Source: Amphibalanus amphitrite (Eukaryota; Arthropoda; Thecostraca; Balanomorpha; Balanidae). From it: 64,000 nucleotides of DNA. Of this stretch, positions 1-64,000 are shown piece after piece. The stretch covers positions 1,034,501 to 1,098,500 of the forward strand of contig NW_024881597.1 of NCBI RefSeq assembly GCF_019059575.1, written 5' to 3'. Below the pieces are notes generated by a model. The model saw only the letters and a list, made by a program, of their open reading frames with translations, did no database searches and was not told where the DNA came from. The position numbers and the translations under genes were made by a program. How positions within the stretch are numbered: the first letter of the stretch is position 1; every line of letters starts with the position of its first letter.

Positions 1-782
1 AGCTTCTCATCCTGAGGTAGCTTGCGAGTAGTATAGCAGGTCAAAACAAATCTCAAGACCACATGGTCACTGTTGCCAAGGGGTGCTAGGTATCTCATAT
101 CCCTCACCATGCCTTCCTCATTAGTAAAAACTAGGTCAAGCAGGCTGGGGAGCTGACCTTCCCTGTACCTTGTCGGTTCCCTGACGTGCTGGGTGAGATA
201 ACAGTCGTCCACCATCTCCAGGAATGAGTGAGATACATGTGAAAGCGGTTCCTGAGAGCTTTTCAGATCCCAGTTAATGTGCGGGATATTAAAATCACCT
301 ACTATGAGGAGGTGCGAGGGCTTGCTGTTGGTCACATCCATCAGCAGCTTGCTGAGCTGTTCAATGCTTTGATGAGGATCACTTGATGGTGAGCGGTATA
401 TACATCCAATGATGAGCTGATCAGAGCTTTGTAATTTCACTCTTAACCAGAGCTGTTCCCTGAAAGTGTTGCCCTGGTACAAACACTCATTTGAGTGCAG
501 CTTGCTATTAACCAGGATACATATCCCCCTTGTCCCACTGGCACCAAGATCAGCTTCCATGAGATCAAAATTAACGTACATGTTGAAACCAGCTATTGAA
601 AGAAGCGCAGGGTCAATGGGAAGTCGCTGTGCTTTCGGTATGACCTCATTCAGAACAATAACATCTGGTTCATCATTGGTTATCATCATGCAGAGTAGGT
701 CTCGTTTGTTTAGAAACTGATCGGTGTTGGTGTAAAGAATTTTAAGTGCCGTTTCTGCTGATCTAGGCCTGTGGGTCCTCAT
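1..782 (-). CDS. LINE ORF2, endonuclease domain (partial, runs off the window)
   Basis: This is the start of the retrotransposon polyprotein, which nicks target DNA before reverse transcription. The frame opens at the ATG at 782-780, 22 bases past the ORF1 stop, and stays open to position 1 (about 260 residues). Endonuclease/exonuclease/phosphatase landmarks appear in order: LYTNTD near the N-terminus, LNEV (metal-binding Glu), IYRSPS, GDFN and NSDHVV near the visible end. These match the Asn, Glu, Tyr, Asp-x-Asn and Ser-Asp-His motifs of AP-like endonucleases. The reverse transcriptase domain is not in the window, so the clade is inferred from ORF1 and endonuclease style only. Confidence 0.85.
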   Translation of the reverse strand, partial: MRTHRPRSAETALKILYTNTDQFLNKRDLLCMMITNDEPDVIVLNEVIPKAQRLPIDPALLSIAGFNMYVNFDLMEADLGASGTRGICILVNSKLHSNECLYQGNTFREQLWLRVKLQSSDQLIIGCIYRSPSSDPHQSIEQLSKLLMDVTNSKPSHLLIVGDFNIPHINWDLKSSQEPLSHVSHSFLEMVDDCYLTQHVREPTRYREGQLPSLLDLVFTNEEGMVRDMRYLAPLGNSDHVVLRFVLTCYTTRKLPQDEK

Positions 783-803
783 CCGTTCTTGGCCAGGATT
801 TAG

Positions 804-2288
804 TCAATCTTGGTTCACAGCTCTCGCTGCAGCAGACGTTTGAGTGGCACTGTTGTGAGGTCTGGGACAGGCATTTTCAACTTGAACTGTGGTGTTATCT
901 GGTGCAGCACTTCTTCCATCGACTATCCTTGCTGGGTGCTCCACAGGCTGACGCATCTGGGTGGCGGTGGCCATCACGATCTTCCCTTTCCTGATCACAA
1001 GGTTTGTCTCCCCTGACTGCCTGCGTGCCATGAGTTCCTCTCTCAACTTCTTTCCCTCTTCTCTTTCTTTTCTGGAAAGATCTGGGGTAATGAAGATGTT
1101 CTTCCACTCTGGGTGGTTCCGCAACAGCGGAGCCATCTTCAGGACCTCCAGCTTTGTTTCAACATTCTCTAGCGTGAGGATGAGGAGACGTGGCTTGTCT
1201 TCCGTTTTCTTGCCTGCCCGGAATGATCGGGAAGTGTGGATATTGAGTCTGAAGCAGTCCCTGACTAAACCCTGGAACTTTTGTTGGTCGCCCCTGGAAC
1301 GCTCACTAAGCATCTCAGCCTCAGTCTCCGGAAGGTTGTGAACAACAACATTTAACTTTCTCTTTTCTTTATCAAGGAAGCTGTCAAAGACTTTTGAGAT
1401 ATCCTGGGCAGAAGGGTTTGAGGAGTCAGACTGTTTGGGAAGAGTACTGATCCTGGTGGTGACCTCTTTAACGACACTCTCACATGAACCCTTAACCATA
1501 TCAGCATAACTTGCCTTCTGTTTCAGCTCCTCTTTGACACATCTTTCAACCAGTTTGGCATTGTCACTCATGGTCTTTTCTTGACCTTTTAGGGACTGAA
1601 CAATCACTTTCATGTGACTTCGGATAGTCTCTCCTATTTCTTCGACTCGGTTTTCAAGCTTGGTCAGGGAGGGAGTAGCAGGTTTGGGTTGCCCCTGACC
1701 TTTATCATGGACAATGGCTTTGCATAGGTCACACAGCCATGCCAGTTCTTCCTTGAAGCTGTCCAGTGCTTTCATGGCCCCATCCGAGATGCCCTGGCAG
1801 CCTGCATGGAACCACAGTCCACACCTGTCACATTTTACGCCCTTGTCTCCATACTTGACTAGGTTTCCGCATGTATGTTTCTTGGGGCCACCCCTGCAGT
1901 ATGCTGTCTCACTCCCTGAGTCACTAGAAGATCTAGAAATGGATGTGGACGTGCTAGCTCCGGATCCGAATGGCCTATAAGCACTTTCCCCTAGTTTACC
2001 CACCGTCTTGGTGGCTGAAGCACCTGGAGAGGACTCAGAATCATTTAAAGACTGATCTGTCTCGGGCTTACCTCCGTTATCTTGAGTTTTTGATTCCTCA
2101 GAGGCTGCCTCACCACTCACAACACCCACATCGTCACAGTTTTCCACCGACGCCGCGTTTCCACGCCTCAAGTTTCGGCGGTTTGTAGCAGGCGGCGTAG
2201 TTGGCGCGCTCGGTACGTTGTCAGCTGATTTGGTCGTTGCCGCTCTTTTTCGAAGACGATTTAACGGCGGTGAATGCGTAATTGTCAT
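804..2288 (-). CDS. LINE ORF1, PHD-type zinc finger and coiled coil protein
   Basis: ORF1 proteins of this class bind retrotransposon RNA and act as nucleic-acid chaperones. I start it at the ATG at 2288 (494 residues). Residues 1-125 are basic, then Ser/Thr-rich. Residues about 130-190 form a C4HC3-like PHD finger (CGN, KCDRCGLWFHAGC, WLCDLC). About 205-300 is coiled-coil-like and charged, and about 315-440 is a globular segment containing LNVVVHNLPE and ITPDLSRKEREE, typical of CR1/L2-type ORF1 proteins. No frameshift or internal stop is present. The exact clade cannot be settled without the reverse transcriptase. Confidence 0.85.
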   Translation of the reverse strand: MTITHSPPLNRLRKRAATTKSADNVPSAPTTPPATNRRNLRRGNAASVENCDDVGVVSGEAASEESKTQDNGGKPETDQSLNDSESSPGASATKTVGKLGESAYRPFGSGASTSTSISRSSSDSGSETAYCRGGPKKHTCGNLVKYGDKGVKCDRCGLWFHAGCQGISDGAMKALDSFKEELAWLCDLCKAIVHDKGQGQPKPATPSLTKLENRVEEIGETIRSHMKVIVQSLKGQEKTMSDNAKLVERCVKEELKQKASYADMVKGSCESVVKEVTTRISTLPKQSDSSNPSAQDISKVFDSFLDKEKRKLNVVVHNLPETEAEMLSERSRGDQQKFQGLVRDCFRLNIHTSRSFRAGKKTEDKPRLLILTLENVETKLEVLKMAPLLRNHPEWKNIFITPDLSRKEREEGKKLREELMARRQSGETNLVIRKGKIVMATATQMRQPVEHPARIVDGRSAAPDNTTVQVENACPRPHNSATQTSAAARAVNQD

Positions 2289-2910
2289 CTTCAAGCGATT
2301 TCTATCTTATTATGCTAATATTGCTTAACTTCTTGCCGATTTCTTCCTAGAAAGGGTATTTCTGAGGAAAGGAATCCGCACAATATCGCCGGCGATCCAA
2401 CAAGGCGACGCAGGACAGCTGACCGGTAGGTAATGCCAAGGTCAAGGTTGGAGTCGGGAGAGCTCGGTGACACGTCCGACCCCGCCGAGATCGCGCGACC
2501 GAATCCGTACTATAGAATACTAATTATAGGTACCAATTGTTCCTTCATCATCAAGAGCTTGACAGTTTCAGAAAATGCAACATATTACTTTGTCACATCC
2601 CTCTGAAATCAATCTCACCTCATCACCTGGTCATTAGGAGAGCACCTTACAGCTATTGAAGACTTGCGTTCAATAATTCTTTCAGGTGATAGAAAAAGAA
2701 ATCAGGCCTAGGTAAAACAGGTAAAGGCTTCATAAAATATAATCTAAAATAACTCTTAGATGTATTTCTGGATTTTCAGCAAGTCCAATTACATAATATA
2801 AAACTGGCGCTTTATGTTCTAACTGGTGTGTGAGTGACCGCTAACAGAAAATGCTGATCAACGAAGCCAATGGAATTAGATTATAAGTGAGCATGAACCT
2901 TACTTACGGT

Positions 2911-2973
2911 TAATTCACATGATGGTGAAAACCCTGAACACGTAATTCACATGACGGTGAAAACCCTGAACAC
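2911..2973. repeat. Two-copy 32-bp tandem duplication
   Basis: The unit beginning taattcacatgatggtgaaa repeats once with a t/c change (gatgg versus gacgg). The copies start at 2911 and 2943. Confidence 0.85.
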
Positions 2974-3682
2974 AATATTTCTTACGCAAGCTGTTGACTT
3001 TACTAATAAAATGACGTCTTCTTCTGAAAATGTAAAAGTTTGATACTTTATCTTTGTTTTAGAGCAAGTTTATAACTGTATAGTATTATTATTCATTCAT
3101 TATAATTTTTATGGCTGTTTATAGTGACACAAAACAATTTATTGCCACTTCTTTGCTATTGACGTCATTAAAAACTCAAGTAAAATTTTTGATTGAAAGA
3201 GGCAATTGTGGCTCGCACGGCCTTGGGGATTTGAGCGAAGATCATTATTTGGAAAAATCAAAATAGATGAATGTTTTTCTTTCTTGGATTCTCAATAGTG
3301 TTTTGATGCCTTGCATATCAAATTAGTTTGAGACCAAGGCCGTATATAAGTTTGAGACTTGCTCAGAAGGCTGCTTCAAGCCTGGCATATCACACCCCAG
3401 AAAATATGCAAGGTAAGAAAGAAGCAGGAGTTTTGACTAGACAATCACTGTTTGACAGTCCATCAACTTCAGTTTCATTTTCCATACCTAACATTGATAA
3501 TGAAAAGCATCAGGGTCTGTTGCTCTGTCCCACAACCATGCTTCAGGATTTGGCATTAGATGTCTACATTGCTAATGCTTCTATTCTGGTTCGTTGTTTA
3601 TGTTTTCTGTTGATGTAGGTACCTACCTACCCATCTTTTTTAACCCCTTGCAAGGGCTTGTGTAGGCATGTGTTGCGCATCA

Positions 3683-3707
3683 GGCTTCAGGCCTTCGGCC
3701 TAAAGCC
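3683..3707. repeat. Short perfect-loop stem (11-bp arms)
   Basis: Arms ggcttcaggcc and ggcctaaagcc flank a 3-base loop, with one mismatch. It may be a foldback remnant; no flanking gene suggests a terminator role. Confidence 0.6.
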
Positions 3708-3840
3708 AGATACACAACCACTTAACCTATGATGCTTCATGAGCTTGAGAATCTATAGCCCATTGCAATGTGCTTTTGGCTATATGTTTCAACTAAAAAC
3801 AACTTATATACTATTTGGTTGCATTTCATTGACAGTATCC

Positions 3841-3931
3841 ACGGCCGGCTGACGGCTGGCTGCCCACAGTTTGCCACGGCTGTGGGCGGCTGTGGCTGTG
3901 GAGCCACGGCTGTGGGGCGGCTAGGCTGTGG
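3841..3931. repeat. GC-rich degenerate repeat of cggctgtgg units
   Basis: The word cggctgtgg or a close variant recurs at least six times in about 90 bp. It stands out from the AT-rich surroundings. Confidence 0.6.
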
Positions 3932-4262
3932 AAAATTGCAGCCGTGCAGAACTCTAGCGTCAACGCGTCGCAAATACTCCATTTTCCCGTCAGCAAAGGA
4001 GCCGTGGTGTCGGCCTAATTAGTGTCCAGATGAGTGCACGTCTCCCTGGCGACCAGCTTTCACGCCGGTCGACTGAGGTTACCGTCGCGCGCGACACACT
4101 GTAACCGACCCGTCGAAGTGTATGCTCCCTCCGCGCGCATTCGGCGACCAGCGCGTGCCAGGGCAGCCCGTCGGCGTCGACAGTACCGGCCGACGGGAGA
4201 GCAGTCGACGACGTCGACGTCCTTCATCACTGAACATTGCAGATTCACCTGAAGGTAAATAT

Positions 4263-4270
4263 ACATAAAT

Positions 4271-4341
<71 letters not shown>

Positions 4342-4345
4342 TGTA
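4263..4345. repeat. (TA)n microsatellite with imperfect TACA/TATG flanks
   Basis: A run of about 27 TA dinucleotides lies near 4283-4336 with degenerate flanks. Open frames here (poly Tyr-Ile) are translations of the repeat, not genes. Confidence 0.95.
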
Positions 4346-6214
4346 AATATACATATATGTATGTGCCTTAGTGGTGTGGCATTTTTTTTAAAAGAATTTG
4401 AGCCGGTGAACAGACTGCATAGTAAGCGGCTTAACATCGCAGCCATATTACGTTGTATACAATGTGCAGTTGCATACAGTGATCGCATTTTTAACCACAT
4501 AAGCGAAAAAACTGGAATATTTCACTCTTCAGGCACTTGTGTAATTTTTGTGAAATTGTAGGTAGGAACTTTTTATGGCCTGTTGCCTGTTACTGGAAAA
4601 CGTTTTATTTCCATCACCTACTGGGCTGGAGCCTAGAGCCATTTATGTTCAGGAATTAATTGTTTACATTATTGGTCAATGATAAATGTGCCGCTATTTA
4701 TTCTAAAGTTCAACTTTTACGCTTATGATAGGTACAAATTTACTTTAGCTACACAGATGCCAGGTACTTACATACCAGCCCATTCCCAGCCCATTCGGTA
4801 TACTCTGAGGCGAGTCTTAAAGGGAACTGACTATAACTCCTAGATAAAGTCGAAGTGTTGATTTTTTTTTTCAGATCCATAACTAGTTACAGACCTTATT
4901 TTGACACAAATCGTGTACATCAAGCACAAAAGGACTTTGATGATGTTTGGTTGAAACAAAACACGATTTCTAGGATCGATATACGATGTTTAGGGCTTGT
5001 GCCCCTCTCAGGCTGGTCTTTGGCCTCGATCGGTCTATTATAGTCGATACTAGCCGTTTTCACGACGGCCATCTGGTACACATTTGGTGCACATCTGCCA
5101 TCTGGTACAGATTAGGTGCAGATTTGGTCAAATCAGGTTCAGTGTGTCTCTTAGCAGCTATCAGCTAGGGTTGCACTAATTGCTTAAATGCCTGCTTTGA
5201 CATATTATCAGAGGGCATCATCGATTAAAACACTGAAATAAATTCATAGAATGAAGATATTTGCTGTAAAAGAAATTAGGTGCAGATTTGGTCAAATCAG
5301 ATGCCTTCGCCGGATAGCCCGTCGTGGAAACGGTTATTAGCCGTTTTCTCGACGGGTTAAATGGCGAATGCACGAAACGTAGCCAAATCTTACCAAATTT
5401 CTTTTGCAATAAATATTCTCATAGCATGAATTTATTTAAATGTTTTAAACGGACGTTATGTCTGATGATTTCATAAATAAGGTGTATAAGTAACTATTGC
5501 AACCCAAGCTCAAACTACTTAGGTAATAGATTGCTCGTGGAAGTTCCCGAAGACTGTCAAACTCCAACTCAAAGCTTGATGAAATTAGACAGGCTGAGAA
5601 AGAAACATAGCAAAGAACTTTCGTAAATCGTTAGGTACTATAGAATTGTCATAAAATCGTTAATCGGATACCGTTAGACGTTAAATCGTTACCTACCTGA
5701 ATGGAAACGTTACCGTCAACAAACTGAAAATTTACGGAACTTTAATAAAATTCTAACATTAATTAATTGTGTCCACAAACGTTACAAACCAGAATTTATC
5801 AACACTATATCTCACATTTCGATTTAGCATTTGATTTAAATTACAGACGCAATATATTTTCAGGCGAATTTGGTCATGTAATGTAGGTAAGAGTTTTCTC
5901 GCCTATTGATTACGTTTATTTTATCGTTTTCAAAAGACATAATGTCGAGGGAGCGGCTCCAGTCTCTGGACCAGTTAGGGTGGCCTACGGGTATTTCTCT
6001 TCGTGAGGGTTGCGTGGAAAAGCTGTCAGATGACACCTCGTTCTTGAAAGGTGGATGGGGGCTAAAGCGTCACCGCTACCTCCCCCTTCTTCTGTTTCCG
6101 GTTAGTAGCAGAATCCTATCAGGAGAGCAAAAACAGGCAACAATGTAGCTATTTTTGATCGACTCACTGATAAAAACAGGCGTATCGTATCATTCCGTTC
6201 GGGCCCAAAAGCCG
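4346..6214. other. Intergenic stretch without recognised genes
   Basis: AT-rich, with no splice-framed coding stretch that I can support. It contains a dispersed direct repeat, listed separately. Confidence 0.55.
5111..5299. repeat. Direct repeat of a 25-bp word with related flanks
   Basis: The word attaggtgcagatttggtca (continuing aatca) occurs at 5111-5135 and again at 5275-5299. The words agccgttttcacgacgg near 5053 and agccgttttctcgacgg near 5340 suggest a larger duplicated unit that has diverged. Confidence 0.65.
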
Positions 6215-6420
6215 ATAACCCGCGAGTTGCTGAGGGGGGGGGGGGGTGTTAAACGCCCCCACTTTTTTCGGCGCGCTATACATAAAAACGGCGCGCCGGA
6301 GGCGCGCCAAAATTTGGGTACCTGTAGGGAATTGATTGAAGTTTATTGTGACAAAGTTTCAAAAAAATCGGTCGGATTTTTTTTTTGAGATATCAAGGTT
6401 TTAGTGACATCATGATTTCT
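6215..6420 (+). mobile_element. TTAA-type MITE, short-end fragment (copy a)
   Basis: It begins ATAA-CCCGCGAG, a slight decay of TTAA, followed by a long G-run and the hairpin core gtgttaaac before a C-run. About 60 bp further in lies the internal word ttgggtacc that marks the short end of the complete copies at 15009 and 17873. The opposite end is not recognisable, so the copy is truncated. The family assignment rests on shared end structure and shared internal words. Confidence 0.55.
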
Positions 6421-6640
6421 GAGTTTTCGACCAAAACGGCATATGTTTAAAAAAAAAAATCATATAAAATCACAAAATAAAGATACAGACATGCCGTAAA
6501 CGCCATTAGCCTGCCAATACCTGCATGACCAATCAAATGGTTATCGTCGATTTTTGATTATCGTTCCGCATTTTCCAAAATCTTGAACTGAATCTTGACA
6601 ATTTCTCGTGACTACTTCACAACCATGATACATGCATTTC

Positions 6641-7090
6641 TTAACCCATTTACGCCCTTCGTTGCGTTTTCGCAACGCAAGCAAGCGTCGACGTGATCGA
6701 AGCTTGAGAAGTGTGTAAAAGAGACTCACCGATGAGACAAGTTTCAGCGTGTGTAGCATGGTTGTGCGCATGATGCTACGCAGTTACAAGTCTGTGCGGC
6801 CGGTAAGTTACTGCCTAGAGCTCCCAGAGTGAAGTCGAAGGTTTTGTGAGTGATGACGTCACGAAAAACAAGATAAGTAGGCTAAGTGCTTAATAATATC
6901 GTAATGAAAATTGTGCAAACATATTCCGCAGAGTCCCTACAATAGCGTAGATATGCATTTTGTTAAGAAATAATGCTACAAAAAGGGTTTGTGACTATTT
7001 TCAAATATGACTACGGTCGCGTTGCGGGAACGCAACGAAGGGCACATGGGAAAGACAGCGGTGTTGCGAAAACGCAACGATTGGCACATT
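6641..7090 (+). mobile_element. TTAA-started repeat carrying GTTGCG...CGCAAC hairpins
   Basis: It starts TTAACCCATTTACGCCCTTC directly followed by the perfect palindrome gttgcgttttcgcaac. Two related palindromes lie at 7021-7036 (loop ggga reading) and 7063-7078 near the other end, each beside a cgaagggcac-like or gattggcac word. The same start, inverted, lies at 22747-22750 with two more copies of the palindrome. I infer a non-autonomous element; its right boundary is uncertain. Confidence 0.5.
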
Positions 7091-7200
7091 GGCAGGGTAG
7101 CGGAAGTATGAATATCAACAATAGACTTCACTCGTGATACGCTATGGGTTCTCTCTTTCTCTCCCCCATCTTCCTCCCTCTCCTCCTCGTTCCCCAACTC
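7091..7200. other. Short spacer before the CT microsatellite
   Basis: No features seen. Confidence 0.4.
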
Positions 7201-7324
<124 letters not shown>

Positions 7325-8286
7325 ATTTTGTAGCTATGAGGCTGTAGCCGTGGAACATCTTCAATTAAGGGCCGACTTTTGGTCCCATTCTTTCCATTTC
7401 CATTTCCATGCAACGCCTATAGGGATAATGTTAAAATGGCAAAATCAAGAGGGCACGGTGCCCCGGTGCCCCCTCCCCCCGCTCCGCCGCCTATGTCATG
7501 AGGGACGTGTATAGGTATGTTAAGTGCAAGGTGCGTTCGCACGTAAAATGTTGCGACACATTTCATATTTGCTGGCTCAAACAGGCACAAACACTCCTTT
7601 CTTTTTCTCTCGCCGATTATCGGCCTCGGGCTGTTCGTTCACTAAGCAATGTGTTCCCATGCATCTGAAAATCGCATGGTAGGAAAAGGACCCATGCATC
7701 AAACAATCGGCGATGCTAACGGAGCTGAGAGATAATTAGGTCCTTTGGAAATTGGATCTACTATGTACATTGTGCATATAAAATGAATAACGGGGATGTA
7801 TTCTGGTATCAGGCGACAGATAGGCATCGCCATTCTCTGGATAGAATCTGCTGACTACCAACAATTACAAAGATAACTGTACGTAACTGTACGTTAGAAA
7901 AGATAACTGAGGGTCGGAAAATAGTGGGCCCCCTCTGGGGGTAGCTGAGCCCTTCGGCAGGGGTAATGAGGGCGTCTGGGGAAAAATTGTTTTTAGGATT
8001 CATAACTCGCATAGATTCATAAGCTGCTTGATGTGGAGTATACGCTTGTTTTCTTACTTTGATAGGCTTTTATCTAATCAGACCATTTTTAGAGCTAGCA
8101 GGATTATTGGAATTAGGGGAGACATTTGTCTGAGCGGACACGGTTAATCGTAGACTGGAGACTGAGCCCAGCCAGTGGGCAGGCCACCCATGACCCACCC
8201 CCTTCCCCCTCCCAAGCACTCACTGCACCCGGCTACAGGCGCGCTCCTATGTGAGCTGCCAGATTGCGATATACGTTGCCGGTCCA
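7325..8286. other. Unassigned intergenic stretch
   Basis: I see no gene, RNA or element with definable ends. Confidence 0.5.
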
Positions 8287-8760
8287 CACTGAAAAAAACT
8301 TACTCCCCATTTTCTAATTTTAGAATGCCAAAAAGCACTCCTGCAATCGAATAATTTTATGACCTGGCATAAGCGCCTAAAATGGGGAGTTTTGGGGAAT
8401 AAAATTGGCGTATAGAATATATTTAGTATCCGAACGCTTATATTATTCGTGCTGGGGAGTAATTTTATGACGGAGGATAAAAGTATGCTATCTTTGGATA
8501 AAATTACCCCAGATGATAATTTTATTAACTTAATACTAAAATTACTCCCATTCGGGGAATAATATTGCCATGCCAAAAAGCACTCCTTTTTTCGATAATT
8601 TTACCCCGGAGTAACTCCCCGGTAAAATCAAGCCCCGGTGTAAAAGTACCACCCCTGATAATGCGGGGTGATGTGATAATATTATGACCAAGTGTAAAAT
8701 AAGGAATGCATTTAAACAATGTATTGAAACACCAACAATTGATTAACGAATGGTACCTGA
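8287..8760 (+). mobile_element. CACTG-ended AT-rich element or fragment
   Basis: It starts CACTGAAAAAAACTTACTCC and continues as about 400 bp rich in short words such as ggtaaaa, taaaattac and ttttaccc on alternating strands. Similar ends and interiors occur at 9639, 14094 and 21366. The right terminus could not be assigned. The class is inferred from the repeated CACTGAAA end only. Confidence 0.45.
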
Positions 8761-8797
8761 GTATCAGCAGGTACCTACATCTTAATTTGGACTCACT

Positions 8798-8914
8798 TCC
8801 AGTGATGGCGCATTGCGGCCGACAGGGACGTAATTTTGCTTCCTAGTTGAGAAGCGGCTTCTCAACTGGGAGACAAAACTTCGTCTCTGCCGGCCGCAAT
8901 GCGAAATCACTGGA
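8798..8914. repeat. Imperfect 117-bp palindrome (foldback)
   Basis: The left arm begins ttccagtgatggcgcattgc and the right arm ends with its near complement. The centre is agttgagaag-cgg-cttctcaact. The arms are about 55 bp with small indels. It may be a foldback element; no target-site duplication is evident. Confidence 0.8.
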
Positions 8915-8950
8915 AAGACGTTCAAGGTCGCAACTCACAAGGGCGTTACG

Positions 8951-9176
8951 GTTAACACTGAGGCTAACGAATAACATCTGCGCACAGAACCACCGCCACG
9001 GATGGCAGATAAAACGAGCGTGTATGGTTAACACTGAGGCTAACGAATAACATCTCGCACAGAACCACCGCCACGGATGGCAGATAAAACGAGCGTGTAT
9101 GGTTAACACTGAGGCTAACGAATAACATCTGCGCACAGAACCACCGCCACGGATGGCATATAAAACGAGCGTGATC
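8951..9176. repeat. Three-copy tandem repeat, 75-76 bp
   Basis: Units start at 8951, 9027 and 9102 with gttaacactgaggctaacga. They differ by a one-base indel (catctgcgc versus catctcgc) and one substitution (gcagat versus gcatat), so the array is young. Confidence 0.93.
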
Positions 9177-9254
9177 TGGGCTATGAAAGACGTACTGAGA
9201 CTCATTGGCGTACTGAGACCGCCGCAGCTGAATTAGTCATAATACAGAGGCTCC

Positions 9255-9345
9255 AGTAGTGTGAGCCACACGTTGCGAGTCACTTGAGCCACAGGTGAGC
9301 CACAAGTCACGAGTCACTTGAACCACAGGTGAGCCACAGGTCGCC
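9255..9345. repeat. Short tandem repeat of gagccaca / gagtcact words
   Basis: The phrase cgagtcacttgagccacagg and its near copy repeat about twice, with extra gtgagccaca words. Confidence 0.65.
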
Positions 9346-9387
9346 AATCATTCGAAGTGGGCATCTCCGATGCTGGTTCTACACTAC

Positions 9388-9543
9388 CTGGGTAACCTCC
9401 CACACCTTCTGTGATAAGCCAGATAGGTTTACATCGAATCCCACACTCCGGTAAAGAATCTCGAACAGGGCCCTGCAGGGCCCCGTGAACTTTGTGTAGA
9501 AGACAGCGTGGGCGGCCGTCATTAGGGCCACGCGGTCTCCAAC
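9388..9543 (-). CDS. Possible coding exon, unrecognised
   Basis: Between an acceptor (CCACCAG) at 9544 and a donor (CAG|GTAGTG) at 9388 is an open 52-codon stretch with a protein-like composition, containing VALMTAAHAVFYTKFTGP and ALFEILYRSVGF. The AAHAV-Y-F-GP pattern resembles the read-through of the exon at 10953-11087 (AAHAVLYLPFRGP), which may mean related exons or chance. Another frame of the same stretch is also open, the polypyrimidine tract is weak, and the phase (0) does not fit the upstream exon. Treat as tentative. Confidence 0.25.
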
Positions 9544-9638
9544 CTGGTGGCCGGCAGTTGGCAGACCACCACACCGTCCACCGATAGTTCCTCACCTGCC
9601 TGACGAACCCCGTTTCTCGGATCCGCCAAGGTGCCAAT

Positions 9639-10140
9639 CACTGAAAGAAAAACTACACCTGAAATTGGAATATTATTACGGTACACAAATCTCCACCCCT
9701 TTTAACTTCATTTTATGCCAGAGTAAAAGATGTTTGCATGGACAATGGGAGATTAATTCTGCCACCCGGTAGTAAGTAATATATCCTCGTAAGCTTAGAA
9801 CTACACCCGTTGCGGAATAAAAGTACGGTACACAAATCTCCACCCCAAATCAATTCATTTTGCACCCCTAGGTAAAGGGTGTAAAGGGGCGTTAGGAAGA
9901 ATTAAGCATGTAATTTACGATAATAATTTTACGCCCCAGTGCAATTTAAGCCAAAACAATTTCTACGCCTTGCGACATGGTGTAGAAATACCAGCGGGCT
10001 GCGAAGCTGAACGTGTACAATTTAAGTCAAGATGTAAAAATAGCTCACGTTATAATCCGCATACAAAACAAAAGTAAACGATAATAATTGTATGTTCTTT
10101 TCCAGAGGGAGTAAAAATACGACTGGGTAAATATACATCG
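9639..10140 (+). mobile_element. CACTG-ended AT-rich element or fragment
   Basis: It starts CACTGAAAGAAAAACTACAC. The inverted equivalent ends at 14094 (gtgtacttttctttcagtg). The interior repeats gtacacaaatctccacccc twice (near 9681 and 9831) and many taaaaat/accc words. The right end is not resolved. Confidence 0.45.
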
Positions 10141-10567
10141 CCAGCCATAACTATCCCCCAGCGTGATTGTATCTACTGTCGTCTTCTGAGCACTTTCGAT
10201 AAAGTCAACTATGGTGCATCTCTCCAACGTGTTGTTTATTTAAAATAACTTGAAACGACAGATCACAGGTTGCTACAGATTGGTTCCTCCCAACACTGAC
10301 TTCCCTGAGGATATCACAAGCTGCACAAATCACATTTTATTCACAGCACAGGTCATCAGGTCACAGTCACGTTTCATCACGTACTTTAAAAACAACTGAG
10401 CATTTCTTCGTGTAACGAGTATCGACACCAAACGTACGGTCTCTGAAATCAAAGCACAGGTGTACGAACTAGGAAAGCACTGACAACAAAAACTCCGTAA
10501 AAAAACTGACTGAGGCATTCTCAACTCACATCATCTTCAGTGCCTATAGGTACTGAAGATGTTTCAC

Positions 10568-10727
10568 GGCACGACACTACAATGCGTTACGTGTATCGTG
10601 GTGCTGAGTTCCTATTGGAAACATCCACATAGTCGAACGCTCTCAATGTTGGAGCGTCCAAGTTTGTAGATGTTTCTATGGAAACTCAATACCGCGATAC
10701 TAGTAGCGCACAGTAGTGCCGTGCCAT
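10568..10727. repeat. Imperfect 160-bp foldback palindrome
   Basis: Arms of about 75 bp pair around 10650. Left arm words cggcacgacactac, gtgtatcgtgg and ggaaacatccaca match the inverted right arm words gtagtgccgtgcc, ccgcgatac and tgtagatgtttc. A smaller palindrome (catcttcagt...actgaagatg) lies just upstream at about 10533-10562. Confidence 0.8.
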
Positions 10728-10952
10728 GAACAGGGCCCTGCTCGGTCACCCGACCACTATCCACTGCACTGGTGCCTCTGAATCGGCAACAGTGGATTAT
10801 ACGAAGGATGGCATTCTCGGCCGCACTGAGAGGAATCGCGAACTTCATTACCCGTGCATATATGACCTAAAAAAAGATCATGCTGGGCCCTCTAAAAGGC
10901 AAATATAGCACAGCGTGCGCTGCAGCGAAGGCAGCCAGCATCTTCATCTCAC

Positions 10953-11087
10953 TGTTTGGGAGACGATATTTCACATCGCTGACCAGGCACTGGGTTTCTG
11001 GGTGAACGGACACAGAGTTGCGCCCATCCTGCAGCTCCGAAATCGTCGTGCCGCCACCGATCACCAAGGTGGCCGCCAGGTCGTCAT
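10953..11087 (-). CDS. Coding exon of an unrecognised gene
   Basis: An acceptor (CTTGGTAG) at 11088 opens a reading frame with a natural composition (DDLAATLVIGGGTTISELQD, then SVHPETQCLVSDVKYRLPN). It ends at a good donor, AACA|GTGAGA. If the donor is skipped the frame continues to a stop near 10867. The entry phase is 1, which matches the phase-1 donors of both candidate upstream exons (12264 and 18259). I do not recognise the protein. Downstream exons were not found with confidence. Confidence 0.4.
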
Positions 11088-11095
11088 CTACCAAG

Positions 11096-12060
11096 ATTGA
11101 AAGATAAAAAGAACTATTAACCACTGCAACCTTTAACTTAAGAACGACTTTGTATGTCAGGCCGTCCATCCGTCCGTCCATCCACCCATCAATGTAAATT
11201 GAAGGATGTAAAGAAATATTAAGCACTGTAATCTTTAAGAAAATAGCAATTTTGAATGTCGATCCTTAAAAATTGACAGATGAATCTATTAACCCGCGCA
11301 TCGAGGGGGTTCTGAGCCAACTTAGAAGCGACGAGAGGGTGGATGACCGCCCCCAAAGATCTCAAGAACTAAGTAACTTCGCGAGAAGCGGCAAACGACA
11401 TTCGAAAGCTCGTAATAAGGTCTATGAAAAAAGTACTTCGGTCATTTTTCGCTAGGGTTCAAAATGACGTCATCAGAGGTCATCGAAGGTCAAATTATGC
11501 GAGTAACCGTAAAAAGACCGACAACATTCAACAAACGACTCCGTAGCTCATGAACAGAAGAGATAAAAAGTCGTATAAAAAGGAATCTGATGGAAATAAG
11601 AATGACTTGAAATTTATTCCATTGACTTATAATGGGCAGGTAAAAAATTACCTATTCGTAGGTCATCGATATGCAATTCTGAGATATACGAGTTGTAGGT
11701 GCTCATCACCAAAATTATTTCTGTGAGTTTCAAGATCTGCTTTCAACAACGAGACAGCAAACTTCGAAGATTGTGTTTCGAGGTGAGGTCACTAACGTGG
11801 CCTGGTGGCCTGACTTTTTTAAGATATTAGCTAAAAATTTCCAGAGGGTGTGCGATATGGATGTATCAACAGTCGTGCCAAATCTCCTTTTTTATGCTAT
11901 CTGACAAAACCTGAGGGGGGGGGCTCCCCCGTCGGTGCGCGGGTTAAGCACTGTAATCATAAGGCAAAGAACGATATTGTATGTCTGTCCGTGAAAACTG
12001 AAAGATATAACTAGTAAGCACTGTAACATTTAAGTACAGAGCGATATTGTATATGTCACG
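11096..12060. repeat. Degenerate tandem repeat interrupted by a TTAA element
   Basis: The consensus contains a TTGAAAGATATAAAGA-like word, attaagcactgtaat and gatattgtatgtctgtcc. Units or part-units are visible from about 11096, 11200, 11948 and 12000. The element at 11289-11947 splits one unit at its TTAA. Confidence 0.7.
11289..11947. mobile_element. TTAA-bounded MITE (copy b), complete
   Basis: The left end is TTAA-CCCGCGCATCGAGGGGG and the inverted right end is TTAA-CCCGCGCACCGACGGGGG, so 14 of the first 17 inverted positions agree inside a TTAA duplication. It is 659 bp with no coding capacity. Its right end continues into a gggggggct-ccccc hairpin like the larger copies. The sister repeat unit near 11206 preserves the unoccupied sequence aaatattaagcactgtaat, so TTAA is the target. 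TTAA targets and CCC termini are characteristic of piggyBac-type transposons; relationship to that superfamily is inference. Confidence 0.75.
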
Positions 12061-12226
12061 GACGGACGGACCGACAGACGAGACAGACGAAACAGACAAA
12101 TGTAAAATATTGGGGGACACGTCCCCCGTCCCTCCCCCCTCCCCCCGGTGGCGGAGCCCATGGATGAGACAGGCGAGACGGACGGACGGACGGACGGACG
12201 GACGGACAGACGGACAGACGGACAAT
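12056..12226. repeat. GACG/GACA tetranucleotide microsatellites
   Basis: Two runs of ggac/agac units, at about 12056-12098 and 12178-12224, are separated by a C-rich segment. Confidence 0.9.
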
Positions 12227-12263
12227 TGTCGTCAGTCATCATTAATGGTAGTTTAAAACTCAC

Positions 12264-12395
12264 CTTCAACGGGTGTGGCGCCCTCCGGAGGCAGGAGTTG
12301 TGCGGTGTGGCACGCCTGTCGCGTCATTGAGGTGACTTTGTCCTAATGCCATTCTCGCCGGCGTGACCCACGACGAGAGCCAGGTCACCCCAAAC
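12264..12395 (-). CDS. Candidate alternative first coding exon, unrecognised gene
   Basis: A strong acceptor (TTACTTTCAG) lies at 12396 and a donor (GAAG|GTGAGT) at 12264. An ATG at 12327 opens MTRQACHTAQLLPPEGATPV and leaves the exon in phase 1, joining in frame to the exon at 11087. The segment before the ATG would be 5' UTR, spliced from an upstream leader exon ending at 13437. No family is recognised. The frame was chosen for phase compatibility, so it is inference. Confidence 0.35.
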
Positions 12396-12503
12396 CTGAA
12401 AGTAATACACAAAATAAATTAGCAACTTTTTCAGGCCAAGATTCTAGTACTTTTGTAAAACGTAGAGAAATAAAACCAGTATAACGCCTTTTGGGGCGAC
12501 TAA

Positions 12504-13173
12504 CGGAGCGAGCGAGAGGGTGGGCCTTGCACGTGCGAAATTGCGAGGGGGTACCTCCAACTGACTTGTGCACGGCACCCTACTAACCGGTCTCTAGCGA
12601 TGTGCCAAATTTGAGCACAATCGGCCCAGCCGTTCTCGAGATCTGGAAGCGGCACCCTGCACGTGCGCACGTGCAAAATGGGTCCCGAATGACTTTTGCA
12701 CGGCACCCTACTAACCGGTCCCTAACTGTGTATCAAATTTGAGCGCAATCGGTCCAGCCGTTCTCGAGATCTGAAAACGACCCCTGCACGTGCGCACGTG
12801 CAGCAGCACCCCAACTCTGGCACATGGATATGCAGTGCCTAGTGGGTGCCTACCTACATGCCAACTTTCAGCGCAATCGGCCAAGTGGTTACCGAGATAT
12901 TGCAACAATTACAAAAGTGACACCTCTTCGTTTTGCACGTGGCACGTGCATAAGGGGTCACCCACATGCATCGGGAATAGTCCAATACTTGGTAGAAGGA
13001 ATGAAGCTACCCTATAAAAATTACCGCGTGTAAATCGGTCAAGTGGTTGCTGAGATATAAGCCTCGCAAAAGCGTCCGCACGGCCGGCCGGCCGGCCGGC
13101 CGGCCGGCCGGCCGCTCATACTCAGAAATTTCCGTTAATCTAAGGAAAGACTCCGCTCGCTTCGCTCGCTCCG
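12504..13173. mobile_element. GGAGCGAGCGAG-ended element carrying a tandem array
   Basis: Inverted ends CGGAGCGAGCGA (left, after taa) and TCGCTCGCTCCG (right, before taa) enclose about 670 bp. Inside are four diverged units of period 126-127 bp containing cggcaccctactaaccggtc, aatttgagc-caatcgg and cagccgttctcgagatctg. Two units carry the perfect 18-bp palindrome TGCACGTGCGCACGTGCA at 12658 and 12785. A (CCGG)n microsatellite follows at 13081-13114. No coding capacity is seen. Confidence 0.65.
13081..13114. repeat. (CCGG)n microsatellite
   Basis: About eight perfect cggc tetranucleotides, near the right end of the surrounding element. Confidence 0.95.
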
Positions 13174-13436
13174 TAATTACTAAACATACCTAAACATATA
13201 TTGATCAATCGACACATTGAACATTTGATGAAGTTACAGTTAACAACCTCAGTAGGTACTTAACTGATTTCTCAATTTGTCCTTGAGAACAAACTGAGAG
13301 GGTCAATTTGAGCTTCTGGAATCACTAATCAGAATGCCACGTATTGACACAAACAGCTAAGTGAGTGACGTTCATACAGACAGCAGCAAATCAATTTCAT
13401 CAACTGCTACATCGAAACATTATCAAGTCAACTTAC

Positions 13437-13610
13437 CCTCAAAGTTATTCGGAAATGGGTCCAGCACTAGTCAGTCATCACCACACCGAACGAACGCACC
13501 AGCACACTCGCACCTATCTCACTGTTTCAACCGCCAGAAGATCACTCGCAAGCGCCAGAAGTCTCCGTGGCTCCGGTCAGGAGCAGACACAAAAATAAAA
13601 ATGGCGGAAA
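13437..13610 (-). other. Candidate 5' UTR leader exon and promoter region
   Basis: A good donor (TTGAGG|GTAAGT) at 13437 follows about 170 bp of GC-richer sequence with no sustained frame. This suggests a non-coding leader exon feeding the exon at 12264-12395. The transcription start is not visible; the upper limit is arbitrary. Confidence 0.3.
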
Positions 13611-13689
13611 CGGAAGGCTCGCGAGCCGCACGTGGACGCTATCGTAAAATAATGAGCATATGGGTGCAGAACTATCATGTTTAGGGTAT

Positions 13690-14094
13690 TTTAAATCCTT
13701 GTCATAAAATAACACCATCCTCATCGAAACACACTTTACCAAGGATGCATATTTACACCATGATGAGGGTTGAATTATCAGCTGACAAATCAGAGTGCAA
13801 ATTTATGCTATCAGATGGGTATTCTTATCCCACTTGAAGAAAATACACTATAGTAGTAATTTTACCATCCATCAATTAGAGGGGTAAATGTCTCAAAAGT
13901 TAGAATTGCACTATGAGTGTTAAACTGGATTGAATTAACCCCCAAGAATACGCTCGTGATAGAGTACATTCGCACCGGAGCATTATTTTATTCTCCATAT
14001 GCGTCGAACAAGGGTATAAATATTCTTGATTTCGGTGTAATGGCGGTATATAATAATCAAATTCAAATTACCAAGGTGTACTTTTCTTTCAGTG
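13690..14094 (-). mobile_element. CACTG-ended AT-rich element or fragment
   Basis: It ends gtgtacttttctttcagtg, the inverse of the start at 9639. The interior is rich in ttaccatc, ggtgtaa and ttttac words as in the other CACTG copies. The left boundary is unresolved. Confidence 0.45.
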
Positions 14095-14664
14095 CATGGT
14101 TGTTCCACAACCATAGGCAAGTAGAGCTAGCAGCTCGTCGTCTGCCGTGAAAAAGAATATTGCAGTCAGTTGGCATCAATGCATATCGTACAAATAAACG
14201 TAAAGGAAACCTAGGAGATAAACAAGGAACCGCGTTCGTACAGTAGCTGGCTATGCCATCTACAGTATCTGGAGACGATTCTTCGCTTCTTCCTGATTTC
14301 TTTTCACTCTCAAAATCGTAGTACGATGCGTAGTACGTTTGCGTAGTGCGATACACTCTTACAACTAAACGTGGTGCATAATTACAAAATAATTATACGT
14401 CGTTAAAATATTTCAGTGAAATAAGAAATTAGTACCCGATGTTCCGCTGTAATGGTTAAGTATGGAGTGCAAGTAGGTATCAAACTGCATGTAACTGTGG
14501 TATATTTGGAGACAATAAAGACAACCATGAATGGAGACAACCTGAATGGAGACAACCATGACTTTTCAATATCACTAGAGTTAAACAACACTTTTTGACT
14601 AATAGCAAAACCAACGACGATTGGCTGTCCAAAGGTGAGGTACAACATGTTGTCCCGCCCGTCG
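14095..14664. other. Unassigned AT-rich spacer
   Basis: I see only the phrase gaatggagacaacc repeated around 14526-14560; no gene. Confidence 0.5.
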
Positions 14665-15012
14665 TTAAAGTGCCACCTTTTTACGGTTTTCGGTTTAAAA
14701 CGGTTTTCAGTAGACCTGACCCACCTATGACCTACCCTGAAGCTCGCTTCCCGAAATTCGTCCTAGTTTTCGAGATATCCGCATTCGAACTTCACATTGA
14801 TGCCATCACAAAAAGTGCGGGAGATGGGATTTTAACATGGTAATGTTACATTCCCATATTCCACACATTTATGATGGCTTTAATCTGAAGTCCAATCGCG
14901 GATATCTTGAAAACTAGGCCGAATTTCGGGAAACAGACTTCAGGGTAGGTCATAGGTGGGTTAGGTCTAGTGAAAACCGCTTTGTGTAAAAAAGGTGGCA
15001 GTCTTCCTTTAA
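14665..15012. mobile_element. TTAA-bounded palindromic MITE (element P)
   Basis: The 348-bp element is nearly all inverted repeat. Left arm words tgccaccttttt, cagtagacctgacccaccta and cgagatatccg match inverted right arm words aaaaaggtggca, taggtgggttaggtctag and cggatatcttg. A central loop of about 30 bp lies near 14835. The ends read TTAAAG...CTTTAA and resemble the ends of elements B1 and B2 (CCACCTT). Its right TTAA is also the left TTAA of the next element. Confidence 0.8.
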
Positions 15013-16185
15013 CCCGCGCCCTGATGGGGGGGGCCATTTTGGCCCCCCCTGTGGTTTTTCTTAAATAGCGAGAAAACGGCGGCGCGCAGCGCCGCCAAAT
15101 TTTGGGTACCTTACCGGGCATCAATTTGACACCTTCACACAAAATTTCAAGTCACAGGTCACCTCAGGTCAGGAGTTATTGAGGTCAAACTGAGGTCATG
15201 TTCGAGCAAAAATGAGCAAAAAACATGACATCTTGAAACGCTCACCAATTCTACAGTTAACAAGCAATTTTAAAGTTCTTTATGTGGTTGTGTAGAGAAA
15301 AAACGGCGCTACAAAACTGCTATCTCGGATTTTCGAAATTTTGGGATTTTGACCCCCAAAAATCAAAATAATTGATTTTTTTAGAAAAACTCAAAAAATT
15401 TCCAAATTTTTTCGAATTTCGAAAAAAACGGAATATATGTGATAGTGCCTACGCTCTTCGATATACATACCAAATTTTAGATCGATACCTCTTTTTTTGG
15501 CGAAGTTATAGCAAAAAAACTGTTAAAAATTGATGACGTCAAATTTTTTAACTCAATTTTTAGCAATTCTAGACCTCGTAGCGCAAAACGGAGACCACCA
15601 TTGAACTCCCCGTGACGAGCTGCATCGAATCGATACCCATTTTATGCAAAAATATCAACTTTGAAATTTGACCTAATTTGACCTGACCTTGACCTGACCT
15701 TGACCTGACCTTGACCAAAACGTGACCTAAGCTGGCCCTAAAGTCTGTCTGACCCACATAATCGCATTTGTCATGTAAAATGGACCATAAAACATGTATC
15801 ACACGCCACTTTCATATTGTGACCCCCCCAGTGACCTGACCTCTGTGACCTGACCTGGTATCAGTGACCTCAACTAGCAAAATATGTGTTTGAAGAACAT
15901 TTCTCCACCGATGATTTTCAATGAAATGCATTTTACTCGATTTTACAACGCATTTCTTGAAATGCCTGTAAACGGTGAAAATTCGACCTTTGACCTGACC
16001 TGTGACGTCATCGGTTTGACCGAGGTCAATGAAATTGGGTCACAAGGTAGTTCCCCGTTGGGGCTATCCAACACCGTTTACCGCTTGTCGCTATGTTGCG
16101 TGGTTCTCGAGATCTGAGGGGGGGGCCAAAATGGCCCCCCCATCAGACCGCGTTGCTCGGCAGACCCCATCTGGGCGCGGGTTAA
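15009..16185 (+). mobile_element. TTAA-bounded MITE (copy c), complete, 1177 bp
   Basis: The left (short) end is TTAA-CCCGCGCCCTGATGGGG, then a G-run, the core ccattttgg and a C-run. The inverted right end also starts TTAA-CCCGCGCCC and carries agatgggg, a spacer with aacgcgg, then ctgatgggg and the same core and C-run. Inside, aaattttgggtaccttaccg and catcaatttgacacc follow the short end, and arrays of tgacctgacct lie near 15665-15720 and 15830-15870. No transposase is encoded. The orientation given runs from short to extended end. Confidence 0.85.
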
Positions 16186-16686
16186 AGGGACTATCCCACC
16201 TTCTAAAATGTTGTTAAAACCAGTGAAATTGTGCCCGACTTTATAGATTGGATGACCAGGAACACGGTTCTGGCATTTATTTTTCATTAAACATTTTAGG
16301 CTTCCCATATTCCAAACACAAACTTTCAAATATGTGACGTCACAGCCCAAAATTACCTCCTTCCCCAGGCCACATTTCTGTCATAAAGCTGATGCTTTTT
16401 ACTCTGTAGGCACCACAACAAAGTTCAGACCAAGTTTTAAGCGATTTTTCAACGAACAAACCCATTTAAATCAGAATGACTAAACGAGGTGACGTCACAC
16501 TAACGGTCGCTCCATGTTGAAGATAGGGCCTTGTACAAGGCCCATTTTCAAATGAAGGGAACGAATTTCTTCAACACCAAGAGGCCGCGGGGGTTGCAAC
16601 CTAGATAGATAGTGGTTTCTGAACCTCGCCGCAAACTTGGCTATCTCAACTCAAACCCCATGTTAAAGGTGGGATAGTCCCTTTAA
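16182..16686. mobile_element. TTAA-bounded MITE, second family (B1), 505 bp
   Basis: The ends are TTAAAGGGACTATCCCACCT and its perfect inverse at 16668-16686. It shares its left TTAA with copy c and its right TTAA with copy d. Internal words (gttgagatagcc, tgacgtca) match the copy at 21838-22315 in inverted orientation. No coding capacity. Confidence 0.87.
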
Positions 16687-17873
16687 CCCGCGCGGGGCTG
16701 GGGTCTCCAGCCGAACGCGCGGGGCTGGGGGGGGTAAATTTTACCCCCCCCCCCCCTGTTATCTCCCGAACTAATGGTCCGATTTGGAAAATTCAAACGC
16801 CAATCGAAAGCTCTCATCACGAACTACTAAAAACATGTACTTAATTTAAAGTTTGAGGTCAAGGTCAAGGTCAGGTCAAGGGTACAAATTGCAAGTTTCT
16901 ACAGTATCGGCCTTGCACCGTAGTTGCCGAAGAATGGAGTCATGGACTGAGACTGATCGCCCAAAACGTGTTCTTAGGCTACCAAGACAATATTCGTTGC
17001 ATACAATATCATTCAGAGGTCAAGGTCAAGGTCAGGTCAGGTCAGGTCAGGTCACCAAAAAATAAAATATAGAAAAGGGCATGTGCGACACATGTTTTAT
17101 GGGTCATTTTACTCATAGAATTCAATAGGCACACTCAATAAGTGATATGGACCACCTCTGGATGAATTTCAGGTCGAGGTCAGGTCAAGGTCAGGTCAAG
17201 TGAGGTCAAATTTTGAAGTTGGTTGTTAAGGCCTAAAAAGGTGTCTATCTGATGCAGTTTTTCACGGCGAATCGAATGGTGCTACTTTTGTTTCCGTACG
17301 AGGTCTAGAACTTCCAAAAAAAGTCATTTTCAAAAATTTTTGTGTGTCGTGACGTCATAAAATTTTGAATAACTTCCACATTTTTTAACCGATTCTTCTA
17401 AAATTTGGTATGTAGGTGCACATAGACCACTTCTCTGACATATATTCCGGTTTTTTCGCTAGACTCAAAATTTTGGATTTTATAATGATTTTCCCAAAAA
17501 AGTCAGTTTTTTGAAAAAAAAAAAATTAACCAAAATCCAAAATTTTCAAAAAACCGAGATAGCCATTTGATAGACAAAGTAAAATTACGTATAACCTTTT
17601 TGTTACGTCTTGATTCCTTTAAAAATGAAGATGTTAGCGGCGTTTGAACTTTTGCCGTTTTTGAGGCGAAAATGGCGAACATGACGTCACTAAAACGTCA
17701 ATTTCTCAAAAATTTTCCGACGGATTTCGCTCAAATTTTCAGGGAACGTGTCAAATTGATGTACGAAAAGGTACTGAAAGTTTGGCGGCGCTGCGCGCCG
17801 CCGTTTTTGAGATATCGCAAGAATTCGCGAGGGGGGGTAAAATTTACCCCCCCCCCAGCCCCGCGCGGGTTAA
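16683..17873 (-). mobile_element. TTAA-bounded MITE (copy d), complete, 1191 bp
   Basis: Inverted relative to copy c. The right (short) end, read on the minus strand, is TTAA-CCCGCGCGGGGCTGGGG, a G-run, then the core taaatttta and a C-run. The left (extended) end has the same start, a spacer containing gaacgcg, a second ggggctggggg, then the same taaatttta core. The internal words aactttcagtacc and catcaatttgacacg follow the short end. Aggtcaggtca arrays lie at about 16856-16880, 17016-17053 and 17173-17215. Confidence 0.87.
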
Positions 17874-18258
17874 GCAAAAAAAAAAAAATCATCAAGAAAA
17901 TAAACAGTTGTCCTGCCCTCTGCTATTAATGTATTACGCTATTGGGATATGTGAAACGTCATTTCTCCATCGTGCAGGAAGAAGCATGCGTGGGAAATAC
18001 CTTCCTACACTTGGCCTTGGCTAATGTTTTGGCCTGACCTCGTATTTATCGAAAATACCTCGGGCCTAACTTTACATTCGCTAAAAAAAATCAGTCAGAT
18101 CTAAACATTATTCCAGCCCTGGCCAGGAATATATTGTCTACGATGATCGGCTCGAGCCCAGTTATATAGAAGAAGAGTATCCCCCCCCCCCCGGCATGAT
18201 GTGTTGCTAGCGGAACACCTCATCCGAAAAGGTGTGCTTGTGCCCGTTCAAAACTCAC
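17874..18258. other. Unassigned spacer
   Basis: A poly-A and a poly-C run flank low-complexity sequence; no gene seen. Confidence 0.5.
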
Positions 18259-18394
18259 CGTCTTTGTCGGCCGACTCCACGTTTATCATCGTCTGGGCAT
18301 ACGAGTACTTCTTCGCGGTATGTCTGATTTTGTGCAGGACATGCTCCTTCACGTCCTCCTCGAGCCCCATGATCATTCCCAAGTCAGTCTACAC
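18259..18394 (-). CDS. Candidate first coding exon, unrecognised gene
   Basis: A strong acceptor (GATGTTTCCAG) lies at 18395 and a donor (GACG|GTGAGT) at 18259. The ATG at 18376 opens MIMGLEEDVKEHVLHKIRHT and continues to ESADKD, leaving in phase 1. That phase joins in frame with the exon entering at 11087. The sequence is hydrophilic and helical-looking, with no family recognised. A non-coding leader exon ending at 20546 could precede it. Confidence 0.4.
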
Positions 18395-18488
18395 CTGGAA
18401 ACATCGCAAAATCACATTAATGAATCAGAGCCTATTTTAAGGGAATTTAACTGGGGGGGCAACCTGGAAAATTGTCTTTAATAATCCA

Positions 18489-19195
18489 TTAACCCTCGCC
18501 CGTATTGGTGTTTCCAGTAGCGAGCGTATAGGGGGGGGAGGGGGGGTCCGTTGGACCCTCCCCCTTGCCGTTTCGCCCCTGATCGAGCTAGAGCTTCGCG
18601 GAAAAAAACGACCGTGTTGCCCGTGATGAAAGGAAGCCGATTATACCCAATTTTAAGGTCCTAGGTCATCAGTTGACCTTCCAGGTCAGGTCATTGACCC
18701 AAAAGCCGGGAAAATCGGGACCTGTTAGAGCGTCGTAAAGAGTGGCTGCTATGGTTTTTCGGGGTGCTGATCACGAATATCATGTTAGTTATGATCATAG
18801 ATGATGTCTTCATGCATTTAGGCCAGGTCAGGTCAGGTCAGGTCAACCAGTAAGGGTTTTGCCGGGTATTCGTAGTAGGTGGCAACCGCCTCTGACAGCT
18901 TCGTAACATGTTACGAAGGCACCAAAACTACTTCGTAAATGGTCAAATGGTTGCTTAATTCGAATTCAGCTCCAAAAACTAGCCTAGAAACATATAAAAC
19001 TCGAAAATGTGAACCGAGGTCATCAAAGGTAAATGATCTGACCTGACCTTCCGGTGATCTTGACACCCACCCTAATGCATGGGAGCAACATCATATCCCA
19101 TGTTTGAACGTTTGAAACCACGAAAAGACTGCAAACGCGCGGCTAATGCGAGGCGACATACGCCGAATCGCGACCTCGGCCAAACATGGTGCCAT
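18489..19195 (-). mobile_element. TTAA-type MITE (copy e), extended end intact, short end lost
   Basis: It starts TTAA-CCCTCGCCCGTATTGG, has a spacer with ccagtagcgag, then cgtatagggg, a G-run, the core gtccgttggac and a C-run. The next 650 bp are the inverse of the complete copy at 62054-62952 (shared words include gatcgagctagagcttcgcg and ttcgtaacatgttacgaag). Homology stops around ggccaaacatggt at about 19190, where a minisatellite begins, so the short end has been replaced or deleted. Confidence 0.85.
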
Positions 19196-19735
19196 GGTGC
19201 TAGGCCGCCGGTGCATCTGAAAGAACTGTGGTGCCCCTGACAAGCCTGAAGTTCCAACGACAGGCCCGTGGTGCCCCTGACAGGCCCATGATGCCTTTGC
19301 GAGGCCGGTGGTGTCCACGTGAGGCCGGTGGTGCCCCTGGGCCCTGACAGGACTGTGGTGCTCCTGACAAGCCTGGAGTGTCCCCGACAGGCACGTGGTG
19401 CCACTAACAGGCCCAAGGTGTCCCAGTCCCTGCGAGGCCGGTGGTGTCCCTGCCAGGCATGTGGTGTCCATACTAGGCCTCTGGTGCCCCTGACAGGTCC
19501 GTGGCGCCCTTGCTAGGCCTATGGTGCCTCTGGCAGGCCTATGGTTCCCCTGGCGGGCCTGTGGTGGTACCCCTGACAGGCCCAAGGTGGTGTCCCTGCG
19601 AGGCCGTTGGGGCCCCTGGCAGGTCTGTGGTGCCCCTGGCAGACCTATGGTGCTCTTGCTAGGTTGATGGTGCTCCCAACAGGCCTGTGGTGCCCCTGGC
19701 AGGCCTGTGGTGTCCCCGGGCCCCAAGAGGGTGGG
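19196..19735. repeat. Minisatellite, about 20-28-bp degenerate units
   Basis: More than twenty imperfect units resembling ggcctgtggtgcccctgaca. The open frame of about 211 codons on the minus strand, rich in Gly, Thr, Leu, Pro and His, is a translation of the repeat and not a gene. Confidence 0.93.
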
Positions 19736-20545
19736 GGGTCATGAGCATGACCCATATGACCCACCCTTAGATACACCACTGGTCATTACTTACAGACTGA
19801 CTCATTTGACATCCATTGCAAAACAAGTCACAGTAGTTACGTAGTATGTTTGTCACCCTGTTCCTTTATGCCCATTTTTATAGTGGGCAAATCTCGACGA
19901 CTAGGGGGGCAATTCTGTTGAGTGCGGGGGCATTTGCCCCCCCAGTTAACATGTTAAAATAGGCCCTGTAATGAATGGAATTAACATCAAGCAGCATCAA
20001 GTGAACATTATATCATTGTGGAAGGTCAGGTCAGGTAAGGTCAGGTCAGGTCAGACAAGGGAGCCCAGTTCTGACTCTCGGGCGGGCGCAGACTCAGAGC
20101 CGACTGCAGCGCGTGGGGTAACCGGTCAGATGACCCCGCGGGCGGCGACGGCGGCGACGGCAGGAGGCAGAAAGTTGCGCTATCATGCCATACCTAGGTA
20201 TTTGGAGCATTTCCATACAGTGTCCCTGAGTGAGATGCTTATATTGTTACTTACACTGTGAGTTGCATGGTTTAAAAAATATCACAAAATCTATAACTTA
20301 TGAGCTCTACATAACAATCTTGATCACAACTTGACCTAAATCAGGGTAATTGACATGGCTGTTTCCCCTGGTTTCAATGGCCTTGAGCATGTCATGGGTG
20401 ACAATTTGTCTTCCAGAATTTCATCATCGCGGAAATCTTCGTCCGCAAATCTACGTCAACGCATTTCTTGGATTGTATGGTCATACTACGGATTACTGTA
20501 AAGTCATACTAACAAAACACAAAGTATACAGTAATTTCAGCTTAC
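19736..20545. other. Unassigned spacer with an isolated aggtca array
   Basis: Five or six overlapping ggtca words lie at 20026-20055 outside any element with definable ends. Otherwise no gene. Confidence 0.5.
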
Positions 20546-20650
20546 CTTCGAGGACTGGGACGCTTGCTCGGTTCTCTGACAGAAGGCCTTGGTTCTGACG
20601 ACTTGAGCACAATGGCGGTCGCGAATGGTCGCGAACTGCAGAGACATTCC
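20546..20650 (-). other. Candidate 5' UTR leader exon
   Basis: A donor (CGAAG|GTAAGC) at 20546 follows GC-richer sequence without a usable frame. Position and phase freedom fit a leader spliced to the exon at 18259-18394. The upper limit is arbitrary. Confidence 0.3.
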
Positions 20651-20829
20651 GAAAATATTATTCTTGGAATAATACTGTGCTGGACGAATAGATTAATCAC
20701 TTTTAGATTAGTTATGTCACAACGGAATAGGATTATCAAGAAAGTGATACAGTATTGCTTGAAATACGCTCCCGAATACTCCCGAAGAATAATGTTAGTA
20801 ATGCTACCACATAATATTACTCCATGGTT

Positions 20830-21366
20830 ATAAAATTATTGTCCGGACATGATAGTTTTATCACGAAGGACGTAATTTTTACACCTACATGAGAATAGTT
20901 TTATTCTGTCGCGTCAATTTATCACCCGTAATGGAGTATAAAAATTACCCTAAATACTCCACAGCGGTTTATTTTTATGCAGTTTTGATAAAAGTACTCT
21001 AGCTGTCAAATTTATTACCATCTAATGGGAGTTCAGCACAAATATATTCCAATGACCTTGTTTATCACTGTGAAATAAGCTAAAATTACCCCATGCCTCT
21101 TTGAGACTGATATAAATTTATAACCCGAAAGAATAAAAAGGACACGTGATAAAATTAGAAGATAAAATTAGCACTTGCTAAAACACAAAAGAGATGATTA
21201 TAGTACCAGGTTTAAGAATAACTTTCAAAAACGCCCTTAATGCAATGCAGAGAGTAAGAATACGCTACAAAACATAATCATTATATGCCATTGGTGCGTG
21301 ATTATTCGCCAAACTGGAGTGGAAAAACTCCAAAAATAACTCTCTAGGTGTAAGTTTTTTTCAGTG
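20830..21366 (-). mobile_element. CACTG-ended AT-rich element or fragment
   Basis: It ends gtgtaagtttttttcagtg, the inverse of the 8287 start, and has the same ttaccc/taaaatt-rich interior. The other boundary is unresolved. Confidence 0.45.
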
Positions 21367-21837
21367 CAGCCCGGAACAGGGGGTTGAGGCGTGGAGGAGG
21401 ATTCAACTATCCGGAAGATGGGAAGGACGGATTGACATCGAATCACCATTCTGTCCTGGCATTGTCTCGAGAAAGAGGTTACACGTGAAGGTCGCTGAGA
21501 GTGGGGCTATGACAATTTTGGATTAGGTGTAAACATGATAAGCTGGGAGTCGATTTGTTGTGATGCGCTACGCCTTACGCGGGCAATTTGTTAGAGCCGG
21601 ATCGGTCCTTTTTTTCTTTTTGCTGAGAGTGGGTACGACTAACCTGCAATGGAATTTAACTTTACTCCTAGGAGGGTGGTTAAGAATGATTGCGGATATA
21701 CGCGCATACGTGAGGCACTGGTTTACTCCCAATCCTCCGTTTAATTGTATTCAGTGTGGGGTCTGATAGGTGGGGGAAATGGCACTGTCTAGCTTCCAAA
21801 AAGAAAGCACCACCCTGGATACGTGTCGACCACAACT

Positions 21838-22315
21838 TTAAAGGGACCCTCCCACCTTAACATTAGTTTTGAGTTGAGATAGCCAAATTGGTGGCCATGG
21901 CCTGAAAATACCGGTTTGGGCATTCACAACATCGAAAAATGCTTTAATTCGGAGATATGGAATTTCAAACTTGCAGTTTTCGGATTCTAAGGGGCTAATG
22001 CATTGGTATGCCCCCTTAGAATTTGTGACGTCAGCGGAGATCTAACGATTTTTAAATCTTTTACTAAAACGTTTGGCAGCACGCGGTGGTATATGCTGCT
22101 TTGCGCGCAACAAATGCCGCACTTTCAAATAAAGTCGCTAGGAACAGCGGAGATCCCAAAAGTAAACAAAAGTAAAAGTCTAATAACTATCTTGAAAACC
22201 GGTGAATATTTTTCGATGAAATTTGGTAGATATTCATTTTTGCTCTTTCTGAACCGAGCGACATCACTTTCATGCCAATTCATTAACTTTTTTGAAGGTG
22301 GGAGGGTCCCTTTAA
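21838..22315. mobile_element. TTAA-bounded MITE, second family (B2), 478 bp
   Basis: The ends are TTAAAGGGACCCTCCCACCT and its perfect inverse. The words after the left end (ttttgagttgagatagcca) are the inverse of those before the right end of B1. The open frame crossing it (22003-22476) leaves the element on the right and shows no protein features. Confidence 0.87.
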
Positions 22316-22540
22316 ATGAACAGCAAGGACAAAGTAAATGGTTGATAATGACCGTGTTGCCATCTCCCCGTTCGCGAATCATGAAGTTATGCTTCATCAC
22401 TGAGGCTCTTAGGCGGGTTATAGAGCATGACAGGATGTGGGTTCCGCATTTTCAAGCAATAGTTGTCGACGGTTGATTGATGTTTTGTCAAAACATATTA
22501 GCATATACGGCCATTCAGTGTACTTTATGTCCGTCTGATG

Positions 22541-22750
22541 TGCCCGTCGTTGCGTTTTCGCAACGCTGATGGCGCCCGGTGTGCCCTTCGTTGCGATTTC
22601 GCAACGCATGTTTTTTACGTTTTTCTCGAAAAACTTTTGCTGCAGGTAAAAATTATTTTCGATTCCATGTAAGGCCCTGGTAGGAGCATGACATATTTTG
22701 ATTTCGTCGATTTTCATGATGGTCAATATTCCTGGGCATAAATGGGTTAA
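22541..22750 (-). mobile_element. TTAA-started hairpin repeat, second copy
   Basis: The inverted start is TTAACCCATTTATGCCC, as at 6641. The palindromes gttgcgttttcgcaac (22549) and gttgcgatttcgcaac (22590) sit near the other end. Boundaries are approximate. Confidence 0.5.
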
Positions 22751-22859
22751 ATTGAGCTTTTTGAACCAGTCACGTACATATATGATAAAACGAATGTCAC
22801 CATCGTGTTCCACGCCCAAAATTACCTAAAAAACATGTGTCACAGGCTGCGAAAGTTTT

Positions 22860-23247
22860 GATTTTCGGGGATACCTACCTAGGCATGATTGACCTGACCT
22901 TGACCCTAACCTATGCTTGACTGACCCCTACATGGATCTGACACTCTTGTAGGCTTGTGCACCGTTTTTACAGAGTTTATGACGAGAGACGCTCCCCATT
23001 GCGAGGTTCTGAAGTTCATGCTACTGAAAGCCCGATTTCAGGTGTTTGACCTGACCTTGACCCGACCTGTGACCTCAAAATTCAACTTTAAAGTACTCAT
23101 CTGAAGCGTCTCGTCGCGTTCTCTCGTTTGCCGCCTCGTGCGTTTCGCTGCGCCTATTGGTTCTCGAGTTATCGGCTGGGGGCGTTACACGCCCCCCCCC
23201 CCCAGCAAACGGCGGGTGGCGAAATACCCCAGCAACTGCCGGGTTAA
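22860..23247 (+). mobile_element. TTAA-type MITE (copy f), extended end intact, short end lost
   Basis: The right end, inverted, is TTAA-CCCGGCAGTTGCTGGGG, a spacer, then gtttgctgggg, a long G-run, the core cgtgtaacg and a C-run. The interior has tgaccttgaccc and tgacctgaccttgacccgacc words as in copies c and d. The left boundary is not definable. Confidence 0.65.
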
Positions 23248-23487
23248 TGTAAAAAAATCTTAGGAAATCTTAAAACGAACGTTCTTCTATCCATGAGAGG
23301 AGTCCTTGAATCATTCCTATGTGGCACTGCTTATAGCTAATCTGTAGAAAATGTCGATCTATGCCTATTAATCAACAGCCTAGGTTGCTGACACACTTGT
23401 TCTCAGTTCCAGCGAGGAGCTGGGTGCGGTTGCCGCCACCGTTTGCTGGCAGCTGGGGTGAAAGCAGCAGCCCGGCGCCGAGGTCTC

Positions 23488-25752
23488 ATGACCTCCGAGA
23501 ACGTCACCATACCCGGCGCGGCCGGCGAGCCGGGCAGCTCCAGTACGGCGCCGCCAACAGAGCAGCCTGACGACGGCCCGGGGGCGCTCTCGGACGTGTG
23601 TCGGGCGGCGGTGACGGCAGCGCTGGCCAACTGCTCGGCGCCGGAGCCCGGCCTGCTGCCCGTCTGTCCCTCCTCGGAGGCCGGTCGGACGGCCTCCATC
23701 CTGGCCGCCCTCAGCCTTCTCATGCTGCTGGTCCTCTCGATGGCGTTCGGCGTGGGGTTCAACATGCTCGCCGTACTGACGCTGTCCGGCTTCCGCCATC
23801 TCCGGACCCTGTGCAATCGACTGGTGCTCTACATCTGCATCTACGACACGGGAATGTCCATCATCTATCCGTTGCTACATCTGATGCACGCCGTGAAACC
23901 ATACCACGGCCTCAGGACTACCACCGCGAGCACGTTGTACACGTTCAACTGCGTGTCGCGCCGCTTCATCGTCGAGCTCTGCTTCAACATCAAGATGAGC
24001 TTCATCGTGACGATAGCGCTGCTGCGCTACCTGTACGTGTGCCGGAACAGGGAGCTGCAGACGACGCCGTCGGACACGCTGATGGCCGTGCTGCCGGGAG
24101 CCGTGCTCAGTGTCTGTCTGACGGCCATCACGCAGCTGCAGCTGACCAACTACTGCTCGCACGCCTACGCCGTCACCGCCGACGGCTGGTTCATCGTCTC
24201 CCGGCCATACACCTTCAGCCCCCATCATTCTCCGTGCCTCAACATTGTGCGCACGACGATCGCCCTCGGCTGCCTGGCTACAGTGGCGTTCTCGTATGGT
24301 TCTATTGCCGTGAAGGCGGTGAAAACTCGGCTGCGGATTCGTCGCACACTCCGTCTTCAGGCGCAGGCAAGGCGGGCGATCAGCGCAGCGTCAGCAGCCT
24401 CGATGCAAGGCGCAGAATCGGCTGGACCTAAACCGGCTAAACCACTGCATTGTGTACAAACCAAGCGCGAGACGGACAATGCCGCGGAAACGTCTTTTAT
24501 GTCGAACGTCGCCAGAAAATGCGACGCCGGGCGTGAATCAGCTGGAGGCGATTCTGATGAGCTGGAGAACGTGTCTCATGTAGAGCTTCACACACAGCTA
24601 GACTGTACAACGCGTCATACTGAGCGTGGTGCGGGTGCCAACAGAAACGCTGGAGATGAAGACTTACGGGGAGAGGACACAAAAAATGGTGCGATCAGCT
24701 ACCCCGCTCCCAATAGCCATATCGAAGAAAGCTGCCCAAAAATTACTGTTACCACCGAAATCGCCGTCCATGATTCTGCACCAAACATCGATAATCAAAC
24801 TTCCCGTTCAACAGGGTCACTCGAACTACCTGAAGTGCAAGGCCCTCCTAGAGATGGAAATGCATCAGAAAAGGAAACAATGACGGCATTATCTTCAGGC
24901 GAGCATTCACAGGGTGACACTGCAGAAGACTCATACGAATACGACACATCAAAATCTGAGAGACATGAGTCTTTAGTCAAAAGCCTCGATGAAGGTGTCG
25001 ATAGCGTCGAGGAGGACGCCGATAACATGGAGGATGCCGAAACACTCGAAGTGTTGAATTGCATGGAAGTGACTGGCTATCCGAAGGAAAACGAAGGAAG
25101 TGATGATATAAACTGCATTGAGCTCTCAACATATCCACATCAGCCCACGAATGGTTCTAGGGACACTGCAGCAGCCAGCAATGTAACCCAATCGCTACCG
25201 ACGAGGCCAGGTGGCACCAAATCACCCGGTGGCTCCAGTTCTGACGAAATAATCACCGCTGAGAGACCAGCAACACGCCAAGCATGGACGACAATCAGCA
25301 ACATGACATCGGCCGCCCATCGTTTAGGGGTTGAAGACCTGTACCTCCGCCCCCAGCCCCTAAGTCCCTCTGCGCTGCTGGCCGTTCCCCCTAGAGTGCC
25401 TCCTGGGGCGACCCGCCGACCGCGTCACGGCGAGTCGCCGACGACGGTGGCGGCACCGCGCGTCCGTCCGCCGCGCTACGACGTGCTGTCGACAGTGGCG
25501 CTGGTGGCGCACCTGGCGCTGTTCCTGTTCAGCTTCCTGCTGCCGATCCTGCTGGTGACGCACCGGCGCGGTCAGCCCAGCTGCGTGGAGATGCCGGACG
25601 CGCACGAGCTCCGTGACGTGCTGGTGGTGCTGATGGTGTTCGTGCAGACCAGCCTGCTCACACCCGTGGTGCTCCTCTTCAGCCAGGCGTTCCGAGATGC
25701 GGCCAACATCCAGCTAGCGCGCATCGCCGCGCGTTTCTTCTGCGGCCGCTGA
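23488..25752 (+). CDS. Orphan rhodopsin-like GPCR with a very long third intracellular loop
   Basis: A single 754-codon open frame with seven hydrophobic segments at about residues 71-99, 112-135, 160-185, 197-218, 250-277, 668-690 and 709-732. The extracellular N-terminus has N-glycosylation sites (NVT, NCS). Rhodopsin-family marks are partial: GFN in TM1, an Asp in TM2 (IYDTG), LRY where D/ERY is usual and TPVVLLF where NPxxY is usual; TM4 lacks its Trp. Loop 3 is about 390 residues, acidic and Ser/Thr-rich, and less GC-rich than the helices. I chose the ATG at 23488; the open frame extends slightly upstream without an ATG, and a possible acceptor lies near 23407. Ligand unknown; no close family recognised. 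Confidence 0.8.
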   Translation: MTSENVTIPGAAGEPGSSSTAPPTEQPDDGPGALSDVCRAAVTAALANCSAPEPGLLPVCPSSEAGRTASILAALSLLMLLVLSMAFGVGFNMLAVLTLSGFRHLRTLCNRLVLYICIYDTGMSIIYPLLHLMHAVKPYHGLRTTTASTLYTFNCVSRRFIVELCFNIKMSFIVTIALLRYLYVCRNRELQTTPSDTLMAVLPGAVLSVCLTAITQLQLTNYCSHAYAVTADGWFIVSRPYTFSPHHSPCLNIVRTTIALGCLATVAFSYGSIAVKAVKTRLRIRRTLRLQAQARRAISAASAASMQGAESAGPKPAKPLHCVQTKRETDNAAETSFMSNVARKCDAGRESAGGDSDELENVSHVELHTQLDCTTRHTERGAGANRNAGDEDLRGEDTKNGAISYPAPNSHIEESCPKITVTTEIAVHDSAPNIDNQTSRSTGSLELPEVQGPPRDGNASEKETMTALSSGEHSQGDTAEDSYEYDTSKSERHESLVKSLDEGVDSVEEDADNMEDAETLEVLNCMEVTGYPKENEGSDDINCIELSTYPHQPTNGSRDTAAASNVTQSLPTRPGGTKSPGGSSSDEIITAERPATRQAWTTISNMTSAAHRLGVEDLYLRPQPLSPSALLAVPPRVPPGATRRPRHGESPTTVAAPRVRPPRYDVLSTVALVAHLALFLFSFLLPILLVTHRRGQPSCVEMPDAHELRDVLVVLMVFVQTSLLTPVVLLFSQAFRDAANIQLARIAARFFCGR

Positions 25753-28700
25753 GCCACAATGTCTGCACAAAATCTGCAGTCTGCAACTCTATGAAGGGCA
25801 CCAAACATAAATACCCCTCCCAAAAGACCTTTCCAAAAGACCCTCCCAAAAGACCCTCCTGCTAGCCCAGAGGACACGGTGCCCGACTGGTGACGCATAG
25901 GTATATGCGGTGGCCGGACTGAACACCCTACCGGCGTGGTGGACCAGGCGGGGGAGAATTCGATCTCGATCCGTGGGTCCGTGTCTGTGATAACTGATAT
26001 CCAACTAAGATGGGCGCCGGGCGGTTGTTGGAAATGGGAATCCAATGGGCGAGCCTCTTGAAAATGTTAATTTCTTCAGTTTTTCGTCTGGAAGCTACAT
26101 GGTTGACGTTAGGTCAAATCTTGATAATTGTTTGGATTGAGCCTTAAAAGGGCTATCGAATACGTTGCGCTGTATCTCCATTCGTTCCTGAATTAGGTAT
26201 GTGCGGCTTTGCCGAAAACTGTTACCTAAAAACTAAAAAGGATCGAAATTTGATCTTTGATGAGTCCCTGGTAACCTGATCTTGAGCGACCTGAAATTTT
26301 CACATTGGTAGTTACCCCTAGGTGTGTCAAAAATTATGTATTTATGTTCCTCTCCACAAACGTTTTTTATAATCTATGGACTGCGAAAACACAGGGCTTG
26401 ACAGTTGACACACCCGGCCCGGCGTGGTTAAATTCAAATTCGTATACGATGCCAGTTTCACGGACTTCACTGCCAAGAATTTATTACGTCATCAGTTCGA
26501 CAGTCAAGGACCAAGGTATTTTTATGCTTAGTATATGAGTTATGACTAGCCCAGGCCCATGACACTCCATATGACAGGCCCATGTCACTCCACTTTTGAT
26601 GACATCATATGGGGGCCTCAGGACAATAATGGCGCGGCGCGCCACAATCGCTTCAAAGCTACTTGCCAACAGTTGCCATTTTTGAAAATATTATTTTGAA
26701 ATAAAGTTCCAAGTAATAAAAACATTGTAATAAAGTTGTTGAATAAATCGATACCATATCTAAAAACTTACTGAAAAATGATTTATTCATAGTAAAAATA
26801 TAAGCTCGATGCGTTTTTACGTTGCTTTCCTTCAACTGCAGAGGGTTTTTAAATCGTCTATATCTTCAAAACCGGCCATTTCTTAGCATATTGCTGCTTT
26901 TTTTTATCGCTAGAAAATTAGTTGGACTTTCCAATGACATCAATGGTTGAGCGATATGTGTAGAGTGTCACCAACAATCTTCAAATGAAGTTAGTCATTT
27001 TTACGTTGTAAAGGAATGGAGTACCCCTATCGAGCATCAGGGGTGACGTCACTCAGGATCTGTCTCTGATTGGTCGGCGGGAGAGTGACTGTACCTTCTA
27101 TAGATGGCCTTGGACTAGCCTTGAGAACTGCTGTCTGTTTTGTTTTTGTGTGTCTTGTGTGGGGGAGTGTGTGGCTCTCGTTTTCCTTTGTTCGCGGTGA
27201 ATCAGTCAGAGTCATCTTGTATTTGGATAACGTTAGGAAAACTGTGTATGTACAAATTATGTTTTTTGATTGAGGTTTATCGAAGCAAGCTAAAGGCGTC
27301 GACACCACCGTGATTCAAAGCCCCATCATAGAAAGTAAACAATGAAATTGAAGACATACCATAGGGCCTTGGAGATAGCTTGAGCTGGCTTTCCTTTGTG
27401 TAATAGGTTTTTCAACAGCTCCTTTTCAGTTAGCAACATTACAGGGGAATGATCAAGACCTTGACCGCTGAAGAACTTGATTTGTGATATCGCAGGTCAT
27501 TGAGAAATGAGAAACCTACACTTTTGTGACATCTGAGTGCCCCTTTGGCTTCATGCTAGAAATTATAAATTTGTGCACATTTTACGAACCAAAATCAAAT
27601 TTGAACACTTTGGAATAGAACTGAATGCCTGGAGAAATACACAACATAAATAATATTCTTTGGTGTAACTAAGAGCGTCTAATTATTACCGATGCTCATG
27701 AAAATAGGTTGCTGTAGCATAGCATCACTTCACCCATGGCATATGTGAAATCAGGAACACAAACACTGGCAAAAATAACCAAATTTGGTCAGATGGCAAC
27801 TTTTTGTCTTATTTATGTTGATCGACGACAATTGTTGAGAGTTTGTTGCTGTCCTTTTTCTGTAGTGCATATCATTTGTATCTATCATGCCGCAACATCA
27901 TTTTTAAGCCAGGTCTCTCATCCTTTGCTGCTTAAAGGAAATATACCACCATCCTGGAATCTGTTTTTTTGTGTGCTAAAGTTTTGTAATTTTTATGCTC
28001 AAGATAATAAGAAAGTTAACATATACAAAAGGAAATTATGTCTATTTTCATATAGGAAGAACTATATTTCACCTAAACAGTGGTGGTGATAGGTAGCTTA
28101 TTATGTGCTTATCAATCATGTTGCATAGTTTAAAACCAGCTGCATGCTGATTGGCTGATGCAGCAAGCCTCTGTGACTGGTGACAGGTGGCTGCATTCTT
28201 GGCAGTTGGAATTCCTCTACAAGTGACACATTCCTGAACAAACAAGGCACCCTTTTTGGAATGAGAAATTGAATATCTTTACCTAGGGTGATCATTGGGG
28301 AGTAAAAGCTCCTGATTTGTGCTTGTCTCAGCTCAAGCTACAAAACTACTATTCCAGCTCAAGTCCCATGTTAAAATTGCTTTTTTACTCCAATTAGAAA
28401 GCTGCATAGTTGAAATCATAAGCAATGATAGCCAGACAATGTTTTCTGAGTGTGCTTGCCTGTGTCATTCGTTTTTAAGGTTAACCTTGTAGCTGACGTC
28501 CATTGTGAATTCTTTTTCCTTGCATGCTGAATGAGACTGTAACCAAATTTTAAATCATTGACAAGCTTCATTGGCATAGTGCATGCAGTTCTGAGTGATA
28601 AAGACGTGCACTCACACCTGTTTAGTCATTGCCACATTTTTTTACATTGCGTGAAATCAATGTTAGGCTTACATGGATTACTAGTTTTGTTTTTGCGACA

Positions 28701-28769
28701 TTATTTTGCTGACTCATTATTTATTTGCTTTTCCATTTCCTTCTTATACAAAGGTTGTTTTAATTGCAG
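25753..28769. other. Region between the GPCR and MEMO1
   Basis: Probably GPCR 3' sequence, intergenic DNA and the MEMO1 promoter. No other convincing coding sequence is seen. A short duplicated phrase (ggcccatgacactcca) lies at about 26553-26592. Confidence 0.5.
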
Positions 28770-28802
28770 GTGCTTGTTAAAGTTCTCAAAATAGGAACCA
28801 GG

Positions 28803-31800
28803 ATGTCTTCTATAAGGAAGGCAACCCATGCAGGAAGCTGGTACTCAAACTCAGGTAAGTGAGTTCTTCTCACAAAATGTTAGCCTCTGCCATTCTGACT
28901 GACTCAGGATGTTTCAATGAACTAAATGTAGATGGCATTGCCCAAGACTAATGCTCAATGTTCATTGTTCAACCTTTGCATTTTCTTCAGTCTATTTTGC
29001 TGCTACTTCAATGTTGCAGTAGTTTGTAAGCCAACACTGATGTTTGTTGAACGTTCATTGTGACAATTATGACTAGATAAGTGAAACTTTTTTAAATATA
29101 AAGGTACTGTATTATAGAAAGCCTTCGCAAACGCGTTTCGATTATATCATCTTCAGTGCTAGCTTCCCATAATACAAAAAGAAAATGGTACAAAAGTTCA
29201 CAACACATCGCAAATACACACGCTGCAATTTTTTCTCACAATATCACGGGTAGAATGTTTTTATATACTTCTGGAATGCAAGACCGCAAATCGCCCCTCC
29301 TAAGGTGTAAAAAATCATCATCATGATTTATCACAAACTGATGTTTGTGATAAATCATCGGTGATGGAGGGACACAGAATATGGCAGTCAGTGCAGCTCA
29401 GAGAAACTGTAATGGTGCCTTATCTGTCACAGAGCGGGAGCTGGGTGGCCAGCTGGAGCGGTGGCTGGATGCCGCCGAACTCTCCCACGGACCGGCGCGG
29501 GCCATCATCGCGCCGTGAGTACGGAGTAGAACAGAGTACCTGCGCTGCCGTGAGCACAGAGTTCGTGCGGCGGTGGGAGGGGAGTACCTACAGGGTGCGT
29601 GCAGCGGGGTCACGGTCGGGCGCGATGGGCACCTGTGTCGGGCGGGAGGGGTTCGTCTGTGCTTGGCACCAGTGCTGCTTCTTCCTTCTCTTGTTGTCGT
29701 ATTCGTATTTCGTGACGTTTTGGTACTTCGTGCCCAGCCGTTACCGTAGTCCTGGACCAGCTTCCCCTCCGGACTGCTGAGCTGACCCTCGCCTCCTCCC
29801 CCGTCGGCAGGCACGCCGGCTACTCGTACTGCGGCGCGTGCGGCGCGTTCGCCTACCGACAGGTTTCGCCCATCTGCGTGAAACGGGTGTTCATTCTGGG
29901 TCCGTCGCATCACGTGCGTCTGGCCGGCTGCGCCCTCTCCTCCACGCTCAAGTACAGCACGCCGCTGTACGACCTTACTATTGACCAGGTACGGCAGCCC
30001 TACAGGCACGGGACTGAGGACTGACCGGACCGTAGACCAAGTAATACACTAATACAGCCTTACAGGTACGGGACTGACAACCTGGCCATAGACCAAGTAA
30101 TGCAGCCTAACAGAATACCGCGGGAGTCGGGAGTGACAGCTTTACCCGACGATAGATCAGGCACGGCGCACACTGGTCGGAAACGCCCTCACGAGAGGCC
30201 ACGGGCGATTCCGGAGTTTCGGATTATTTTTTATATAGATCGATTTGAAATTGATCAAATTATTATACTTCGGCCAAAAAAACTTATCCGGGTGACCAAA
30301 AATAACTGTAATCAGCCCCCGAAGATGGGGTATCCCAGAACTCGGAAACTGACGCGGAGCAAGAGGTTTCTTGAGCCGGATATTCAAAGTCTTATTGCTG
30401 ATAGACACCAAATTGAAATCCCACGTATTATGCATCAAAATGTTCCTTATGAAGTTGCCGACTGGTCAGTGCAAAATTTTTGGTATACTTTTTCCCTAAC
30501 TAAGATTTACTGTAGCTTTTTTATGAAGGCTCTCCTACAGTGATTCTGGAATATAACTGCAAAGTTTAGGTAAGGAAACAACAGGTAGTCCCATCTAGTA
30601 CCACTCTGATTTTTTGTGAGATGAATCAGGATTTAAATTTACACCAGGGCAACATAAAAGCTAACTGCGCATATTTGCGCAAAATTTGCAGGAGCCGCTC
30701 TTTCTACCCAACTACCGCCCGCCCCGCCCCAGTTTCGGCTCGGCCGCCGCGCCCTGCTTACGCTGACCTGTGTGGCCTGCACGCATCCATGCGTAGTTGA
30801 CTGGTCATTAAAAACAGATGCGTTTGAGCTTATGAATTTTGTGAAAAGCGCGTTTTATGTATGCATTTATGTATGTATTGACATCAAAAGCCTTCCACAT
30901 ATTGCGTGGCGATTACGGCTTGCATTTAGAGAGCCTTGCTATTGACAACCATCACTCGACTGAAGAAAGTGGAAATTGAAACCTTCGTGAATATAAGACG
31001 CTGCAAATATAGGACACCTGTCACTGACGCCGGGTTACCTTGGGCCGTCTTTTTACATTAGATCACAATTCCGGTATTTAACCCTGGCCGGACCGATTGG
31101 TTTTCTATATTGACCGCAGAGGGTTGGTACAACTCCCTCGCCGTTTCGCCTCTAATTGAGCTAGAGCCTCGCGGAAAAAAGAGCTTGTGTGCCGTTATAA
31201 GACGCAACAATTAGGTACTACCCGATTTGAAGGTCTTAGGTCAGCCAGTGACCTCTTAGGTCAGGTAAGTGCCACAAGGCACGGGCTCGGTTTTAGGTTA
31301 ATTACTTTGCCAAAAATGGCCGCACTGCCGCGATTTTGGCATCATCGTGTTTGTCTAGCTCAGGCGCGTCGAATGCTATACTTGGTGTTCGGGTGAAGTC
31401 AACTTAAGGTGTTAACCTCGGGTCAAGGTCAGGTCGGAGCCCCTCAGGTCACGAAAATGGTTGAAGGAGGTCATATCGCATATCATTCGATTCGGCAGGT
31501 CTTCCTGAGTCCAATGGTGGCTTTCCCGACTCTCTAGCTCCATCTGATCAGGAGTTATTGACGAAAAACTTATATGGCCTTAAAGACGTCATAAATGACG
31601 TCACGCAAAGTCAACAATGCTAAAGTGAAGCACTGGACCTTGCAAGGAGTGCATGAAACCATTCCCGGTGCCCGAATAGCAGCTCCCAATTTCCCTTGTT
31701 GACTTAAAGTGGTGCTAGATCCTGTATTATACTCAATTATGACGTCATAACTTAACAGATTCACGTCATATATTTAGTGCTTGACATCCAAATGATAGCT

Positions 31801-34800
31801 TACATATGACAGAGAAGGTATGCAAAGTTTTATGAAGTTTGCTTCACTAGTTGTGGAATAACAAGCAAAAAACTTTTGCGGAAAGGCCGCTGGCCTCTCG
31901 CTGGAGCGTTTCCGACCAGTGTGCGGCGGGGCGCGGCAGCTTGACGTGTACGGCGCTAAATAAGGAGACGTTTATCACACGGAATAACATACAGATACAA
32001 AACTGAATAATCTTACATCCACGACACCGAAGGGTCTCAGTTACCCTGGCATTAGATGGAGCATGCTCAATGATAGCCAACGTGTAACTAGCGATAAGTC
32101 ACTTAGCCATGCCTACAGTATGTTGAGCTCACTAGATTAGATTGGTTTGTAGGAACCAGGGTTGCGTGGTCGGATTCGAAGTCGACAAATTCTTACCGAT
32201 TTCGACTCCGGAGCTGAATTGAGTATTGCATGGATAAAAGTCATGCACCTCACCCTGTTTGCTTGAGAATATTACACTCGTTGACCTTTACAATATAGAG
32301 TTTGTCGAAGCTCAAGTCCCTGTTTTTGCACCAGCGTTTTAAGCGAGAAAAGGCTGCGCCAGACCCAGCTGCCATTAGTAATTAGTTAACTTTGCTTTTT
32401 ATGAACAACGTTTGCAATGTAAGGCCTTGGAACGCGCAAGGGATTGTTTCAGGCGAGGTGAAAAGCTCTGACATGAAGTTTACGGTCATGATATGGACTT
32501 TAACCGAGATGGGCGGTGTCGGAGTTGGAGTCGGAGTCGGGAGTCCAAGTCGGAGTCGAAGTTGGAATCAGAGTCGGAATTGGAGTCGATCAAGAAAAAT
32601 CCATCGACCCTGCAGCCCTGTTACTAGGGTCATAGGTGACTTGCGTTACTTCTCGGATATCATTGTTGAAACATTTCACATCTCGGTTCTTTATTTAGCC
32701 CTAGTCTTTGCCTAAATTATCGCTCGTTTTGCATGAAGGATTTTTTTTTCTACTAACGAGCTGATGCGTCTTCAAGTTGTTTCCACCGTTAAAAATACGA
32801 CCCGTCGTTTTGGTTTTAAAGCAACGTTTCAAGTAATTTGTTCATCTACGACGCCACCCAATGCATACCAATCTAACTATGCGCTCATTGACAGGGGATC
32901 TACGACCAGCTGTACTCGACGGAGCAGTTCGAGCGGATGAGTCTCTCCACGGACGAGGACGAGCACAGTATCGAGATGCACCTGCCCTACATCGCCAAAG
33001 TTATGGAAGAGTACGTTCGTTGCTTATTCGACGTGGGAAAACGGCGCCGTTGTATGTTTTTTATTATTGTTTTCGGTGTAAAGTTTGCTAGCGCGGCGTT
33101 CGTTGTTTGTTGCTCAACAGATGTGTCTTGGTGTGTGATCGGTCTGATGTATTTGTGTGTCTTTATGTGCGCCATGGTCTGATGTGTCTTTGCTCCTGGT
33201 CTTATGTGTCTTTGACTCTTTGTGTGCCTGATGTGACTAGTCTGACGTGTCTGATGTGTCTCCTCGTTCCCAGTTTCCACGGCCAGTTCACGATCGTGCC
33301 GATCCTGGTCGGTTTTCTGACCAGTGATGGATCTGTGTGTCTGTCCAGTCTGTGACCAGTCTGATGTCTTTATGTGACTACTGACTAATGTAATGTGACT
33401 CTTTATTTCCAGTTTCCGCGGCCAGTTCACGATCGTGCCGATCCTGGTCGGCTCGCTGACCAGAGATGGGTCTGTGTGTCTGTCTGTGATCAGTCTGATG
33501 CGTCTGATGTGTCTTTGTGTGACCGGTGTGTCTGTGTATTCCCAGTTTCCGCGGCCAGTTCACGATCGTGCCGATCCTGGTCGGCTCGCTGACGCCGGAC
33601 AAGGAGGCGCTCTACGGCCGGCTCTTGGCGCCCTACCTGGCCGACCCGGCCAACCTGTTTGTGATCTCGTCCGACTTCTGCCACTGGGGCCAGCGGTTCC
33701 GATACGTGAACGGCGCCGACCGCGCCAACGGACACATACACGAGTTCATCCAGCAGCTCGACCGAGAGGTCAGTCGCCGCCGGGTACTGTAACATGGGGT
33801 GTGCCAGTCCACGCGGGGGTCTCCCAGTCTGGGTCTATCAGTCTGTCCGTTTGGGCAGACTGTCGAACAACCTCCGTATAGCCGGTCGGGTCAGGTGCAC
33901 TTTGGCGGATCTCGGATTCCTTGCTCGCCTGAGGGCGTCCCTGTGCGGTGCCTGATTGAATCTCGGGTCTTGCATTCGACTCTGTGTATACTCTGTACAT
34001 ATCCGGGTCTAGATTCCGTGCGCGACTCTTATGTTCGCCTCTGAGTAGTACCGTCGCCGCGCCTTTGCCATGCCGGTCGAAATCGAGCGCCGGGGCGGCA
34101 CCGGAGTCGCTATCGCTGACCGCCGGTCAGCTCACGGACTATCGGTGGCACCCCGGCCTGTCTCCGAATACAGGGGGATTGTGGGGTGGGGGGGGGGGGG
34201 TATTGATCGCTGCACGGCGGCCCCGGATAATCCGCCGGGGCTCACCACTCGATACCCGGTCTAGACAGCGTTCGAGGTGGCTCGCCTTAATGCAGCCACG
34301 GTGGACAGCTGTTTTATTGTTCGGATTATGGTTGTGGTTCGGACGATTGTGGTTGTTCGGATTGTTGTGATATGTTTGGACTGATGATGTCGCTACGGCG
34401 TCTGACTGAGGTGTCTGTCTGCCAGGGTATGGACATTATCGAGTCGCTGGACCCGGTCAAGTTCACGCAGTACATCCAGCGGACAGGCAACACGATCTGC
34501 GGCAGGCACCCGATCGGCGTGCTGCTGAACGTGAGTTACCGACCGTGTAAGAGATCGCGCTGATCTCACACTGAGCTGACCCTCATTCAGGTTGGACCTC
34601 ACACTGACCTGGCCCTGGTCACACTGAGCTGACCTCGCACTGACCTGACCTGGACCCAACATTGAGCTGGCCCGGGCCTCTCACTGATCGAACAGGGACC
34701 TCGCATTAAGCCAACCTAGGCCATCACTGACGTGACGTCCAGACCTGGACCCCACTGACGTCCTGTCACGAAGGTCGCCTGGCCCCATTTTTTTTTCTCC

Positions 34801-35053
34801 AAAAAGTAGCTGTTCCCAATATGAATCTATGAACTTGAGACCAAATTAACCTATAATTCACGCCAGCGTGTAGTTCCACCACCAGCTCACTAGCGGCGCT
34901 CCTGTCCGTTCCCAGGCGGTGGCCAAGCTGAACGAGACGCCAAACGGGCACCGGATGAAGCTCAAGTTCCTCAAGTACGCGCAGTCGAGTCAGTGCCGCT
35001 CGCCCAGCGACTCCTCCGTCAGCTACGCGTCCGCGTCGCTCATCTTCGAATGA
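28803..35053 (+). CDS. MEMO1: MEMO1 orthologue (mediator of cell motility 1), complete
   Basis: Seven coding exons: 28803-28854, 29433-29514, 29811-29988, 32895-33010, 33546-33768, 34426-34530 and 34916-35053. All have GT-AG borders and matching phases, and total 894 nt, or 297 residues, the length of human MEMO1. Family landmarks: THAGSWYS at the start, [57 protein letters not shown] and KYAQSSQC. The metal-binding residues expected from the family are present: His in PHAGY, His in GPSHH and Cys in TICGRHP. MEMO proteins are cytosolic, bind copper or iron and influence redox state and motility. The exon with the ATG begins after an acceptor at 28769, so a 5' UTR exon lies upstream. Confidence 0.97.
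29325..29356. repeat. Perfect hairpin, 14-bp arms, MEMO1 intron 1
   Basis: gatttatcacaaac and its inverse gtttgtgataaatc flank tgat, about 75 bp before exon 2. Confidence 0.8.
29996..30112. repeat. Two-copy tandem duplication in MEMO1 intron 3
   Basis: The phrase ggcacgggactga and the later gtagaccaagtaat recur as ggtacgggactga and atagaccaagtaat, about 65 bp apart. Confidence 0.75.
31078..31440 (-). mobile_element. TTAA-type MITE (copy g), diverged extended-end fragment
   Basis: Lies inside MEMO1 intron 3. It starts TTAA-CCCTGGCCGGACCGATTG and continues ccgtttcgcctctaattgag, alignable to ccgtttcgcccctgatcgag in copy e, followed by aggtca words. The hairpin G-run is largely lost and the short end is not found. 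Confidence 0.65.
33274..33545 (+). pseudogene. Two decoy copies of the start of MEMO1 exon 5
   Basis: The acceptor plus the first roughly 40 nt of exon 5 occur three times, starting at 33274, 33413 and 33546, each after an intact pyrimidine-AG. The unit lengths are 139 and 133 bp and include the tgtgtctgatg-rich intron tail. Only the third copy continues into the rest of the exon. Copy 1 runs to a stop near 33354; copy 2 stays open only by running out of frame into copy 3. The first 39 nt of copies 1 and 3 differ by one base, so the duplication is recent. Confidence 0.92.
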
Positions 35054-35640
35054 CGGCCGGCCCCGCCGCCGCCGCCGCCGCCGCTCCGTGCCGCTCCGCC
35101 CCGCTCACCGCGCCGCCGCGTTTTGTACACGCCGCCGCTGCCCCGGAGTGACGCCGGCCACCGCGCCGCGCGCCAGCGCCGGACACCCCGGTGACCCGCC
35201 ACCAGTGCCGACCGACGGGGCCGCCCGCCGGCACCCGCAGCTATTTATCTCATCGATACCGAGCGGCGCGGCGTACAGTGCCGCGGGCCGGGACAGTGGG
35301 GCCGGGACGCGCCACCCGCCCGCCACCGCCGCGTGATAACGTCACTTTACCAGCCGGCGGCCGACTGATAGACAATACACACACTGTAATCAAACGGACT
35401 GCATAGAGTGCTGCCGCCGCCCGTCCAGGCCGGCGAGAGTGAGAGGATTTCGGTGGCAGGGGACGGTGCGAGGAACAAAGAGCGGAACAACCACTGTCGT
35501 CCAGAATCTCCTTTGCCTGGTATATGTCCGTCGGTAGCAGCACTGGACGTCCAGTGAGGAATTACAGTGAGCACCATTATACATACATGTACGTTATGTG
35601 TGGTCGGCGTTTGGCAAACACCAGCAGAGGCCTGGCGCGG

Positions 35641-35646
35641 TTTATT
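35641..35646 (-). promoter_or_regulatory. Candidate SEL1L polyadenylation signal
   Basis: AATAAA on the minus strand, the first found downstream of the SEL1L stop at 36346. Confidence 0.4.
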
Positions 35647-35880
35647 GCGAACGTGCATGCGGCGCTGATACTGAACCCGTGCTGCGTGCCATCACCGCAC
35701 ACAGGGACCGCGCGGGCGGCTGTCGATTCCAGCCCCGCCCCAGAGAGGCCGGCCGGTGCAGAGAGCGATCTCCTCGGGCTTCCCCGGGCGACCGCCGCCG
35801 GCCGACCGTCCGAAAACCAGGTGCAAGGTGTCCTGCCGACGCCCATATGCAGGCGTCAGACTGTCACCAAGTATCACAGG

Positions 35881-35886
35881 AATAAA
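35881..35886 (+). promoter_or_regulatory. Candidate MEMO1 polyadenylation signal
   Basis: AATAAA on the plus strand, the first found downstream of the MEMO1 stop at 35053. The intervening 830 bp, very GC-rich at first, would be 3' UTR. Confidence 0.45.
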
Positions 35887-36345
35887 TAGCTATAGGGGCG
35901 CGGCCGATAGTGCCGCGCTGCCTGACCTGAACGGAGACACCATCACACGTTGACACGAACGCGGCGTGACTCGTGGCGTCTGTGGCCGCTCACCAGACAC
36001 CTAACACTCCCCGCACACTCCAACACCGAGACCCATATCTGTTCAGCGTGGTCCATTTACTCCGGTCAGCAGTCCCTAATTACTCCGGTCACTGGAGTAT
36101 AACTCCGGACACTACAATCACTGGGGCCCTAACTCTGCTCACTCCGAATCATCAGGGCCCTTACTTGTCATATCGCGGTCGACTTGGTGCCCACACTCAG
36201 TCATGAAGACCTTTCGTTGTCTTTCCCTCAGTTCTCCCTTCCCCACATAGCCCCAAAAGTCTCTCGGTGTTCGCCGGCCGTCCCCCAGTATAATATTCAC
36301 TCCCACACACACAGAGACGGACAGCGGCTGGCAGCGACAGTCCGA

Positions 36346-42874
<6,529 letters not shown>

Positions 42875-42889
42875 CACTGAGCCCGACAG

Positions 42890-45465
42890 CTGTGAACACA
42901 CACATCAGTCAGGTAGACAATGGTATTTGTGTAGATTAATGTCCTAAATTAGTACCTACTCTCATTAACTGAATCTGCAAAGAAATTCTGCAGCATGGCT
43001 CAGCAATAAAACTCAACAGTTCACATCTAGGTCAGGATGTGTGTTCACCATTTACCAACAACAAAAAATATCTAGAACTGGAACTGGCATGAGAAAAACA
43101 CCTTGAGCATACAGTGGCCAGAGGATTAACAAAACCAAATAAAAGGTAATTGAAAAAACAATATCAAGAATTATAATTGGTAACCATGGATGTATATTGA
43201 CTAATACACACACCCAACAACTACCTATCCTGCCATCTCATGCTTATTGACCAAATAACAGTGGGGTTTCTGATGACAAGATTCTGGCCCACTTGCAAAA
43301 TTATCACAGCAATAACTTAAGATGCACTCTTTAGCATCTAATGGTTCATATTTAGTGTCTGGTGGGATCACACTTCAAATCACCCTCAAATGTAAGCAAA
43401 ACATTCTGCTATCATTTCTTTGTTCTGCAAGTGGCCTCCCCTATGCATTTCAAAGGTTCCCTAAACTATGTTTCTCAGATTGTATAACTAAAAGCTTACT
43501 AATCATGATTGGCAATTAGTAACATTGAATTTGTTTTGAATAGAGGCCATATTTTACATTAATGCTTGACTCTTGAGCATAATTTCTAACCCAAGTAAAC
43601 TATACAAACTAACACATATTTTGAAGAGACAATACAATCTAACTACATACACATTTTTGGACACACATAGCTCATCAGCAACCACGTATAGAAACAACAC
43701 TTTGTAATTGAATTGCAAAAAGTACCAAGAACAAGTAGAATTAGTAGAGCAGCCGTCACACAAAAGTTTTCTAACCAGTGAGGCACTGTAGGTTTGTAGG
43801 TTGCATGTCGTAGGTCAGGTAAGGTTAGGTTTGTTTTGGTTTGGTTCGAAAGAAGCATCTCTGTGTAAAGCACCTCTCCTTGATTGGAAAACCTTTGTGT
43901 GATGTCTGCTCAATTAATACTGAACAAGCATGGGATGATGGGTGCCACAAGCTTCTAAATTCTAACTTCTATGCCTAAAATCCTGAAAGATGGAGGTGAA
44001 TGTAAGAACGTTTTCAAATATAGATGCTGACTGAGCATGATTGATCAAATGTGTCATCTCAAGTTACATTTCAATTTGACTTGTTCTTGTAATGGTAAAG
44101 GGACACATATTTATATCAGTCTGGCACAGGAATAAAGTGGAATAAAGTAAACCATTCCACAATCCAAACCACTTTGACACTTTGACACTTTGACACACCA
44201 CACACACTTTTTGATTGACACTTCACAATCTAATCTGTCACATAAGATTAACAATAAAATTAAAATGATGACGAATGATTCTAATTGAGTGAGGTAGGCA
44301 GATAAGGAATTGGAAATCAAATAAATAATATTGAAAATATCTACTGACCCCTATTGATGGCTATAATTTGCTAACCTCCTGAAACCCAGGCCAAATGCCT
44401 CGTGGTGAGCAGCAGTAAAAATAATCCTCAAATAACTATTTATTCAAAACACGCGAAACTAACCATCTAATTCATGAAAACTCTGCAAAATGGTACTAAT
44501 TATGTCTTAGCCTTATATTTGATTTTTGGTGTGATTCGCTATACAAATACAATACAATACAATATAGCTCTGTGGTTGATAATGCTGCGACCGAAAGCAT
44601 GACGTAGACCAACTTTAAAATACTGCCAAAAATTATCATGGACAAATAGGCTGTTACTGGGTTGTATTTGGCTATGAAAAGCTAAAAATTTAAAGGAAAA
44701 TCAAAACAAATTGTAATTCATGCCACAACAATAGCATGAAGGCTTTATTACAGTTTTAGACGCATGGTTCAAATGAACGTAATCTCAGATTACGTAACTG
44801 AGCAAGCAGTATCAACAAAAGATGATGCTTTTGAACATGTGTGCGCCATAAATGTAGCAAATATGATAAACAGCTTTTATTTGACTTGAAAAATTAAAAC
44901 ATTTGATGACGTCAAGAGCTGTTCATCTTAAAAAAAAGTGTTTTGTCTAAATATCGTTTCATTTTTCTACTTTATCCATAGCTAAAAATTATTGTAAATT
45001 GTTCGAAGCATCAAAGCCCAAAAATGTAAAATTTTGCTATTAAAATGCTTATCAATGAGTAACTGACTTGACTCGCTAGAACTATTTTCCATATTCTGTT
45101 ACGTAATAAGTGTCGAGGGCATTACAAGAAATGAAGCGTAGTTTGTGTGCACTGTCACCGCTTTGACTGTGCGGAGAGTGGCAGAGAGTTCCGTGTGCTG
45201 TGCAGATTGGTGGTGCAAGTTGTGTCAGTAATCTGCGTTGTATGTCGGTTTTGAGGTGTGCCGGCTCCACTGTTCTTTTGTAGACAGTTACAGGACATTT
45301 AACCTGTTTGTTTTTAGGTACCGGAAGACTTGAAGTGTGCCTTTTCCATTGTGTTTAAGTGAAATCAAAATTGATTAAAAAATTCACCTGTCCAAGTGAT
45401 ACATTGAAAACGCATTCTCCCTGAGGACTCTGCTTGCATGTACAAGCTTCAAAGCAAAACACAAC
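42890..45465. promoter_or_regulatory. SEL1L/SORL1 divergent interval
   Basis: The SEL1L coding exon begins with an acceptor at 42890, so a non-coding leader lies in this interval. The SORL1 ATG is at 45466, with a possible UTR acceptor (tttgtttttag) at 45318. The two genes therefore diverge from within about 2.6 kb, possibly around the GC-richer patch at 45100-45290. I see no TATA box or defined start site. Confidence 0.45.
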
Positions 45466-48400
45466 ATGGAAAGAGTTTATCTCTTTTTGTGCTTTGCGCT
45501 GATGTCAAGCAGCGTGTATTTTGTGTGTGGCAAAGAACAGTATTTTAGTATGGACGAGTCGTCCCACATTCTGCGGAAACGGAGTACTCTTCCAGAACAT
45601 CCTGAGCATGCCATTCCTACTGCTGATGACAACATCACTTCTGTGGTGGGTATACAAGCTACGAAAGAAGTATATTGCACATTTGTATTCTTGACATTTG
45701 TCTTTTTTTAGTTACTCTGAAGGTTGAATGAAGGGGCAATAATCATGAAAATATTGATTTTACTTAAACCAACATGTTTTGATTTGTTGTAGAATAGTGG
45801 GTAGTTACTATTACGTTTACTTTTACAATTTTATACCATAAACTTTTTTTTGTCTGATCATATGATGGGCTAGACTATTTAAATATTTAAGGGCTTGCCA
45901 GAGGTCTAAGCAAGTGGATTTGGAGCAATCATACTGCACTCTGCTCCACTGGATGAGTGCAGGACAGCTGAGTTCTGGGTGCCCTGATATTGAGCGATCT
46001 GACCATGCACCACTGCCTGCCGCAGGTGGAGCTGAACGACACGCACCACTCGGGCCTGATCCACTGGGCTGGCGGCGGTTCTCAGCTGGTCATCTGTCTG
46101 ACCCGCGACATGGTGGTGCGGCCCGGCCATCCGAGCAGCGTGTACGTCTCACTCGACCACGGCCGCTCGTTCACAAACATCTCGGGTAACTTCACGCTGG
46201 AGGACGGCACCCCGGCCGTCATCGGACACTCGTACGAGCACCCGGAGTTCAACAACATTGTGAGTACCCGGTCGTCCTGGACGCCGTGCATGCCGCTTGC
46301 GACTTTTACCCCGACACGGCTCAATGCGTATGATTCCTCGATACGCTTGATTCGCTTAGATACTGCTGTTATTTGAAAGTTAGAAGTGTGACGATAACCA
46401 CCTATCGGTAAATTGTTATTCATTATCCTTCCCCAGCTTCCCCTTATTCCCCGCAACTTCATCCCCAACTTAGACTTATAACTATTTGCATTTAACGAGT
46501 CAGCCGTGGTCCGTGGACGACGTGACGAAGCCCGTTTCCACGTTTTTAGCTTTTGAGTCTATAAATTTTGCAACAAGCATGCCAATTTTTGGCAGTTTCG
46601 CATGTAATTGTGCAGAACTAAGTTTTCTGAAAATGGAATTGCCAAAGTAGTAACAACCCGTAGGTACTGCTTCACCTAACGGGGCTCAATGAGAAATGTC
46701 AGACAAACTATGTCGTCATAAAATCACGACAAATTAAAAATAAATAAACCAATCAGGTGAATGCGCACAAATTTCAAAATGATATCAGGAGGCATTTTAT
46801 AAAGCAACGGCTGTTTATTTGCGTTACATCGAACCCTAGCGTTTTGGGTGAATCAGTGTCGTCTGGTTACGAGCGATACTTTTCAACGTTTGGAGTGTTG
46901 TGGAACAGTTTTCCTTGTTTGTGTTCGCCTGCCATAGTGGCGAGGTGTAGCATTGGTGTCAGGTTACGGGTATGTTTGCTGCACCCTCACGGCAGCGTGA
47001 TAAGGGTGAAATTCGTCAGAGGCGGATCCAGCTCAGAGTTTTTTTTTGGGGGGGGAGGGGGGGCAAACCATAACAATTTATCGATTCTTTCCATGCCTCG
47101 TCCATAGGCGTCATGTTAAAATTATGGCGTTTGGGAGGGGCAAATGCCCATTTTGCCCCACCCCCTGGATCTGCCACTGAAATTCGTCAACGCTGCCTGT
47201 CAGTAGTCCGATGTTCTCAGTTGGTCTGTGATGAATATCAGTAACGTATCCAAGCTGAGATGAGAAGGCGGCTATGTTTGGGAACCGACTGTTGATTGAA
47301 AACAGACAAAGCCGCCCAGTAAACTGGCTGTCAGGCATCTACGTTGTGAGCTTCTGTTTGCTTGTGAATGAACCTGGTCTGAGAAACGACCATGGATTGC
47401 AAAAGGTAACACATCATTGAGAAGCCGACACATTATCAATTTCTAGCTTGACATCTTTTTTTTTGCTTGTGGGAAATAGCGGCCATTAAGGCAATAGATG
47501 ACGGTTATTATCTATTATCGTGACAATATTATCAGACGCAGACTTTGTTTAAAAAAGAGTATGCGTACCACACTGTTTGGGTTGCCCAGTAGCAGTTTTA
47601 TCAAGAAATCGGAAAGCGTAGTAGATTTTTGCTTTGGGCTAGCTTCGTATTACCAATTCTGAATACCTATCGTGCCAGCTATATAAGCCAACAGTTCCTC
47701 CGAGTCAAGTCCGGTGGGAAGCTCCAAGCTCGTCAGTTTCCGTGGATGGGTGTTATTCAGTTTATGCGGCGTGCTCTGTATCAGTTCAGCGAACCACGGC
47801 TGGCTTACCGCGGTCGGCAATTGACGTCACTGTCACGTGACGTTACGGACAACGTGACGCTGAGTCACGGCGGGGGGGGGGATCACGTGCTGTGCCGGCC
47901 GGGGCGCTGACCTGCCGGGCGGGGATGTGTCATATGTCAGCCGTCTCGGTGTCAGATTGAGACTGACGTATCCCCTGTGGGTCGCCGGGGATAGGTATGT
48001 CAAGTATCAGCACATGTAGATGTGTCATATCCCAGCCGTCTCAGTGGCGTATCTGATGTCCGGCGGTGCTTGTCGGCTCCGGGTCCATCAGAGTTCAGAC
48101 TGCATGGAGCTACTCACTGCCATCGGCCCTGGCCGGGTCGGTGGCACCGACTGCCTGCCGACGTAGCCAGGCCAGCCCCCATCCCTCTCCATGGGCGCCG
48201 GGGACGAGCTGGTGGTTCCGTACGGATGTGTTCCTGATGTGCGGGCGTGAGAGCGGTTAGGTGGGGTGCTCCGTAGTTCGGCCCCGTTTCACTACCGGCA
48301 TGGCCGGTCCAATGCGGGCACAAAACCGAGCGGCCCCATCCGCAGGGTCCGATGACGTGGCGGCTATCGGCCTCAGCGTCCCGTGACCCGACAATCGACA

Positions 48401-51400
48401 CGGCATGACCTCTGCTGCTGGGGGGGGGGGGGTCCGACCCCGTGACTCCGGCCGATGGGGGGGGGGGGGTCCGACCCCGTGACCCCACCGCTGGGGGGGG
48501 GTCTGATCCCGTGACAGGCACAGCTGGCTCCCGGGAGTTCCTGTTTGTCAGATCTGCGGCGGCTGCAGCCCTGCTGAGCAGGCCACTGGGTGTTCCCCTC
48601 CGTCGGTGGAGCGGCCTATCACGCGCTACCCGGCCCTTCTCTCCTCTGTGCACCGAGGAAAAAGAGAAGCGAGTTGCGACTTGCTGGGAATATTTCTGAT
48701 CCAACGTAGCTGGATCCCAGATAAACGTCATTCATATCTGACAGCTTGAGATGCGTATGTTTGGCATGATATGATATGGTTACGACCGTGATGATGCGTA
48801 ATTGCGTTTATGCATTTCATCCTCGTCTTAGTACGAGTATACGCACTCCAAAGCATGTGTTACATAACAGCTCTTGTGGTACGTTTTAGCGAGGAAGCGT
48901 GACGTCCATCGCACTTTGTTTCATTGAACCGTACTGCCAAACGGCGGACGCTGTGGTATGCCGGTCCCATTTGCTGCTTTGAGCCTTTGTCGGTGATTGA
49001 GGTGGGCCCGGAACCGTGTCCGATTTCCGCGGGGTCATAGGTCCCCCAACGCCGGTCAAAGTCCCCTACACTCACCATCACGTGTGAAAGCCGAGACGAC
49101 ATTTCGGAGGTGTTATGTTTCGACAAAGTCTCCTAGAGGAGGTCTGAAACTGGATAGTGAACACGTCACACGCCATGGCTATTTAAATCGGCGCTTACTC
49201 ACTATACACTCAGGTGATAAGTGCTCCATGGCCTGAGTGGCCACCACTACCAAAATTCGATACCTGTCTGGAGATAATGCGCATTGCGCACGAGGTAGAT
49301 CGAAACTCGACGCCGCCCGATGTTACTTTACGCTTCTCCCGTCCCTGCCTTTCCAGCCCTCTGTTTGAGAGTAGGTGGCTGATTCGTGCTGACGCGCTGG
49401 TTTCATCAGTCCAGTGACGCGCCGTGTGCGGATGAGCTACCACCGGCGCGGGAGGGAGCCAGAGGCCCACCGTCCGCCCTGTCTGAGCCTCTCTGAGGTG
49501 GCGGCTCCCTGGGCCTACCCGGAGGCGGCGGCGGTACTCTGATGGGCGCCGGACACGTCAGGATGGTACACGAACACACGGTGATGACGTGACGGCTCGC
49601 ATCTGTCCGTGACTGTCGGGAGAATCTGTCCACCGCGGCGACACGCGTTGGCGACGGGGTGTTTGTTGACATGACTGTGATATTTGGGCTCGATTGTGCC
49701 AATGCGCCACGTGTCGGGACAGCTTTACTGACAAAGCTGAAGACAACGAAGAGATGGTCACTGATCAGGCTTCCAAAAACCAAGGATGCGTTTGACACTA
49801 TAGTAGCTAAGACTGTATGTTATGGCGTCCGAAAGTTTGTATACGTTTCGGTCATTTCCTAATTTGAGGTGATTTGTTGCGATCTACATAGTTGTGATAA
49901 GTGGCATTCCGAAACAAGATCCGTTGTTGCTGTAACACGGCTATGATCTACAATGAAGCTAGAAGATGTCAATTGGACCCATAGGCTCCTGTAAAACTCG
50001 CCCCCTACGCCTCCAGATGTGACGGGTTTTCACGCGCGCCTTTCGCTTTCGTCGCCTGGGTGACTCATCACTCAGCAGCAGTTCCCGCAGCGCGCGTGAT
50101 TCAGGTCGGCTGGCCTTTTTGTGGTGAATATCTGCACCAGTTAGTGCATTCTGCAAGAACGACTGGCACCCGAGCCGAGGGAACATCTGTGTGACAAATG
50201 GTCACTGATGATTCACAACACGGAACAGAATGATACGGTTTTCGTTTTTCTCCCGAGAGAGGTGGTCTTAGTCTCTAAATGAACCCAAACTGGGTGATGC
50301 TGTCTCCTATAGTGTCACCGAAATAGAACAGGGTCGGTCCTGAGCTTCCTTGATAATGCATGAAGTGGTCGCTCCGACTCCAACTCAGACCCGAATCGAA
50401 CCTTTTTAACGTAAGTCCCAACACAACCGAACACCGGACTATGCGTTACCCTCTCTTAGACGGGCTCTCTTTCTGCGTCATCGGCTCCTGCCGCGGCCAT
50501 ACAACTGCTCGTCGGGGGCAAGTACGGTCCCGCCTGACGGTCTGCCCCGAAACCGACAGCCACAGGCCAGCGACCGAGCTCTGGGCTGCGGTGTCACAGA
50601 CTAAGCTTTATACTTTAGAGCTTTGCTAAGTGCCATATACCTTGATTATCGGTATTCTTCGGTTTTGTTTGTGACAGTAATGGGCAACGAATATAACGAG
50701 AATCGTTTCCACTGGGCACTGAAGTGTGATGCGATTGTTTCGTTGAAGCTGAGTTCCACTGTGGGCGCTGCTGTCGCGAACGGCTAAAGCATTTGGCCAC
50801 GATCCACTCAGTGATTGGCGACTCGCATTGTCTTAGGGGATCGTTTTGTCACTTTTGATTCCGTCAGTCGTATGCCGTATTCCATCTACATGATGCGCCA
50901 GGAAATCCTACTGACGGTATGTATATGAGATGACGACATTCCCTGTAAGTACGAGTTATCAGTTATGCCGTTTCGCCGTACTCTGCTAGTGTCAGTCAAA
51001 CTACGGGAACAACAGTTGCGCTTTTCTGCTCATGACTTCATTGAGTTCGATTCATGAAACACTATCGTGCCACCGTTTCTCGCGGGCGGGGCAGCCGCGT
51101 GGGCTCCCTTCCTCATGCGCCCACGCGTGCTCGAAGGGTGTGCAGGGGCGGGCTATATCAAGCTGTGGGGAGAACCGGCAGTTCAGGGGACGGCCAGGAC
51201 CCATTGAATCGGGGAACAGTAGCGGTCGTCGACAGGGACCAATTATCTCATTGTGCTCATTAACTGGGTCGGGCCTTCCCCCTTCGTCTCCCCAAAACCG
51301 TCACCCAACCCCCATGGTACCCCATGGCGAGGCTCAGCTCCTGTGAATTGAGCTCATTCTCAGCAGCCGTTTTATGATCACAGTTCACATTATCTGCCAG

Positions 51401-54400
51401 TCTGTCAATTGTACACGCTTTACCTCCCCCTCCGGCTGGCATGGGTGTCTGGAATGTTGCGTCGCACACTCACGTCCCCTCGTGAACCCACCCTCACTTT
51501 ATTGTTCAAGGGTATGGTCAGGGGTGCCCCTCGTCCAGTGGTGGGGAAGCATGGGTTCGTTGGTGCAGTAACTTGCAGTTGTTCACTGCGCTTAGCTCTT
51601 CTCTGGGATCGTGTCAGCCAGTGTGACCTTTTCAGAGAGGGGTGGAGATAGGGTTGTACGGTCCGCTAATACGGAGGAGCTCGGTCATCTCGGGATGTTC
51701 CAGGAATGATGAGGCCCTCCGTTGCCTCTGCCAATTCTCAGTCAAGTCATGTCGCATTGGTGCAGGGTATTGCGTAACTGGCTTCGATCTCTTTCGGTGG
51801 AGTTTACCGTGGGACTTCGAAATGGTAAACTGACTAGAAATGTCCATCTTTTCTGTGTTCTTGACAGCTTTGGATGGAGTGAAGATAATGAGTGGACAGT
51901 CCCTCAAATGATAGGTAGAAGGGGTATGCGCTGAGCCGAGATGAGTGGAACAGTTGGACATAAGTGACATAATGAGCGTAGAACGTGTAGAAGATTTGTG
52001 AACACGAGAGAGAAAGAGCAGAGCGCGAGCGCATGCATCTCGAGTTCCTCTCGTACCCCGAACGGTATCGTCGGCCCGCCTATGTTCGTCCTCTAAACGG
52101 TGTTCGTCCTCCCCGCTCCTCCGGAACCAGTCGCATTCCACTGTCCAGCCGAGCCGAGATGATAGCTCGGGGAACCGCCTCCGCCGCCGGCCGGCACGCA
52201 TTTCGGCCGAATGGCCTGGTGACGTCACCAGACGTCCCGTCACGTGGGCAGGCTGGGGGGGGGGGCGTCACTGGACGGCGCGATGTTACGGCTTGGTACT
52301 GAACTGAGAGCACGAGGTGGACTGGCAGGAGATAATGAGAGGGGGGGGGACGAATAGTGTAAGGACCAGTGAAAGTGGAATTTTAGCCACGTGGTCGCCG
52401 GTCCAGCTACAGCTGGACGTGATACTACAACGTGATCTCAATGGTTCTCAAGACTCTGGTGGGGCATGTTTCGGACGTGGATAAAATTCAGGCAAACGTG
52501 GATCGGTTATGCTTCAGATTTGGACGTGACTCGAGTAAGACTTGAGTCGGGTGTGCTTAATTAAGGCTCGGGTGAAGCTCAAACTTGGATCAGTCAGCCG
52601 TATACCCAGACCAGCCAACATATGTTGACTGTTGACCGTCGCGGGAGACTCCGTTTATGGGTCACCACAGACGGTCCGCCGTAGTGCAGACCGCTGTCTG
52701 CGAGTTTAGAAGCCACCGGCCGCTATTGCCAGCTGTTCCTGCGGACAGTGCTTTTCGGCTATGTCCGGACGGACCGTTCCGCGTCGTCCACAAGTATAAA
52801 CAATAAACAGAATGGCAAGCGCGACCCGGGCGAGTGCGAGCCTGGCGTCTTGCGCCGTTTGCCGGGCTGTGGGCGTGTGTTCCGTTACTGCCTCTCGACG
52901 GCTGACCTCTGCGTCCCGTCCTGTCCCGCGCGCACCGCTGTTTTTCCGACAGTGCTCTGTGCCGATGTCCTTCCTGCAGGGGTGTCGCAACGCGCGTCTC
53001 TGGCGTAAGTGGAGCTTCCCGGCTCTGTGGCTGCGCCCGGCCCACGCTGTGGACGATGCTGCAGGGATGGAATAGGCAGGCTGACCAGGAGACCGTTGCA
53101 ATGCTGATACACCGACCCCGAGCAGATGTCTATAAGAGCTCAGTTCAACTATCTGGTTCTGCTGAGTTCGTATGCAGGCGGCGTATGGTAGGACATCTTG
53201 TAACAGCATCCCTAAACAAGCGTCAGGCCGCGTACGAACAACTTTACTGTTGCAAGTTGACAAGTTTGGTTTAAACAAGTCTGCAATCTCTCTGGCTTTG
53301 CACAAATAGCGGGGAAAAATTACAATGTGTTGCCCTGGTGACGTAGGATGAAATAACCCAGTGCACTGCCTGCTACACAATCTCATTCAGAATCCTGCTA
53401 TGTCTGTCAGCCTGTGCCGCACGCCCGAATCCGCCACTGTTCGTTTCACATTGCGTGTTCCCTTGATCTCACCGCTTTCAATAACCGTCAGTAGTATGAT
53501 GTTTTGTCGTGTTCTACTTCTGACGCCTGTTTATTTCCGTTTGCAGTACGTGTTCACGGACACCATCAACAAGGTGATATTCGTGACTGACGACATTGCC
53601 AAGGGCCTGACGCGACACCGAGTCGACTTCGTGCCGTCCAAGATCTCGTTCGACCCCCGTCGGCGCACCGTTCTGCTCGGCTATGACAGCAATATACAGT
53701 CGGTAAGTTTTGTTAGTGATCGGTAAGACGGGTTGGGACGAGCTTTGCAATACGTGTGGGCGACTAAAGGCCGATGTTTGCTTCGTGCCGACAAAAGCAA
53801 CGCGTGATTTTTGTCGGGACATTGACCTTTTTTGTAATTACGTAACTGAATCGGTAATGTGCTTTGGCTCGACTTGATGGCTTCTAGTTTTGCGGTCATT
53901 GGTACTTATGTTGAACACATTTCGTAAGTGTTTTACTGATAGTGAGTTTGTGGTTCTGTCTCGTGTTTGTGCGAGTTTCTCGGTGTTGCGAGCGAATGTT
54001 ATGGCGTGACTCTCCGCGCCGGTTTGCTCACTGCCGTTTCCGGGGTGGTCGCCGGTCCCAAAAATGATCGCGGCTCACTGCGGGTTTCGGGGCGCCCATC
54101 GCGCCGGTCTCCTGGGCCGCCGTCCGGACGACAGACCAGTTTATTCAGTGTCGTGACGCTTTAGGTGCCCATCGGTCGGCCCGAACCGGCCGGACGGCGC
54201 TGTCGGAATTAGATCACGGCTCGTCTGCGTGTGACTGGAGTCTCGTACAGACCAGAGGTGCCAGCGCTGTGATGGTCTGTCTCTTTGTGGTGTCATGGGC
54301 CCTTGAGCTGCGCGGGTATGTCGCGTCACGACTGGAACCGCTAGCACCCCTATCACAACACTGGGTCATGGATGTGACCTTCAGTCTCCATAACAAAAAC

Positions 54401-57400
54401 GTCGCATGTTTTGCCGCGTGCCTGTGAATCGAAACAGCGCACTGAGGCTACGGGGCAGCCGAACTTGACCGATAGCGGTGCGTGGGTTCGCTTCTGTCGT
54501 TTACAGCTGCTCGTTGGACGCGGATAACCTATCTCGGCCAGCGGCGGCGAGGCCCGACCGATAACGCAGCGGCGGGTTGCGCGGGTTTTGCCCCGCCACC
54601 GTCAGCTGACCGAGCGGCCGGTCTTTGTGCCACAGTTGGCGGCCGGGCGGCTGCGACAGAGCCCCCTCCCCCTGCCCCCTCCCGTGACAGCCCGCGGGTC
54701 TTTGTCGCGCCAGTTCGTGACGGTGAAGGCCGCCGCCGCGGCGCGACGCGCCCGAACCGGTCACGGAATGGACGGGGACGGCAGGCTATGATTTTACTGC
54801 GGTCTGCAATACTAGGACACTGTCAACAAACGCGGTCGGGTGAGCCACGGCGCTGGTCGGACGACACCGGTGCACCCAGTGGTGTCGCTAACTGTCAGCG
54901 GCAACTACCGCCGATCCTATGTGGAACCCCGTCGAGTCCCATTCTGGCCTACTGCGTAGATGAACCGCGTTCGCCGTGGACATTTTTGTCACGATTGTTG
55001 GCGCTCGTCCTGACCGACTGCGCAAATAAGCATCGCTGTGATGTGGGATAAAACCCAGCTAGCTACTTCTGCTGTTCGTCTGTTCTGTTGTTCAACGGGG
55101 CTGTCGCCTGTTCATTGAGCGGAAGGTGTTAGAGGTTACAACAGTCAATTGGTGCTTACCACTTGTCACTGGACAGTGGACAGCACTGCTACCGGCCGAC
55201 TGACCAGGAAAAGCGGACCACTGAGACCGTCCGTCACCCCTGCAAGAGGGGGTGGGCTGACCGGCGGGGAGGGGCTGGGTGGCCGGTGCGGGGGGTGACC
55301 GGTGTGTGAGGAGTCGCGTCGTCCACCGTCGCTGCGCCGCCGCCGACGAGCGGCCGAGGGGAGGGTGAATGGGTGGAGCGACAGATCGATCGCCACTAAT
55401 TCGTACCGCGGCGCAGTACCTGACCTACTATTGTGCAGTGGCCGCACGGTCTACAGGGACAAAGCCTGACTTGGTACCGCGACGCAGCATACGGCGCAGT
55501 ACCCAACCTACTAACAGGTGCACCGGCCGCACGGTCTATGGGGACAAAGACAGGGGTCCTTACTTGTACCGCGGCGCAGTACCTAACCTACTAGCTGGTG
55601 TACGGGCCACACAGTCTACAGGGACGGCCCGTGACTCGTGCCGCGACGCAGTACCTAACGCCCTTCTTACAGGTGCACTGGCCGCACAATCCACGAAGAC
55701 TGCGTCGGGCTAACACTGTCAGACTGCAGACGACTGCAGGCTGCACCGTAGACTTGACCTTAGAATACCGCTACCGACTGTTGACTGCAGGCTCACCACT
55801 GTTGCTAGCTGTCTGGAGTACGTACAATAAACGGATTGATTCCGCTGACACTGATTGACACCGTGCTCCCCGCCCGATTGCTGATCGCTTACTGCCGTTT
55901 GGCTGTCAATCTGACCCAGCTCTGTCGATGGAGTCAGATTGATACTGATTGGGCTAAATGAGTCTGTCCATTTTGAGTGATGTCGCCTACCACGGCAGTC
56001 CACGGCTAGAGCATGTTGAGCACTTTCTGGCTGCTTTCTGATAGGGTATCGTATTTCCAATGAATGATAAGGTATCTTTATTCTGCTCAATTACCTGATA
56101 GGTTTACGATTTTTTAGCGATCACTACGGCTGTAAATTTAGGACATTCGTGTGGCACTTTGACATTTATCACACCTAGCAGTGAGACCCTGAGTGAGTAA
56201 TTCGCTATGAAATGCGTATGTTGCCCGTTTGGTGGAGGCTCGCCACTCGCCAGCGCTTGTCATGCCATTGAATGACTTCCGCTCTCGTATGGTTTTGCAG
56301 CCAGCCCGCTATCAATGTTAGCTGGGAAGGGGGCGGGTTTTCCGAATGTGTCACTGTACTGTGGTTCTCACCCCACCGCAGTATCATGACCGTGGCGCAA
56401 TGCGTACACTGTACAACCCAGCCTTCCTCTTTCCCTTCACCCAACCAATACAGTCCGTCATCCCACCCATCAGTAACACCCCGCCACCTGACCTCACCCC
56501 CTACCCTCAGCTATGGGCCAGCGACACGTTCGGCGCCTCGTGGCACGTGGTGGAGCAGTACGTGGCGTCGTACACGTGGGACGCGGCCGCCGACCCGGCC
56601 GTGCTGTACGTGCACCGGAGGCAGCCGGAACGGCCGGGCGTGGTCCGCTCGTCCACCGGTCTCTTCCTCAACTACACCACAGTGGCAGAGGATGTGGAAA
56701 AGTTCACCATCAAAGAGGACTTCCGGTTCGCCGTCCGCCGGGTGGTGAGTGCTGAAGGGGAGAGAGGGGGTGAAGGGACATGCTGAAGGGAAGAGAGAGG
56801 TGGTGAAGGGATATGCTGAAGGGGAGAGATAGAGGGGGTGAAGGGAGATGCTGAAGGGACAGAGAGAGAGAGGAAGAAGTAACACTAGGTCACCATGGGA
56901 CGGGACGGGGAGATGGCTGATTTTTGGGGAGGTAGGTAGACAGTGAGATGGCATACACGCGGGATGCGCGTATTGCGTAATCGACAGCTATTCTGTGTCA
57001 TTCTTCGATGTCTTGACTCATAGAGCGCGGTCCGGGCGCGGCGGTCCGCTTTAGTGCGCTGTAGTACCACGCTGTCTGTCATTGTTGACTTTTGGCTCGG
57101 TGGAGGCGAGCTGACACACCCAGTGGAGTGCAGCCCCCTCTACGACGTTAGGGTTCCGGTCACGTGACGAACTGTTGGTTCGTCTGCGTGGGCTAGATGA
57201 TCATAGCTAGATGCTCATTAGATTACTAGATGTTCGTAAAGGTGCCGATTAAATTTATCGTCGCTCAGCAAATGTATGTTTTTTATGCTTGCTCGAGTAA
57301 ACTGGTGAGCTTCAACGGTTAGATGACTCAACTCAAATGTTTGTGAGGGATGAAATTCACTTAGGAGACCGAGGGACGTTTGACTATCTCCCATGCCTCG

Positions 57401-60400
57401 TCGTCCACGCTGTCGCTCTCTGCGTTCCTGCGGTAACTCCTCCTTCTCTTGCAGAGACTGCTGGGCTCGCACCAGTCGGACGGCACGCTACAGCTATGGG
57501 TTAGCCACCGCGGGGATCCGTTCACAAACGCCCAGTTCCCGGCCGGTCTGCGCGCTATCGACTACGAAGTGGTGGACGTTAGTGATGATCAGGTGAGCGC
57601 ATCATCGCCGGAGGTGATGGGTGGTGCTGGTGGGGAAGGCATGGCACTCGGCAGCTACTCTGCTGAATGAGCGGAACAGGACATTTTGGACGGCGTTATC
57701 AGATTACGTTCGAAGTTACGTTCAAAAAGTACGTTCAGCGCTATCAGAACGGCTCTCTTACTGCAGAGGTGGGTTTCACTGTTGCGGCAGACCTATCCCA
57801 ACGACCACCTTCGACTATCTTAGGCTAAACATTGTGGTAGCTCTACCCCCAAGATGGTTAGATTACCTACCGTCATTGACAGCTCTTCCTCAATGACCAC
57901 TACCACCAACAACTGCAGTGATTGTATCGTAGTAGCGTCCTAGCCCCTATGTACTGACTACCGTCATCTACCGTCAGGTAATGGTGGCCGTCATCCACAA
58001 CGCCACCTCGTCCAGCTTGTACGTGTCGGCCGTGCCGGACAAGCGCGGCGTGCGCTTCTCACTCTCACTGGAGAACGTTCTCACGCACAGCACCGGAAAG
58101 ACGTTCGCCGGATCGTGGCTCAGGTGAGAAACTGGTGGACGCTGATGGGAGCTGGGCTTTTGGGTTCGAATCGGTATTATTGCAGTGGTATCATGTGTAG
58201 CTTATGTCTTGCAAGATGCTTTGTTCTTGTGCCTGTAAAACCTCATTATCATATTATTTGTATTCCAATACTTTTTATATCTTTTCTACTAATTATATCG
58301 CTATTTTCTTTCGCCTTTTTGCTGTATAAGGCTCGTCAGTAGCCCTAGCCTTACCTGATCGAACTAATACACCCGTCGGTTTGATGTATCGATGCCGCAA
58401 ATTGGTTTCGTGCCCGGTGGTGTTTTTCGACACGCGAGCTGCGGCAGCCGTCGACATATGTTGTAACACCTGATTGCGCTCACAGCGTGAGTCACAGTGC
58501 AGAAGCGGCGTACAGTCACCTACCGCGGGTACCTAACGGTCGCTGACGCGGCTTGGTACTGGGGCGCTGTGGTCTGTTTTTACCGGGCTCGGCTGTAGCT
58601 GCAGCCATTCACTCGCCTCGGGTGCATGTTTTGTTCACGATTTGCAACTGCGTACAGCAGCGAATATTCGTCACGTGTTTCGTCACGTGTCACGTGTCAC
58701 GTGTTTTTCGTGAATCATCCTCACGAATTCTAAGCGAATCCTTGTTTTGAGACGAATAACAGCTTTTTCTAGGACATGCTTCACTTGTCCACCCGCCCTT
58801 TGGCGCACCCTAATTTGCAGACAGACCGCGGGCATGCCTACTCAAGGCTACTTTACTAATACCTAACTGACAAGGATACATACTGACGTGCCTACTGATG
58901 GAAAAACATATGGAGTGTTTGTTGCGCCGATCTGTCATACCTGCTCTAGCCATGCTACGGATCGACTGTCCCCACATATTCTCCCTTGACCATTTGCCCT
59001 TCTCTCTCCCGTCTCCCTGACCAGCTCCCTGTCTCCCCGGCAGTGTGGTGGGCGGCGACTTTGTGGACGTCCACCGTGTGAGCGGCCTGCGTGGCATCTA
59101 CCTGGCGTCGCGGCTGCCTCCCGACTATGACGGCCAGCAGGCCAGCCGGCTGGGTCCCGAGCACGTACTGACGCTCATCACGTTCGATAAGGGCGGCCGC
59201 TGGCAGCCGGTGTCCCCGCCGACAGTTGATGCCACTGGTGTGCCGATACACTGCGAGAAGGTGGGTAACGAGTCGACACACGTCATACCTACTGTAGGAC
59301 GTGCCTATCCACTGCGAAGAGTAGGTGACGGTATAAAAACATCCGCGTCGGCACGAATTTGTCGCGTCGGCGCAATCCATGCTGTGTTTGCTTCAGGGTG
59401 GTACGGTAGAGTTATGCATTCATGAACGTACTTAGTGCCAAAGTCTATACTATCTGTGTTTGGCTATTTCAATTTTCTTACCGCATACTTGTCTTGAACT
59501 GTTTCTCGAATCTCGGCCGTTGCTGATTGTTTTGTCTTTTGACTTCCATTTCCTACTTTCTGACGCCCGTTATCGCCGTCTCTTCCCCTCCGCAGGCGGA
59601 GAACTGTTCGCTGCACATCTCCCAGGAGATGACCAACCTGTACCCGGGCACCAAGTACATTCCGGTGCTGTCGTCTTCGTCGGCCGTCGGGCTGGTGATG
59701 GCCACCGGCGTCATCGGCGACTCGCTCAAAGGCCACCCGTCGATCGTGCTCAGCCGCGACGCCGGCGCTACGTGGCGGCAGGTGAGGATAGGGACGGGAG
59801 GTGATAGGAGCGGACGGGTCGGCTAGGTGCGGGAAAAGAAGGAGAAGAGTCAGGAAAGGGGAAGGGTTTATAGACAGCTCAGGCTGTGTGCATGACACGA
59901 GATGGTTGAGCTCGGCATGGGAGCTGGAAAGGAACACAATGTGTGGATGTGATACTCGTTGCAGAAGTCCGATCGAAGGAAATCTACCTTGCTTGGTTTT
60001 TTAGTTTCTACTGCTGGAGTAAACCACTTTTTGACATCCTGACGGTTTCATACACTGACGGTGATGGTATCGGATGTTTCTACAAAGTGCAGTCGGGAGT
60101 TTCTTCCTGACCTCTGTTCTGCCTCTATCTGCCCCTTCCTTCCGCCGCAGGTTCTGCGCGGTCGGTTCCTGTACACGTTCAGCGGGTATCTCTCTAACCT
60201 TTGCTCCTCCTTCCCCTACCTCAGGTGCTACGCGGCCAGTTTCTGTACGCGTTCGGTGACCACGGCGGCCTGATCGTGGCCGTGCGGCGCTACAGCGAAG
60301 GAGGCACACGCGAACTGCTCTACTCGCTCGACGAAGGCATGACGTGGGGCCGCCACCTGTTCTTCACGGACGAGGTGAAGGTGTACAGTCTGCTGACGGA

Positions 60401-63400
60401 GTCGGGTGGCTCCGGCACCGTGTTCCTCATCTTCTGCGCGCGCATGGACCGCAGCGGCTGGATCTCGGTCCGCGTCGACCTGAGGTCCCAGTTCAGTGAG
60501 TGGCGCAAAGTGGACTCGTCCGAGTTGGTCTGGGCAACAGGGTTTGGAACGTGTTATGTTTTATACTTACCCAGCTTTGAATGTGTAGATTTTTTAAAGC
60601 TTTTATTAAGCGTTTATTAATGACGTGCGTCGAATGGAAACCATTAACACCAGCTTACCATTAATGTCCTCTGCAGGCCATTAATTACCCAGCCGCCCTA
60701 ACAAAGCTGCAGCCTCGCCCTGCCTCCCTGTAAATGCTGCCTACCTCTTTCACATTTCCTGACCTAGCGTGTGTCCTGCGCAGGACACAACTGCACGCAG
60801 GACGACTACAAGCTGTGGACACCGCGCGGCCGCTCGTCGGGCCGCGGCTGTCTGCTGGGTCGAAAGGAGACGTACCGACGCCGACTGCCGCACCAGCGCT
60901 GTTACATCGGGGAGGGCGGCCGCGAGCCACTGGTCTCTGTGGAAAACTGCGCCTGCCTGAGAGACGACTACGAGTGGTGAGTTAGCTACGGGAGGGTTCA
61001 AAGGGGTGTGGTTGTGTATTACGTGTCAGGGTCACTACTTGTGTTTAGGTCTGTGAGAAGGGGATAACTAGGACTGTGGTGAGCGCTTATTGGAGTGATC
61101 ACAGGTGCGGCTTCGAAGGGTCAGCTCCGTGGGAAGAATCACGGATCACGAGGTGTCCCGGCCGCCACCGGGCCGGGACGGGATCGAGCTGATAGGTGTG
61201 ATTTTTAGGCCTGTCGATGTGGCTGCTGAGGCTGGCAGTGTTTGGTCTGTGGTTTAGGCGATAACACGCTGGTTGATAGTTGCTACGAAATGAGTTCGAT
61301 ACGATGTTATCACTTGTTTTCGGATAAGGAAGTCAACAGCCATGACGTGAGCTGTTTGTGGTCAAAACAGACGAGCTTGGGCACATTGTCTCAGGTGGTA
61401 GTATTTTTTGTTCCGGATTGTTGTGTCTATACGATTCTCGATTTGTATTCTTGTAGACCTGCTCTGGCGATGTTTAACTTGATTTTCTACCTTGCTGACT
61501 GGCTGTGATCGGGGTTTCTCTGACAGTCCTGGCTCACCTCCCTCCCCTCTCGGCAGCGACTTTGGATACAAGGAGTCAGCCGTGGGCGCTACAGGTCGGA
61601 CGGCCACCTGCGTCCGAGACCCAGAGGTGGCCCGACTTCCGCCCGCCTTCGACCCCACCCAGTGTCCCGAGGGCTCCTACTACAACGTGTCGCGGGGCTT
61701 CGTGCGCGTGCCTGGCGACACGTGCCAGCCGGGACCCGTGGCGGCTGTGCTGTTTGAGCCCGACCCGCGGCCCTGCCCGGTCAGGTGAGGGAAGGGAGAC
61801 GGCTAGCCGGCACTCGGCGTTGACGGGTAATGGTGTCGGCTGGCTTGTCTGTTGTCTGTTTTCTGTTGATAGTTAGCCGCTGAGCTATTATATTAGGGCT
61901 CCGCCGCATACTACGGCCTTTTTTTAGTTTGACAGCTGGTGTTTCTCTAAGCTGCCATGCAGTGTCTTGACTTATGGACGTTGATGATGAGCCTTTTCAT
62001 CGACATTGCAGTGAGGTATGATCAGATGATATGGTCTAACCTTTTCTGCACATTTAACCCTCGCATGTGTAGGGGGGGGGGGTCGGATGGACCCCCCCCA
62101 TGGTTTTTCGCGAATAACTCGCGTAAAAAGCGGCCGATCGCGACGAAACTTTCAGTACCCTCGCATTGATCAATTTTACACCTACCCTGAAAATTTCATG
62201 ACCCTGACCCAAATGACCTTTGACCTGTGACCTCTTTTCCGAGACCATGTTTGGCCGGAATCGCGATTTCGCGTATGTCGGCTCGCACTAGCCGCGTGTT
62301 TGCAAGCTTTTCGTGGTTTCAAACGTTCAAACATGTGATTTGATGTTACTCCCGTGTGTGTGTCAAGGTCACCTGAAGGTCAGGTCAGGTCATTGACCTT
62401 TGATGACCTCGGGTGACCTCGGGTCACTTTTTCGAGTTTTACATGTTTCTAGGCTAGTTTTTTTTTAGCTGAATTCGAATTTAGCAACCATTTGAACATT
62501 TACGAAGTAGTTTTGGTGACTTCGTAACATGTTACGAAGCTGTCAGAGGCGGTTGACACGTACTACGAATACCCGTCACGACGCCTACTGGTTGACCTGA
62601 CCTGACCTGACCCGACCTGGTCTAAATGCTTCAAGACATCATCTGTGATCAAAACTAACACGATATTCGTGATCAGCACCCCGAAAAACCCCTTAGCAGC
62701 CACACTTTACGACTTTCTAACAGGTCCCGATTTTCCCGACTTTGGGTCATTGACCTGACCTGGAAGGTCAACCAATGACCTAGGACCTTAAAATTGGGTA
62801 TCATCGGCTTCCTCTCGTCACGGGCAACACGCTCGTTTTTTCCGCGAAGCTCTAGCTCGATCAGGGGCCAAACGGCAAGGGGGGGGGGTCCAACCGACCC
62901 CCCCCCCCTACACATTAGAAGCTGGCAAACGCCGCACACATGCGAGGGTTAACATATCCACTTACGCAGCCGTGTCTGCCTTTCTGTGGTAGCTTCAAAG
63001 ACTAGACTGTTCAAAGATTGTTCACTGTCAGTAGTCAGTACAGACAGAACCATCAAGCGGCAGCTCGACATCTCCGTAATTGCCAATTTCTGTTTTCCGG
63101 ACCATTTCTTCCTTATATGAGTTATATCATTATGATATCATTATGTCCCACTACCCTCTCTCGTCTCTCGTGTTCTCTTGCGCCTTCTCCGTCCCCTATG
63201 CCATCCTCTATGGTTACATGTCATTCCACTTCTCTCCGTCTCCCGGCCTTCCTCGCTCTCCCTCGTCCTCCCTCGCTCTCCCTTTCTAACTGCCACTGCT
63301 CTGTGTCCCCAGTGAGATCTCCGACTTTCTGCTGCTGGCTCGCCGAGATGCCATCCTCCGACTGCCCCTGAAGGATGTCGAGAGTGGCGTAGCGCCGACG

Positions 63401-64000
63401 CCCGCTCCCCTCACTGGTATCGCTAACGTGGTGGCTGTCGAGTACGACAAGCGGACGGGCTGCCTGTACTGGTCCGACACCGCCTTCAAACACGTCATGG
63501 TGGGTGTCCGGGTGTGGGACGGAAGGGACGGGTGGATTTTATGGAGGGATTGGAATCTGGAGTGACGCTGGGAGTGTGTTTGAGGGGGGGGGGGGCGGAG
63601 GTGCGAAAGGTTTGCTGGTGGTGCTGGCTTTTGATAGGGAGGCCTAGTTGATAACATTGATCTGATGAGGAGCCAGGGTTGAACGTGCTGCAAACGTATT
63701 GGTTTCAAATTGAAGTCAAGTCTCCTTGGCTGGGTCCGTGTTTAAACTGTCATGGTCACCTGGTTGGCGATGTTCGTTATGACGAGTCGGATCTACCGGT
63801 ACTTTCATTGTGACCGCCCTTACCGTAGTGACATCTTTCCATCCGTTCGTCCGTTCGCCCCGATAACGGCCGTGACGTTATATCCCGTCTGTCCGGCCCC
63901 CAGCCCGTCTCCTGTGACATTTGACCTCCGTCCGCCCCTATAACTGCCATCACCGTTCCGTGCTTCTATCCTCAGGATACCGAAATCCTTCTCCTCCACG
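45466..64000 (+). CDS. SORL1: SORL1-like sorting receptor, N-terminal 13 exons (partial)
   Basis: Coding exons: 45466-45645, 46026-46259, 53547-53702, 56511-56744, 57455-57592, 57978-58123, 59044-59260, 59596-59781, 60225-60495, 60784-60976, 61557-61784, 63313-63499 and 63976-64000 (continues). All phases agree (790 codons before the last exon). A signal peptide (MERVYLFLCFALM) is followed by LRKR|S, a furin-type propeptide site as in SORL1. The VPS10 propeller shows Asp boxes (SLDHGRSF, SDTFGASW, TFDKGGRW, SRDAGATW, SLDEGMTW). All ten cysteines of the 10CC module are present (from NCTQDDYKLW to RPCPV). A YWTD-type segment (GCLYWSD) follows, which distinguishes SORL1 from sortilin and SorCS. 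The family shuttles cargo between Golgi and endosomes. Confidence 0.95.
46260..53546. other. SORL1 intron 2 (7.3 kb)
   Basis: The largest intron seen here. It holds poly-G tracts (47050, 47870, 48420-48500, 52255) and several GC-rich open frames on both strands that lack ATG-acceptor context, family motifs or splice sites. I regard those as chance. Confidence 0.6.
48417..48510. repeat. G-tract minisatellite in SORL1 intron 2
   Basis: Three units each contain 9-14 consecutive G followed by gtccgaccccgtgac or a close variant, about 35-45 bp apart. Confidence 0.9.
55403..55700. repeat. Degenerate tandem repeat in SORL1 intron 3
   Basis: About four units of 70-95 bp with taccgcggcgcagtacctaa, cctacta and tggccgcacggtctacaggg words. 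Confidence 0.85.
60151..60224 (+). pseudogene. Decoy copy of the start of SORL1 exon 9
   Basis: After an intact acceptor (tccgccgcag) the sequence reads VLRGRFLYTF, a near copy of VLRGQFLYAF at the true exon start 74 bp later. The two differ at 6 of 30 nt, four of them synonymous. A possible GT follows, but using it as an exon would break the frame, so I treat it as a non-functional partial duplicate. Confidence 0.8.
62054..62952 (+). mobile_element. TTAA-bounded MITE (copy h), complete, 899 bp
   Basis: Lies in SORL1 intron 11. The left (short) end is TTAA-CCCTCGCATGTGTAGGGG, a G-run, the core gtcggatggac and a C-run. The inverted right (extended) end is TTAA-CCCTCGCATGTGTGCGG, a spacer, then aatgtgtagggg, a G-run and the core gtcggttggac. 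The words actttcagtaccctcgcat and atcaattttacacc follow the short end, as in copies c and d. Tgacctgacc arrays lie at 62360-62420 and 62595-62622. The perfect 16-bp inner palindrome ttcgtaacatgttacgaa lies at about 62521-62538. Confidence 0.9.

Follow-up and report, generated by a model that had tools for sequence, protein, structure and literature searches.

The closest described ends are those of the T. ni piggyBac transposon (LE35/RE63). In the parts of PMC7351741 drawn upon here, the left end carries a palindrome at bp 17-33, bp 34-63 of the right end nearly repeat bp 7-35 of the left, a 19-bp palindrome is bound by a dimer of the cysteine-rich domain (CRD), and the right end has a 17-bp insertion together with a sequence duplication; the uneven ends are termed a puzzling arrangement. 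Reckoned from that description, the palindromes are centred at bp 25 and 53 and the tag offset is 27. In the portions of PMC11707139 consulted, piggyBat of Myotis likewise has a repeated core motif followed by an imperfect palindrome for its CRD, although one of its ends has three motif-palindrome units, the other is without a palindrome, and the CRD fold is unrelated. Daphnia Pokey, a piggyBac member according to part of PMC3849761, is likewise a transposon family with MITE groups, mPok1 and mPok2 (part of PMC4912750). Coral CMITEs, compared here by description from parts of PMC2872659, are TTAA MITE families related to piggyBac in which the TIRs define the family and vary more from one family to another than the interiors do, so that an earlier note on this DNA was mistaken in holding that nothing of the kind had been described for piggyBac-like MITEs. 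One CMITE family is tied to a piggyBac-like transposon. CMITEs are, however, about 100 bp long, and those parts of the source mention no long/short asymmetry, internal second tag or tag-palindrome coupling.

The window, that is, the whole 64,000-nucleotide stretch of Amphibalanus amphitrite DNA analyzed here, holds elements which resemble T. ni piggyBac (as described in the same parts of PMC7351741) in their TTAA, a tag-like motif, palindromes, left/right layout, nearly equal spacings and a homologous transposase with an alignable CRD. They differ in that T. ni piggyBac is one element with one specificity, whereas at least 18 tags were found in this one genome, in that the palindromes here are G/C-runs around a 9-11 bp core, and in that most of the complete copies studied are MITEs of about 0.9-1.2 kb, being short, non-coding, present in many copies and derived by internal deletion. 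We are confident that these are non-autonomous piggyBac elements (MITEs), at least 18-21 families of which coexist in one animal genome.

Layout of the ends and elements of the window

The short end of each element consists of a tip, a tag and a palindrome, and the long end of a tip, a tag, a spacer, a second tag and a palindrome; each element therefore has three copies of the tag, one in its short end and two in its long end, of which the earlier note had seen a single one. The common tip is an outer TTAA followed by CCC(G/T)CGC, and the tip of T. ni piggyBac also starts with CCC. Of the terminal motif CC[C/T]T given for the piggyBac superfamily in part of PMC2872659, the fourth base T is present only in the CCCTCGC families, the others having CCCG. 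The second long-end tag lies 24-27 bp farther inward in the window elements, except for element g, where the distance is 21, a value at the limit of the stretch searched. When palindrome centres were sought in 23 elements, at about bp 17-47 and 41-77, those of short ends lay 24-33 bp and those of long ends 52-62 bp inward of the TTAA; the degenerate element a, with 21 and 67, and a single long end, with 69, were the exceptions.

Element c (15009..16185, + strand; family CCTGATG / CCATTTTGG) has its short end on the left and its long end on the right, and further genomic copies exist, including L050; its tag lies at 15020..15026 (+) in the short end and at 16168-16174 (first) and 16141..16147 (second, - strand) in the long end. 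Element d (16683..17873, - strand; family GGGGCTG / TAAATTTTA) has its long end on the left (16683), with the first tag at 16694..16700 (+) and the second at 16721-16727, and its short end on the right (17873). Element h (62054..62952, + strand; family ATGTGTA / GTCGGATGGAC) has the short end on the left and the long end on the right, where the second and first tags lie at 62909..62915 (-) and 62935-62941. The TTAA ends, tags and cores which the earlier note had ascribed to these three elements are all present, the left and right cores being identical in c and d and differing at one base in h.

Four more window elements followed the end-matching rule. Element a (11289..11947, - strand) is a degenerate copy of the ACCGACG family with its long end left and its short end right, and like c, d and h it is flanked at both outer ends by TTAA, the piggyBac target site. 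Element e (18489..19215, - strand; family CCGTATA) has a long end at 18489 and no short end; its homology ends near a minisatellite and its interior is approximately 87% identical to that of h. Element g (31078..31277, - strand) consists of a long end only, with GACCG in both tag copies, and its subterminal sequence is 72-73% identical to h and e. The fourth is made up of b (6215..6644, + strand), the short-end half of a GTTGCTG-family element whose outer TTAA is mutated to ATAA, and i (22747..23247, - strand), its long-end half. As b aligned to bases 2-417 of an intact paralogous copy and i (22752-23247) to bases 419-923 of the same copy, the two pieces together make up a single 0.92-kb element, into whose internal TTAA a 16.1-kb insertion has been placed (6641..22750, unstranded, with TTAACCCATTTAYGCCC ends), and the alternative that they are the two ends of one 17-kb transposon was dropped. 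Both junctions and the TTAA duplication were seen against the intact paralogue, which represents the empty site.

The ends of this insertion belong to another TTAACCC family, distinct from the c/d/h type, and a, y, c, x, d, f, e and z all lie within it. Two of these form a second TTAA family: x (16182..16686, + strand; ends AGGGA-CTA-TCCCACC), which lies between c and d and has its TTAAs in common with both, and its relative z (21838..22315, + strand; ends AGGGA-CCC-TCCCACC), in which, as in x, the core is also locked left to right. No Rfam match was obtained at gathering thresholds across the whole window.

Tags and cores across the genome

Such ends number in the thousands in the 807.6-Mb Amphibalanus amphitrite genome, and 18 tags were found among 74 sampled short ends. 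The tags of c, d, h, e and a recurred in 3, 12, 5, 3 and 8 of these, so that the proposal that tags are unique to single elements was rejected: as the earlier note had it, the tags do differ between c, d and h, but they are specific to families rather than to elements. In the same sample the majority core was carried by 60 of the 70 ends whose tag recurs, and the mutual information between tag and core was 3.56 bits out of a tag entropy of 3.71 bits (at most 2.22 in 2000 shuffles). The coupling is not strictly one-to-one, since CCTGCTG and CGGGCCG have one core in common; tag CCTGGTG goes with core CTATTTTTTG in MITE L026 and with CCATTTTGG at a transposase locus (D, below). Two families were imperfect, namely ACGACCA, whose short-end tag is ACGCCTA (5/7) and whose tags differ between ends in both copies seen, and CGGCCGA, whose first long tag is CGGACCT (4/7), and the core seems to be inverted between ends in CCGTATA and at locus D. 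Two exact patterns gave no match in viral contigs.

All 38 complete copies have one short and one long end, and the 14 families with both ends share the same asymmetry, with a second motif and spacer at one end only and a palindrome at both. The best offset between the two long-end tags, sought between 20 and 29, was 25-28 in 20 of 21 families and 22 in the remaining one.

Agreement between ends was measured by re-pairing. For the seven long ends of the window, the match of first to second tag was equalled by 3, 8 and 5 of 5040 re-pairings (a number which includes the true pairing) at widths 7, 8 and 10, and in the four complete window elements the pairing of short with long tags was the best of 24. 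In the genome sample, tags of 21 long-end families, each represented by its first-listed member, matched at 6.05 of 7 bases within families and 3.96 of 7 between them, with none of 100,000 re-pairings as good. In the 14 families with both ends no re-pairing in 100,000 was as good for tags, nor for cores; here partner ends were picked by eye, not blindly, from orientation and distance; of 13 distinct short-end loci one, L014, lacked a partner end within reach and was omitted; and for CCGCACA, whose short core is degenerate in copy L027, the family form of that core was used instead. Tags tend to be rich in G and to continue into the G-runs, and those of different families share on average 2.7-4 of 7 bases, so that a few copies could agree trivially; with re-pairing results of this order in both samples and thousands of ends in the genome, chance agreement is extremely improbable and was rejected. 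Both the identity of the elements as TTAA MITEs and the left-right lock were borne out.

Transposase loci with such ends

Five transposase loci carry such ends, among 116 places with PF13843 (DDE_Tnp_1_7) in the genome: A (contig C778, tag CGGCACA), B (C527 and C1173, ACGACCA), C (C702, CCCGTTG), D (C33, CCTGGTG) and E (C552, GTTGCTG), for which only the short end was seen. Transposase B, the one searched, gave a Pfam match and a match to the solved piggyBac transposase (6x67; E=2.2e-78), and aligned with T. ni piggyBac residues 117-666, including the palindrome-binding CRD. Its aspartates align with those positions of 6x67 which we take to be the catalytic DDD. The CRD of transposase B appears to be of the pB and not the pBat type, as it is covered by the alignment with pB, whereas that with pBat ends at chain residue 473 (of 578). 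In transposase A, the reading frame contains a single stop in the fuller match.

The flanking sequence of loci A, B and C is matched by portions of MITE bodies, and stretches of non-coding DNA from A and B recur at 90.6-97.0% in MITEs that bear the tags of these two loci. In 7 of 10 pairs, those that were compared, transposases from loci whose tags differ showed 38-58% identity. Those of C and D are only 39% identical and their cores are similar, so likeness of cores does not simply follow likeness of transposases. Transposases for ATGTGTA and CCGTATA were not found, and the window held no piggyBac transposase remnant at E 1e-3 with 37 query ORFs. Within 1.3-1.7 kb on each side, the C53 transposase had no ends facing the gene; for that of C152 the sole find was an isolated CCCGCGC tip, lacking a palindrome, next to the gene fragment.

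Why both ends of an element agree

We infer that the tags and palindromes are very probably the binding sites of each family's own transposase, each transposase being specific for its own tag, and that the ends match for this reason. TTAA and CCC(G/T)CGC would serve as a common cleavage tip, the core domain of the transposase (DNA-binding and dimerisation) would recognize the 7-bp tag, and the long-end spacer and second tag would provide further sites on the inner side, as T. ni piggyBac has. To synapse the ends, a single transposase assembly would have to contact all three tags and both palindromes, hence the agreement of left with right; differences between families would reflect transposases that have diverged, one for each family. 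Co-selection with a tag-reading protein, one of the suggestions of the earlier note, is accordingly the reading best supported, given the five loci with such ends; its palindromic core also stands, while its hairpin is more simply taken as a duplex palindrome, as in piggyBac (PMC7351741, in part).

Ends and interiors have diverged to different extents. Between the three sister families ATGTGTA, CCGTATA and CGGCACA, all built on a single colinear MITE body, differences in the interior consensus come to 2-5% (16/773 to 37/764; 18 sequences, 8, 6 and 4 per family, after L080, L083, L085, L088, L078, window e and the locus-A piece, 7 of 25, had been dropped) and those in the end modules to 21-40%, which agrees with the earlier claim that ends diverge faster. 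Divergence climbs sharply at the G/C-runs, themselves common to the families compared, and in a gapped alignment (gaps uncounted) the inter-tag spacer had diverged at 2/16 to 5/18 positions versus 6/14 to 11/14 for the tags. On a tree of 24 interiors, from which the locus-A 5' piece (201 columns) had been dropped beforehand and in which several nodes have support of 32-60 and L080, L083, L085 and L088 are partly misaligned or truncated, each tag required only the minimal 2 changes, against a mean of 10.5 and a lowest value of 7 in 2000 shuffles, and tags were not seen to have been shuffled repeatedly between bodies.

These patterns bear on two other accounts. A mutated tag or core could be copied to the other end by gene conversion or template switching, possibly aided by pairing of G-run with C-run, whatever the transposase does. 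Such copying would fit the joint change of both ends in the three sister families on short branches, the sharp rise at the common G/C-runs, and the 3-bp core which differs at both ends together between x and z; copying of a short end onto a long one would, however, erase the spacer and second tag, which all 38 complete copies have kept, and ACGACCA retains its unlike tags, and we regard this account as improbable. That a MITE body was joined by recombination to another family's ends, when gap repair switched template at the common G/C-runs, is unlikely as well, if less so. In that case bodies would look young while end modules were old, which is consistent with one colinear body beneath such different end modules and with transposase identities suggesting splits far older than the bodies; against it, none of the 38 complete copies combines the tags of two families, the interior tree, for all its poorly supported nodes, requires so few tag changes, and a spacer less diverged than the tags would not be expected of a wholesale swap from a distant family.

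Returning to recognition of each family by its own transposase, a tentative extension, to which we give somewhat less than even weight, is a radiation of at least 18 distinct piggyBac end-recognition codes, each with its own transposase lineage, in which bodies gain new codes at both ends almost at once, the modules evolving or being exchanged approximately 5-19 times faster than the body. Recurrence of the same asymmetry in 14 families with differing motif letters allows structural features (spacing, three tags, two palindromes) to be told apart from those that probably confer specificity (tag and core). The families offer a testable system for joint change of a transposase and all its binding sites, and if the codes are orthogonal, they would yield many non-cross-reacting piggyBac vectors. 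Should the radiation of codes prove true, this genome would hold a natural library of orthogonal piggyBac systems, with lock-and-key turnover of transposase and ends.

Two unlike ends with three tags and two palindromes

Elements c (15009-16185), d (16683-17873) and h (62054-62952), which the earlier note had described as carrying matching terminal tags, were present with TTAA at both outer ends. The two ends of each element were unlike, one being short and one long. In the short end, TTAA is followed by CCC(G/T)CGC, a 7-bp tag and a palindrome in which a G-run and a C-run enclose a core of 9-11 bp. The long end shares this tip and tag and continues with a spacer of approximately 15-20 bp, the tag repeated, and lastly the palindrome. 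The earlier note had recognised one tag at each end, whereas every element carries three. The window carries further members, namely a (11289-11947), e (18489-19215), g (31078-31277) and the pair b (6215-6644) and i (22747-23247). Palindrome centres lay at 24-33 bp in short ends and 52-62 bp in long ends, the outliers being the degenerate element a (21 and 67) and a single long end at 69. When tag offsets from 20 to 29 were scanned, the best was 25-28 in 20 of 21 families sampled from the genome and 22 in the remaining one; among the elements of the window, g deviated with 21. This layout is that of Trichoplusia ni piggyBac, for which, by our reckoning, the numbers given in PMC7351741 yield a tag offset of 27 and palindromes centred at 25 and 53 bp. 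At 48419-48527 tandem units of G-run, TCCGA and C-run look like repeated copies of an end palindrome, and no element end could be recognised among them.

Across the seven long ends of the window, agreement between the first and second 7-bp tags summed to 39, with re-pairings averaging 30.4; 3 of 5040 re-pairings did as well, the true one included (8 and 5 of 5040 with tag widths of 8 and 10). For the four complete elements of the window, the true pairing of short and long tags was the best of 24. We then surveyed the 807.6-Mb assembly containing the window. The short-end pattern gave 13,230 forward and 43,019 reverse matches, counts inflated by its variable gaps, and the long-end pattern, which allowed two lengths, gave 14,849 and 25,590 in the two orientations, with none for either control pattern. 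Because neither pattern tolerates a missing G-run or a damaged tip, decayed copies are under-sampled. Among the short-end matches listed, the 74 from the initial 3 Mb of contig C1 represented 18 tags, and for the 14 tags with two or more occurrences the majority core of the family was present in 60 of 70 ends. Mutual information between tag and core in this sample was 3.56 bits (tag entropy 3.71 bits; maximum of 2000 shuffles 2.22 bits). Among the long-end matches listed were 48 sequences from 21 families, in which first and second tags agreed at 6.05 of 7 bases within families and 3.96 between, were identical in 10 families and shared at least 6 bases in 15. In the 14 families with both ends, the short tag matched the first long tag at 6.43 of 7 bases within families and 2.68 between, and cores of the two ends matched at 7.5 and 3.99 of 9, respectively. 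None of 100,000 re-pairings was as good in any of these three tests.

We assembled 23 complete elements from 14 families, one being the rejoined b and i, with partner ends picked by eye from orientation and distance; 15 of 20 further copies fetched from three families also had both ends. Tags of two families were combined in none of these 38 copies. Identity was not always perfect, as ACGACCA elements have the short-end tag ACGCCTA and CGGCCGA elements the first long tag CGGACCT, and the two ends of CCGTATA, like those of a transposase locus, D (C33, tag CCTGGTG), seem to carry the core in opposite orientations. Tag and core are partly separable, since one core is common to CCTGCTG and CGGGCCG and two different cores occur with CCTGGTG.

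A 16.1-kb insertion and nested TTAA elements

The fragments b and i align to bases 2-417 and 419-923 of a GTTGCTG copy that is intact at another genomic site, and the junctions at TTAA 6641-6644 and 22747-22750 repeat the internal TTAA of that copy. A 16.1-kb insertion (6641-22750) with TTAACCCATTTAYGCCC ends therefore lies at a TTAA inside a GTTGCTG MITE, with TTAA duplicated. It houses many nested TTAA elements, including most of those discussed here; g and h lie outside. At 14665-17873 elements y, c, x and d stand back to back with a single TTAA per adjoining pair, as though each newcomer had inserted into the terminal TTAA of an element already present. A second TTAA family, x (16182-16686) and z (21838-22315), has the same end lock, with GGGA-CTA-TCCC at both ends of x and GGGA-CCC-TCCC at both ends of z; one subterminal stretch of approximately 59 bp is 85% identical between x and z despite the different end cores. 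The TTAA junction occupied by element a is flanked by two 74-bp direct repeats, 74% identical (11219-12017), and a further TTAA element, f (18447-19949, CTGGGGGGGCAA ends), encloses both e and a minisatellite with a period of approximately 20 bp.

Transposase loci with ends of the same type

Searching the window with 37 query ORFs revealed no remnant of a transposase. A profile search of the genome gave 116 piggyBac-type transposase places, and flanks were viewed for approximately 40 (30 loci from the search plus fetched stretches). Ends of the described type flank the gene at five of these: A (C778, CGGCACA), B (C527 and C1173, long end ACGACCA, with short end ACGCCTA seen on C527), C (C702, CCCGTTG), D and E (C552, GTTGCTG, short end only). 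The majority of the other transposases viewed had other TTAACCC ends, or none within reach. As the fuller match to the reading frame of A contains one stop codon, "autonomous" is for this locus a statement of origin, with putative activity. Parts of MITEs with the A and B tags aligned to non-coding flank pieces of these loci with 90.6-97.0% identity, and parts of element c to those of C with approximately 85-89%. Transposases of differently tagged loci were 38-58% identical in 7 of 10 pairs compared; BLASTP, over slightly different stretches, put A-B at 62% and B-C at 31%. Transposase B aligned with T. ni piggyBac over residues 117-666, a stretch that includes the cysteine-rich domain (E=2.2e-78), while its match to piggyBat was weaker and did not cover that domain. 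At L070 2370-2470 two ACGACCA-family elements, a MITE and one carrying the locus B transposase, are arranged head to head around a common TTAA.

Conserved bodies and matched change of the ends

One colinear MITE body is common to families ATGTGTA (h), CCGTATA (e) and CGGCACA. Consensus sequences differed at 29 of 763 body positions and 22 of 106 in the two end modules for ATGTGTA versus CCGTATA, 16 of 773 and 42 of 105 for ATGTGTA versus CGGCACA, and 37 of 764 and 35 of 103 for CCGTATA versus CGGCACA; the outer tips were identical. In a first comparison, bodies of ATGTGTA and CCGTATA copies were 91.2-91.5% identical and those of two ATGTGTA copies 91.1%. Families separate a little in a larger sample, with means of 94.3% within ATGTGTA and 92.9% between ATGTGTA and CGGCACA, the CCGTATA means being spoiled by truncated copies. 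In the body tree each tag arises once, the minimum, with weak support at several nodes. The general pattern is already published, as for coral MITEs related to piggyBac Wang and colleagues (PMC2872659) reported interiors more conserved between families than their TIRs. Among the papers listed by our literature searches, none was presented as reporting tag-palindrome coupling or long/short asymmetry in MITEs.

Selection, copying of one end from the other and exchange are all possible causes of the matched change. In gapped alignments the spacer was less diverged than the tags, so selection on the tags fits better than a distant swap of whole modules. The simplest account, suggested by homology, is that the transposase of each family would read the three tags and both palindromes as putative binding sites, and these must agree if all are read by the one protein. 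Families would then differ because each would follow its own transposase.
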